Of a stretch of DNA of 64,000 nt, positions 1 to 64,000 are shown one piece after another. The notes under the pieces are model-generated. The model was given only the letters and a program-made list of their open reading frames with translations, was not told where the DNA came from and ran no database searches. Numbering within the stretch: the stretch's first letter is position 1; each line of letters starts with the position of its first letter. The position numbers and the translations under genes are program-made. This DNA is from Heloderma charlesbogerti (lineage: Eukaryota; Chordata; Lepidosauria; Squamata; Helodermatidae): contig JANEZZ010001570.1 of NCBI GenBank assembly GCA_026122225.1, forward strand, positions 1,984,001-2,048,000. The letters run 5' to 3'.

Positions 1-930
1 CATTTCCTCATGTGGTGGATGCTACTAACTTAGAGTGAACTGCCTCATGAGCTACTGCCAACTCCAGTGATAGAAGTGTTCTGGGTCACCTAATGGGCTG
101 CTGATCTGTTGACCCATTTTGAGTCCTATCCATGTGTTCACCAGCTTCTCACAGCCTGGCAAGCTATGTACAAAGAAAGAAACAAACATGGCAATCTTAC
201 TACATCATAGCACGTTACCCTTCTGCTAATGAAAATCACAAATGACACGCCCCTCCACAAAGGCACGCTAACGTGATTTTCAGTCGAATGACCTTTCCCC
301 ATAGTGAAATGCAAATATGCACCCAAATCCACCCTGTTTTCAGCAATTTGAGCAGCTGCTATGTTAAATCTGAAGATGTTTGCTGTGATCTTCTTAATTA
401 ATAGTCAGGGCTACACCTACTCTGTGTTAATTTAACCTCAGTGCCTCTGAAGTCTTACACTATTAATCATTAGTATATCCTGAGGCAGTAGGTTTCATGG
501 ATCACTTGTGTGTGTCTGTGTGTTATACTGAAACACCCAAACATTCCCCTTTGTGTTCAACCTGTGGTTTTTTGTGTGTTTTGTTAACTATCCTAACTGG
601 ACACCTGGTGGCCCATGTACTGTATGCAATGCTAATTTATGCAGCTGTTCCTTATTCCACGCTTTAACATGAGGTTTTGCAGAGCAGCTGGAAGAAACTA
701 AATGGTTGTGTAGTCCAACCTGCTAAGAGTCAGGACCATCCATCTACCAAACAGCGACCTGCACAGTCTGTCTTAGAGATAGCATGCCACAAGCAGAAAA
801 GGCAGGTATACCTCAGAGTAATTGCTCCATCTAGGTCAAATAAGCCAAGCCAAGAAAAAGGGGGAGGGGGCATGCACATGTTTTTCCTGAACCCAAATAT
901 GGCCAGAACAAAATGAGCACAAGCAAAAAA
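1..930. other. Unique AT-rich sequence, nothing recognised
   Basis: No coding exon, RNA gene or repeat family was recognised here. The short open frames are all under 90 codons, lack recognisable domains and overlap each other on both strands, as expected by chance. Confidence 0.5.
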
Positions 931-939
931 TGACAACAA

Positions 940-1475
940 AACACCACTAAGAGCTCATTTACACATACATCACTCGATATCTCATCAATTGACAGCTGCA
1001 GATAAAAATGTGTATTGCTTCCACTAAAAGTCAAGGCACTGAACTTTGTAAAGGAGGATCTTGGAATGCACATTATAAATTCCCCCACCCAAGTTTGGGT
1101 GGCCCTGTATTGTCTTTTACAGAGGACAGTCCTCTATTTAAAGGGCTGCCAGAGGACTGTTGTGTATTTTGAAGGCGTCCTGTCTCAAGGGATGTCCAGT
1201 CCAGGTATGGGATGATCATAACCCTCAGAAGGGAGAGTTGGGCCTTGCAGTTGCCTAGCACAACAGCACCTGGACAGCAGACTGAGCAAGGCACACAAGT
1301 CACCTGGTCACAGTCTTCCACACTATGATGAGATGTCCTGTATTTCTATTTAAAATGTAATAATTATTTCTAAACCGACATCTATACATATAAATTAGCA
1401 TATGCAAATTGATGTCCTCTTTTGTCCTCTTTTTTGGTGATGCATGTCCTCATTTTTGGCAATTCACCCTAATCC
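940..1475. repeat. Possible unclassified interspersed repeat with recurring GTCCTCT motif
   Basis: The motif GTCCTCT followed by a T/A-rich stretch recurs several times (about 1129-1140, 1412-1432), along with variants such as GTCCTGT and GATGTCC. The block reads like a degenerate repeat rather than unique DNA. I cannot place it in a family and no target-site duplication was found, so the borders are approximate. Confidence 0.3.
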
Positions 1476-2439
1476 AAGCTAATTCTAAATCAGTCCCAGA
1501 TTGCTCTGAAGTTCTGGATTGGTTTGGAAAGGGCTCTGTATTGTGCATGATCTGCAAGCATTCCACCCCCAAATCTCCACTTTGAGACCTTTCCCATTTT
1601 CACAAAGTTACCCTTGCAAGAGAAGGACTGGCTTCCCAGTGTAAATGGACATCAGGCTATATCCCAGGGGAGTGTCCACAACTGAACAATGAGGCCTTCA
1701 TCATTAACAGACCTCTCCCACCTCTGCCACACCCCATTCCTGCCCCCTTCACAAGCTTAAGTTTAGGAAAGGCTGGATGATAGAGGAGAGGGCTGGTAAG
1801 GAACACTCTCAAGTTCAATTCAAACTGTGCTCACTCTAAAACAAATTGAATTTGGGCCCATTGTGCATCAAGCATGAGGGAATTCATTCACTAAAAAGTA
1901 TTGTATTTGAAGTGAGGGAATATGAGAGGTCTGTCTGTTTTTTGATCTTCAATAGTTGATCCGCACAGCATATATAATGCTCTACACTCTTGGAGTAATG
2001 AATATGCATGTTTGTGAATTCATCCTGAATCTTCCTGATGGAAACTGGATTGCAACTCCATACAACCTAAAATCTTCTCCCTTGTTTTGGCAATCCTTTA
2101 TTGTGGGTGTGGGAATTACCAAGTATCTTGTGACACAGAGGGACAGACTGAGTAAGAACCATTTGTTTTAAAACAAAACTTTATATTTAGGCTTCTGTTT
2201 GGAACCAACAGTTCCTGCTGTGATACTTCTTTAAATGAAATGTCATTCAAGCAGGTGGGAGGGGGTCAGAATGGAGTCCTACAATCGACACAGCCATGCT
2301 AGCAAGATTGCCAGCTTATAAAAGTGTCTTATATTTAGGTCTAAATGAGGAAAGATTCCACACCTTGAAAGGCACATATGAGTAATAAATCCCTACAGCA
2401 GTGCCTTAGTAGAATAAAAGGGAAAAAATGCTTGAGCTC
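1476..2439. other. Unique sequence, nothing recognised
   Basis: AT-rich DNA with no open frame longer than about 70 codons, no repeat signature and no recognisable exon. Confidence 0.45.
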
Positions 2440-3570
2440 TTTTGAATGATGCTTCTTCTAATAAAGCTCTGTCTTTAAAAGGCTGCTCTGGAGCAGAGAG
2501 ACTAAGCTTTTGGCACATTATAATGAGATGAGATGACAATAAGGATGTGAACAGCATCGCTACAGAGTATAGAGTGGATGAGAGACAGCCATATCCAACT
2601 GCTTAATAGAGGGCTAGCCTCCCCTCCCCCAGCTCGCTTTACATTTTAAAAAAGGGGCTTCCTCAGTAAGGATTCACCACAAATGATGTGGAAGGGAAAA
2701 CTGCCTGACAAGTGAGCCGTCTCTGTGTCCCTGTCTCTAAGAATAGCATAATCCCATCTTTTCATAATACACTGACATTGCCCAGAACTTCAATGCCATG
2801 ATTAAGAGGAAAGCGGGGAGACGCAGCTCTCTCAGTTCGCTTCCTTTTAGGTCCCAGCAACCGAATTGGAGCTTGCTTGGTGGATGCTAAAGTCAAATCA
2901 CCACCGCTGCCATCACCTGGTGCTCCTTAAATGTAAAGGGTTTTAAAAAACAGAAGCATGAACCTGCTCAGATCACCCTACGCACACACACTCACACACT
3001 CGCACACACACACACTCCCGTTAGCTCAAATAGAAGGGCAGGATTAGGCTAGCCAGAAGGAGCATAATGTGATTTCATTCTGTTTGATGATTCTGCCTTG
3101 GTAAATGTCAGAAGCAGGGAACAGAGTATTAATAATCATTTGCATCCAGCGTAGTAAAGGCAGCACTCCAAAGAGAGCATACCAGAAGACCTGAAGGTAA
3201 CTCCACTGAAATAATAGTACATTATTATTGTTGTTGTTATTAAAAAAGCAACAACAGCATAAGCCTACTCCAAAGAAATTTCGTAATTTGGAGGGGTTTA
3301 AATAAAATCACTGGTATCCTTTTTAAAAAGCAGAGAGAGGCAGTTTGCATGAGCAGCGATTCCATGTTAATCACTTTGTATTTACTGCAGCTTGAGAAAG
3401 GCGCATTTGTTATGCAGACAGTGTTCATTGTCGTAGCTTGATCATTAATGCAGTGCTGCCAGCAACAAAATGAATTAGCGCTCTGAATACTAAAACCAGC
3501 TTCTGAACTAGAGTGTGGCACAATGACACTTGCAGTATTAAACAATACCACTGGTTGGGGGAAAGGGTAT
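2440..3570. promoter_or_regulatory. Candidate conserved non-coding (enhancer-like) block
   Basis: This stretch has balanced composition, no transposon signature and a dense set of homeobox-, POU- and SOX-like words. Examples are ATTAATAATCATTTGCAT near 3128-3145, GTTAATCACTTTG near 3366-3378, and a SOX/POU composite-like site CATTTGTTATGCAGAC at 3404-3419. It also holds a short (CA)n tract at about 2981-3017. Such clusters are common in developmental enhancers, but conservation cannot be tested from one sequence. The 159- and 116-codon minus-strand frames at 3240-3775 overlap in different frames and have no recognisable domain, so I do not call them genes. Confidence 0.3.
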
Positions 3571-4393
3571 GTTTGTGACCTCTGCTCACTATAATCTTTT
3601 TTTTTAAGAGTGCTCTTAAGAATAGGAAAGCTCCCCAGACTGGTTGAAAATGGGAAGACAATGCAATCAAGATCATGTAATGTTCCCATGGGACTTTTTG
3701 AATTCTTCCCAGAACCCAAGAGAGAGCACTATTGTTTCCCATGCCTGACCACATCCATTTTTTGTAATCAACCATTTATCATCTTCCCTTGTGGCTGGAT
3801 GCTTTGAATTTCTGCAATTCCAAGCATTCTGTAAATCTGCAGCAGCACTGTGGAAAGGGCATGAATACAAAACACCAAGGAATCAAAGCCCTGCTGTGTC
3901 CATGAAGAGATGTCAGAGACATGTGCAAAGGCAGAGTAACAAAGAGCATGCCACCTGTCAGTCGGAGCACTTTCCTACTGCTTTGGACATCACTGTGTCA
4001 TAAGAGTATTAGCACTCCTCTTAAATCGCTGGGCTGCTACTTCTGGCTTGAGCCTCTCACCACACAAATCAGTGAACTTTCCTTGAACTAAAAAAAAAAA
4101 TAAAAAATAAGGGATTAGGCCAAGGCTAGAATGCCTTTGCTGTTTACACTCCTGCCTCCTGCTCTCATTTCCATAGGGAAGGATTAGAATTTCGTTCTCA
4201 CATGTGCACAACAAGGGCTCCTGTTTATATTCGAAATTGGCTTGATCTTGGGAAATTGTGCACTGCTAAACTAAAACCGCCAAAAAATTCTGAAGGTTTA
4301 TTCACTCATGAAGGGTGTTCTGCAGAGATCTCTATATCAGGGCTGTGACCACAAAAGAGAGTTCAGGGGAAAGTCAAAAGAAGGTATTATTCG
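3571..4393. other. Unique sequence, nothing recognised
   Basis: No repeat family or exon recognised. It ends at the 5' truncation point of the BovB element that follows. Confidence 0.45.
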
Positions 4394-6470
4394 TTCAGGT
4401 ATGACCTAAATCATATCCCTGATGAATATACAGTGGAGGTGAGGAATAGATTTCAGGGATTAGACCTGATAGACAGAGTGCCTGAGGAACTATGGACGGA
4501 GGTCCGTAACATTGTTCAGGAGGCAGCAACGAAATCCATCCCAAAGAAAAAGAAATGCAAGAAAGCCAAGTGGCTGTCTGATGAGGCTTTACAAGTAGCT
4601 CACGAAAGAAGGGAAGCGAAAAGCAAGGGAGAAAGGGGAAGATATACCCAACTGAATGCAGAGTTCCAGAGAACAGCAAGGAGAGACAAGAAGGCCTTCT
4701 TAAATGAACAATGCAAAGAAATCGAGGAAAACAACAGAATGGGAAAGACTAGAGGTCTCTTCAAGAAAATTGGAGATCTCAAGGGAACGTTTTGTGCAAA
4801 GACGGGCATGATAAAGGACAAAGAAGGCAGGGACCTAACAGAAGCAGATGAGATTAAGAAGAGGTGGCAAGAATACACAGAAGAACTCTACAGGAAAGAT
4901 CTGAATGTCCCTGATAGCCATGATAGTGCGGTCACTGAACTTGAGCCGGACATCCTCAAGAGTGAAGTCAAGTGGGCCTTAGGAAGCATTAGTAACAACA
5001 AAGGTAGCGGAGATGACAGTATTCCAGCCGAGCTATTTAAAATCCTAAAAGATGATGCTGTTAAAGTGCTGCATTCAATATGCCAACAAATCTGGAACAC
5101 TCAACAGTGGCCACAAGACTGGAAAAGGTCAGTTTACATTCCAATTCCAAAGAAGGGCAATGCCAAAGAGTGTTCAAACTACCGCACAATTGCGTTCATT
5201 TCACATGTCAGCAAGGTGATGCTCAAAATCCTACAAGCTAGGCTTCAGCAGTATGCGAACCGAGAACTACCGGAAGTACAAGCTGGGTTTAGAAGAGGCA
5301 GAGGAACTAGAGATCAAATCGCCAACATTCGCTGCATCATGGAGAAAGCAAGAGAATTCCAGAAAAATGTCTATTTCTGCTTCATTGACTACGCTAAAGC
5401 CTTTGATTGTGTGGATCACAACAAACTGTGGCAAATTCTTAAAGTGATGGGAGTACCAGACCACCTTACCTGTCTCCTGAGAAACCTGTACGAGGGTCAA
5501 GAAGCAACAGTAAGAACCAGACATGGAACAACCGATTGGTTCAAAATTGGGAAAGGAGTACGACAAGGCTGCATATTGTCACCCTGCTTATTTAACTTAT
5601 ATGCGGAGTACATCATGAGAAATACCGGGTTGGATGAATCAGAGGTCGGAATTAAGATTGCTGGGAGAATTATCAACAACCTCTGATATGCAGACGATAC
5701 CACCCTAATGGCAGAAAGCGAAGAGGATCTCAAGAGCCTCTTGTTGAGGGTGAAAGAGGAGAGTGCAAAAGCTGGTTTGAAACTCAACATTAAAAAAACT
5801 AAGATCATGGCATCTGGCCCCATCACTTCCTGGCATATAGAAGGGGAAGAAATGGAAGCAGTGACAGATTTTACTTTCTTGGGCTCCAAGATCACCGCAG
5901 ACAGTGACTGTAGCCATGAAATTAAAAGACGCTTGCTCCTTGGGAGGAAAGCTATGGCCAACCTAGACAGCATAGTCAGAAGCAGAGACATCACCTTGCC
6001 GACAAAGGTCCGTCTAATCAAAGCTATGGTTTTCCCTGTAGTAATGTATGGCTGTGAGAGCTGGACTATAAGGAAGGCTGAGCGCCGAAGAATTGATGCT
6101 TTCGAACTGTGGTGCTGGAGAAGACTCTTACGAGTCCCCTGGACTGCAAGGAGGTCAAATCAGTCAATCCTAAAGGAAATCAACCCTGAGTGCTCATTGG
6201 AAGGACAGATAATGAAGCTGAAGCTCCAATATTTTGGCCACCTAATGCGAAGAGAAAACTCCCTGGAAAAGACCCTGATGCTGGGAAAGACTGTAGGCAA
6301 AAGGAGAAGGGGATGGCAGAGGATGAGATGGCTAGATAGCATCACGGATGCAATGAATATGAACTTGAGCACGCTCCGGGAGAGAGCGCAGGATAGGAAG
6401 GCCTGGCGTGCTATGGTCCATGGGGTCACGAAGAGTCGGACACGACTGAACGACTGAACAAACAACAACA
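4394..6470 (+). mobile_element. BovB/RTE LINE, 5'-truncated copy 1
   Basis: A BovB-clade non-LTR retrotransposon copied by target-primed reverse transcription. It starts abruptly in the linker between endonuclease and reverse transcriptase, where homology to the copy at 56.37 kb begins. It runs to the diagnostic 3' end: GGGGTCACGAAGAGTCGGAC, then a tail of AAC repeats. 5' truncation is the normal fate of LINE insertions. No target-site duplication could be read with confidence. BovB is found in squamates and ruminants and is known for horizontal transfer, so it supports a squamate source here. Confidence 0.93.
4433..6457 (+). pseudogene. BovB reverse transcriptase, open except one in-frame stop
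   Basis: One frame runs through 4433-6457, broken only by a TGA at 5684-5686. Two other copies in this window have AGA at that codon (after INNL, before YADD), so the stop is a single base change directly in front of the catalytic YADD box (5687-5698). Visible RT motifs include NYRTIAFIS, QAGFRRGRGTRDQI, FIDYAKAFDCVDHNKLW, GVRQGCILSPCLFNLY and YADDTTL. The BovB C-terminal region follows (WTIRKAERRRIDAFELWCWRR, YFGHLMRR, ending GVTKSRTRLND). The endonuclease domain is absent because of the 5' truncation. It is not functional as it stands. The near-intact frame suggests a fairly recent insertion. Confidence 0.93.
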
Positions 6471-6889
6471 AAAACCCCAACATTCTCTCTTGGATAATTA
6501 TTTACACAGAGATACAACACATATTGTCCTTTTCCTCCTTGTGAAACTCAGAGCATCTTATAATCAGTGTCCTCCATCACTGCACTGCTTTTGTTTATAT
6601 AGTCCAGTGATGGGAGACTGCACTTTTATCCCAGCTATTAGTCCTACACAGTGTTCCCCAGAGAGTTAAACAATAATAATACAACCTGTCCCATGCCCTA
6701 TCCTGTATCACTCCATCTGGTGGGCGGGGAGACCACACTGATGTGGGAAAGAGCATTCCTCCATTTAGAAGTAACTGAGCAGCATAGAACCAGGCCATAG
6801 GGAAACAGGCCCCACACTGCTGGAATAACCTATGAATTAAGCCTTGGCTAGGAAAGCTCAAGGATTTTGTTCACATTTTTTACATCAAC
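6471..6889. other. Unique sequence, nothing recognised
   Basis: AT-rich flank of the BovB copy; no repeat or gene signature. Confidence 0.4.
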
Positions 6890-7190
6890 AAACTTCACTC
6901 ACATTTCTGGATGAATATGCAGATATCATTCAGGTTTCGTACTCTTCCAACCTTTGCAGTTCGGTTCTCAGCTGAGAAAGCCCATATCAAAATGCACATA
7001 AAGCGCATATTTTAGGTTAGGATGTGTACTAAATGTGTATTTTTATCTTTTAAAAAAATGTTATGAATAATGCGAATTTTCATGCATTTTTAAAAAAAAT
7101 CAGATTGATGCGAGACAGGACAGGACAGACTAATGAATATGCATGCAAAACTGACAGGGACTAGAAATAGACTGTTCAGTCCATCCCTGG
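6890..7190. repeat. Old AT-rich interspersed repeat (ATGCATGCAAA family)
   Basis: The segment contains ATCAGATTGATGC and then, about 30 bases later, AATATGCATGCAAAACTGAC. The same ordered pair of words recurs in diverged form near 11818-11885 and 43090-43160. The three blocks therefore look like ancient copies of one element. Class is unknown; an old non-autonomous DNA transposon is possible. Borders are approximate. Confidence 0.35.
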
Positions 7191-8930
7191 CCTTGGCAGG
7201 GCCAACCCTACCTTTATGTGCCTCTGGCATCTCATTTTAGGTGACAAATGAGAAGCCAAATGATGGCATTTGTGGGACTTTTGCCTCAGATGCCAAAATG
7301 ACTTGACCAGTCTTGGGTCTACACACCTTGACTTGCAGGAGGATGCCATTTGCTGCTCCACCTCAGGCTGCAAAATATCATGGGCTAGCCCTGGGCCTTG
7401 GGGAGATGGCTGACTCCTACTGTGTGAGAATATTCCATAAGCATATCAGAACTTCTGGTTTGAAGCCAAAGTATTCTGAAATACAAATTATTCTGAACCA
7501 TAATTTGTGAAGAAATTAGTTCAACAAGGAGAAAGGAAGTAGGCATCCGGTGAATGCAGTCAGTATCAAATTCTTCTTTGGGCATTGTGAGCTCGTATTT
7601 CAGAATACACAAATGCCTTCTCCCTAAACTATCTATGCTTACTATGGGCTATTGTCAACATAAGAAAAGTGTGAACTTTTCATCATAGGTGTCAAAGACC
7701 AAACACATCAACAAAAGGGATTTAAAAACAGTGGTAAAAGCCAAAACAAAGACAGCTTCACCAGTGTCTATGGTTCTTGACATATTTTGAGAATGTTTCT
7801 TTATCAAGAGCAATTCTAATTAACTTCCAAACAATGCTTAGAACTCCTGGCTCCTAACCCACACATGGAAGACACGTGGTCTTCCGTGTGTGAGTTAAGA
7901 GCCAGTGATTCTAAGTGTTGCTTGGAAATTAGTAAGAATTGCTCCAGATAAAGAGATAGTCTCAAAATGCATTGGGAACCATAGACACTGGTGTAGCTGG
8001 AGATGTGCCAGATTAGCAAAACTCAAGCTTGAGGGGGTTCTCTGAATTCCATCTCAAAACTCATTCCAACCAGCTTCTGTATCAGATTGCAATCTTTGTT
8101 TTTTTGTTTATTGTTATTTGTCTTTTTCTGAATGTACACATCAGTTGTGTGCAGTTTTGAAATTGATACATTCTTCACCCATTGATTAAAGCATGTTTGT
8201 ACATATTTTTAAGAATTGCGCATTTTTTCATGCACATTCTTAAAATGTATGTATATTGCCAAACTCATGGCGGGGAGGGTGTCCATGAATCACATCACCA
8301 GCTGGGAAATGTACAAACTTAACCACTGAGCTGCATTTGGGCCTGGGAGTTGGGAACTGGGTAAATTCTGGTAAAAAAACAAAAAGTAAACAAATTTCTT
8401 ATCCCCAACATCCCTAGGGATAGCTGTCTTTTTTGTCTTTGTCAATGACCAAAGTCATAACATACTGCAGAAGAGAAAAAAAATTATAGGTAAACAATTT
8501 GACAGTAGGGGAAAAGCTGCCTTTCCAAAAGCAGGGAGGTCCAAGGAAAATGCGAACTGGGATGAAATCTGAATCATTCAGTACTACTGAAGCCTTACTT
8601 CCCTGATATTGCCCCCAAAAGGGAGCATATTTAAATTCTACCTATTAAAGCTAAATCAATGTCCTCTTTATTACTCAGTGCCTCTTTAAAAAGGAAATAC
8701 CAATGAACCTTCAAAAAAAAAAAAAACACCACCAAAAAAAAGTAGAAGTTCCACCAATATCAGAGTGTTTATTAAAAATCTGAGACATTGTATATGTGGT
8801 TAAACTAACAAATGGTATGTTAGGGAGGGTCAAGGATCATATAACGCATTTATTGAATTAGAATTTGAAGGTCCAGGCTATGACCATTTATAATTCTGGG
8901 AGCAGCTTAGTGTGTGCTATGTACACTATG
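7191..8930. other. Mostly unique AT-rich sequence
   Basis: No coding exon or clear repeat family. An imperfect palindrome around GGAAGACACGTGGTCTTCC (7867-7885) contains a perfect CACGTG E-box at its centre. The 8120-8280 stretch resembles the old AT-rich repeat at 6890 only weakly. Confidence 0.4.
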
Positions 8931-8934
8931 ACAC

Positions 8935-9330
8935 ACCATTTTTGGTGGTCCCTCCTCCTCCCAAATTCTGGAAAGCTCTTGCCTGGTGCCACATCATTTT
9001 TGTGTGCCAAGCTAAGACTTTTCTGTTTCCCCAGGTTTTTAAATGCTACAATCATATGTAGGAGGGAGCCCCATTGAAAATAATGGGACTTACTTTTGAC
9101 TAGACACCAGATTGTGCTAAGTATCTTAGCATTTTTAGTATTTAAGAACCACTACTCTAGTCCCTGTGGTATGATTTTAACTCTCGTAGCTGATTGTGCT
9201 TTTAGTGCTTGCATCTATATTATATGATATGCTGTGTTGGTATGTCTCTTGGTTTTATATTGTGTTATTTTTTATTGTGATGTTATTGTATTTTATTACA
9301 TTTTAAATTAAATAAATGAATAAAATTCAA
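8935..9330 (+). mobile_element. L2-like LINE 3' end fragment
   Basis: The left part resembles the C-terminal reading frame of the L2-like copies elsewhere in the window (AAGACTTTTCTGTTTCCCCAGG region). The right part has the T-rich 3' UTR style ending in AAATTAAATAAATGAATAAA. In between, around 9068-9100, lies CCCCATTGAAAATAATGGGA, an internal palindrome recurring in other reptile repeats. Old and diverged, so clade assignment is tentative. Confidence 0.4.
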
Positions 9331-9460
9331 CATTTTGACAATTAATTGAGGGGTTTTTTTTTACTTTGGTGAATTTATTAAGAGGTTTTCTATTTGTTAT
9401 TTTATATAATTTTGTATTACATTTAAATTGTATCTATGTATATCAATATAGACTGCTCAC

Positions 9461-10313
9461 TTGAGGGAATGATATTAAAGGCAAAACTGAAGTACGTTGG
9501 CCACATAATGAGAAGACAGGATACCCTGGCCTGGAGAAGATGCTGATGCTAGGGATGGCTGTGAATTTCTCCACGAATCTCGGGGAGGCCGAATGCCAAT
9601 GCATTTGGCCCCCCGAAATTGTTGGTGAAATTCTCCGCCCCCCTGCCCCCCCGGGATGGGACTTACCTCCCTCGAATGTCCCTCTCGGCGGCGGGTCCCG
9701 GCGGCATTTCGGTGGGGGCGGGGGCAGCAGCCGGTCTTCCGACCGGCCACCGCCGCCGCCATTACAAAGTGAATGGGGGGAAAAAAACGCATGTGATAGG
9801 CTACGTAACGATTAACGTAGCCTATCACGGCTGACTGTGGAAATCTAGCCGTGATAGGCTACGTTAATAGTTACGTAGCCTATCACGTGTGGGGGGGGGT
9901 TTTCCATTCACTTTTGTATTTCGCGGCCGGGGAGACGGGGCGCTTCTCCCCAGCCTGAATTTTGGCCGGGCGAGGTGGGGCACCTCCCCCCCCGGCCTGA
10001 ATTTCGGCCGGGCAAGGCGGGGCGCCTCCCCCCCAGCCTGAACTTCGGGGGGAGAACCGAAGTGCCTCCCCCCCACCACGAAGCAAGCTGCGGGACCAGG
10101 TAAGTGACTTTCGTACATCACTAGCTGATGCTAGGGAAAGTGAAAGGCAAAAGGAAGAGGGGCTGACCAAGGGCAAGATGGATGGATGATATTCTGGAGG
10201 TGACGGATTTGACCTTGGGGGAGCTGGGGGTGGCGATGGCCGACAGGAAGCTCTGGCGTGGGCTGGTCCATGAAGTCATGAAGAGTCGAAAGCGACTGAC
10301 TGAATAAACAACA
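9461..10313 (+). mobile_element. RTE/BovB-related LINE 3' fragment, split by a hAT-type element
   Basis: The two flanks, 9461-9549 and 10132-10313, rejoin into the 3' end of an RTE-type element. They match the region of BovB that encodes the HLMRR stretch through to the C-terminus and end with ATGAAGAGTCGAAAGCGACT plus an AAC/AAA tail. Wording differs clearly from the three other BovB copies (for example CATAATGAGAAGACAGG), so this is a more diverged subfamily. It is interrupted by the element at 9550-10123, whose 8-bp duplication GCTGATGC marks the break. Confidence 0.75.
9550..10123 (-). mobile_element. hAT-like palindromic element, copy A (574 bp)
   Basis: It begins TAGGGATGGC and ends CATCACTA. 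It is flanked by a perfect 8-bp target-site duplication, GCTGATGC (9542-9549 and 10124-10131), the length typical of hAT transposition. Read on this strand it has the R arm (TTTCTCC near the end, minus-strand splice-donor consensus at 9661-9667). Two perfect hairpins follow, GTGATAGGCTACGT and ACGTAGCCTATCAC around 8-nt loops (about 9792-9887). The L arm comes last, with three GGCCGGGCGAGG-type GC-rich units and a plus-strand GGTAAGT at 10099-10105. It lacks the central ATGGCGGC palindrome of copy C. There is no transposase frame, so it would depend on enzyme supplied in trans. Confidence 0.9.
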
Positions 10314-10529
10314 AAAATATCAATATTAATCTTGAAAATATAACAAAATCCCAATAAACACACCAAGGTGCATCTCACCACAGTTCATCCTATTCCCATG
10401 CAGGAGACTCCCTTTCTGTTCCCTATGTATACTTATGGTTTTGCCTGCATGCACACAAAGGGATGAAAAAGTATCCCCTGCTTGCATTTTTCTTATTTCC
10501 ACCTTCTAGATTTATGTTGTGTATGTTTC
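10314..10529. other. Short unique spacer
   Basis: Nothing recognised between the RTE fragment and the candidate conserved block. Confidence 0.3.
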
Positions 10530-10930
10530 TAGAATCATATGCCATCTAGTGATCATAGAAGCTATACATTACATGCTGTGGTGTGCTTATGGCAGCAACA
10601 GAGAGATCTTAACTCCATCAGGCAATTACAGAGTGATTGGTGTCGGCTATAACTTCTTATCATCATCATAACGATCTGCTTAATCAATCAGTGCAAAACA
10701 AGCTGATTTCTCTCTATTGATCCAAATCCGCTTTGCATCCCACAGAAACCTGATTCTGATAAATGATCGTACAAAATGAAGTTTATGTGATAACTGCTGT
10801 TGTTTGGTGGCTGACATCTCGATTGTTCCTGTGCTAATACATCATTGTAGTGTATTTTCTTCAGAGAACAGAATGACTCCCATGACATTAACTGAAGTTA
10901 AGTATCTATGTAACTTGCCTCATTACCAGG
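10530..10930. promoter_or_regulatory. Candidate conserved non-coding block
   Basis: Non-repetitive sequence with several homeodomain-like words close together: GGCAATTACAGAGTGATTGG (about 10621-10640), GCTTAATCAATCAGTGC (10678-10694) and TCTGATAAATGATCG (about 10755-10769). This resembles a developmental enhancer in word content only. Conservation and activity are unknown. Confidence 0.2.
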
Positions 10931-11289
10931 TATTCTCAAGAAAATAAATGTTATGTAATCTACAACTTTTGCTTTCAAATCTGTTGTCTTGGGGCAACTA
11001 GTGATTTCTTTGGCTATGAGCTAGAAAATCTATTCTTCTGAAAAGAAAGGGCATTTGAATGAGGAGCAGCTCTTTTCCTCCTGCAAGAACCTTCTTCAGG
11101 AATCTTAAATAAGGAAAAGTAACTACATCGTGGGGGGGGGGGTCTTCCACATGCAGAAACCTGTTGAAGTTAATTGTGTACATGATTTGTACAAGAATTT
11201 GTGCATTTGCAGGTAGAACTCAGAAGGTATGAGGTTTTGTTTTCTTGCAGTCCTCTGAATCATAGTCTATGTCTGTAGTATTTTGTCTA
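10931..11289. other. Unique sequence, nothing recognised
   Basis: Contains a run of ten G at about 11132-11141 but no repeat family or exon. Confidence 0.35.
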
Positions 11290-11560
11290 AAGTGATCATA
11301 TGAACACAAAAACAGGACTCCAAAGGCCCATCTAGTCTAGTTTCTTGTTGTCCATTGTGGCCAACCAGATGACACCAGGGAGTCTGGGAAGCTCCCAAGC
11401 AGGACATGAAGGCAGTAGCTCTTTGCTGTTCTCCGGCAACTGGTATTTGGTGGCATACGTCTCTGTACCTGGAGGGCATGTAGCCATCCATAATTACTTG
11501 CCACTGCTGCATTTATCCTTCCTTAATTTGTCTAATGCCCCTTCTTAAAGCCATCTAAAC
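11290..11560 (+). repeat. Old interspersed repeat (CCATCTAGTCTAGT ... GGCCAACCAGATG type)
   Basis: It carries the ordered words GGCCCATCTAGTCTAGTTTC, GTGGCCAACCAGATGACACC, GGGAAGCTCCCAAGCAGGAC and CAACTGGTATTTGG, ending near GTAGCCATCCATAATTA. From memory this word order is a widespread reptile repeat. I cannot assign it to a class with certainty; a LINE 3' end is most likely. Confidence 0.5.
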
Positions 11561-11749
11561 TAGTAGCTATCACCACATATTGTGACAGCCGATGACAGAG
11601 ATCCATCTCTCTTTAACAACAAAAATCTGGACCATAAAAAAGATATGACAATAGATGAAGGGTGTTAGTACACACAGGTGTTAATCCGCTGTATATACTT
11701 TCAATTTCATCACAGAACTGAGCTCTGAGCACTACACAAAGAGAGTTAT

Positions 11750-11960
11750 TGGTTCCAACATATATCAAAATGCCTTAAGAAATGAATATTTAAATGCAAA
11801 TTTGCATGTGGATTTTTTAAAATAAAAAATGCAGATTAATGCACAGGGTGGTTTATCAATAGATGCATGCAAATGTGACATGGACCAGAAATGTATTTAT
11901 TTATTTGTACCCCACCTTTCTACCAAGAAAAATTGCACTATTGAGAAATAGATCGTTTCA
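11750..11960. repeat. Old AT-rich repeat abutting an L2-like 3' end
   Basis: 11818-11885 repeats the CAGATTAATGCA ... GATGCATGCAAATGTGACAT word pair of the 6890 repeat. It is followed at 11893 by TATTTATTTATTTGTACCCC, the reverse-oriented 3' tail style of L2-like LINEs. Both pieces are old and the borders approximate. Confidence 0.35.
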
Positions 11961-12439
11961 GCAAACCCTACCTCAGTATCAATCCTTTATGCTAACGTTC
12001 TCCATATTCTCCATATTCCACAAGCAATGTACAAATTGGGCCTCAACTCATGAATGGCATGATGACAATTTGCAACCAGCTTGTCAGGTCAACTGATCCT
12101 GGAACATTCTTAATTGGCTGCAGGGGATGGTCCAGAGACCATCAATTCTCTCTTCCCACACCTTTTACTACCTGCATAAACATACTACAAAAATCTGACT
12201 CAGAAAGTTTTTCTTTCCTTGAGGAAGCCCAATTACAGTGGTAGTAAGGAATATCTTTAATAATAAAGACGTCATTAGAATGATCAGGAGACAGACAAAG
12301 CATCCCACTTTCCTCTTCTTCTTTTTAAAAAAGAAAGTTTGCCCTAGTAAAGCTCTTGTATTAATCCACTTCTATTCTAGTCACAATTGTTCTAACTCTT
12401 AACAGGACTTTCCTCTTTGCTTCCATTTAAACTTGATTT
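11961..12439. other. Unique sequence, nothing recognised
   Basis: No open frame with domains and no repeat signature. Confidence 0.35.
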
Positions 12440-12900
12440 TCCCCTATTAGGTGAAGGATGCTCAGACAGCATCACATTAATTTCAGTGGACACTGAGCTT
12501 TATCTAATTCAGCAAGCCAGCCTTTGTTAATTAGGCCTCACAGGACGAGCGATAGTGAAGAACGCCTCTAACTGTCATTGATCAATACCCGCAACACAAG
12601 CAGTTTCAGCAGTCAATTACTTCTGTTTCAGAGAAGGAATAAAAAAGTAGCCATTCTTGTTAGCAATCTCTGCTTTTCCAAAATCACTAACTCCCCCCGC
12701 CCCCTGCCACTCCTCTGTTTTACCCCATCACGTTCAGCCAGTTGCATGAAAACAAGATTTTTCTGTCTCTGGTATTACTGCTGTACATTTGCTTCCAAAA
12801 GAGGTTCATTGCAGTCCAGAAAAGAATACTATTCAGCAGTATCTCACACTTTCCAAAGTCTGGGGTGTGATTGATGGGGGAGTCAGCAGTCTGACAAAGC
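12440..12900. promoter_or_regulatory. Candidate conserved non-coding block
   Basis: Unique sequence with clustered homeodomain-type words: CACATTAATTTCAG, CTTTGTTAATTAGG, CTGTCATTGATCAATACC and CAGTCAATTACTTC, all within 12475-12625. This is suggestive of an enhancer. The 98-codon plus-strand frame at 12578 has no recognisable domain. Confidence 0.25.
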
Positions 12901-13839
12901 TGCAAAGATTAGTTGTTTGATCCTGGAGACATGGGCTCTGTTTGATTAGGCCCCAACAGAATACGTACATGGAAACTAATTTAATGTAATAGTGCCCTGC
13001 AATTCTTCAGAGCATGATTGGAGGGTGGGTAGGGGAACAACACAAATGGAAAGCTTTTATTTGCAGGCTGTTTAGTGGTTTGTATATGAACAAGTGATCC
13101 AACAATGTCTTGTTCCACCTCTGCTGCCAGTGTGGTGGATATTTTAACAAGATGCTGTCCACTTTGCTCAGCATTCACGTGTGCAATTTTTATTTGACCA
13201 AAAACAAAACAAAAGCCAGGCATAACAGCCTAAATATAGTACCACTGTGACATGTAGTAGACAATGGCAGTTTTAGCAAGCTCTAAAGTATACTCTCTAG
13301 GAAGAGAAACAGAAGGAAGCAGTATTTTCCTTTTTAAAAAATCCCCCCCCCAAAAAAAAACAGTTCAGGAAAAGACAAATGTAGATTCCTCTATCATTTC
13401 ACCATAACCAGAGCAAAATCCTTTTCCATCACCCACTATTTGCACAGCTATAAAAAATGAGGTTCTGTACAAATGAACAAGGAAGAAGATTTAGCCAGTG
13501 TTATCATTAATCAAAATGGCTGTGTCGCTGAAGCCAGAGACTCAAAGGCTTAATTCCAATTGGAACGAGGAGAGAGGAGGGAAGAATGTCTGCATCCCCA
13601 CATGCAGAGATATGAACCTCAAGAGTGGAATCCCAAATGATTTGGATGAGCATGGAAAGGGGAAAACATGGCTTAGCAGGGAGGGAACATGGATGCATTC
13701 CCTCCATTCCTCTGCATCAGTCCCGTTATTGTGATTGGGACTTGGGCAAGTGTAAGAGGAAACCAGGTATAGCTCTAATTTATTTTGACAGGGCTTGCAC
13801 AGAAAAGTATCCAGTAGATTGTGTCCATTCTCAAGAACT
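12901..13839. other. Unique sequence, nothing recognised
   Basis: No repeat family recognised. The overlapping 60-110 codon frames at 13498-13880 run on both strands and show no domain. Confidence 0.4.
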
Positions 13840-14340
13840 GATATAGTGGGAATAACAGAAACCTGGTGGAATGGGAACAACTAGTGGGATATGGTTATCT
13901 CTGAATACAAACGCTATAGGTAGGAAAGGGAAATGTGTGTCGGGGCCAATGTCACTGTGTACATCACAGAGGGCACAACGTCAAACAAATGGGACACCTC
14001 AAAAGGGGCAGACTCACATCATTGTTGTGAGTGACAACACCAGGCCCCCCATGTGATGCAGTATTGGAGACATGCTATTGTCCCCTTGACCAAAGTAGGG
14101 TGATCTTGAGATGGAGAATGAAATCAAGGAGGCATCCAAAGCAGAAAGTCCTGTATTAGTGGGTGGCTTCAATTACCCTCAGACTGCATAAATGCATATT
14201 CCAGTCATGGCAAAGAGATATAGCAAGATAGATACCGTAAGTGACTGTGCCTAGAACAGTTGCTCACGTTCTTATGAACTGTAGACTCTAAACAAGAAGG
14301 CTACGGAGGGCAAACATGCCAAAGCTGTGTTGTTTGAGAT
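13840..14340 (+). mobile_element. Old CR1-like LINE fragment, endonuclease region
   Basis: Translating across frames gives the AP-endonuclease style of CR1-like ORF2: a GGAATGGGAACAACTAGTGGGA stretch split over frames, then GTATTAGTGGGTGGCTTCAATTACCC, which reads as VLVGGFNYP against the usual V(L/V)GDFN(Y/F)P. Many frameshifts and stops show it is ancient. Limits are approximate. Confidence 0.45.
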
Positions 14341-15360
14341 TCTCCTAGGCTATTGTGGCCCTGGAAAGACAATCAAAACTAGACCTTGGTTGAAATAATG
14401 TGAAAGAATGTGTTTTGCTGCCTAGTTGAAAACAGAAAAATCCATCTCCCCAAAAGAAACATGTGCATACACCAGCTATAAGAAATAAGATGGTTTGAAA
14501 ACTAAAATTAGATATAGCACCTCCAAGCATATCAAGCTTACACACACACACGCACACACGCACACAGCTACCTACCTGTAATGATAATGAATGGAAGGTT
14601 TAATAGGTCTGATATGCTTTACTATCTGAAATAAAGTGAATTTTCATTTAAAGCAATACAGATGCACAGTACCATGGTCATGCAAATGATACGATTGCCA
14701 TTTGCAAGCTTAAACAATTCCAAATCTTTGTATAGAATTTCTAATGCACGTCTATGTCATACTTGGTTAAAAGTAAGTAATTAATTCCAAATGGATACCA
14801 GGTAATGCCAAAAAAAGGGATGGGGGGAAAGTTCAAGCTTAGGAGCATTCAGAATCATGAATATACAGAATGTAAATCTGGAAGAATGTCGATTCCTGTT
14901 ATGGAGCTTGTGTGGAACAGGGAGTGGATTGCCATGACCTTCCTTGCCATTTGCTGGCCAAAGTTCACCTGACAAATTATTTAAAGATTCTATGGCATAC
15001 ACAGAACCACCCTGATCCAGGTATGGGGGCTTGTATATGAGAACAAGTTTCTGCATGCATATATGAAGAATGGTTCTTCATAAATGCACTGATCCATAAA
15101 CCTACTTTGAAAGGCATGTTTTCTCTTGTAGCACACTAAAGATAGTCCTTTCCACTCCTTTCTCCCTGAACACTTGTTCTGTGCTGTAAGAGCCTACCTA
15201 TGACATTTTGGTGTCTGAGATGAAGGACAAGATGCCCTCTCCATTCCATGTACAGAAGCTGAGCAGACTGACAGCTGGATCTTATTATGATGGGTTGGCA
15301 TCCTCCACCACACTTGAGGACAACAGGCTAGCTTAGCGGTGCAGGGCAGATCTGTAGACC
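14341..15360. other. Mostly unique sequence with a (CA)n tract
   Basis: A short CA/CG dinucleotide tract sits at about 14540-14567. No exon or transposon was recognised in the rest. Confidence 0.4.
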
Positions 15361-15362
15361 TT

Positions 15363-15770
15363 GCCATCACTTTATTTATTTATTTATTTATTTATTCAAT
15401 TTGTAACCCATCTATATATAAATACTCTAGGCCATGTACAAAGTTTGAAACAAGTTAACAAAAAATCCAACAATAAAAACAAAACAGCTTAAGAACAGTA
15501 TGCAAGAGTCAGCAAAAGGAACAAGAGTCCTAAAAAGGGAAGGCCTGCCCGAATAACAGAGTCTTTAATGCTTAAGCGCCTTCAATGAGGTCAGCAGGCA
15601 CATTTCAACCAGCAGGTCATTCCACAACTGAGGGGTAGCGAAGGAGAAAGTCCTCTTGCGTGCGGCTGCCAGTCTCACATTAGGCAGCCGCAGCAGAGAG
15701 CCCTCAGAGGACCTGAGGTGGTGGGCTGGGAATTCTGCCCCCAGCATCTGCCACCTAAGGTGACTGCCTC
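15363..15770 (-). mobile_element. L2-like LINE 3' part, antisense
   Basis: The (TTTA)n run at 15370-15396 is the reversed 3' tail. Reading the minus strand at 15565-15747 gives KRTFSFATPQLWNDL, which matches the RAFSV(V/A)AP(R/T)LWNSLP style seen at the C-terminus of the L2-like copy at 50.3 kb. 5'-truncated and diverged. Confidence 0.6.
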
Positions 15771-15837
15771 ACTCTGCCTTCTGGTCTTGAGTGCAGTGCA
15801 TCGAACGAACATGCACACAGCCCATAGTCCCATTGGA

Positions 15838-16035
15838 ATATAGGGAGCTGCCCTTACTGAACCAGACCATTGGTCCATCTAGCCCAGTATTGTTGACACT
15901 GTCTGGCTGTGGTTCTCCAGGGTTTCAGGCAGGATTCTTTTGGAGCCCTATCTGAAGAAGCCAGAACTTGAACCTGGGACATCCTGCATGCAAAACATGT
16001 GCTCTGCTACTGAGCTTCTACAGCCCCTCCCCAAG
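15838..16035 (-). mobile_element. tRNA-derived SINE (non-Sauria type), antisense
   Basis: On the minus strand it opens GGGGCTGTAGAAGCTCAGTA, with an A-box-like AGCTCAGTAGCAGAGC and a B-box-like GGTTCAAGTTC, the pol III promoter arrangement of a tRNA head. The body holds CCTGAAACCCTGGAGAACC and the 3' part CTAGATGGACCAATGGTCTG. This is a common reptile SINE layout; the family name is not certain. Diverged, no clear duplication. Confidence 0.6.
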
Positions 16036-17337
16036 CTTTTGTACACATATATAGCTGGATTGATGCTATAACATATGGAGGAGACTTGTGCAGAAAGAAT
16101 GAGAGGTGGTATTTCAAACACAAAGTAGAGCAATGCAAGGCCATGAAGGCAACAACACTGTGTTTCCTTTCTGGGCCAGTTCTGCATGTGTTCAGCCATT
16201 GTGCTTGCTTCCCATTATTTTGCTAACTGAATCAGTCTCCCTACATCCCTCTTTTGAGAAGAAGAGAGAAAATTGCAAGCACACATCTTGACTTTATTGT
16301 TTCTGCAAAGGAATTGTGCCATTATATTATTGGTTGAGAACCCAGCTGAAACAGTTTGTCATCTGAGAAGAAGATTGTCAGCTGGGAAATTGTTGTTAAG
16401 GAATGAAAAGATCCAAATATGTAGCGCAGTTTGCACTGCAGCAGCGAACACAGCTTGCAGCAAAAGTGTATTATGTCTATTGTTTTGTTGGTGTGTTAGA
16501 TTTTGCTCAGAGGTCATAGCAGATTCTCGCCCCATCTGTTTCTGTTTACATGTGGTTTAAACGGCTGCGTGTCCAATTTGGGAACAAAAGAGATGCAAAT
16601 AAAAAGCATTTCTAATGGACTAGCTTTAATCCAGTAGTCATATTTTTTCTCTCTCTCTTTTTTCCTTGTCACATATAAATGATTAAATACCATTGATATC
16701 ATACACTGACAATATTGAGCTATATAAAGGAGGCCAGAACAAAGCATTATGAGAAAGATGGGGGTGCAACCATAATGGCATCCCCATGTAAAGTTTTCAC
16801 CTCCTCCTATGTAATGCACTACCAGGGGTGGTGTTAGGTACCTAAAAAGATCTGAGGATTAGTCCCATGTAACAAAAAAGCACAAATTTGCATATGCTAA
16901 TTTGCATATGCAAATCTATGTGCATGATTAGAAATAATTAATATAATTTACATTTTATAGAAGGAAAGCTAATTAACCTCTTGCTTGCTTTCAGGACAGG
17001 ACTGTACAATGTCCCAAATTGTGCTTGCTTAAATCTTGCCCTCCAAGCAGCCACACTTTTCCTTGGTCTTTCAGGCCCAAATCCAGATGTGGAGGATGAA
17101 GTGCCTAGGACCACCAAAGAGCTGTACAGAACCTTAAATATTTACCAATTAATTGTAAACTGAGCATGGCACATAGCATGGGAACGTATTGTAGACTATA
17201 ATAGTGCATGCTCTTAGGCTGAAAATGTACAAAATTACTAGGGAGTAACCCAAATTAAACATATGGTCGCCCCACATCACCAACAAGCACAACAGTACCG
17301 GACAGAGACCTCAGGCATGGAGGACATTGCTTTACTG
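16036..17337. other. Mostly unique sequence, possible regulatory stretch
   Basis: No exon or LINE was recognised. 16160-16560 is unique and moderately GC-balanced. At about 16888-16915 there is a near-palindrome of ATTTGCAT / ATGCAAAT octamer (POU) words around TTTGCATATGC. A related word, AGCATATGCAAATT, occurs at about 1397-1410. The meaning is unclear. Confidence 0.35.
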
Positions 17338-17595
17338 TAGGGGTGGGAGAACTCACCCCATCCTGCACCATGTGCCACTTGCCGGACCCCAGCCAGCCAC
17401 CCAACCCTGTTCGCGGCATGCACCAAGCTGCCAGGTGGTCCACAGGCACCCAGTGAGTGCTGTGCAGCTTCCCACTCCTCCACCCAGCTGCCATTTCGTA
17501 CAAAATGACAGCTCAGCCTTTTCCCTAAATTGCAATTCTGTGCAAATGGCGGCCATAAAGAGGCCCATTTATGCAAAATTACAGGTGTAAATGGT
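17338..17595 (+). mobile_element. Probable old hAT-like fragment with TAGGGGTGGG terminus
   Basis: It starts TAGGGGTGGG followed 4 bases on by AACTCACCCC, i.e. a minus-strand GGTGAGT donor-like motif just inside the end, as in the younger family copies. It then contains AAATGGCGGCC at about 17545. No 3' terminus or matching duplication was found, so it is a truncated or decayed relative at best. Confidence 0.35.
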
Positions 17596-19278
17596 CCAGT
17601 TAGACATTTTACAAAAACTGGAGGTGGAAAAATCAATACATGAATGAAGCAATTCAGTGACCAGTGCCATGTTGACATCTCTGCAGACTACACCTTTTAT
17701 TGTGTTCTTATTATTTTATCATGATTATATACTGCTTTAGTTGCCATCCATCTGGCAGAGTCCACAGTACATAAGTTTGAAATAAATAAATAAACAAAAT
17801 GGTAAGAGTTATATATTAATAATAAAATAAAAATCTCAGAAGATCCACACTATTGCCTATAAACACACATACACTGAACTCATTCTACCAGTCGGTGCAT
17901 CTCAGTGTGCAAGCCCCATTGAAATGAACGGTAGTTAGGTCAGAGCTTATCTATTGCAGATCACCGATTTGTTTTAGTGGGGCTTGAGTAGGGGATCTTG
18001 CCCGTATCAGATTCTTGTGTGTTTGGGGTATTAAGAATTTACTGGCATTTCCTCTTTGCTTTCCATTTTAGCCAATTTTTGTAGCAGATTGCTTTTAAGT
18101 TAAAAAAAAATCTATCTCTGAAGCAGAGACCTTTGTTCTCAAATATTAGTGAAGTAAAGACAAAAACTAGTACAGTAGATTCCTACTGTGGTGTATCTAT
18201 TACATTACTTTGAATTTTCTTTCAACTCAGCAGTACAAGATGCACACAGTGAGCAAATTCTGAATAAGGTTGAAAGAACTAAGAAAGGTCCTGAAAACAT
18301 TATCTGAAAGCTGACCTCATTTACAGTTTCTTTTCATCGCAGTATCCTCCTTGTTTTCCAGCATCAAAAACACTGCATTGTAAGATGCCCTTACATAGCA
18401 CCTTTTCAAAGAAGCAATCAAAGAGCCCCACAAATATACAAATATGATCTGCAATATTGCCTCAAATGTCCCTTTTGCTATTTTTAACCAGCTAAGATAT
18501 GAAATTCAAGCAAGAGATATCCAAGTACTCATGAGTATTCTGAACAACTCTCAGCACCGCAGCATTCAATGGCTCTCTTTGGCATTCTTCTTTCTTTAGA
18601 CTGGAGATTATAAAAGCAAGGTTGTGTTGTTGTTGTTTAAAGTAGGACTTATCATTGCTATCAGTTTAGGCAGAAAAACGATGACACATTAATAGGAGTG
18701 AACTGAGGCTATGATGTTTTTAAGGGGGAAAGGAAATGCAATGTGCATTAATACATTGTGCTACCCTAACCTAGAACTGAAACTCCAACCTAGAGGGAGG
18801 CAGGAGGTCATATAAGCATGTTCCCATCCCAGTATCTATGGGAGACCCCACCCTATCTCAGAAACCCAGCACTGGTCTATCCAATGGACCAGGTCTCTTC
18901 CTAGTGATATTGCCCAACTGGGTAAGGTACCAAAGAACCATGTGAGGCCAAAGCCATCTGGGCCCAGACAAACTCCAGAGCCAGCCACTAACCCATTGGA
19001 GAAGACTATAAATAGTGTCCTTATCACATGAGGAGATATCTCAGGGTGTGTTCCCTAATGTCATTTGTGCACTCACCTACACCATGCTCTTCTCCAAAAT
19101 AAGGCATTAGATTCAAACAGCACCCACTCCCCAAAATATGGCATTCAAGCCAATCAAGGATGTACAGTACAACATGAGAAAATCTGAGGCATTCCATTGC
19201 CCCAAAGCCAACCAAGGTGTCCCAGGAGCCATAGAATTGTACAGATTTTCCTCTCCCATGTTGTAGACAGATCCAGTA
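17596..19278. other. Mostly unique sequence
   Basis: 17700-17800 has a LINE 3'-end style (TATACTGCTTTAGTTGCC, then AATAAATAAATAAAC). 17895-17950 has the CCCCATTGAAATGAACGG word common in reptile repeats. Nothing else was recognised. Confidence 0.35.
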
Positions 19279-20010
19279 GCTTATTAACCACCCTGCACAT
19301 GCTGGGCACTAGGGGTGGATGGACTCACCTCCATCTGTGCTGCACGTCGCTCACCAAGACCCCACCGGCTTCCTGCTCCTGTTCACCATGCGAGCCACTG
19401 CATGGTCCATGGGTCTACCAAGTGGCACACAACCACCTGATCCCTCACTGAGCTGTCATGTTGTGAAAAAAATGGCAGCTCAGGTTTCTTCATAAATGTA
19501 ATGCTGCATGAACAGCAGCCATAAAGAGGCCATTTATGCAATATTACATTTATGAAAAAAACCCAGGTCATCATTTTTTTGCAAAATGGTGGCTCAGCAG
19601 ACCAGTGGGGATCACTGCACTTGCTTGACTAGGCATGTGGTTAGTTGGGCAAGCACAGTGGTCTGCAGACTGGACTCCAGGAGGCCGAGCAGAGGGGAGT
19701 CAACTGGAGACCACCCCCTTCCTGGACTCCCACAACATCCCTACCAGTCATATGCTTGCCAATTTATATAATTACCCCACTGGGCACAGCTTATCATGAC
19801 CTTCAAAACCCAGTGAAGGTGTGTTGTTGGGGTTATTAACAAACCACCCAGAACCCATGGCCTGTTATAGGGTTGCTGGGTGGTTTGTTAACCACCCCAA
19901 CCAACCACACTCTCTAGGTTCAGACATCATGACAAGCCACATCCGGTGATAGTAATTATGTAAATCAGACTGGCATGCAACTGGTATGTGCAGGGTGATT
20001 AACAAGCCAC
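19279..20010. mobile_element. Fold-back inverted-repeat element with a nested insertion
   Basis: The left end (19279-19302) and right end (19983-20008) are inverted repeats sharing TTAA(C/T)CACCCTGCACAT. Near the middle a second inverted repeat pairs 19828-19851 with 19876-19899, about 24 bp each and nearly perfect, around TTAACAAACCACCC. It has no coding capacity, so it is probably a MITE. The piece 19310-19779 looks like a later insertion, because CTGGGCAC stands on both sides of it. Class is uncertain. Confidence 0.5.
19310..19779 (+). mobile_element. Older hAT-like element nested in the fold-back element (470 bp)
   Basis: It begins TAGGGGTGGATGGACTCACC and is bounded by an exact 8-bp repeat, CTGGGCAC (19302-19309 and 19780-19787). 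The minus-strand GGTGAGT near the start mirrors the outward donor-like motif of the younger family. The 3' terminus (TTACCCCA) is a poor match to CACCCCTA, so the right border is less certain. There is no open frame of interest. Confidence 0.45.
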
Positions 20011-20519
20011 TGTAGTTTATTAACCACCTTCATGTTGTGCAAACCAGGTCAGTGAGGAAGCTGCCACAATGGCTCCCCCCTGAGCTTGGAACTCCGACCT
20101 GGGGGTGGTGTTGGGCTGCAGCAGTGGGTGGGGAGAGAGTGGCCATGGAGCTGAAGTCCTCTCAGCCCCCAACCACAGTCCTCTCAGCCCCCAGCCATGT
20201 CTCCAACACAGAGGGGAACTTAGACCAGCTCTAAGACTGGTCGAAACGCACTGGGAATATTTTCTTAAAGTTGAAAATAATGCTGTTGGGATGGGGGGAA
20301 CAACCTCCACCATTCCTTCCACTCTGCCAGCAAGAGCCTAGAATCATTTTGGATGAATCGTAGCCTCTGAGATCAGAGTCCTCCATCCTCCATGCCTCTT
20401 CCCGTTTAGGATGACACTCTAAGGATGTAATCCTATGAATATTCAGAGAGAAAAAAGGCTTACAACTCCCAACATGCTGTTTTTTCTGTCTAAACATGCA
20501 TAGGATTGTGCCTTAAATG
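20011..20519. other. Unique sequence, nothing recognised
   Basis: Short open frames on both strands between 20020 and 20500 overlap each other and show no domain. Confidence 0.35.
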
Positions 20520-20690
20520 TGATTTACTCCACATGTTTTTAAAGATGGTTATCTCCTGTTTGTTATTTGCTTATATATTGCTTTAAAGATTTTAAATTGT
20601 ATGTTGCCTTGGGGACCTTTTTTAGACTGAAGCATTTAAAATGTATGTTTTTAATAAATAATTGCAATAAATTAAATACAATACAATACA
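20520..20690 (+). mobile_element. L2/CR1-like LINE 3' end remnant
   Basis: It shows the 3' UTR style TATTGCTTTAAAGATTTTAAATTGTATGTTGCCTTGG, then AATAAATAATTGCAATAAAT. Only the end is present. Confidence 0.45.
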
Positions 20691-21433
20691 GGATCAAAAA
20701 AGTAAAAACAAACAAAAACAAAAAAACACCAGGAAAGGAAAACATACACAATGTCTTAATATTTCTTCTCAGATGAATTCCACTAATTATCTTCCAATAA
20801 TCCATAAATGGTTTCTTATAATTAGTAGTCTTGATAGCCCTTCCCACCAATACATTTCATGCATTAGTATTATATACAAGCCATCTGAGTCCCTTGTTGA
20901 TATAGTTCTCTTTGCTATTATTATTGCCTCATTTAACAAGTTACCTATGTGATGTCTATAATTTGTACAAACTCTGCAAGTCATTTAACAACAGATTTGA
21001 GGATTCATTACCAGTTCTACCCCTTTAATCTGCCTGAAAAAGATAGTCTCTTTGCATATTATGAGTAGTATTCACATTTAATATTTCAGATTTGCCCTGT
21101 ATCTTGATATAGTACTAAAAGATTGCAGTTCCCGTATCACAGAAAGCGAGACCAAGACTTGATTGGAGAGTTGAAGTACCATATAATCAACAACCTCTGC
21201 TTATGCTCTGATTATTGTTGGGTTCTCCTCTCAACCAGGAATGAGGCTGGTTGAGGTTGAGTTAAACACTTCTTTATTCATGCATAAAGGTTGGCTGCTA
21301 ACAGGTGGGAACAACAACCTTCTTCTAACAAGCACACATATACCTGAGAATGCGACAGACTCAAGGGCCAATCACAGTGCGGCCTAATGGCTAATCGTAA
21401 TATAGCATACTATTAGTATATGTCATACATTAC
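20691..21433. other. Unique AT-rich sequence
   Basis: No exon or repeat family recognised. Confidence 0.35.
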
Positions 21434-21449
21434 TCAAGATTATTCTTTA

Positions 21450-21788
21450 AAGGTAAAGGTGTCCCCAACCAGTCCTGTCCGACTCTAGGGTGCGGTGCTC
21501 ATCCCTGTTTCTAAGCCGAAGAGCCAGCGCTGTCCGAAGACGCTTCCGTGGTCATGTGGCTGGCATGACTGAACACCGAGGTGCACGGAACGCTGTTACC
21601 TTTCCTGCTGAGGCAGTACCTATTTATCTACTTGCAATTTCTTGCTTTTGAACTGCTAGGTTGGCAGAACCTGGGACTGAAGACGGAAGCTCACTCCGTC
21701 ACGCAGCACTCGGGTCTCGAACAGCTGACCTGCTGACCTTCCAGTCTGCAGTTCAGCGTCTTAACCACTAAGCCACCACGGCCCCACT
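21450..21788 (-). mobile_element. Sauria SINE copy 1, antisense
   Basis: A full tRNA-headed SINE on the minus strand: GTGGCTTAGTGGTTAAGACG (A-box region) at the right end, a B-box-like GTTCGAGACCC, a central domain, then the LINE-derived tail GAGTCGGACAGGACTGGTTG and a GGACACCTTTACCTTT end. The tail differs by one base from the BovB 3' motif at 6.44 kb, showing which LINE mobilised it. It is flanked by a perfect 16-bp target-site duplication, TCAAGATTATTCTTTA (21434-21449 and 21789-21804), proving retroposition. Confidence 0.93.
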
Positions 21789-21804
21789 TCAAGATTATTC
21801 TTTA

Positions 21805-22683
21805 TCATATGAGTATTCCTAAATTAGGACAAATATGGCAAAGCTCACAAAATCATTGGTTAGTAAACAGTAATTTCTACCAGAGAGAAAAACAAGAAAC
21901 ATCTGGCACATTACTCAAGCTTTCTGAGCACTATTACCAAGTTCCCCTTTCCATTAGACCTTGAGACCTGGAATCCTTGACCCTTGATCTAGGACAAGAT
22001 TAGCCAGGCCAAATAACCACCTTAGGATAATTAAATCCTCTCACTATCCCTTTTGCATTCCTTTATAAATGGAAAATTCCTAATGGTGATAAAGGAAGTT
22101 ATCACCAGGGCAGTAAAGCATGACCAGAAGAAACTACTGCCACTGGGAAGCCTTGGAAATATTTTTGTTTTGTTTTAGTATTTATAAGCCACCGATCTGA
22201 ATCAGAACCATCCAAGGCAGCGAACAAAATACAAGTGGAAAAATAAAAATACAATATTAGAGTATTATAATAAAACTTTAAAATTAAAAAACAACAACAC
22301 TATGTTGTCTAGGAGAGTGATATTATGGAAAGTGACTCTCCTTTCATTCAATGCTTTTAACATTTAAGAAAGATTCACCAAATCTTTCTCAGTGGAAATT
22401 CCAAATAAAATATAGCTGCAGGAAGATATAACATAAATATACCCTAAATGTTGGGATTCTTTGAATGGCATGAACACCTCCCAGTACATTTTATTTTTAC
22501 ATATGCAGTGCACTCAGGCTACATGTACTGATACATCCTTATTAGTAAATAAAATAAATAAAATAACATATAAAGAAATAAAATATAAGCCGTTATCGTT
22601 GCTATTTGGGCAGAATCCAACAGTGACCAGCCGTACACGGCCAGCCCTGCCAATTCCATTGCACAAGTGGTCCCCACCATTTA
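21805..22683. other. Mostly unique sequence with a small LINE 3' remnant
   Basis: 22155-22280 has the reversed 3'-end style of an L2-like LINE (TATTTATAAGCCACCGATCTG, then CAAAATACAAGTGG). The rest is unrecognised. Confidence 0.4.
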
Positions 22684-23024
22684 TAGAATCATAGAATCAT
22701 AGAATAGTAGGGTTGGAAGGGGCCTACAAGGCCATCGAGTCCAACCTCCTGCTCAGTGCAGGAATCCAAGTCAGAGCATCCCTGACAAATGGCTGTCCAG
22801 CCTCGCCTTGAACGCCTCCAGTGTGGGAGAGCCCACCACCTCCCTAGGTCATTGGTTCCATTGTCGTATTGCTCTAACAGTCAGGATGTTTTTCCTGATG
22901 TTCAGCCGGAATCTGGCTTCCTGTCACTTGAGCCCATTATTCCGTGTCCTGCACTCTGGGATGATCAAGAAGAGACCCTGGCCTTCTTCTCTGTGACAAC
23001 CTTTCAAGTACTTAAAGAGTGCTA

Positions 23025-24782
23025 TCATAGTCTTCTCTTCTCAAAGCTAAACATGCCCAGTTCTTTCAGTCTCTCCTCATAGGGCTTTGTTTCCAGTCCC
23101 CTGATCATCTTTGTTGCCCTCCTCTGAACCCTCTCCAGTTTGTCTGTATCCTTCTTAAAGTGTGGTGCCCAGAACTGGACACAGTAGTCCAGATAAGGCC
23201 TAACCAGTGCTGAGTAGAGGGGAACCAGTACTTCCCAGGATTTGGAAGCTATGCTTCTATTAATGCAGCCCAAAAGAGCATTTGCCTTTTTTGCAACCAC
23301 ATCACATTGTTGGCTCATATTCAGCTTGTGATCGACAACAATTCAAAGATCCTTCTCACTTGTAGTGTGGTTGAGCCACGTATTCCCCATCTTGTAACTG
23401 TGCATTTGGTTTATTTTTCCTAGGTGCAGAACTTGGCATTTATCCCTATTAAATGTCATTCTATTGTTTTCTGCCCAGCACTCCAGTCTATCCAGATCAC
23501 TTTGAATTTTGTTTCTGTCTTCCAAAGTATTAGCTATCCCGCCCAATTTGGTGTCATCTGCAAATTTGATCAGCATTCCCTGCACCTCCCCCTCCAAGTC
23601 ATTCATAAAAATGTTGAAGAGCACTGGGCCCAGGACTGAGCCCTGCGGTACCCCACTCATTACCTCTCCCCAGTTTGAGAAGGTCCCATTGATAAGCACT
23701 CTTTGAGTCTGATTCTGTAGTCAACTGTGGATCCACCGGATCGTTGTTTCATCTAGCCCACTTTGAGCTAGTTTGCTCATCAGGATATCATGGGGCACTT
23801 TGTCGAAAGCTTTGCTGAAGTCGAGGTATATGATGTCTACAGCATTCCCACGGTCTACAAGGGAGGTTACTTGATCAAAAAATGAGATCAGATTTGTCTG
23901 GCAGGACTTATTTTTGACAAATCCATGTTGGCTTCGAGTAATCACGGCATTGTTGTCAAGGTGCTTCCAGATGGATTCCTTTATCATCTGCTCCAGAATT
24001 TTCCTAGGGATTGATGTCAGACTGACTGGTCTGTAGTTCCCAGCTTCCTCCTTTTTAACCTTTTTGAAGATAGGGACAACATTAGCCCTCCTCCAGTCAT
24101 CTGGCACTTCCCCCGTCCTCCATGATTTCTCAAAGAGAATAGACAGTGGTTCTGAGAGTTCTTCTGCCAGTTCCTTTATAACTCTAGGATGCAGTTCATC
24201 TGGCCCTGGAGATTTGAACTCATTCAAAGTAATTAGGTGTTCTTTGACCATATGCCTATCGATCTCAAGCTGCAATCCTGCCCCTTCAGCCTGTACTTCG
24301 CCTTTGCCAGGGGGGTCATAGACCCTCTTTTGGGAGAAGACTGAGCCAAAGTAGGAATTGAGCACCTCTGCCTTTTCTTTGTCATCTGTTATCATTTTGC
24401 CATTCTTATTTAATAGCTGAACCACCATTTCTTTCCTCTGCCTTTTACTATGCACATAGCTGAAGAAAGCCTTTTTGTTGTTTTTAGCATCCCTTGCTAA
24501 CCTCAGCTCATTCTCAGCTTCAGCCTTCCTGATGCCATCCCTGCAATTCTGTGCTATCTGCCTGTACTCTTCCTTTGTTACTTGGCCTTCTTTCCACTTC
24601 CTATATGTGTCCTTTTTTGTTTTCAGGTCATCCCTAAGCTTTTTGTGAAGCCACATTGGCTTCTTCTGTTGTCTTCCACCTTTTCTTCTTGTTGGAATTG
24701 CGTGTGATTGTGCCTTGAGAATTCCTTTTTTAAAAGCTCCCATCCATCTTGGACTCCTTTTCTCACTATCATTGCTTGCCAT
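23025..24782 (-). pseudogene. CR1 ORF2 reverse transcriptase, several stops
   Basis: Three consecutive blocks cover most of the RT. 24782-23721 (353 codons) has ANVVPIFKK, NYRPVSLTSIPRKILEQ, HGFVKNKSCQTNLISFF and IIYLDFSKAFDKVPHDIL. 23720-23343 has GVPQGSVLGPVLFNIF and the catalytic FADDTKLGG. 23330-23025 has the C-terminal thumb-like and [15 protein letters not shown] region. The first two blocks are parted by a TGA where a tryptophan codon is expected (after RWIHS). A further TGA follows EKDL, and a frameshift lies near 24780. The enzyme cannot be made. The endonuclease domain is deleted. Confidence 0.92.
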
Positions 24783-24884
24783 GGGACCTTACTGATCATT
24801 GTTCTGAGTTTATGAAAATCAGCTTTCCTAAAATCCAGGGTACACATTTGACTACACTCGGCTTTTGCTTCCCTTAGAACGTCT

Positions 24885-25115
24885 CTAATCTGTCCTCCCG
24901 GGAGACAACATACCTGGCGAGTCCATGGGTTTTTGCGACATACTTGGGTCTCGATCCCATGCAGCAAAGAGTCTCCCACTACTACCACTCGTCTCTTCTT
25001 CTTCTTGTAGGCCTGGGTTTCATCGCCTCTGTTTGACTGACCTTCAGCCTCTTACTCACTCTCATGCAGGTTCCCCTGTGATTCTTCCTCTGCAGGCTGT
25101 CCTCCAGTCTCATCC
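24885..25115 (-). pseudogene. CR1 ORF1 esterase-domain fragment
   Basis: The minus strand encodes RRVVVVGDSLLHGIETQVC followed by CCLPGGQIRDV. GDSL is the nucleophile block of the SGNH-type esterase domain described in CR1 ORF1 proteins. In this copy it is fused to ORF2 sequence by an internal deletion. The equivalent plus-strand segment is at 26337-26455. Confidence 0.85.
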
Positions 25116-25130
25116 GCAAGTACCTGGAAT

Positions 25131-25259
25131 TTGGACAATGGCAATTTGGCACTTCCGGGAGTAAACAGAAATTAGGGGAAATGCTGTGTTGTCTGCTGCA
25201 ACAACAATCAATATATTTAAAATATTTAAGAAATAGAGACCAATTAAGACAGCAAATTT
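25131..25259. other. Spacer between head-to-head CR1 copies
   Basis: About 130 bp of AT-rich sequence separates the divergent CR1 copies. No repeat recognised. Confidence 0.35.
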
Positions 25260-25690
25260 GAATTGCATACTACTGAGTGCCTTCCTTAAAAAAGGAAGGT
25301 CATTACCAACTTCTGGAAGGTCAGGAAGGTGAGATGGGTGTCTCATTGAAGTTCCAGTCTCAAACTCCCTTTGGAAGTTCCATTCTAGGCACAGCCATCG
25401 TAAAGGCCCTCTCTGTAGTCCCAACTAGATGTATCTTAGAGATGGGTGGACATACAAGAGGAAGAGGCCCTCTGAAGATGATCTCAAATGGCAGGCAGTC
25501 TCAAACAGGAGAAGGCAGTATGGGCAAGGAGTTTCAGTCTATTTCCTGTCTCCTAGCTGAGCAGAGCAGAAGAAGCTGCTCCAGCTGGTCTAGGGGCTTT
25601 ACAAGCAAGCAAGCTCTCAGAGAGAGAGCGATCAGAGCAAGCAAACAGGGAGAGCAAACAGGAGTTTGGTAGGAGAGGTCAAGGGGGAGG
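25260..25690. repeat. LINE-like debris, class uncertain
   Basis: 25395-25500 reads like the reverse of an L2-type C-terminal region (AAGGCCCTCTCTGTAGTCCC, AGAGGCCCTCTGAAGATGA). 25590-25660 is rich in CAAGCAAGC and AGAGAGAGAG words and may belong to the 5' UTR of the CR1 that follows. Confidence 0.35.
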
Positions 25691-25839
25691 TCCATAACAA
25701 TTTTTTAAAAAATTCTTTTTCTTGTAACACACACTTCTATACCAGTGGGACTCTGTTGTTAACCTCCAGTGAATAGAGGACAAAGCACAGGCTATCCCAG
25801 TACAATCAGAAAGCTAGAAACATAAAGCAAATAGAGACT

Positions 25840-26545
25840 ATGGAAGGAAAAGACCCTCCAGTGGTGGTAACCTGCAAGGTGTGTGCAATGTTTGTTTTCC
25901 TGCCTGAGATCAACATGGCCTACATGTGCAACAAGTGTGATTATACTGTTGGAAGAAAAAGTAAGAGGACTGGAGAGACGAGTGTTGACCCAGGGAATAA
26001 GAGAAGACAAAGAGTTCTTAGACAGAACAGTGGAAGTACAGCAGCAAAGTGAAGTAAAGAAGCAAGAAGAGCAACAGCAAGCTGAGGCAGAAGAGGAAAA
26101 TGCTGAGGTGAGGAAAAATGAAGTAGAGGAAAAGGGTGACAGGAGCAGAAGAACTAGACGCAGCTGTGCACTAGTGGAAGCAGTGGAACTATGGAACCAT
26201 TTTCAGGTACTTGAGGATGAGACTGGAGGACAGCCTGCAGAGGAAGAATTACAGGGGACCCCACATGAGAGTGAGCAAGAGGCTGAAGGTCAGTCAAGCA
26301 GAGGCAATGAAACCAAGGCCTACAACAACAAGAAGAAAAGAGTAGTAGTTGTGGGAGACTCCTTGCTGCGTGGGATTGAAACTCAAGTATGTCGTGAAGA
26401 CCCATGGACTCTCCAGGTATGCTGTCTCCCAGGAGGACAGATTAGAGATGTGACTGCAGGGTTGCCCACACTCATAAAGCCCACTGACAGGTATCCCTTT
26501 CTTCTCATCCATGGGAACAAATCATACCGCCAAGCGGAGCAATGA
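25840..26545 (+). pseudogene. CR1 ORF1: PHD-like finger, charged linker and esterase start
   Basis: Frame 1 opens with a zinc-finger-like CKVC ... MCNKC (about 25873-25938), fitting the PHD domain described in CR1 ORF1. After a frameshift near 25945 the protein continues as a charged, Glu/Lys/Gln-rich linker likely to form coiled coil (EEKVRGLERRVL, then KKQEEQQQAEAEEENAEVR). Next comes the esterase block VVVVGDSLLRGIETQVC at about 26340-26391. A second frameshift near 26508 and the hAT-like insertion after 26551 interrupt it; the frame resumes at 27171 (SDFEALGRKLK). In LINE biology ORF1 binds the RNA. This copy is dead. Confidence 0.85.
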
Positions 26546-26551
26546 AGAAAT

Positions 26552-27170
26552 TAGGAGTGCACGAAAGTCACTTACCTGGTCTTGCAGCTTTTCGCGGTGG
26601 GGGGGAGGCGCTTTGCTGCTCTCCCCCCGAAGTTCAGGCCGGGGGGGGAGGCTTCCCACCTCGCCCGGCCGAAATTCAGGCCGGGGAGGAGGCGCCTCGC
26701 CTCGCCCGGCTGCGAAATAAAAAGTTAAAAAAAAAAACACGTCCCCGTGATGGGCTACGTGACGATTTACGTAGCTTATCACGGTTAGATCTCCAAAGTC
26801 AGCCGTGATAGGCTACGTAAATCGTCACGTAGCCTATCACGGTTGACTTTGCAAATCTAGCCGTGATAGGCTACGTTAATCGTCACGTAGCCTATCACGG
26901 GGGCGTGTTTGTTTGTTTTTTACTTTTATTGGAATGGTGGCAGCGGCAGCCGGTCGAAAGATCGGCTGCCGCCCCCGCCCCTGACGAAGACCCGACGTAC
27001 CGCCGCCGGGACCCGCCGCCGGGAGGGACATTCGGGAAAGGTAAGTCCTGTCCCGGGGGGGTGCGGGGGGCGGGGGGGCAGAGAATTTCTCCCCGAAACT
27101 TCTTCGGGGGGCCAAACACGTTGGCGCTCGGCCCCCCGAAGTTTTGGGGAGAAATTCTCCGCCAACCCTA
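26552..27170 (+). mobile_element. hAT-like palindromic element, copy B (619 bp) inside CR1 ORF1
   Basis: It starts TAGGAGTGCACGAAAG and ends CCAACCCTA. The perfect 8-bp duplication GAAGAAAT (26544-26551, 27171-27178) marks the insertion. The L arm has a minus-strand splice-donor consensus at 26570-26579 (ACTTACCTGG) and two to three GC-rich GGCCGGG units. Three hairpins of the GTGATAGGCTACGT type follow (about 26749-26900). The R arm has a plus-strand AAAGGTAAGT with GTAAGT at 27041-27046, then a CCCCGAAACTTCTTCGGGG hairpin. The central ATGGCGGC palindrome of copy C is missing, so this is an internal deletion derivative. Long open frames here (up to 205 codons on the minus strand, 26876-27493) are GC-composition artefacts. 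Confidence 0.93.
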
Positions 27171-27250
27171 GAAGAAATCACATCAGACTTTGAAGCTTTG
27201 GGAAGGAAACTCAAGAACTTTGGGGCCCAGATAGTTTTCTCATCCATCTT

Positions 27251-27750
27251 TAGGGATGGCGGAGAATTTCTCCCCGAAACTTCGGGGGGCTGAGCGCCAA
27301 TATGTTCAGCCCCCCGAACAAGTTTCGGGGAGAAATTCTCTGCCCCCCCGCCCCCCGCGCCCCCCCTGGGACGGGACTTATGTTTGCCGAATGTCCCTCC
27401 CAGTGGCGGGTCCGGCCGGCGGTTCGGCGGGTTTTCATCCGGGGCGGGAGCAGCAGCCGGTCTTTCGACCGGCTGCCGCCCCCGCCATTCCAATCAAAGA
27501 AAAAAAAATGCCCCCGTGATAGGCTACGTGACGATTAACGTAGCCTATCACGGCTAGATCTGCAAAGTCAGCCGTGATAGGCTACGTAAATCGTCACGTA
27601 GCCTATCACAGGTGACTTAAAAAAAAAAAAAAAAGCACGTATGGATAATGGCGGCCCCCATAGGGAGCCGCCATTCCCGTTCCTTATTTGGTGGCTGTAG
27701 TCTACGTAAAGATTTACATAGACTACGGCGAAAATAAGGGCAACGCTATT
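27251..27750 (-). mobile_element. hAT-like palindromic element, copy D, cut at the palindrome tip
   Basis: It begins TAGGGATGGCGGAGAATTTC directly after CR1 ORF1 sequence. It holds the R arm, two GTGATAGGCTACGT hairpins, an A-run, the ATGGCGGC hairpin (about 27648-27676) and one side of the central palindrome. It stops at GGCAACGCTATT (27739-27750), inside the 5-nt spacer that forms the exact centre of dyad in copy C (28547-28551). CR1 RT sequence follows at once. The other half, the L arm and roughly the CR1 endonuclease region are gone. The donor consensus of this R arm has decayed. The missing right end means no duplication can be checked. Confidence 0.9.
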
Positions 27751-28078
27751 ATAAATCATGGAGGACAGGTAAAGTGCCAGATGACTGGAGGAGGGCTAAT
27801 GTTGTCCCTATCTTCAAAAAGGGCAAAAAGGAGAAACCTGGTAATTACAGACCAGTCAGTCTGACATCTTACAATCCAATTCCAAAGAAGGGCAATGCCA
27901 AAGAGTGTTCAAACTACAGCACAATTGTGCTCATTTCACATGCCAGCAAGGTTATGCTCAAAATCCTACAAGCTAGGCTTCAGCAGTATGCGAACCGAGA
28001 ACTACCGGAAGTACAAGCTGGGTTCCGAAGAGGCAGAGGAACTAGAGATCAAATCGCCAACATTCGCTGGATCATGGA

Positions 28079-29047
28079 TAGGGGTGGACGAAAGTCACTT
28101 ACCTTTTCTCGCAGCTTGTTCGCGGTGGGGGGGAGCGCTTCGCTGCTCCCCCCGCGAAGTTCAGGCCGGGGGGGGGAGGCTTCCTGCCTCGCCCGGCCGA
28201 AATTCAGGCCGGGGAGGAGGCTTCCCGCCTCGCCCGGCCGAAATTCAGGCCGAGGAGGAGGCTTGCCGCCTCGCCCGGCCGCAAACGCGAAAGTTAAAAA
28301 AAAAAAAAAAACGCCCCCTGATAGGCTACGTGATGATTCACGTAGCCTATCGTGGCTAGATCTGCAAAGTCAGCCATGATAGGCTACATGAATCGTCACG
28401 TAGCCTATCACAGGTGACTTTAAAAAAAAAAAAAAGCGCGTACGCAAATGGCGGCCCCCATAGGGAGCCGCCATTCGCGTTCCTTATTTAGTTGCTGTAG
28501 TCTACGTAAATGTTTAGGTAGACTACGGCGAAAATAAGGGCAACGCAAATAGCGTTGCCCTTATCTTCGCCGTAGTCTACGTAAACATTTACGTAGACTA
28601 CAGCGACCAAATAAGGAACGGGAATGGCGGCTCCCTATGGGGGCCGCCATTATCCGTACACACTGGTTTTTTTTTTAAGTCACCCGTGATAGGCTACGTG
28701 ACAATTCACGTAGCCCATCACGGCTGACTTTGCAAATCTAGCCGTGATAGGCTACGTGAATCGTCACGTAGCCTATCAGGGGACTTTTTTTTTTCTTTTA
28801 TTGCAATGGCGGGGGTGGCAGCCGGTTGAAAGACCGGCTGCCGCTCCCGCCCCGCTCGAACACCCGATGAACCGCCAGCTGGACCCGCCGCCGGGAGGGA
28901 CATTCAGGGACGGTAAGTCCCGTCCCGGGGGGGGGGGTGCAGGGGGCGGGGGGGTTGGAGGATTTCTCCCCAAAACCTGTTCGGGGGGCCAAACACGTTG
29001 GCGCTTGGCCCCCCGAAGTTTCGGGGAGAAATTCTCCGCCATCCCTA
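28079..29047 (+). mobile_element. hAT-like palindromic element, copy C (969 bp), the fullest copy
   Basis: It starts TAGGGGTGGACGAAAG, ends GCCATCCCTA and has a perfect 8-bp duplication, ATCATGGA (28071-28078, 29048-29055), inside BovB. Layout: L arm 28079-28311 with three GGCCGGGGAGGAGGC-type units and a minus-strand donor consensus (28097-28103). A palindrome of about 470 bp follows (28313-28782, centre 28549). The R arm 28783-29047 has a plus-strand donor consensus, GTAAGT, at 28913-28918. Each palindrome arm (about 235 bp) contains two GTGATAGGCTACGT hairpins, an A/T run, an ATGGCGGC hairpin and a GTAGTCTACGTAAA hairpin. Copy A and copy B lack the palindrome core. No transposase is encoded. 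Confidence 0.95.
28313..28782. repeat. Giant nested palindrome in copy C
   Basis: The two halves are reverse complements over about 235 bp each with only scattered mismatches, around a 5-nt spacer (28547-28551, between GGCAACGC and GCGTTGCC). Each half holds further self-complementary units: stem TAGGCTACGT / ACGTAGCCTA, stem GTAGTCTACG / CGTAGACTAC, and ATGGCGGC / GCCGCCAT. As single-stranded DNA or RNA it could fold into either one long hairpin or a row of small ones. Confidence 0.93.
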
Positions 29048-31385
29048 ATCATGGAGAAAGCAGGAGAATTCCAGAAAAACGTCTATTTCTGCTTCATTGA
29101 CTACGCTAAAGCCTTTGATTGTGTGGATCACAACAAACTGTGGCAAATTCATAAAGTGATGGGAATACCAGACCACCTTACCTGTCTCCTGAGAAACCTG
29201 TACGAGGGTCAAGAAGCAACAGTAAGAACCGGACATGGAACAACCGATTGGTTCCAAATTGGGCAAGGAGTACAACAAGGCTGCATATTGTCACCCTGCT
29301 TATTTAACTTATATGCAGAGTACATCATGAGAAACGCCGGATTGGATGAATCACAGGTCGGAATTAAGATTGCCAGGAGAATTATCAACAACCTCAGATA
29401 CGCAGACGATACCACCCTAATGGCAGAAAGCGAAGAGGATCTCAAGAGCATCTTGCTGAAGGTGAAAGTGGAGAGTGCAAAAGCTGGTTTGAAACTCAAC
29501 ATTAAAAAAACGAAGATCATGTCATCTTTCCCCTTCACTTCCTGCTGGCATATAGAAGGGGAAGAAATGGAAGCAGTGACAGATTTTACTTTCTTGGGCT
29601 CCAAGATCACCGCAGATGGTGACTGTAGCCATGAAATTAAAAGACGCTTGCTCCTTGGGAGGAAAGCTATGGCAAACCTAGACAGCATAGTAAGAAGCAG
29701 AGACATCACCTTGCCGACAAAGATTCGTATAATCAAAGCTATGGTTTTCCCAGTATGGCTGTGAGAGCTGGACTATAAGGAAGGCTGAGCGCCGAAGAAT
29801 TGATGCTTTCCAACTGTGGTGCTGGAGAAGACTCTTACGAGTCCCCTGGACTGCAAGGAGGTCAAATCAGTCCATCCTAAAGGAAATCAACCCTGAGTGC
29901 TCCTTGGAAGGACAGATACTGAAGCTGAAGCTGAAATATTTTGGCCACCTAATGCGAAGAGGAAACTCTCTGGAAAAGACCCTGATACTGGGAATGACTG
30001 AAGGCAAAAGGAGAAGGGGATGGCAGAGGATGAGATGGCTAGATAGCATCACCGATGCAATGAATATGGACTTGAGCATGCTCTGGCTCTGGGAGAGAGC
30101 GGAGGACAGGAAGGCCTGGCGTGCTATGGTCCATGGGGTCATGAAGAGTCGGACATGACTGAACAACTGAACAACAACAACAACAGTCTGACATCAATCC
30201 CTGGGAAAATCCTGGAGCAGATTATAAAACCATCACTCTGTAAGCACTTTGAAAACAATGCAGTGATTTCTCGAAAGCAACATGGATTTGTCAAGAACAA
30301 ATCCTGCCAGACGAATCTGATCTCATTTTTTGATCAAGTAATCTCCCTTGTGGACTGTGGGAATGCTGTGGATGTAATATACCTCGACTTCAGCTCAGCA
30401 AAGCTTTAGACAAAGTGCCCCATGATATCCTGATCAGCAAACTAGCTAAAAGTGGGCTAGGTGAAACAAGGGCTCAGGGCTCTTCAACATTTTTCAACAT
30501 GATTTGGATAAGGAGGTGCAGGGAATGCTAATCAAATCTGTAGATGTCACACAATTGGGCAGGATAGCTAATACCACAGAAACAAAATTCAAAGTGATCT
30601 TGATAGGATGGAGCACCAGGCAGAAAACAACAGATTGAATTTAATAGGGATAAATTCCAAGTTCTGCAACTAGAAAAAAGAAATGAAATGCACAGTTACA
30701 AGATGGAGGATATTTGGCTCAACCATACTACATGTGAGAAGGACCTTCTGATTATGAGCCAATAATGTGATGTGGCTGCAAAACAGGCAAATGCTCCTTT
30801 GGGCTGCATTAATAGAAGCATAGCTTCCAAATCCTGTGAAGTACTAGTTCCCCTCTACTCAACACTGGTTAGGCCTCATCTGGAGTACTGTGTCCAGTTC
30901 TGGGCACCACACTTTAAGAGGGATGCAGACAAATTGGTGAGGGTCAGAGGAGAGAAACAAAGATGATCAGGGGACTGGAAACAAAGCCCTATGAGGAAGA
31001 GACTGAAAGAACTGGGCATGTTTAGCCTTGAGAAGAGAAGACTGAGGGGAGATATGATAGTGCTCTTCAAGTGTGTGAAAGGTTGTCACAGAGAGGAAGG
31101 CCAGGATCTGTTCTCATTCATCCCAGAATGCAGGACACAGAATTGGGCTCAAGTTACAGGAAGCCAGATCCTGGCTGAACATCAGGAAAAACTTCCTGCC
31201 TGTTAGAGCAATATGACAATGGAACCAATTACCTAGGGAGGCTCTCCCACACTGGAGGCATTCAAGATGAAGCTGGACAGCCACCTGTCAAGGATGCTTT
31301 GATTTGGATACCTGCATTGAGCAGGGGGTTGGACATGATGGTCCTATAGGCCCCTTCCAACCCTGCTATTCTGTGATTCTATGAA

Positions 31386-33299
31386 GGCAGTCCTTCAAAT
31401 ATTCTGGTCCTAAGGTGACCCAGGTTTCTTGGTCACCAAGCTCGGCCTACAGCTGGATTGAAATGGATCTAGATAACCTTTTTCATCAACAAAAATACCT
31501 ATAGCAGAGAAGCCATTCTCCAACACCTGCCCAAGAATGGAATATTAGAGACTGGCTAGAAATTCTCCAATATGGTGAGACTAAGGGAGGGCTTTCTCCA
31601 ACACCAACACCTCTTTCAAACATGGAGGGATCAGAACTTCCCACAATGAAGCCTTCATCACTCCCACCAGCACTCACTCAACCAGTCCAACCCTGACTAC
31701 TCTTATTAGTCAGGATGGGCAAGGATCAGGTAAACATCTAGTAGTCCTCGCCTCTCCAAAAATCCTGTCCACATCCTCAGTCTGCACAAATGGAAAAAAT
31801 ATATAATTTAAAGGTACACATTGTAGCATCTAAGTTGTATATATACTTTATCTACAAAATGCCTTGCAAATTGGTCACAGCAGCTACATACAGCAGATTT
31901 GAATATATCAATTTCAATATATCAGTTTTTTTCTTCCTTTTCTTTTGTTGAAATTTATAATAAATAATAAACAATCAACAATAAGTCATTAAAAATTGGT
32001 CACAGTGGGCTACTGAGCATCCCTCCCCCCCACCATCTAAGTCAAGACATAAATGATCTGCAAGTACTCAGAACAGCTCTGCTAGCCAGCTTTGAGTAGA
32101 TGCAATGGTGGTGTAAAAGAAATATTTCTTTGCCATCATCAGCACCACAGAGTAGGCTCTACTATCAGTTCTAACCAGTGTTAGATCATATTTGTCATGG
32201 GTCTTCCACCACTATCACTCATCTTCTCTGCCATTCCATTACTGTCAGCTACTCAGACCACCAAGGAGCTAACTTAGCTCCAGATCTAGAAAGAGAACAT
32301 TCCGGAGCAATTGTGTCAACCACATAGCCCATTTCCCCATTCCAAAAGTCGACCAAGGCTTCAACAGATTTGCCAGCTTCTGTGACAAAAATAGTCCCCA
32401 TGAACCATCAGAAAACCATTTGGATACATCAGTCTTGGGGGTGGGGGGGCGGATCCCTTGCAAATACAGTTCGTAGCTTGGTTTTTCCCAGTAGCTGGTA
32501 GCAATACACATGAATATTGCAGGTAGGCAGCATTACTGTAGCATGAATAAAGAAATGTGATGGCACTGAAATTTTAAATGATCTGTAATGCCTTCACGTT
32601 TTCACTCTTGTTAGCATCTAGCTGTCTGGCATGTTGCAAAAAAACACAAAAAAGCCCTCTGTGCCATTAATATATGAAGAGTGAAGACCCAAATCTTTAT
32701 ATCTTTCAACATTGTGTGATTTTCAGTAGGGAAAATATAAATCACTGTGTTTGACATGAATGATAAAAGCATCAATAAAAGAAAGTAATCATTCTCTGCT
32801 GTTTTGGTTTTAATACCCCCATTATTCTTAAATAGTTGCCATCAATACTGGGTACTGGGTAATGTCCCTATTAGCTAGATATGTGTCATATACAAAGACA
32901 CACCCAGACAAGCAATGTGGACAAGGTGAAAGAGCAAAGATGAGAAACCTCATGAGCTGAAAGAGATTTACTCTTTTTTTAAATGCTGGTGGATGGAAGT
33001 CCTGGTGCTTCTCAGCTAATCAGAAAAGTGTGAGAAACCATGATGGCAGATGGACTGATTATGTCACATTGGTTGAGTCTACTCTTTCCTTCTTGTGGGA
33101 ATTCATATGGCATGGCTGGCCTGACAGACCTCAGACTCAAACTGTATGCCAGTCAGTTAGGTAGAAATGGAAAGCCATTCCCAAGGAGGAATGAAATCCT
33201 AGCCAATTGTAAAATGGCATGCAGGGAAACTTAAAAACCATGATAGTTCCAGGGAAGCTGGAGAATTTCATTCAGTCTGCATTTTTAAGTAGACCAACC
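31386..33299. other. Mostly unique AT-rich sequence
   Basis: No exon recognised. About 31930-31990 has an L1-tail-like style (GAAATTTATAATAAATAATA). The open frames are below 90 codons without domains. Confidence 0.35.
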
Positions 33300-33665
33300 T
33301 AATTCACACTTTCTGGACTCAGAACACAGTTACCCTTTGCATTCTGCACATTTCTGGATTTTGCAATACAACTCTCAGCTCACACAGTACATACCAAAAT
33401 GTATATGTTAGAGAACGTTGCATACCAAATTACATTAGGGGAAGATACATTAAAAAATGTGTATATTAGGGAAATACACATATACAATGCATATATTAGG
33501 AAATGGTGTGTATGAAAAGAAATGGAAATTCTGGGGCTTTGTGTGTGTGTGTGGGGGTGAGGGAATCACAGAATGATGCGTAACCTGGACAGAATGGCCG
33601 TATGATTGAATAATATCCTGATGGACTGGATATGATAGGGCTGATTTGTACATCTCTAGACAGGT
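33300..33665. repeat. Old AT-rich repeat ending GTACATCTCTAG
   Basis: It contains repeated ATATTAGG and TACATTA words, a (TG)n tract (about 33539-33554) and ends GTACATCTCTAG. That end resembles a decayed hAT terminus (CATCYCTA). Its AT-rich words recall the 6890 repeat. The left end and duplication are not identified. Confidence 0.3.
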
Positions 33666-34474
33666 CATCATGTACGTGCTAAAAGGGGATCTGAAGGAAT
33701 TGCTGGAAGAAATGTTTCCAGGCAGCTAGTTTTATTTATCTTCTTCAGAGCATGTTTCTTGTGGGGGATGGGGGTGTTATCTGGGAAGAGCCATTCATGT
33801 TACAAATGGTGTCACCCAGGCAGAGGCTTGTGGGCCAAAACACAGACTCAGAGCAATCTTTTTAAAGATAGTTGTGCAGTGCCAAAATAGGGTCTGCCCT
33901 ACCATTAGGCAGAGTGAGACAACCACCTCGGGGAACAGATGCTGACAGAAGACAGAGCAGTATGTGCCACATGGCCTGTTCTGTGTGCCCTAAACTAACC
34001 TGCTGCCCTCAGGTGCAATGGAGGTCGCTGTCCCAATGCTGAAGTAAAATTAAACTACCAGTCCAGTCACCTGGGAGGGGGGGCATCTTGACCTTTTGTA
34101 GGAGCTGTATATGCAGATGGTCTGTGAGATATCATCTTTGTTTCATCTTAAGTTGTTTTCTTGGTCTGAGGGGGCATCTTCCCATACATTTGCTGCTACC
34201 TGACATGGCACAAGGACGCTGCAAATAGAGCACTTTGTGGAAGAGACAGCAGGCAGCAGCAGTAAATCCCTGCCTCACCCCAGCTCTGAGGCTGCTGCCC
34301 ACCTGACAGTGCCCAGGGCCACCTCAAAAAGGGCACATTGCGTGGAGGAGGCAGCAGAAGGCCCTCCCGGCCCTTCCAGCCTCCACCCACCAAAACCCCC
34401 ACAAAGACACAGGCAGCTCCACATATGGTGGAGCAAAGGCCTACAGAATAGCCATTACTGACACCACTCATCGT
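33666..34474. other. Unrecognised sequence, GC-richer at the right
   Basis: 34190-34460 is rich in GCAGCAG and GGCAGCAG words. The overlapping open frames on both strands have no domain. Confidence 0.3.
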
Positions 34475-34880
34475 GAGGGATGGCCCGACCCCCGCCCCAA
34501 GCTTGGGTCCTCCAGGCACCCGCCCAGTTGCTGACACAGCTCACATACGCCCAGACCTGCGCATGAGTTCCCCCCTGCTCACTGAGCCACCCACACTCAC
34601 CCCATGGGCCATTTACGCCTGTAATCTTATGCATATCGGCCATTCACAGGGCCGTTTCGCATAAAATCGGATGTACGTGTTTTTGCGCTTGTCATTTTCT
34701 TTTGCAAAATGGCAGCCGCGGGCTCTCCAGATAGGCCCAGGGTGAGTGTAGGTGGCTCGGCAAGTGCAGGGGGAGCTCAAGCAGGGCAGGGGCCAGGCAG
34801 GTGCAGCTCAGGGCAGTGGGAGGGGGGGAGTCCTCTGGATTCCCAGGTTCCCACCCAATCGGGTGCTCGGAGCATCCCTA
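34475..34880. mobile_element. Older hAT-like element (406 bp)
   Basis: It starts GAGGGATGGCCC and ends AGCATCCCTA, matching the TAGGGATG ... CATCCCTA ends of the younger family with one terminal base changed. The 8 bases outside (CTCATCGT at 34467-34474, CTCACAGT at 34881-34888) agree at six of eight positions, as for a decayed duplication. Inside are CAAAATGGCAGCCGCGG and CAGGGTGAGT, echoing the ATGGCGGC and donor-like motifs. No coding capacity. Confidence 0.55.
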
Positions 34881-34888
34881 CTCACAGT

Positions 34889-35404
34889 TAACAGCTCTAT
34901 CCCGGGTGGAGCACACATGAGAATACAAGACAGCTGTTTCTGACACCACACTGACTCCACTGGGCAGGATATAGGCATTGGATGTCCAGCCATCCTGCCT
35001 GCCTGCCTGGTAGAGTCCATTGGGTTCAGCAGCCTGACTGAGCCTGTGAACCTGCCTTACAAGATGCTGTATCGTGTACCACTAGGAGCAGGACAGTGGT
35101 GCCCCCCTCCCATTCCAGGCAGCCAAGGAGAAAGTGTGGACTCTCTTGTGGAAGTGTGGAATGCAGAGCCACAGAAGGTGCACTTTGCCTCTGACATTTG
35201 GAGCAGATGTGAAGCAGTGCATGCCTACCTGTCCCTCCCAGTGGAGTATGAGCAGCCTGGGTGGGGACAGGATCAGACGTCAACACTGTTGTGCCGTTCT
35301 TCTTAATGCCAAGATCATGGGCTTGTACCATACCTCAGCAGAAATCTCAAGGTGAGAAGAATATGCAGGACATGCAGCAGACTGGGCTTATGAGCATTGG
35401 TTGT
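34889..35404. other. Unrecognised sequence
   Basis: Short overlapping open frames only; no repeat signature recognised. Confidence 0.3.
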
Positions 35405-35975
35405 GTCACTCCAAATATCATCTCAGTGTGCGGCCACTGTAAAAAAGGCAAACTCCATGTTGGGCATCATTAGAAAAGGAATTGAGAATAAAACTGCCAA
35501 TATCATACTGCCCTTATACAAATCTGTGGTGTGACCACACTTGGAATACTGTGTCCAGTTCTGGTCACCACACCTAAAAAAATATACTGTAGAGCTGGAA
35601 AAAGTGCAGAAAGAGGCAACTATAATGATCAAGGGGCTGGAGCATCTCCCCTATGAGAAGGTTACAACCGCTGGGATTGTTTAGCTTGGGAAAAAGGAGG
35701 GTCAGGGGAGACATGTTAGAGGTCTACAAAATTATGCAAGGTGTGGAGAATGTGGATAGGGAGACATTTGTCTCCCTCTCTCACAATACTAGAACCCAGG
35801 GTCATCCCATGAAGCCGGTTGGTGGGAGATTCAGGACAGATACGTAAAAGGAAGTACTTCTTCACACAGCACATACTTAAACTTTGGAATTCACTACCAC
35901 AGGATGTAGTGATGGCCACCAACTTAGATGGCTTTAAAAGGGGGTTGGACACATTCCAGGAGGAAAAGGCTATCA
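35405..35975 (+). mobile_element. CR1-like LINE, C-terminal ORF2 and 3' UTR start
   Basis: It shows the CR1 C-terminal word order in diverged form: ACTTGGAATACTGTGTCCAG (LEYCVQFW in CR1), CTATGAGAAGG, TTTAGCTTGGGAAAAAGGAG, AGACATGTTAGAGGTCTAC, and then GGCTTTAAAAGGGGGTTGGA. Several frameshifts are present. It is a different CR1 subfamily from the two copies at 22.7-31.4 kb. Confidence 0.75.
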
Positions 35976-37499
35976 ACAGGCCCACTTGGGGCTCCCTCAG
36001 CCATGCACTGCATGTACCAGGATGTGGGGACGAGGTGCAACTCAGGATGCTGGAGACACATTGTGGAGCCATTCCTCCGATGCACTACTTTTAATGTGAA
36101 GAATAGACCCAACCCCCATGTAACTGCTGCATATTTAAAAGGGGCAGACCCATGAAGTGGTGCAGCTAGGGCTGGGCCTTAGGTCCAAAGTCCAGGGGGC
36201 CAACACCCCAGGGCCCCCCAAAATGAGCACCCAGAGAGCAGCAGGTGATGAGGGCAGGAGATGCAAACTCCATTTTATCCCTGTAGTCATGATGGGGCTA
36301 TCACTTAAGTGAATTTAAAATGCAAAACTGGAACTTGCTGTTATCGTTATGGTTTTAATTCAGGGCTCACAAACATTTTTGTGGTTGTTGTTGCTCTAAC
36401 GTATCAGGAAAGTAGAAACAGTTTTAAAGTTGAAGGGGGGAGAATGAAATGTTACTTGTGTGTTTCACAACTGAAGTAATACAGAGGCCATCTACCCCCC
36501 ACCCCCACCCCATAAGGCCATTGCATCCAGGATCTAAAATTACCTAGGTGCACTACTGGACCCATGGATAGAATACATGTGGCTGCCCCATCACATCTAG
36601 TTTACCCTTTAGCTCATACAACATGTGTTTAGTTCTCATTTATTTTGTTTACACTGCAACCTTGCACATGTCTACTTAAAAGTAATCTCACTGAGTACGG
36701 TGAGGCTAACTTACACATACGTAGGTATAGGACTGCAGTCTTTAAAAGGTTATATCCCATTTCCCATTCATACCTATGCTTAGCATGATGAGGACTAAGC
36801 TTGGAAGCCAAAGGCTAAGCTGAGCAGAAAGTTTGATCCGGGTTTCTCCAGAAACCAAACCCAACTTTCTCTTTCAGTGCATCACACTGTCTCCCTGTCT
36901 GGATGTAATCTGAACTATCACCTACAGGAGCCAAATGATCATCTTCTGATTGCAAAAAAAGGTGTGGGGAGCTATGTTGAACCAAAGCTGCCCCAGGTCC
37001 AAATAGACAATTCTGACCTTGTGTTTTTAATTTACATACATGGTTCCACTTTTTGGAGCAAGTCACAATGACATTGCTGCAAGAGTGCCTTAACTGGGGA
37101 TGCAGTCATGCTTTTCGCTTTCAGCATGCCTTGAAGCAATTTGACATCAATAATACTATTTAAAAATTGCCCTATCTTAGCACACCAACAAAAAGCAATA
37201 AAATGTAAAATTTGCTTTGAAGACTGGATGGTTTTTAAATGACAGTAAATCCAAGTAACTCTTAAGAGGCTCAGTTGACATATGTTAAACATACATAGAC
37301 TTCTTCCAGTTTTCTCTGTAAAGTATGCACAAGAACTACTCCCTGTATTCACAGAGTTTTAGTTACAGATTGTGCCTTAATAGTTAATGAAATATGGTGG
37401 GCTGCCTCACACAGTAGTTTTTGTCCAGACAATCAAACCCAGCTCTCCCCATGCATCTATGTTCACAAGAAGAACATTGTCAGGCAATGAGTCCTTTTC
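35976..37499. other. Mostly unique sequence
   Basis: 36640-36745 contains the CTACTTAAAAGTAATCTCACTGAG style of an old reptile repeat. 36166-36230 (GCTGGGCCTTAGG, GGGGGCC) could be a decayed DNA-transposon end. No exon recognised. Confidence 0.3.
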
Positions 37500-38610
37500 A
37501 CCTGCTCTCTGGTGCAACAGCTACAGCCTTATCTAGACAACTCAGACCTGGCCTCAGTTCTCCATGTCCTAATTACTTCCATATTGGATGACTGCAGTGT
37601 TCTCTGTATGAGGCTGCCTTTGAAGACAATCTGGAAACTTATTTATTATTTTATTTATTACATTTCAAATCCACCCAATAACTAAAGTTCTCTGAACTGA
37701 TTACAAACAGTTAAAAAACTAAAATCCCATAGAACTGTTTAAAAATATAAAATATAATAGATATTTAAAAGAATAGAATGCAATATAACGCAAAACAGTA
37801 AACAGCACAGGAATAAATCAAACAGCCATACAACTCTAGAACTAAGTCTCTAAAATGCCTGGGAGAAAAAAAAGGTCCTTGCCCTGGCACCAAAAAGATA
37901 ACGTAGGTGCCAGGTGACCCTCTTTGGGGACTTTATTCCATAAGTGGGGTGCCACCACTGGGAAGGCCCTCTCTCTCTTGTAGCCTCCCATCTAGCTTCC
38001 TTTAAGAGGGGCGCATCTGAAGGAGAGCTTTCTGAAGATGGCCTGAGGGTCCAAGTAGATGCATACTTCCATCGGTTCAAAATCTGGTGGCCCAATTACT
38101 TTGTGGAACTTGAGATCAAAGCATATTACTGCACTCAGTTGCCTGTTTGTTTCTGGGCTCAGTTTAAATGTCTGGTTTAAAACTGTGAGTAAAAGACTTG
38201 GGGGGCATGTTATCTCGGGGACCTTCTGCTCCCATAGAAACTTGCCGACCAGTTAAGATCAGCATCAGAGGCTCTTCTCATGGTTCCATCCTTACAGATG
38301 GGTAGATATCAATGACAGGGCCTTTTCAGTGCTGGTGCCAAGATTGTGGACCTCCTTCCCTGTGGAGATCCATTGGCCCCTTCTTTTAATATTTAGATGC
38401 TGACTGAAAACTGTTATAGTTTAGCAAGCTTTGGATTTTTAAATGTTATTATCTGTATGCCTGGTTAAGCTTGCTGTGTTTAATCTGCTGGTTTGATTTT
38501 GTTTTTCAATCTTTCAGCAAGAAACTGGCATGATCACCTGATCCATATCAAGAGCATGTTCTGGTCTGGATCCAGGCCTCCATGGCTGCCTTTTGTTTTA
38601 AAGAAAGGTG
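37500..38610 (+). mobile_element. L2-like LINE, split by an antisense L2-like 3' fragment
   Basis: 37500-37633 and 38060-38610 read as plus-strand L2-like C-terminal sequence and 3' UTR (CTGGATGACTGCAGTG style, TTTCTGGGCTCAGTTTAAA, then GGGCCTTTTCAGTGCTGGTG). Between them, 37634-38059 is antisense. It has a reversed 3' tail (TATTATTTTATTTATTACAT) followed by minus-strand HPTYGIKSPKRVTWHLRYLF-type coding remnants. So one L2 3' end inserted into another. Old and full of frameshifts. Confidence 0.55.
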
Positions 38611-40084
38611 GGTAGTTTAAGCATGTACCTTAAAAAGTGTAAATAATGCCGTGTGTACTTTGGCCCCAAGTAACATTAGCATGATTTTTTAAAGTGTTTT
38701 CTTGTGGGGGTTTTGCTTTTGTTTTTAAGCAGTGGCCACCATTAGGTAAAATTTTCCTGTACATACACAAAAAAAACACACCTTTACCTGCCAAAGTGAT
38801 ATTATAAATATAATTCTCTGAAAGTATCAAAGGATTTGGGGGGAATTGCAACAGTTAGCCAACATTGTTACAAAAGTAAAGAGCTACTATAACAGATCAC
38901 TTATCTCACACTGATACCTTTACTGTCTTGGGAGAAGAGGTTCAGTGGAGAGAGTATCAAGCATTATGAAAAATTTATATTTTAATCATAGATCTTTCCA
39001 GCACTCTGATTATTGGTGCATTCTGTATTCAAAGAAAAGGAGAACATTGCATCTGTCTTTCACTGAGCCATGAGCAAGCGAAAATGTACTTGTAGTAATC
39101 CTATACTTAAAAATTATGCAATTATTTTCAGTATGAAGCGCCTACACAGTACCTATTTCCCCTCCCCCCACCCTACACAGACAAAAGATGACAACTTTGT
39201 GATTCAGCTTCATGAATAGCAACATCTACGTTTAAAAGTAGATACTACTCTTGGGGAAATATTAGATGGACACTAAGATTTAATGCAGTACCTATTTATG
39301 TGCAAAGATACTAGAGGTTGTGTTTGACCACATACACACTTTGACCACATACACAAAAGGACGTTCATTTGAGAAGAGGAAGCCTAGTATTTTAAGTGCA
39401 GGCTTCCATGTTCAGATTGTCTCCACTGCATAATGTGGTGTGCACATTATTCATTTATTTATTTATTTAATGCATTTCTTAGCGAGCAAACCTATGCCTT
39501 CCAAAGGAGCATGGATGTCGGAGCATGAACATCCAGTGCTCTGCCAGCAGACACCCAACAGACCAGAAGGAGTGAAGGAGGTGATCTTCACTTTCCATCT
39601 TCCTTTCTGTTTATTTTCTTTAATTTAGTGGAGTCCCAGGGATGGAGGTGGGAACGGAAGCTGGGAGACTTCAGGGTGTTGAGGATCCTGAGCGACTCCC
39701 CTCTCCAACTCCTTCTCCCTCATTTGCATCTTCACCTGAGGTCGGAGTCAGGAGCGGAAGTTGCTGCTATACTTTCTATGGTGGCTGCAAGAAGCAGGAG
39801 AAAACAATCCCCATTCCGATTGCCCCCTACCAAGGTCTTAGCTGTGCCTATGATCTCAGATGGGGAACTCCAAAATAACCTATGGTCCCTGAGGCACTTT
39901 CCCAGGGACCACAGGATTCCCTTCCAGGCCTACAAACATCCGAAGACATCTTACAATATAAACTATGCAATTCTATATTAATATCACAAGTTCATAATAT
40001 CATAAACCAATTGTAAACCAATTTAAGAATAACCCTGTAGCAAAAGCAGCATATATAAGAAAAGCCTTAAAAGCCAAGGAAAAC
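38611..40084. other. Mostly unique sequence
   Basis: 39455-39475 is an ATTTATTTATTTA tract. The 117- and 78-codon plus-strand frames at 39628-39981 overlap in different frames and show no recognisable domain, so no gene is called. Confidence 0.35.
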
Positions 40085-41190
40085 AAATAGGTTTTTTTAA
40101 ACCAATAGATAAAACCAACTATGTATGTCTTGGGAGGCAGTCCCATAGGGCACTGAGAAGGCCCTGTCTCTAGTGCTTGCCAGTCCTACAATTCTTGATG
40201 GTGGGCCTGTGAGCAGGACGTCCAGTGATGACCTTAGCACATGGGCAAGTTCGTAAGGGCATAGGTGGTCCTTCAAATAATGTAGACCTAAACTGTTTAA
40301 AGCCTTAAAAGTAAAAACCAGCACTTTAAATTGGGCCCAGAAATGTGCCAGCAACCAGTGCAGTCGGAACAGAACAGCTATGATATGAGCCAACCATCTA
40401 GTCCCACCAAGGACTCAAGTAGCTACATTCTGTACCAGCTGAAGCTTCCAAGTCATCTTCAAAGCCCGCACCCCATACAGTGCATTACAGGAGACCAGTC
40501 TAGATGTAACTAGTTCACGAGTAACAGAGGCTAGGCTCACTTTCCCTAGATAGGTTCACCGCTGACACAGGGAATTAGTAGGTGGTATAAGTAGGTGGGA
40601 AACAAGGGAGAGCTGCATGCCATCTGCCTATTGGCAACAAAACCTCCAGATAACTTTCCCCAGTGATTTCATTTAAATGTTAAATAGTATGTGGGGACAG
40701 AATGGAACCTTCTGTTATCCCATAGACTGAAGACAGAGCAGAAGTCCCCAGTCCCCACTAACTTCTGAAACTGACCTGTCAGGTAGGATTGGAGCCACTG
40801 TAACGTTGTGTCTCCTAAACCCAACCATGCCAGGTGATTCAGTAGGATACCAGGATTAATGGTGTCCAAAGCTGATGAGAGGTCTAGGAGAACTAACAGA
40901 TTTGCATTCTGCCTGTCCATTCTCAGACACAAGTCATCTACCAGACTGGGCTGGGTAAGGCTGTTTTATTTCCCAAACCAGACTCAAATTTGGATTGGAA
41001 TGGATCCAAATAACCAGTTGCTTCCAAGACTCCCTGCATCTGATAAGCTACTGTCTGCACCAGAATCTTGCTCAAGAATGGAGGATTATTCACAGGGTGG
41101 TAATTATCACAGTCTGTAGAATCTGAGTTTGACTTTTTTCCAGAGGATCTAAATACCACCTCCTTTACAGTGATAGGCACCATTCCCCCC
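40085..41190 (-). mobile_element. L2-like LINE, RT to 3' UTR, antisense
   Basis: The minus strand gives PFQSKFESGLGNKTAL, then LLVLLDLSSALDTINPGILL (the RT block of L2-like elements, usual form DFS.AFDTI.H), then LHWLLAHFWAQFKVLVFTFK and LNSLGLHYLKDHLCPYE. All match the plus-strand copies at 45-50 kb. Stops and frameshifts throughout. Confidence 0.75.
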
Positions 41191-41572
41191 CTCAGAGAAA
41201 CATTTATTACTTCTGAAGTCCAAACTCCCAGACCTGTCCAGGAGGACAGAGTTCAGTACCACCCACTGTCCACACATACAATGGATGTGCAGAGAAGAGC
41301 ACTAACTTCTTAAGAGGGCTCTTTTAACAGGTCGGTGGCATTCATGAAAGCATGCAAGGAGCTAATTCTGTACCAGTAGTACATACCAGAGTATTTGAAG
41401 TAAAGGAGGGGCCTTCACACATATGCAGGATGCCATTTTATCATCACTGAATGTCCATTGTCCACCGCCATTTCCAACATATCTGAAATCTGGGAAGGTC
41501 GCCAAGGTTAGAGGACATGATGTCTCAGAAGTTCTGAGCCCCAGCAACTCTTATTTTACAAAATCAAGCAAC
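41191..41572. other. Unrecognised sequence
   Basis: Possibly more of the same old L2 at the left; nothing definite. Confidence 0.3.
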
Positions 41573-41588
41573 ATACATACTGCAAAAT

Positions 41589-42264
41589 TAGACCAAGGGG
41601 GAACATTTTATCATTTATGGTGGACTTGTAAAAAAGCTAAAACATTTTGGAAACCAATACAGTCTTTAGCTCAAAGAATATTAAAGACTACTATAGAACT
41701 AAAACCAGAAACATTTTTATTGGGACTAACAGATAAACATGTAAAAGAGAAGGGAGGAACCCTCTTTCTCTACATGATAAAGGCTGCAAGGTTATTGTAT
41801 GCACAAAAGTGGAAGAATGAAACAATACCAACTGTATTGGAACTGATGAAAATGATGAAAAGTGATGGAACTGGCAGAGATGGCAAAACTTACTATTATA
41901 ATTAAAGAAGGGTCAACAACTAAATTTATGTTAGATTGGAAACCTTTTATAGAATTTGTACAAGAAATAAGAGAAAAATGATATCTATGTATGTGGATTT
42001 TGAACTTTGAGATGGTTGATTCTCTTCTTTCTGTTGTTAAAATTAGGAGAAAGGAGATAATGTCTGTAAACTCGAAGTATGATATACAACTAAGATAAGA
42101 ACTAGAGAATAATAATAATAATAATAATAAGCATTTGTTGTGTAAGGGGAGCCAAAGGTCTTACAATCTTAAAAGATATTTTAGTGTATGTGTATTGTTG
42201 TTGTGTTGCTGTTGTTGTTGTGTTTTGTTTTTCTTTTTTTAACAAAAAATATTATTTTTAAAAA
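41589..42264 (+). mobile_element. L1-clade LINE, 5'-truncated, with 16-bp duplication
   Basis: The first bases encode GGTFYHLWWTCKKAKTFWKP and then FLLGLTDKHVKEKGG and LFLYMIKAARLLYAQKWK. That is the C-terminal end of an L1-type ORF2 protein, including the WWTC block. A 3' UTR and a short T/A-rich tail follow. A perfect 16-bp duplication, ATACATACTGCAAAAT, stands at 41573-41588 and 42265-42280, so the insertion is complete and only 676 bp long. It is the sole L1-clade element seen in the window. Confidence 0.92.
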
Positions 42265-42489
42265 ATACATACTGCAAAATGAAAACTTGTATCACAAAAA
42301 GCTCCACCCTCTTGCATGCTAGGGAAGCTTTAAAAATAGTGATTATCAGGAGAAAAATCAAAGTTCGTATGCCTCAGAAATAATCCTATTCCATTTAACA
42401 GAGAACAGAGAAATATTAACTGTCTCTGTGTTTTGGCACCAGGAAAAGAGACACTAACTTTTTGGCTTGTTTGTCTTTTTTAATCAACA

Positions 42490-42576
42490 GGAATCATAGA
42501 ATCATAGAATAGTAGGGTTGGAAGGGGCCTACAAGGCCATCAAGTCCAACCCCCTGCTCAGTGCAGGAATCCACTG
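42490..42576 (-). mobile_element. CR1 3' end only, antisense
   Basis: About 85 bp: repeated CATAGAAT words, then AGTAGGGTTGGAAGGGGCCT and CCCCCTGCTCAGTGCAGGAA. It is nearly identical to the 3' end of the CR1 at 22.68 kb. This is a severely 5'-truncated CR1 insertion. Confidence 0.9.
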
Positions 42577-43875
42577 GAGAAATTATCTCCAGTTTAAACT
42601 AGGGACCAGGGCATGAATACATTATCAAAATTGGGTAGAGGAATTACTATTTCATTAAATATCAAGCAATTTTTATTTTAGAGCAATCTTTAACCTAAAC
42701 AATTTCCTCTACTATAGCCCTAAGAACTGCTGGAGGATCACAATGCAAAACGGCACTGAATAGTTCTCAGAAGATGCTTTGGAATTTCATTGCAGATTTC
42801 AATCAATCAGTCATCAATCAATCAATTTTATTACGGTCATAGACCAGCAAGTCACAGATTTCAGTCAATATGAAATTAGAGATTTTTGAAGAATTTGATA
42901 TTTGTGAATTCTGACATCAACCTGATCTGCACCTATTGTGTGGATTGGAAGTTAGTTATCCACCAGCTTTCACACTTTCTGGAGGTTCTTGGCACAAAAA
43001 CATATAAAAATACATTGAAAAAAATGTATTCTGAGAAAAAAATGCATTTATGTATTGAAATGCAATTTTTGGTGCAGAGTTTCTTTTAGTATCTCAGATT
43101 AATGCAGATTGCAGAAACAGAATGGAATGGAGTATGCATGAACACATGCAAAAGTGACACAAAGTGAAACAGTCCCTATATGTAATATTGTGTATTCAAC
43201 TTTCACTTGAATAATCTTAATAACTCCAAGCACAAGATCTCCATCAGTATGGATCTCCATCATCACAAGATCTCCATTACTTCAGTATCGGCACTGCATG
43301 ACCCACTTTGGAAAATAGGAACAATCAGATGGTTCTGGGAAGAGTTTGGTTTTATGATAAATTCATTACAAGATGCTCATAGGAAGAGGATGTACTATAA
43401 TCTGATAGCAACCTTTGAAGAGAAATAACATTATGAAAACAGAAGTAACTCAGAAGATGACAACCAGATATAATCATGCTACTGGGCCATCACATGTAAT
43501 TGCAAGAAACATAATAAGCCATGCCAGTTTCACTTCTGTTTCTGCTACTCCTCTTTAAAAAAAAACAAAAAACACCTCCCACACCTAGATTGGATCTCTG
43601 CAAGTATAAGTAAACATATTCACTCAGCTATGTGTATAAAAGCATTTTTTGAAGGCTGCAAAACAGCTGCAGAAATGTATTTTGGGAAACAAAATATCTG
43701 TGGAATCATATTATGTATGTCAGTATGAAACATTTAATTTCAAAACTGGTCTGAAATGGCCATATTATATCCATTTCAGATGCTGCTTACACTTTACCGG
43801 CAGACACATGGTTATCACAAGCCTGTGAGTGGTCTCATTAGAACAGGGCTGCCTTCCAGATGTTTTGGATTACAG
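42577..43875. other. Mostly unique sequence with an old AT-rich repeat
   Basis: 43090-43160 carries the CAGATTAATGCAGATTG ... GTATGCATGAACACATGCAA words of the 6890-type repeat. 42801-42830 has an ATCAATCAATCA tract. No gene recognised. Confidence 0.35.
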
Positions 43876-43889
43876 TTACCATAATCCAT

Positions 43890-44226
43890 GACAGGACCAC
43901 GGTGGCTTAGTGGTTAAGACGCTGAACTGCAGACTGGAAGGTCGGCAGTTTGAGACCCAAGTGCTGAGTGACGGAGTGAGCTCCCGTCTTCAGTCCCAGC
44001 TTCTGCCAACCTAGCAGTTCGAAAGCAAGAAATTGCAAGTAGATAAATAGGTACTGCCTCGGCGGGAAAGGTAACAGCATTCCGTGCACCTCGGTGTTCA
44101 GTCATGCCGGGCACATGACCACGGAAGCGTCTTCGGACAGCGCTGGCTCTTTGGCTTAGAAATGGGGATGAGCACCGCACCCTAGAGTCGGACAGGACTG
44201 GTTGGGGACACCTTTACCTTTACCTT
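43890..44226 (+). mobile_element. Sauria SINE copy 2
   Basis: It opens GACAGGACCACGGTGGCTTA with the tRNA-like A-box region, has GGCAGTTTGAGACCC as the degraded B box, and ends GAGTCGGACAGGACTGGTTG then repeated ACCTTT. It is flanked by a 14-bp duplication, TTACCATAATCCAT (43876-43889 and 44227-44240). Full-length, on the plus strand. Confidence 0.93.
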
Positions 44227-44240
44227 TTACCATAATCCAT

Positions 44241-45104
44241 AAAATGGGCATGCTGTTTGGGGTGGATGGGAGTTGTAGTCCAAAACGTTTGGAGGGCACT
44301 AGGTTGCCTGTCCCTGCATTAGGTTATGTGTCACTAGTTTGATACATGCCTGCAAGGGGGTCAAATGGCCCCTGTAATGTGCCCAAAGAACACATGAGAG
44401 GGTGGGCACAGCCATGTTGGCCAGCCCTAGCTCCTGTCACTTTGGAGGCCTGTGGGCACGTTTGGCAATTTGAGAAACTGTTGTGGGCACCACCACAATA
44501 TGGCTGCCATAGGAGGCATGGCTTGTCACCAAGGATAAATAATAAGACTAAGTACAAGGAAGAGGTCTGAGCCCCAACACACTAAAAAAAACACCCTACT
44601 TTAAACCCACACTTTTCGGGTGTGGGTTTAAAATAATCTACTTGTTAATTAATTTTAGAGAAGTGGGATGGCTAGGGCACCTTGGTGGGTGCCAAGGGAG
44701 GTGTCCTGGTATATACTGGTGCCTGTGGGCACCATAACGTCTACCCCTGCTTTAGGGGATTATCTTAACCACGTGAGTGTATTCAACACTACATAGAAGG
44801 TGTGTGAACAGTCTCCCAATGGTTGGTTTGTTTTTATTGAAAAGGAGACCTTGCGTCTGTGATTGGGAGTGGAAGGTTGCTTAACTTTTTTGCATTAGTT
44901 CTATCAGAATGTCTCTTCCCCTAAGCTACTGCACCACCACGGTGGTAAAAGATATGGAATCACTGTAACTTTTCCCCTGTGGGAAGAAATGCAGTTTAAA
45001 AAAATGTATCTGCACTGGCTTTCACTTTGTTTCCAGTAGAGCTGGGACAAAAGTTCTTAGTTAATACTTTTGGCTTGTTAATGGGGAATTGCGAGGATGT
45101 CATG
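44241..45104. other. Unrecognised sequence
   Basis: Around 44596-44632 lies an inverted repeat: TTTAAACCCACAC pairs with GTGTGGGTTTAAA across a short loop. Otherwise nothing was recognised. Confidence 0.35.
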
Positions 45105-47055
45105 TCGCTGATTGAAAGGCACAAATATTGCTTGGAGGGACAGGGGATGCGACCCTCTTGATTCTCTTGGACCCCTCAGTGGCTTTCAGTACCATTTACC
45201 ATGGTTTCCTTCTGGATAAGCTGCTCCTACTTGGCCAATTCCAGAAGGTGGTGCTGGGGGATTATTGCTCTGTCCCTTATGCCATGGGCTTCCATGCCAT
45301 GGGCTTCCAAATTTTATGCCATATTTTATCCCCAATTCTGTTCAACATCTACATGAAACCACTGGGGGAAGTTATCCGGGGAAGTTGCCTGAGGTGTCAC
45401 CAATATGACAAAGACACCCATCTCTTTCTCTTCTTTTCATCAAATCCAGGTGAGGCAGTGGGTGATCTGAATCAGTGCCTGGGTGCAGTAATGGACTGGA
45501 TAAGGGGCAATACACTGAAACTCAATCCAGACAAGATGGAGGTACTGTTAGTGGCTTTTTCATCTGCCCTACTAAGTGGTGTTCAGCTTGTTTTGGAGGG
45601 GGTTCCACACCCACTAAAGGATCACATTCATAGTGTGGGGGTGTTCTTGGATCCAGCATTGTCACTGGAGGCACAGGTGACCTCTGTGGCACAGATCCTC
45701 TTATGTCAGTTTAAGCTGATATACCAACTATGACCTTATGGGAGAGAGATAGCCTAGCTACAGTTATCCATGCTCTGGTAACCTCTTACCTGGATTACTG
45801 CAATGCACTGTATATAGCACTGTCTTTGAAAATGATCCAGAAACTTCAGCAGGTCCAAAACAGCGCAACAAGGTTGTTGACAGGTACTAGTTGGTATGAA
45901 CATATTATGCCAGTGCTTTGTGATCTCCACTGGCTTCTGGTCCATTTCCTGGCCCAATTCAAAGTGCTGGTATTAACTTTCAAAGCCCTAAACAGCTTGG
46001 GGCCAGGGTACCTGAAGGATCATCTCCTCCCATATATATTTGCCCAATCCTTATAATCATCTTCAGAGGCCCCCCCTTGCAAATGAAATGAGCTAGGTGT
46101 AGGGATGGGCGGATTCCCTACCTGCCGGTCCATGGGGAATCCACCCACAGGGGGGAAGGAGATCCATTCCTCCCCCTGGAATCCTCTTTGGCTGGCTCTG
46201 CTCTGCGGAGATTCCATGGAGCCACTGGACAGCTCCGAAGCACCAGCAATACGGCCGCCATGCTGTATCGCTGGCTGAGGGGTATTGACTTACTGCAGAT
46301 GCAAATGGCATCCAGGACTTCATTTGCAGCCATAAAGGTCTTAAGGTAAATGCAGCTGTAAATGGCTGCATTTAGCTTAAACTAAGACCTTTATGGCCGC
46401 AAATGGCATCTTGGATGCCATTTGCGTCCCTGCTTTTCATTCACACGATAGGCTACACAAATATTTGCATAGCCTATCGCGTGAAAAACAGGGCCACAAA
46501 TGGCATCCATTTACAGCTGCATTTACCTCAAACTAAGACCTTTACAGCTGCAAATGGCATCCTGGATGGCATGTGCGTCCGCAGTCAGTCCCCTTCAGCC
46601 AGCAATATGGTATGGTGGCCATATCGCTGGCAATCCGGAGCCAGAGGATCTGGTCAAAGAGGATTCCACGGGGAGGCGGAGGTAAGTGTTCCGTTCTGCC
46701 ATGGACTCATTAGAGTCCATGGTGGAATTCTCTGCCATCCCTAGCTAGGTGGCTAAAAAAGACAGGGCCTTTTCAGATATGGCACCCTGGTTGAGGAATA
46801 CCCTCCCCAGAGAGGCTTGCCTGTTGCCTCCTTTGTTGTCTTTCAGTCCTTCAATTTTTGTTTTTAAATGTCTTACTGTATTTTTATATCTTTATGCTGC
46901 TGCTGGCTTTTACTTTGTTTTTATAATGTAGTTTCAAACTTTTAAAAGTTTTATATTATGTTTTATCATGTTCTGTTTTATCATTTTAACTGTTGTGAAG
47001 TGTCCAGAGACTTTCAGCCATTGGCTGGTATAGAAATGTAATAAAAACAAACAAA
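45105..47055 (+). mobile_element. L2-like LINE copy, split by a hAT-like element
   Basis: It has RT, C-terminal region and 3' UTR, with 46100-46743 inserted near the end of ORF2. 45128-45733 encodes LLILLDPSVAFSTIYHGFLL, LSPILFNIYMKPLGEVI, an RT box decayed to YDKDTHLF (YADDTQLY in the 49.6 kb copy) and LNPDKMEVLLV. 45730-46056 encodes SYLDYCNALY and the LHWLLVHFLAQFKVLVLTFK block. The 3' UTR resumes at 46752 (GACAGGGCCTTTTCAG) and ends near 47055 in an AAACAAACAAAC tail. Confidence 0.85.
46100..46743. mobile_element. Divergent hAT-like element, copy G (644 bp)
   Basis: It starts TAGGGATGGGCGG, ends TCTGCCATCCCTA and has a perfect 8-bp duplication, GCTAGGTG (46092-46099, 46744-46751), in the L2-like LINE. 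The internal sequence differs from copies A-F but the plan is the same. There is a short ATAGGCTA ... TAGCCTAT hairpin in the middle (46447-46479), long inverted repeats of CAAATGGCATCC and CTAAGACCTTTA words around it, and a plus-strand GGTAAGT at 46681-46687 close to the right end. No transposase frame. Confidence 0.9.
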
Positions 47056-47185
47056 CAAATGTATTGTCACAATAGCCAGGGTTATGAGGCAGCCCTGTGA
47101 CAAAATGTGGGCCTGGGTTCACTAAAACATATCTAGAAGCTGTTTTTAACCCCCTAATATGAAAGAATAAAGGAAATGTCTTGAG

Positions 47186-50100
47186 GTGGTCTCTGATGTG
47201 CATGTGCAGTCCCCTAACTTATTGGTGTTGGGGGACTTCAACGTACATTCAGAGACCATCCTCATGGGGGCACCTGGGGACTTCATGGAGACCATGGCTT
47301 CCTGGGAGCTGTACCCTATTCCAACTGGGCCCATCCATGTACCTGGTCATGCACTAGACCTTGTGTTTGTTTCTGGAGAAGCAGGGAGTAATCTGGAAGT
47401 CAGGGGTATATCCACCACGCTCTTGTCATGGTCAGATCACTATCTGGTGACGTTGGACTTCTCAGTTCCACATCCCCTCTGCAGGAGTGGAGGACCCTTT
47501 AAAATAGTCTGCCCCAGGCATCTTATGGATCCGAATGGATTCTTGAACGCGCTTGGGGATTCTCTGGTGCACGCAAATGGACACTCGGTTGAGACCCTGA
47601 TGGGTGGCTGGAATGCCGCAATCACTGGGGCATTAGATCAGGTGGCTCCAAAATGCCCCCTCCCCCTGAACAGGGTTCAAACTGCACCATGGTTGAATCC
47701 GCAGTTACAAGCCCTGAAACAGGAGGTGAGATGGCTAGAGTGCCAGTGGCGGAAGTCTTGCTCCAAAGACAATCAGACACGGGCTAGAGCTATATGCCTA
47801 TCATGTGGCAGTGAAGGCAGCAAAAAAGGAATATTATGCTGCCTCTATCACATCTGCAGAGTGCTGTGCCAGGAGGCTGTTCCAAGTGGTCCGGAGCCTG
47901 GTCGGTTCAGTTGCTCCGGAACTACTGGAGCATTCTAAGGCCTCCTGTAAGGCCTTGGCAAGGCACTTTCTGGATAAAATTGATCAGTTCAGGAGTGTTA
48001 TTCCATATGCCCTGGATACAGTTAGTGAGCAAGAGGTGGCCTGTGGCAAACCGGTTTTGTGGGATCAGTTCCAGCTTCTTCCTTCGGATGAAGTGGACAA
48101 GGTGCTTTCATCTGTAAAGCCGACCATCTGCTTACTTGATCCTTGCCCATCTTGGCCATTATGAGCTGCAGAGAGAGACTGGACGAGGGGATCAGAGTGG
48201 TGGTGAATGCCTCCCTTGAGGAGGGAGTGATGCCATCAGCCCTCAAGGAGACAGGGATAAGACCGCTCTTAAAGAAGCCCTCCTTGGATCCCCAGATTTT
48301 GAACAACTTTTGCCCAGTCTCAAATCTGCCATTTTGGGGCAAGATCATTGAGCGGGTGGTGACGATACAGTTGAAGGCACACTCTTGGAAGAAGCCGATT
48401 ATCTAGATCCATTTCAATCAGGCTTTAGGCCTGGGCATGGGTAGGGATGTATGAAAGTCATTTACCTTTTAACGAAATGTGATTTGAGGTGGGGGGGAGG
48501 CGCTCCGTCCCTCCCTCCGAAATTCTGGCCAGGGGGAGGTGCTCCATCCCTCCCCCCCGAAATTCTGGCCGGGGGGGAGGCACTCCGTCCCTCCCCCCCC
48601 GAATCCTGGCCGGCTGGGTCCGTAAATGGCGGCGGCCATAGCCGCCGCCGTTTGCGTCCCTGCAGTCAGCCGTGATAGGCTACATAAATGTTTACATAGC
48701 CTATCACGGCTGAGTAAAAAACAAAAACAAAAAACCGCACATATGCAAGTAGACGCTACGCTATTTGCGTTCCCCTTATTTTCACAGTAGTCTACATAAA
48801 TGTTTACGTAGACTAGATGTGCCAAAATAAGGAACGCAAATGGCGGCGCCAATGGGTGCCGCCATTTGCGTATGTGCAGGGTTTTGTTTTGTTTTTTACT
48901 CAGCCGTGATAGGCTACGTAAACATTTACGTAGCCTATCACGGTATTTTTTAAAAATCTAGCCGTGATAGGCTACGTAAATCTTTACGTAGCCTATCACT
49001 TTTGTTGTTGTTGTTGTTTTTTACTGGAAATGGCGGTGGCGGCAGCCGGTCAGAAGACCAGCCGCCATAGCCGCCGCCGCCGCTGCCACCGCACCGCCGC
49101 CACACCACCGCCGCCGCACCGCCGCCGCAGCCGCCACCTCCAGGAAGATTCGCCCAAGGTAAGTTCCGTCCCCGGGGGGGGGGGTGGCAGACCGTTTCGC
49201 CACCGATTTCGGGGGGCCGAATGCGCTGGCGAAATTCTCTGACATCCCTAGGCATGGGACAGAAATAGTCTTGGTCGCCTTGGTGGATGATATGAGGAGG
49301 GCTTTGGGTAAGAGTGAATGCTCCTTCCTTGTTCTCCTCGACTTCTCAGTGGCTTTTGATACCATTGACCACAGTATCCTCCTGGACTGCCTGGAGGGGT
49401 TGGACATTGGATACACAGTATTATGGTGGTTCTGGTCCTTTCTCTGCAGCAGGTACCAGAGGGTAGCACTGGAAGAGGAGTCGGACCCGTGGCTGCTCAC
49501 TTGTGGGGTGCCACAGGCTTCCATCTTCTCCCCAATGCTATTTAACATCTATGTGAAGCCGCTGGGGGCTATCATCAGGAGGTTTGGGGTGTGGTGTCAT
49601 CACTATGCGGATGACACACAGCTCTACCTCTTGTTCAAATCTTCACCAGGGTTGGCTGTAGAATGAATCCCTGTCCAAATATCTGGAGATGGTGAGTGAC
49701 TGGATGGGGAGAAATAAGCTGAACCCTGACAAGACTGAGCTACCTTTGGTGGGAGACAAGAGGAGGTTGGGGGATGCTGATCTGGTGTTGAATGGGATAC
49801 AGCTACCCTTGAAAGACCAGGTCTGCAGCCTGGAGGTCATTTTAGACTCCCAGCTATCCATGGAGGCTCAGGTGTCAGCTGTGAGCTGGACAGTATGTAC
49901 CAACTCAATCTGATACAGCGGCTGTGCCCCTACCTTCCCAAGCATCTGCTCCCATTGGTAGTACATGCCCTGGCCTCTTCTCATCTAGACTACTGTAATG
50001 CGCTCTACGTGGGGTTACCCTTGAAGACAGTTGGGAAGCTGCAGCTGGTGCAGAACACGGTGGCTATCCTGATTAAAGGCAGCTGCCGGTGTGATCACAT

Positions 50101-50449
50101 CACTCCAGTGCTGAAGGTGCTGCACTGGTTACCAGTTGTTTTCTGGGCCAAATTCAAGGTGTTGGTTTTGACCTTTAAAACCCTGTATGGTTCCAGCCCA
50201 GCCTATCTCAAGGAGAACCTCCAGCAACACCAGACAGGCCGCTCAACAAGATCAGCCTCAGATGGCCTTCTCTCTGTCCCATCAGCCAGGACAGCTAGGC
50301 TGGTGAGGACGAGGGAGAGGGTCTTCTCTGTGGTAGCTCCCACTCTGTGTAACTCCCTCCCTAGGGAACTCCGCCATGCCCCCTTTTTAATGAGCTTCCA
50401 CCAAGCATCAAAAACTTGCTTGTTCAGGCAGGCATTGGGGGTGGATTAG
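47186..50449 (+). pseudogene. L2-like ORF2 (endonuclease-RT), frameshifted
   Basis: Coding sequence moves between frames: 47186 to about 47800, then 47805 to about 48130 in another frame, then back (48143-48406), then the insertion, then 49259-49663, 49689-49900 and 49895-50449. It therefore carries at least four frameshifts plus a stop after GLAVE. The RT catalytic box YADD at about 49605-49616 is intact. Gly-Asp-Phe-Asn of the endonuclease is present, but the N-terminal endonuclease half is lost to 5' truncation. Non-functional. Confidence 0.85.
48442..49250 (+). mobile_element. hAT-like palindromic element, copy E (809 bp)
   Basis: It starts TAGGGATGTATGAAAG, ends CTGACATCCCTA and has a perfect 8-bp duplication, GGCATGGG (48434-48441, 49251-49258). 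The L arm has three GGCCGGGGGGGAGGC-like units. The core has GTGATAGGCTAC hairpins (about 48671-48706, 48905-48941, 48963-48999), an ATGGCGGCGGCC hairpin (48627-48650) and a TAGTCTACATAAA hairpin (48788-48816). The R arm has a CCG/GCC trinucleotide-rich stretch (49062-49137) and a plus-strand CAAGGTAAGT with GTAAGT at 49159-49164. It is a subfamily distinct from copy C. Confidence 0.94.
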
Positions 50450-50554
50450 GGTATTTTTAAGCAATGTTTTAACGTGTAATTTTACTGTTTTAAATTTTAC
50501 TGTTGTACATCGCCCAGAGTGGCCAGGTGACCGGCTAGATGGGCAGTTAAGAAA

Positions 50555-50557
50555 ATA

Positions 50558-50599
<42 letters not shown>

Positions 50600-50613
50600 G
50601 ATAGATAGATAGA
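50555..50613. repeat. (GATA)n microsatellite
   Basis: About fourteen GATA/AGAT units with one interruption, following the L2-like 3' end from which it probably grew. Confidence 0.95.
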
Positions 50614-51143
50614 TGGGAATTAAGTCTCTTCATTATTACTGAGTGATCACTAGGACTACCTTTGATCCTGCAAATTTCTTTAGAAGCAGTGGCAGACAGA
50701 GGGTGGAGCCACTTTGCTTCTTGACCTGTGCTTCTACAGGCCTCTTCACTTCCCCCCTCTCTTACCTACCTTACTCTAGGGGTAAACAAAAGTTCCAGTT
50801 ATAGCAGAGAGGGGACAACAGTAGGTATAGAATCTAGAGGTATAGAAACTAGAGGTGTGCACCAGCCCCCTACTTCAACTTGGATCCCAATTTGGTACTT
50901 CAAAAAAAAATGGCCTGCTCCTGCTTGGACTGATTTGGAGCATTCAGGTGAATCCAGCTAGAACCCTTCTTTGGACCCCTCTTCTCAACACAGGGAGGTC
51001 TGGGATAGAGGGTAGGGCTGGCTCAAGCTGTGTGCTGCTTCTACGCATTTACGTAATAGGACTATTGAGCAGGCTAATTCTGCTAGGTTTTAACATCTCT
51101 TGTGCTTGACGCTAATATTTTACCATGGCTAATGATGTGAAGG
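50614..51143. other. Unrecognised sequence
   Basis: No repeat family or exon recognised. Confidence 0.3.
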
Positions 51144-51477
51144 TAAAAAAAAGGTAAAGGTGTCCCCAACCAGTCGTGTCCGACTCTAGGGTGTGGTGCT
51201 CATCTCCATTTCTAAGCCGAAGAGCCAGCGCTGTCGGAAGACGCTTCCGTGGTCATGTGGCCGGCATGACTGAACACCGAGGTGCATGGAGTGCTGTTAC
51301 CTTTCCCGCCGAAGCGGTACCTATTTATCTACTTGCAATTTCTTGCTTTCAAACTGCTAGGTTGGCAGGAGCTGGGACTGAAGACGGGAGCTCACTCCAT
51401 CACGCGGCACTCGGGTCTCGAACTGCTGTCCTGCTGACCTTCTGGTCTGCAGTTCAGCATCTTAACCACTAAGCCAA
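51144..51477 (-). mobile_element. Sauria SINE copy 3, antisense
   Basis: The reversed tail AAAAAAAGGTAAAGGTGTCC is at the left and the tRNA-like head ends at CTTAACCACTAAGCC on the right, slightly truncated. Its LINE-derived 3' motif GAGTCGGACACGACTG is identical over 16 bases to the BovB copy at 6.44 kb. No certain duplication was read. Confidence 0.88.
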
Positions 51478-51677
51478 TAGTTGGGGATTGTGATGATGTG
51501 ATCACAATATAATATTTTTTATTATATAAGAGGTTCAATGATGTGAACGTCTTATATAATAAGAATGGTTTGTTTTCCATCCATTTCATTTTGCTAGGCA
51601 CTTTTAAGTATTAGTCACTGGTTTTTATATAGGGATATCTTTTTATAGAGCTAGTCCTTCCTTTGTCTATAACAAAG

Positions 51678-51713
<36 letters not shown>

Positions 51714-52064
51714 CTCCTCTGTGACCCAGCTAGCTGCTGAGATGCTACATAATGCAGTCAACAAGAAAAATGCTCTTTTCCTCTAAACCCTCTTTTTTGC
51801 TTTCCTTTCCCTGTGGGAAGGAAGCTCCATTTTAGGGGGTGGGGTGGGGAAATGCATTTAAAAAGAACAGTAGAGGAAGAGGGGAGAAGTTTGCACAGGA
51901 TGTGTTCTGCTTCAGAACACTCATATAAAATGGCTTAGCTTACAAAGCCATTTGAAAATATTTGCAATCGTTTTGACAGTCAGGACTATAGAAGTGGGTA
52001 GACACAATCCAGCCCGAAGTTAAACACATTTCAGTCTCATTGATTTCTATGGAAGAAGCAAGCT
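51478..52064. other. Unique sequence with a (TA)n microsatellite
   Basis: An (AT)n tract lies at about 51679-51711. The remainder is unrecognised AT-rich DNA. Confidence 0.5.
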
Positions 52065-53830
52065 TATAGGTTACCAAGTTGTTTCCAGGCCTAATTCAAA
52101 TTGTGGTTTTGACCTTTAAAACCCTAAACAGCTTAGGACCAGGGTACCTTAAGATCTGTCTCTTCCCAGATGACCCTGCCCAAATGCTGAGGTCATCACT
52201 GGAGGCCTTGCTTCGTATCATCTGGTCTCAGAGGTACAGCAGCTGGGTGGAAAGAACAGAGCCTTTTCTGGCATGTTCTGATAGCAGATGATGCAGCCAA
52301 TTTGCTGAAGCTAAGCTGACCTCTCAGTGGCTTTTGATACCATCAACCATGGTATCCTTCTGGGATGACTCTCTGAGTTGGGAGTGGGAGGCACTGCATT
52401 GCAGTGGTTTCGCTCCTACTTGGAGGATTGACTCCAGAAGGTGGTGCTTGGAGAATGTTGCTCTGCCCCGTGGATTCTCCAGTATGGGGTCCTGCAGGAG
52501 TCAGTTTTGTCCCCCATGCTCTTCAACATCTACATGAAACTATTAGCTGTGGTCAACTGGTCATCCAGAGTTTTGGAGTGCCTTATTATCAGTATGCTGC
52601 AGCTCTACTTCTCCTTTTCATGTTCATCAGGTAAGTCTGTGGATGTGCTAGATCGGTGCCTGGCTGTGACAATGGGCTGGACGAGGGCTAATAAACTGAA
52701 CTTCAATCCAGACAGATGAGATGCTGTTAGTGGGTGGTTCCCTGACCAGATGAAGGGTGCTCAACCTATTTTGGATGGGGTTGCAGTCCCCCTGAAGAAG
52801 CAGGTTCATAGCTTGAGGGTTCTCCTTGAGGCTCAGGTGGCTTCAGTAGCACAGACTGCTTTCTACAAACTTTGGTTGGTGGTCTAGCTACACCCCTATC
52901 TGGGCAGGGATAACCTGGCTTCAGTTGTCTATGCTCTGGTAACCTCCAAGTTAGATCACTGTAATGCACTGTACGTGGGGCTTCCTTTTAAGATGGTTCA
53001 GAAGCTGCAGCTCATGCAAAATGTGGCAGCCAGATTGATAATGGGGACTAGAAGGTATGCACATGTAAGACCAACTCTGGCCCACTTGCACTGGCTGCCT
53101 CTATGCTTCCAAGTTTGACTCAAAGTGCTTTATAGTTTTAATCTATAAAGCCCTACACATCTTGGGACCACAATACCTGATGGAGAGCCTCTCCTGAAAT
53201 GAACTTGCCCATACTCTGCATTCAATACCTAAGGTCCTCCTCCAGGTATCTCTTCCGAGGGAAGTTCAGAGTGCAGCAATGAGGGAGAGGCCTTCTCAGT
53301 GGTGGCCCTCCACCTGTGGAACGATCTCCCCGATGACGCCCACTTGGCACCAACACTGTTGTCTTTTCAACACCAGGTTAAGACCTTCTTCTCTCAGGCA
53401 TTTGGCAGCACATGATGAGTTTTTAATTGGTCCTGGATCTGTTTTTGGTTATGACTGACTGTTTAAAGTTGTTTTTAGTTATATGTTGTCTTTGTACATA
53501 TTGTCTCTGTGTTTTATCTACATGGCTTTTAAACTTTGTATATTGTATTTTAATGTTTTAAATATGTAAATATGGAACACCCTCCTGAAGGAGGTTTTCC
53601 GGGCTCCACCTCTGCTTTTTCAGCAAAGAAAACACATTTATTCCAGTCATCAGTTATTCCAGTGTGCTTTGAGATGCCTTTCAATTTGCACTGCATTTTT
53701 AATGTTGGTGAGGTGATTTTATAAATTTTACTGCTATCAAGCTTTTCAAATTATTTGTATTTGTAGATTTTGTTAGCCACTGTGAACATTTTTAAAATGG
53801 AAAAGTGGGATAAAAAACACATACCTACAT
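52065..53830 (+). mobile_element. Two adjoining L2-like LINE fragments
   Basis: 52065-52310 is a C-terminal piece (TTAGGACCAGGGTACCTTAA region). 52320-53830 restarts in the RT (GTGGCTTTTGATACCATCAA, CCCATGCTCTTCAACATCTA) and goes through the C-terminal region to a 3' UTR ending near 53830 (TTGTTAGCCACTGTGAACAT). The catalytic block is frameshifted, so the YADD box cannot be read in frame. Both are old. Confidence 0.75.
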
Positions 53831-53833
53831 ACA

Positions 53834-53849
53834 GAGGGAGGGAGGGAGG

Positions 53850-53880
<31 letters not shown>

Positions 53881-53882
53881 GT
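53834..53882. repeat. (GGGA)n / (GA)n microsatellite
   Basis: GGGAGGGAGGGA units pass into a pure GA run directly after the L2-like 3' end. The 76-codon frame through it is an artefact. Confidence 0.95.
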
Positions 53883-53949
53883 TTGCGTGTGTACAAGTAA
53901 GTGCATGTTTGAATCTGGCCTATCAGAAATTATTTGTCCCATCAGAAAT

Positions 53950-54375
53950 GAATCTGTCCCATCAGAAAATGATTTCACTTTGGCTAGATTCGATGCCTAG
54001 TATTCTCTGAACATCAGCTTGCTGCTCGTCTCTCCATAATTTACGCTCACATTTGCAAGTGCTCTTCATTTTGCATGAATAGGGAAATTGCACAAAACAA
54101 ACAGCGATTGAATGGAAAAGTTGCCCAAACAATTCCCAGATTTGCACAAATTTCCCTGACAGACTAGAGCATGGGTGATTTAAAATGTGTGCATTTTGAG
54201 AAAGTTGTACATTTCTCAAGTATGCATTTTGTGGATGTGAAGACAAGTTCAGGAAGTTTTGAACATTTTCAGAGAAAATACACTCCTATTTGTGTTTGCA
54301 TTTGGGACCGTGAATGGGGCATTTTTGAGTGATTTGCAAAGTGAAATGAAATCCTCATACATTCCTAGTGCTGAG
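53950..54375. repeat. Old AT-rich repeat ending CATACATTCCTAG
   Basis: Recurring GTGCATTTTGAG-, TTTGCACAAA- and TATGCATTTTG-type words and a CATACATTCCTAG end suggest an ancient, protein-less DNA transposon. Left border and duplication unclear. Confidence 0.3.
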
Positions 54376-54829
54376 GCCCTACATGGGCACACCCGTGGGG
54401 CCTTTCATGTGGCTGCTTAATGCATGGACAGCAGGGGGACTTTCCAGTGTACACTTAATTCACTGGGTAATGAAGTGTACCCCTTCATGGATCACTGCCT
54501 TGTTGTGGCAAAGGGGCTTGCGTAACTCAGTGAAGCCATAAGCTATGCCATGTAGGGCCACCCAAGACGGACAGGTCATGGTGGAGAGTTCTGACAAAAT
54601 GTGGTCCACTGGAGAAGAAAATGGCAACCCACTCCAGTATTCTTGCCAAGAAAACCCCATGGAACGTATCACAAGGCTAAAAGATATGACGCCGGAAGAT
54701 GAGCCCCTCAGGTCAGAAGGTGTCCAATATACTACTGGGGAAGAGCAGAGGGAATTTCCAAGTAGCGCCAGAAAGAGTGAAGCGGCTGGGCCAAAGCCGA
54801 AAGGATGCTCAGCTGTGGATGTGTCTGGT

Positions 54830-55687
54830 CACGGGGGCGTTTTTTTTTTTTAGTTTTATTGGAATGGTGGCGGCGGCAGCCAGTTGAAAGATCGGCTGCC
54901 GCCCCCGCCCCTGACGAAGACCCGACGAACCGCCGCCGGGACCCGCCGCCGGTAGGGACATTTGGGAAAGGTAAGTCCCGTCGCGGGGGGGGGTGTGCGG
55001 GGGCGGGGGGGTGTGGAGAATTTCTCCCCGAAACTTGTTCGGGGGGCCGAACACGTTGGCGCTCGGCCCCCCGAAGTTTTGGGGAGAAATTCTCCGCCAA
55101 CCCTAGGCTACGTTACGATTAACGTAGCCTATCACAGCTAGATTTGCAAAGTCAGCCGTGATAGGCTACATAAATCATCATGTAGCCTATCACGGGTGAC
55201 TTTAAAAAAAAAAAAAAAAAGCGCATACGGATAATGGCGGCCCCCATAGGGAGCCGCCATTCCCTTTCCTTATTTGGTCACTGTAGTCTACGTAAAGATT
55301 TACGTAGACTACAGCGACCAAATAAGGAACGCGAATGGCGGCTCCCTATGGGGGCCACCATTTGCGTACGCGCTTTTTTTTTTTTTTAAGTCACCCGTGA
55401 TAGGCTACGTGATGATTTACGTAGCCTATCATGGCTGACTTTGCAGATCTAGCCGTGATAGGCTACGTTAATCGTCACGTAGCCTATCACGGGGGCGTTT
55501 TTTGTGTTTTTTTACTTTTAATTTCGCGGCCGGGCGAGGCGAGGCGCCTCCTCCCCGGCCTGAATTTCGGCCGGGCGAGGCGGGAAGCCTCCCCCCCCAG
55601 CCTGAACTTCGGGGGGAGAACAGCGAAGCGCCTCCCCCCCACCGCGAAAAGCTGCGAGACCAGGTAAGTGGGTTTCGTGCACCCCTA
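54830..55687 (-). mobile_element. hAT-like palindromic element, copy F (858 bp), one arm inverted
   Basis: The right end (TTTCGTGCACCCCTA, 55687) is normal and is followed by GTCTGGTG. GTCTGGT also stands just before 54830, giving 7 of 8 bases of a duplication. The left part 54830-55106 is an R arm in reverse orientation: it starts at an internal hairpin edge (CACGGGGGCG) and its terminus CCAACCCTA lies inside the element at 55098-55106. From 55107 on come hairpins, the ATGGCGGC / GTAGTCTACGTAAA palindrome (about 55232-55370), more hairpins and the L arm with GTAAGT at 55664-55669. This fits an in-place inversion of one arm. Confidence 0.9.
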
Positions 55688-55757
55688 GTCTGGTGGTGAA
55701 AAGAAAATCCGATGCTGTAAAGAACAATATTGTTTAGGAACCTGAAATGTAAGATCA

Positions 55758-57745
55758 ATGAATCAAGGTAAGCTGGAGGTGGTCAAACATGAGATGGCAA
55801 GATTGAACATCGACATCTTGGGAATCAGAGAACTAAAATGGACAGGCATGGGCGAATTTAATTCAGGTGACCATTATATCTACTACTGTGGGCAAGAATC
55901 CCTTAGAAGAAATGGAGTAGTGCTCATAGTCAACAAAAGGGTGGGAAAAGCAGTACTGGGGTACAATCTCAAAAATGATAGAATGATCTCAGTACGAATC
56001 CAAGGCAAACCATTCAACATCACAGTAATTCAAGTCTATGCTCCAACCACTGAGGCCGAAGAAGCTGAGGTTGATCGGTTCTATGAAGACCTATAACACC
56101 TTCTAGAACTAACACCAAAAAAAAGATGTCCTCTTCATCATAAGGGATTGGAATGCTAAAGTAGGAAGTCAAGAAATCACCGGTATAACAGGCAAGCATG
56201 GCCTTGGTGTACAAAATGAAGCAGGACAAAGGCTTTTGCCAAGAGAACACGCAGATCATAGCAAACACTCTTTTCCAACAGCACAAGAGGTGACTCTACA
56301 CATGGACATCACCAGATGGTCAATATCAAAATTGAAGAATGTAGGGAAAACCACTAAACCATTCAGGTATGACCTAAATCATATCCCTGATGAATATACA
56401 GTGGAGGTGACAAATAGATTTAAGGGATTAGACCTGATAGACAGAGTGCCTGAGGAACTATGGACGGAGGTCTGTAACATTGTTCAGGAGGCAGCAACTC
56501 AATCCATCCCAAAGAAAAAGAAATGCAAGAAAGCCAAGTGGCTGTCTGATGAGGCTTTACAAGTAGCTGAGGAAAGAAGGGAAGCAAAAAGCAAGGGAGA
56601 AACGGGAAGATATATCCAACTGAATGCAGTTTTCCAGAGAATAGCAAGGAGAGACAAGAAGGCCTTCTTAAATGAACAATGCAAAGAAATCAAGGAAAAC
56701 AACAGAATGGGAAAGACTAGAGATCTTTTCAAGAAAATCGGAGAGATCAAGCATGATCTTTGCACAAAACTAAAGGACAAATAAGGCAGGGACCTAACAG
56801 AAGCTGATGGGATTAAGAAGAGGTGGAAAGAATACATGGAAGAACTATACAGGAAAGATCTTAATGTCCCTGATAGCCATGTTAGTGTTAGCCATGTTAG
56901 TGCGGTCACTGAACTTGAGATGGACATCCTCAAGAGTGAAGTCAAGTGGGCCTTAGGAAGCATTAGTAACAACAAAGCTAGCAGAGATGACAGTATTCCA
57001 GCTGAGCTATTTAAAATCCTAAAAGATGCTGCTGTTAAAGTGCTGCACTCAATATGCCAACAAATTTGGAACACTCAACAGTGGCCACAAGACTGGAAAA
57101 GGTCAGTTTACATTCCAATTCCAAAGAAGGGCAACGCCAACGAGTGTTCAAACTACCATACAATTGTGCTCATTTCACATGCCAGCAAGGTGATGCTCAA
57201 AATCCTACGAGCTAGTCTTCAGCAGCATGTGAACCGAGAACTACCGGAAGTACAAGCTGGGTTTCGAAGAGGCAGAGGAACTAGAGATCAAATCGCCAAC
57301 ATTCGCTGGGTCATGGAGAAAGCAAGAGAATTCCAGAAAAATGTCTGTTTCTGCTTCATTGACTACGCTAAAGCCTTTGATTGTGTGGATCACAACAAAC
57401 TGTGGCAAATTCTGAAAGAGATGGGAGTACCAGACCACCTTACCTGTCTCCTGAGAGACCTGTACCAGGGTCAAGAAGCAACAGTAAGAACTGGACATGG
57501 AACAACCGATTGGTTCAAAATTGGGAAAGGAGTATGACAAGGCTGTATATTGTCGCCGTGCTACTTAATTTATATGCAGAGTATATCATGAGAAATGCCA
57601 GGTTGGATGAATCACAGGTTGGAATTAAGATTGCCGGGAGAATTATCAACAACCTCAGATATGCAGATGATACCACCCTAATGGCAGAAAGCGAAGAGGA
57701 TCTCAAGAGCCCCTTGTTGAGGGTGAAAGTGGAGAGTGCAAAAGT
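55758..57745 (+). pseudogene. BovB endonuclease-RT pseudogene with stops and endonuclease deletion
   Basis: 55758-56096 encodes the first part of the AP-endonuclease domain (RLNIDILGIRELKWTGMGEF, QVYAPTTEAEEAEV). It is followed by stops and frameshifts and a deletion of the domain's C-terminal part near 56318. Sequence re-enters the frame at FRYDLNHIPDEYTVEV (56366). The RT is open 56236-56784, stops at a TAA where copy 1 has GAA, runs 56836-57537, stops at a TGA where copy 1 has CGA (GKGV then R), and frameshifts near 57560. YADDTT is intact at about 57660. Non-functional. Confidence 0.9.
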
Positions 57746-57870
57746 TTAACAGTAATTGTTGTTTTAGTTGGTATTATTTTTAATAGTTGTTTCATAATTG
57801 TTGTGAACTACTTTGAGAACCATGACAATTGAAAAGTAGGATAAAATATTGTAGATAAATAAATAAGGGC
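57746..57870 (+). mobile_element. L2-like LINE 3' UTR remnant
   Basis: TAGTTGTTTCATAATTGTTG, AACTACTTTGAGAACC and AAATAAATAAG form the 3'-end style of L2-like elements. It joins BovB sequence abruptly. Confidence 0.55.
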
Positions 57871-58389
57871 AAGAATAATTAACTGGTTTTTTTCAATTAT
57901 AATAGAAAACGTATTCCACAATCCATATCCAAAATGATAATACAACCCCTAGTACTCACTAACAGTGGAAGCAATACAATCTCCTTAAAACTCATGTGTC
58001 TATATGGCACAAGCAGCAGATCTGTGGTGTTTGATATCTTAAAAATAACAGCCCTGAAGATCAGTATGTAAGTTATCAATTTGCAATAAACCATTTAAAA
58101 CCCGTTTCAGAGATCCTCTCTAAGGAGAGGTAAAGCCTCCAATATACAATTGAATCAATGTTTAATATAGTTCTCTAGAAAAGAGAGTTCCACCTGCCAA
58201 ACATTTGGCTTTCTTATAGATGGTAGCTAGCCAAGGTGCATTTCTTTTTTATAGCTTGATTTCTTGTGAAATCTCTACAATAAAACCCTGATATAGGGTA
58301 GCGCTTTTGCTCAAAACATGTCAGACTCAGAATCTGAGGCATTAAAGAAATGCTCACTTTTTTGAGGATCTCATTTTGGCTAACGTGGA
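57871..58389. other. Unrecognised sequence
   Basis: AT-rich DNA with no repeat signature; no exon recognised. Confidence 0.3.
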
Positions 58390-59118
58390 CAGGGCCAGCA
58401 CCAGACTCCGGGGGGCCCTCAGTAAACTGCTGCCACTGGGCCTCCACTGCGTGCTCCACCACTGAAGCTTCTACCCTCCTGCTGAAGCTGCCCACCCCCT
58501 CGCTCAGCAAAGCCCCCTTCCCCACCTGTCCAAGCCTCCCACCGTCTGTTCACTCTTCCAAGCTGCCCACCCTCCCAAGCAGCCGTGCCCCCACCGATGA
58601 AGCCCCCCACCTACCCAGTGAAGCTGCCTGCCCCCATTACACATCCAAACCTTTTGCAGCCTGCCTGCTCAAGCCACTCCCCACTTGCTGATGTTCCCTA
58701 CCTGACCAAGCTACCTGCCCATCCACTTGCCAAAGCCACCTGCCCACCTTCCACTCTGTTTTAGTAGTAGTAGTAGTAGTATTGGTATTATTGGTATTTT
58801 TGGTATGTGGTGGTGGGTTGGTGGTGGTGACTCCTCTTCCTCTTCGCTGGCCCGGCTAGCCCAACTGCAGCAACAACCAACCAGCTGAGCCTGCAGGTCC
58901 TATGTTTTGAGTAGCAGTGATCTGAACCAATCAGATGTTGTCTTGGGGGGTGGGGGTCAGCCAATGAGGGCACAAGAGCAACATAAACACTGGACTGTGG
59001 CCTCATTGGCCATGTCCCTCCAAAGGCAGGATGCGGTTGGTTCAGATCACTGCTACTCAAAATGTAAGTTTATTTTTTTTAAAAAAATGGGGCACCATGG
59101 GGTCTGCAGGCTTGGCCA
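58390..59118. mobile_element. Probable non-autonomous DNA transposon with perfect internal inverted repeat
   Basis: The ends CAGGGCCAGCACCAGACTCC (58390) and the reverse of GGTCTGCAGGCTTGGCCATG (about 59118) are weakly inverted, in hAT style, but no 8-bp duplication matched. Inside, 58905-58930 and 59037-59062 are a perfect 26-bp inverted repeat (GAGTAGCAGTGATCTGAACC in its middle), with an inner pair CCAATGAGG / CCTCATTGG. 58440-58740 is a degenerate Pro/Ala-coding repeat of GAAGCTGCCCACC-like units, which explains the 113-codon frame there. Confidence 0.5.
58762..58800. repeat. (TAG)n / TTGGTATT short tandem repeat
   Basis: Six TAG units pass into repeats of TTGGTATTAT-like words. Confidence 0.8.
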
Positions 59119-59149
59119 TGGTGCTTTCTTTCACCAGCTGGGACAACCA

Positions 59150-59865
59150 GTAGGGTGAGATGAAGCATGCACTAGTCATGTCCCAGCTGCAATACTGTAA
59201 TGTGCTATATGTGGGGCTGCCTTTGAAGATGGTTCAGAAATTCCAGTTTGTCCAGAATGCGACCACCCAAGTATTGGTGGGTGCAAGGCAATTTGATCAT
59301 ATAACGCCTATGCTGCACCAGCTGCACTGGTTACCGGTGCATTTCCAAGCCCAATTCAAGGTGCTGGTTTTGACTTTTAAAGCCTTAAACAGTTTGGGAC
59401 CAAGTTACTTGAAGGACCACCTACACCCACATCAGCCTGCCCCCACTTAAGATCAGAAAGAGAGGTCCTTCTCATTTGCTCACCCGTGAGAGCAGTCAGG
59501 TGGGTGAACACACATGAGAGGACCTTCTCTGCAGTGGCCCCACAACTTTGGAACAAGCTGCCATCAGAGGTCCACCATGCTCTGTTATTGCAGACTTTTA
59601 AGAAAGCCTTGAAAACATATTATTTTACCTTGGCCTTCTATTGATATGACTGCTAATGTTGCTGTTGATCCTGTTAACATCACTGTTGGTTTTATTGTTG
59701 GTTTTAATTGTTGCTTTTATTGTTGGCTTTCATTGTTGTTTTTATTGTTTTTATGTTTTTATCAGTTTAACTATTTTAACTCTTGTATTTATTATGTATT
59801 TTATTGTTGTAAGCCTCCTTGAGAGGGCCTCTGCCCTGAAAGGGGGCGAAGAAATATTAAAAAGG
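59150..59865 (+). mobile_element. L2-like LINE, C-terminal ORF2 and 3' UTR
   Basis: 59160-59450 encodes SQLQYCNVLYVGLPLKMVQK, LHWLPVHFQAQFKVLVLTFK and LNSLGPSYLKDHLHPHQ. It continues through GACCTTCTCTGCAGTGGCCC to a T-rich 3' UTR with AAGCCTCCTTGAGAGGGCCT and an end in AAATATTAAAAAGG. The frame breaks after the LHPHQPAPT stretch. Confidence 0.8.
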
Positions 59866-62800
59866 GGTGGGGGGACAGCCACAGCAGGCTTAGGGGCAGG
59901 GATGAGCCCTTCTGAGCTTCTGGGCCCTGAGCAGCTGCCTGTCCATGCTGACCACTGATGCCAGGCTTAAACATGGATTCATGCTTCTGGCTTATCTTGT
60001 ATTGTTTTTAGTGTTTAGTGAACTTACCCCAACAGAAACCATAATTACCTTGTCAAGTTATGGATTCCTTGGTCCAGTCTCAGATGAAAATTCTCCATTA
60101 TTCTAATCTGTCAGAATAATGGGAAAAAATGCTCAAAAGAAGTTCCTAGAGTTTGGGAGAAAGTCCTCAGCTCAGCTTGCAAACACATATCAAGCCATAC
60201 ACTCTGTCAAGTCAAAAAAGAACCAGATTTCCCAGTGACAGACATCCCTAGATATAGAAAGGAATAAAGACATGAGTGAAAAAGGAACATTGAACAAGGG
60301 GTGGAGACTAATCTACCTGGCTGTTTCTTCAAATAGGAATGGTTTGTTGCAGGATTTCAAATCCAAATTGGCTTGGAAAACAGTAACTAAATGGCTAAGT
60401 AACATCATTTCATGAGCATGACCATTGCAATTTCTGAACATTTAGTTCAGAAAGTAAAGGGTTAAACCAACCAACAACAAGGGATGCTCAGAAATGGTGG
60501 AGTTTAGATGTGCTAGTCATGCAGATGCTCATAATCAATCTTAGTTTGAATAACAAAAATACGAAAGTGTGTTATAGCCATTCAAACTCGTACACATACA
60601 GACATTAAAACATAATAGAATCTACCACTGAACTGCCTTAATTTTGAGTTTGGGCAGCATCTGTAGTTACTTCAAATTACTATGGCAAAACCAGAGATGC
60701 CTTAAGCTTTCAGGAGTAGATTGATGCCCTAATCATCAGTACCCTAACCTAAGGCACTGCCTGATATATGTATTACATAATAGGAGCAATATCACTCAAA
60801 TAATTTTATTTTTGATTTTGTGAGCAATGCAAAGCTTCGCTTAAATAATTATTAGGAATATAAATCCTGCTTATATGTCATCATTAACTTCCTCAATATA
60901 CTATGTCACTTTTGAAATACAAGCATAGATGCTTTTGCAAAAAACCAAAAACCACCCTTCTAGTAACTAACATCTTCAAATTAAGGTAATCAGCTCCGTA
61001 TGACCTGCCACTAAAGTATTATTGTCATAAACTAATGTGTTATCAGCAGAAGATTCTTCAGGTATCCAATACAAGTAAGCATCATATATTAAAACACAGC
61101 CTATGCCATTTAGCCTTGATCATTCACTTCTCAGATAACCTCTTAGTTGCCCTTCTCCATCATGTTTGCTTAGGTTTGTAGTCATTAGATCTGACATTCA
61201 TTCCATAAATTGCATACTTCAGACAAATGCATGACCAGATGAGCAAAGTGTCCTTAAGGGAACAGAAAGTCTCAACAATGCTTATTAACCATTAAACACT
61301 GAAATGCTTGTCCTTCAGATAATGTTGTCCTAACATTCTTGCTCTATTATAAGGGTGTAGGCTATCTTTCAAAATTCAAGAACATCACTTGAGGGGAGGG
61401 GGAGGGGGAGGGGTGTCGGGATTGGGCAACATAAATAAATACTTACAATTTAGGAGATGGAGAAAGGATCAAAATGGAATCGGGTGAAGGGGAGGAATGC
61501 TAGTTCTTCAACTGATGTGCTTTCTGTTGGACTTTGGCATACACTTACTCTGTATCTTCAGGTTCCTGCATCCAGACCAAACACGTCAAGCTCCTGTCAT
61601 ACTACATTTCCAGTCAGCTCTTTTCTTCTCACTTCTTCAAATGCAAGTGACTCAATGTTCAATCTGTTCTCTTCCAAAAATCGCTCCATAGCATTGACAA
61701 GTATCCTATGACAAATAGTCCTTCAGTAGTTAGACCTTCAGAATTGCACACAACTGATCAAGCTAACTGATTAACACAAGAAGTGTGTGCAATTAATTTG
61801 GCTGAACTTGCTCACATTTCTTTAGAACATCATGGCCAATTCAAGACCATAACGCCATGGCCAAACCATGGTTTGGCTGTTTGGGGCCATTTGCATTCCT
61901 TGCTGTCCTCCCTCCCTCCTATTGTGCACTCCAATTCCCTCACTTCCTGGTTTGTGGCAGTTTGAACCAGTCAAGCTCTTATCACCACAAACCTTTATTT
62001 CCCTCCAAAGAAGAACTGGAAATCTAGTTGAAAGAGAAAAAGTAACAACTGGAACTGGAGCTGAAAACAGCAACAAGGAACTGAAAGCGGCAGCAAACTG
62101 CAAAGGCACAGTACTCACAAGTTCCGAATGTGAACACAGCTTGCGCATGTCACCACCCCCATGGGCTCCTTTTCATAAATTACATCTGAGGTGCATTAGG
62201 AGTATCACACCCACTTCAACTTACCCACTTCACAATAAAACCACCTTTATTGTGACTTTCACAAAGCCTAAAAACACTTGAACTACATATCAATTCTATT
62301 CCTTTTAAAACTGAACTATAATCCACCTATAATTCTAAATAGTATTTGGTGTGTTGCATTCCCTACTACCCAGTCCCCTACACTGTGGCTGTTTGCATTA
62401 CGTTAGCTCTTTTGCATAACCAGGAACAAATATGTCCTTCCTAAGAAAACAGTTGCCGTTCTCTTCATGAACTACAAATTTTAACACTGGTAGACAAATG
62501 GCAGAAAACAAAATGATCAAGACAGCAAAGTTCCTGTTCCTGAATCCATTAATGTGATAATATATCAGACAAGTATAAACAGCAACAAATACTGCAGTGT
62601 GGAGTGCTCCTGTTCAGTGGGTCCTACCAGGCAGCCATGCTGTCTTCTAGGACACTCCATTCCATTCCCCTCACCCCTAATTTCCCATGACCCCAATAAT
62701 TATCCAGTTCTGAGTGTGATCATGCTCATTTTGCTGTTTTGGAGGTTGGTTGCCCCTTAGGGTTTTTTTTTTCTAAATATTTATATTTACTTCTGCAAAC

Positions 62801-63457
62801 CTTGAGGTTTCCTCAAGTCTAATAATACCTCTCTCTGGTACACGGAGATACTGTTTTCACGACATAAAGATCCACTCTCAAAAAATATATTTGCTATTAG
62901 TATAGATGATAAGCACTGAGATGTTCCATCAAGAACAAGAACAGATAAAAAACCATCCCCTTCCCTTCAAGAACAATGACACAATTTGAAGCAGAATTTA
63001 GAGTACTTATCAGCTAGACAGATAACAAGCATCTTCTGTTCTGTCCCTCTAATCATTCTTTTTTCCTCACTGATGCATGAGGTGAAAGTTTCCATTTCCT
63101 CAGTTTCATTAGCCAAAAGAAATTACTGTACTAATTCTGCATCACTGAAAACTCTTGCAACTCCATTAAGGCTAACCTTGAGCATTGTTGGCGGAAGCAC
63201 CCTTTCTGTGGAGCTCACCCATATTCTGCCACATCAGCATCGAGGCAAGACAGTGTTGACCTGGCTGTCTTGGCAAAGGGGATGCATTCTGTCCTTTGAC
63301 ATATGCCCATTTATGAACAGTTTCATGCCATTCCACAAAGGAGTCTGAACATTTACCCAGGGGGAGGTACATTTCACAGGGAGAGAAAGAGTTTGTGAAC
63401 CATGTACGCCCATTTCGGCTGACCACAAGCCTAAAGGCTGCTCTTACTATCTGCTTA
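59866..63457. other. Unique AT-rich sequence, nothing recognised
   Basis: About 3.6 kb without a clear transposon. 61391-61413 is a GGGGAG-type purine tract. The 137-codon frame at 61868-62281 and the 120-codon frame at 62986-63348 overlap frames on the other strand, have no recognisable domain and start without support, so I do not call genes. A host exon cannot be excluded. Confidence 0.4.
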
Positions 63458-63640
63458 GGGCTGTGCACCTCTTCAGTACAAATCCTGAATTCCAAAGTGA
63501 ATAGGAGTCATTCAGACTGCTTCGATCTAAATTTGAAGTGGGTCTGTAGCAGTCCGAAGTGGTCTGAAGTGGGTCAGAGAGATCCAAAGTGCATCGGATC
63601 GCTTCAGACAATTCTGAAGTACAGACAGCCTGTCTGAGCA
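63458..63640 (+). mobile_element. Possible hAT-like 5' end with degenerate direct repeats
   Basis: TTAGGGCTGTGCACCTCTTC resembles the TAGGGCTGTGCAC start of many vertebrate hAT elements. It is followed by repeated CTGAAGTGGGTC-like words (63525-63620). No right end or duplication was found. Confidence 0.35.
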
Positions 63641-64000
63641 AATGTAACAACTTGCTAGAGAAGGGAGGGGGAGAGGAGGTGTTGCATGGGGGGGGGGACT
63701 GAGCCTTGGAAAGCGACATCTGTAGGTGCTAATAGGGCTGAACTTTTAACCCAGCAGTTTGCTTCCTGGTTTGTACTGCTAGTTCTTTGGCTACCCACCC
63801 TTCTCAGTTACTATTCCTTCCCTTCCCATTTTTCAACTCTTTATATTCTTATAAAAAACCAAAGATGACAAAAAACACACAACCCCTTTTGTCTTCTGTT
63901 AGGCTTTAGTGTTATTTCCCTTCTGCTCACCTCTCAGCTTGTAGTAGTTTTTTACTTTCTTTCTGTATCTGCTTTTCTTTTGGTCTTGTGTGTGTGTGCT
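63641..64000. other. Unique sequence, nothing recognised
   Basis: Contains a run of G at about 63687-63696 and ends in a short (TG)n tract; no gene or repeat family. Confidence 0.35.

Follow-up and report, generated by a model that had tools for sequence, protein, structure and literature searches.

The palindromic elements in the 64,000-nucleotide window (the whole stretch of Heloderma charlesbogerti DNA that was analysed) are hAT-type MITEs for which a large autonomous hAT lineage in the same genome probably supplied the transposase, acting in trans. We give this reading a probability of about 0.8. The hAT assignment made in the initial annotation was upheld, because the elements are flanked by 8-bp duplications and share their left arm with a parent element whose transposase has BED and hAT-dimerisation domains.

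The fullest element, copy C (28079-29047, forward strand), has a left arm, a palindrome and a right arm between 8-bp repeats ATCATGGA. Based on the flanking reading frames, its host is what we take to be a BovB-like retrotransposon. The left arm (28079-28297, forward) has the TAGGGGTG end, an ACTTACC motif about 20 nt inside it and 41-bp GC-rich units that appear hairpin-like by eye, and is homologous to the left end of the parent. The nested palindrome (28298-28799, no strand) measures 502 bp, rather than the initial estimate of about 470 bp, and is 89.5% complementary. Its folding has a z of -48 relative to shuffled sequences, and none of 100 shuffles was as good. The right arm (28800-29047, forward) has the GGCAGCCGGT hairpin, an outward GGTAAGT motif and the CATCCCTA end, with the terminal hairpin at about 28957-29037. 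A terminal hairpin lies between the end and the motif in most of 15 right-arm folds, and outward ACTTACC-type motifs are found near both ends in 14 of the 24 elements examined. GGTAAGT fits the splice donor consensus, but this reading was set aside because the motif faces outward at either end, whereas the parent frames at each end are directed inward. A candidate protein-binding motif fits better.

Seven copies with TAGGGRTG/CAYCCCTA ends had been reported in the window. Copies A, B, C, E and F each combine two ends with a perfect 8-bp duplication, and copy G has a 7/8 match, as reported; the shared ends do not extend to all seven copies, as those of A and B are variant, D has one end only and one end of G is rearranged. 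Copy A (9550-10123, reverse; repeat GCTGATGC, terminal sequence at its end CATCACTA) contains two H1 hairpins. Copy B (26552-27170, forward; repeat GAAGAAAT, start TAGGAGTG, end CAACCCTA) contains three, one of them recognised by eye. The module comparison confirmed that both retain the two arms and lack the palindrome core. In copy B, a left-type spacer is followed by a right-type spacer, and the missing core is flanked by like H1 hairpins. Copy D (27251-27750, reverse) is a right half extending no further than the palindrome centre (C position 470), and inspection of its flanks by eye revealed no target duplication. Copy E (46100-46743, forward; repeat GCTAGGTG) belongs to another family with the same ends; it has its own palindrome plus one H1-type hairpin and shares no match longer than 60 bp with copy C. 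Copy F (48442-49250, forward; repeat GGCATGGG) represents a diverged subfamily, with about 72% identity to C over the longest match and a similar order of parts. Copy G (54830-55687, reverse; 7-bp flank match GTCTGGT) has no central hairpin. An in-place inversion of its right end (54830-55104) leaves the CAACCCTA end internal, near 55104, and the copy does not begin with TAGGGRTG.

The two parent elements, 9,465 and 9,391 bp long, are 97.97% identical over 9,378 aligned columns and have the ends TAGGGATG...CACCCCTA. One is flanked by AAAAAAAG/AAAAAAAG, a low-complexity duplication, and the other by ATTTGTTC/CTTTGTTC (7/8). One parent copy is nested in another MITE, which has its own repeat. 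An open 879-codon hAT transposase frame is present in both, the longest ATG-started frames of the two copies having 722 and 847 amino acids. The initial statement that no transposase is visible is therefore valid for the window and for the MITEs, in which no transposase frame was found, but not for the genome. A scan of 264 kb around the window with a hAT motif gave one weak match and no convincing transposase. A Pfam scan of one parent transposase identified Dimer_Tnp_hAT (PF05699, 1e-16) and zf-BED (4e-5), and no P-type transposase domain at E 0.1. In an alignment with Hermes, the protein has counterparts of the D, D and E positions, which we take to be the catalytic residues. The second parent frame is of the Myb/SANT type; a protein search with this piece gave 19 candidates, none of them a relative at E 0.001. 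Older parent copies have roughly 78-85% amino acid identity in their longest matches.

Positions 1-539 of copy C match the parent left ends with 91.7% identity in parent copy A and 81.9% in parent copy B, which has a shorter repeat array. Positions 403-724 match parent positions 540-218, inverted, with 86.5% identity. The left half and centre of the C palindrome thus match the parent left end up to C position 539, and the right half is the parent left-end region inverted. In parent copy A, the left end contains a forward-inverted-forward triplication of one hairpin and the centre. From this homology we infer that the MITE left end derives from the parent. The right arm (C 725-969) has no match in either of the two near-identical parent copies read to both ends; therefore, the MITE as a whole cannot descend directly from these two. 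The autonomous relative sharing the arms that the initial annotation named as support was found for the left arm and not for the right. Its description of the two arms as unlike is only partly right, because the terminal 8 bp are common to both, as is the ACTTACC-type motif in 14 of the 24 elements. The parent right 400 bp has no match in the 264 kb or in the other loci compared, and only its first 16 or so bases resemble F-type right ends by eye.

Module orders were compared across the two parents and 17 complete or partial copies. The losses that set the shorter copies apart have like hairpins or the palindrome centre as their boundaries. Of the proposal that modules are gained or lost as units, the comparison bears out loss and provides no case of independent gain. 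The module scan overlooks diverged modules, such as one H1 hairpin each in C and B, and an absent label alone is therefore not proof of loss. Between C and N179, the similarity is 0.948 for the left halves and 0.960 for the right halves, as compared to 0.908 and 0.936 within copies. In five of the six palindromes compared, the halves are closer to the same side of another copy than to their own other half, indicating that the palindrome was mostly inherited and disfavouring its formation anew in each of these copies. The exception is N43, whose halves also group together in a half-core tree, as if remade or homogenised. The tree is weak, with 4 of 18 inner branches starred and neither left nor right halves forming a single clade. 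In it, the parent left end falls together with the left halves of C, N179 and N85 (84/83, not starred), and the right halves of C, N179 and L030 lie apart (96/90).

We propose that the ancestral palindrome arose from snap-back or template-switch copying in gap repair after excision, and that its hairpins could act as deletion hot spots during replication. The autonomous lineage would persist as the near-identical 9.4-kb copies, its transposase recognising the terminal 8 bp and, close to either end, the outward ACTTACC motif, and mobilising the MITEs in trans. Plain internal deletion is a possible origin of the palindrome, at somewhat below even odds. Older parents may have had a core at each end, the two forming long inverted subterminal repeats, which gene loss would join into a palindrome without snap-back, the right end of the young parents having changed later. 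The order of left arm, core, inverted core and right arm occurs in both C-type and diverged F-type copies, so the layout is old, consistent with such a deletion. The positions of left and right halves in the tree are also consistent with it. However, neither parent read to both ends has an inverted core followed by a MITE-type right arm. In addition, the parent left end already passes the palindrome centre into an inverted H2 hairpin, a feature that simply joining two repeats would not produce. The centre and inverted H2 in the parent end would be expected if the palindromic MITE were older and the present parent had gained from it, by recombination, a piece comprising the arm, half palindrome, centre and part of the inverted half. 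The grouping of the parent with C-subfamily left halves and a parent right end unlike the MITE right arms compared point the same way. We consider this unlikely: the support for that grouping goes no higher than 84/83, the parent ends come from just two near-identical copies, and the common view is that MITEs derive from parents rather than the reverse.

In the 264 kb, 29 end pairs with 8-bp repeats were found, 24 of them perfect, in agreement with the expectation of many duplicated copies; the reversed sequence gave 2, none perfect. The genome has 42,275 occurrences of a 25-base left-end pattern, against 0 for the control, and a crude estimate of the copy number is near 1e5. Six of the perfect pairs (12598, 53981, 55163, 106849, 221805 and 222013 in 264-kb coordinates) are chance-like, with poor ends or without structure, and were dropped from the duplication tally, leaving 18. 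Folding left out six of the 29 pairs (12598, 55163, 60563, 97408, 221805 and 222013) and pair 189668, which was too long, and the other 22 were folded with 8 shuffles each. In 20 of these, z was -4.7 or lower and an inverted repeat was present, though weak in 180841; its centre lay at 0.40-0.53 of the element length in 18 of the 20. Pairs 106849 and 53981 have no inverted repeat and appear to be chance pairs. In pair 98316, the strongest inverted repeat belongs to an element nested inside. A palindrome is present in most copies examined. Separately, 60563-62517 (264-kb coordinates) contains another old palindromic repeat, with no transposase noticed there. Long palindromes are hard to assemble, but related parts on other contigs with their own perfect 8-bp repeats (C1:38058-38914, GAAGAAAT; C1:44020-44845, ATAGAACC; copies inside L030 and L031, CTCATAGG and CCAGGAAC) and controls at or near zero make an assembly artefact or chance repeats a negligible prospect. 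Ac-type hATs have the target consensus nTnnnnAn. For Buster-type hATs, nnnTAnnn is given in one report (PMC3517528). Among 20 perfect duplications (the 18 pairs plus the two C1 copies), T is found at position 2 in 6 and A at 7 in 8, T at position 4 in 7 and A at 5 in 8, and G at position 1 in 12 and C at 8 in 9.

These elements provide a natural series of tens of thousands of copies, alongside a likely young parent in the same genome, from which the steps in building and trimming a nested palindrome can be followed. If confirmed, they would show that mirroring of the parent's subterminal sequence is a route to a MITE besides deletion of the parent's middle, and they extend the superfamily by a large hAT that has a second frame, of the Myb/SANT type. 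As a speculation that we regard as improbable, the Myb/SANT protein might bind the repeated H1/H2 dyads as an accessory of transposition or replication, making palindromic MITEs preferred substrates; this would explain the wide spread of the layout and the palindrome in most copies examined.

The initial annotation knew of no family with this layout, and we found none in the published literature, the scope being papers rather than the repeat libraries Dfam and Repbase. Paper searches with five module strings likewise gave no match. The hAT MITE Mar of Drosophila is AT-rich and 610 bp long with 11-bp terminal repeats (PMC3517528). It resembles the present elements in its 8-bp duplications, short terminal repeats, lack of coding capacity and status as the relic of a possible full-length parent, whereas the elements here have GC-rich arms, a nested central palindrome and, by the crude estimate, near 1e5 copies. 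Galileo, of the P superfamily, has 7-8 bp duplications and terminal repeats of varying length that can hold tandem repeats and recruit internal sequence (PMC4168063), and is similar in these respects. In contrast to the long true terminal inverted repeats of Foldback/Galileo-type elements, the arms here differ, the long inverted repeat is internal between them, and the transposase is of the hAT type. In addition to the Hermes catalytic positions, which align with the parent transposase, Herves offers a parallel: one short subterminal motif at both ends (PMC3143072), as proposed here for ACTTACC. The parent differs from both in its 9.4-kb length, its second, Myb/SANT-type frame and the sequence of the subterminal motif. 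PIF/Harbinger elements are two-gene transposons that combine a transposase and a Myb/SANT gene in one element, as the parent does, but they have a different transposase family and a 3 bp target duplication. The hAT superfamily length is given as 2.5-5 kb in a further report (PMC3942097), a range that both parents exceed; in our view, length is descriptive for hAT elements, not defining. The elements are a variant of hAT MITEs and not a new kind of element.

All seven places in the window that the initial annotation named as copies of one hAT-like element carry related ends or sequence. Copies A (9550-10123), B (26552-27170), C (28079-29047), E (46100-46743) and F (48442-49250) are two-ended with perfect 8-bp repeats. 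That description does not extend to D (27251-27750), which has one end only and ends at the palindrome centre, or to G (54830-55687), whose right end (54830-55104) is inverted in place, with flanks still matching over 7 bp. The palindrome of C, the fullest copy, spans 28298-28799 and folds far more stably than its shuffled versions (z -48, equalled by 0 of 100). E is a separate family carrying the same ends as C; the two share no match longer than 60 bp, and one H1-type hairpin is present in E. Reading frames that we take to be BovB-like (RTE) retrotransposons, some of them long, lie at 4349-6457, 27738-30158 and 55746-57749, and C is inserted within one of these regions. Frames at 23343-24788 presumably belong to a CR1-like LINE.

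The elements are abundant. TAGGGRTG...CAYCCCTA pairs with matching 8-bp flanks, small mismatches allowed, were sought in 264 kb (the window plus 200 kb of flanking DNA). This search returned 29 pairs, 24 of them perfect, against 2 (0 perfect) in the reversed-sequence control. Six of the 24 had poor ends or no structure and were therefore treated as chance-like, leaving 18. Two more copies on another contig each have their own perfect repeats. Genome-wide, TAGGGRTG occurs 291,192 + 290,337 times and the reversed pattern 126,908 + 126,400 times; for a 25-base left-end pattern the counts are 21,292 + 20,983 (control 0). In the 264 kb the latter has 9 exact matches and 22 at ≤4 mismatches (reversed control 0), which by crude scaling gives a genome copy number of ~1e5. 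Sequence resembling the window copies makes up 7.2% of the 264 kb, a share not transferable to the whole genome because the local density of exact matches is ~2x the genome mean (9 versus 4.8 expected). Among the first matches listed, left ends on contig C1 seem unevenly distributed and denser past ~5 Mb.

No transposase had been recognized in the window, but a hAT transposase frame of 879 codons exists elsewhere in the genome, in two putatively autonomous parent elements. Searching for the hAT dimerisation domain yielded 871 candidates; all 150 that were scored exceeded the cut-off, and 17 of these have open frames of 873-908 codons. Two long-frame elements, on contigs C838 and C2955, were followed to both ends. 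They measure 9,465 and 9,391 bp and are 97.97% identical over 9,378 columns. One has AAAAAAAG on each flank and is nested in another MITE (a non-autonomous, gene-less element) with its own repeat, GCAGCTAG; the flanking bases of the second match at 7 of 8 positions. Both contain the transposase frame, a 230-aa frame and, in the opposite direction, an open 118-aa Myb/SANT frame (96.6% identical between them). In the one copy scanned against Pfam, the Myb/SANT frame matched PF13837 (6e-13) and the 230-aa frame had no match. A minisatellite with units of ~115 bp lies between the parent's right end and the transposase (L039, about 6726-7148). All ten other loci fetched from the domain search match the parent transposase, several of them broken up by MITEs. 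One such MITE (L031:983-1496; perfect 8-bp repeats, CCAGGAAC) splits an older copy of the gene. A third long-frame candidate, on C356, bore no resemblance to the parent in the 1.5 kb sampled upstream. Among named proteins, the transposase is closest to relatives from Sceloporus, Paroedura, Eublepharis and Sphaerodactylus, at 36-42% identity, as would suit a squamate host. Precomputed Pfam accessions that we take to denote SCAN occur in three of the four squamate relatives P0001-P0004, two of which also have what is presumably KRAB; such relatives may be host genes derived from hAT transposases.

Positions 1-539 of C align with the left ends of both parents, at 91.7% for parent A (1-540) and 81.9% for parent B (1-498), and C 403-724 aligns with inverted parent A 540-218 at 86.5%. 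Neither parent has a match to C 725-969, and the parent's right 400 bp was matched neither in the 264 kb nor at the further loci used for comparison. The parent therefore shares half of the MITE and the mirror, while the right arm is unexplained by the two parents. The arms, first described as unlike, do differ in most of their sequence but share a plan. An outward [AC]TTACC lies 18-21 nt from the left end in 16 of 24 elements examined, an outward GGTAA[GT] 58-131 nt from the right end in 16, and the motif is near both ends in 14; none of the 24 has an inward motif within 260 nt of either end. Most of the 15 right ends folded have a hairpin between end and motif. By analogy with Herves (PMC3143072), the transposase would bind this outward subterminal motif.

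The order of hairpins was read in 17 copies or part copies and the two parents, by a scan that misses diverged modules. C reads H1-sL-H1-G-H2-centre|centre'-H2-G'-H1-sR-H1, where sL and sR are spacers and G is a module. One H2 and the centre are missing from copies G, 3865 and 94390, B retains H1-sL-H1-sR-H1, and A retains H1-sL-H1. Most of the left half is absent from L030 and L032, L031 is missing the right half together with part of its right arm, and D is a half copy. Element 85650 (L010:5650-6190) has two left ends face to face and no matching 8-bp flanks. Judged from module order, the shorter copies are consistent with deletion from one hairpin to a like one or at the centre of the palindrome. 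In the left end of parent A, H2 and the centre are triplicated, forward-inverted-forward, suggesting strand switching at these hairpins. Of the proposal that modules are gained or lost as units, loss at like hairpins or the palindrome centre is consistent with the copies, and independent gain is without support.

In five of six palindromes, the halves are closer to the same side of another copy than to their own other half. For C and N179, left halves have a similarity of 0.948 and right halves 0.960, against within-copy values of 0.908 and 0.936. The exception among the six is N43. Left halves mostly have AGATCT and GCAAATGG, and right halves AGATTT and GATAATGG, with exceptions such as D, N43 and L032. 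A tree built from 21 half-cores places the parent beside the left halves of C, N179 and N85 with a support of 84/83 (not starred). Right halves from C, N179 and L030 form a cluster of their own (96/90), and N43 left joins N43 right (100/99). The halves of G and N3, which have a central deletion in common, cluster with one other right half (95/87). The palindrome appears to be mostly inherited. Since neither left nor right halves form a single clade in this tree and stars mark only 4 of its 18 inner branches, one origin with later local homogenisation or remaking is no more than plausible.

Folding of 22 of the 29 paired candidates, with only eight shuffles each, gave z of -4.7 or lower in 20, and in 18 of those the midpoint of the strongest inverted repeat falls at 0.40-0.53 of the element's length. 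This layout is also present in copies whose ends and interiors differ considerably, which makes it a trait of a group of related families rather than of one family. By eye, L012:1130-1660 is a palindromic repeat, older and richer in AT, that has GGGATGTCA-like ends and is nested in another repeat; it may represent a previous generation of this layout.

We propose that these hAT MITEs are mobilised in trans. Their palindrome would have had one or a few ancestral origins, through template switching or through simple deletion in an older parent that carried the core at both its ends, and would later have been trimmed at hairpins. In a literature search mostly without subscription papers, we found no paper describing this palindromic layout, and the five module strings appeared in none. 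The broader phenomena are familiar: earlier reports describe both hAT MITEs and transposon ends that have been restructured (PMC3517528, PMC4168063).
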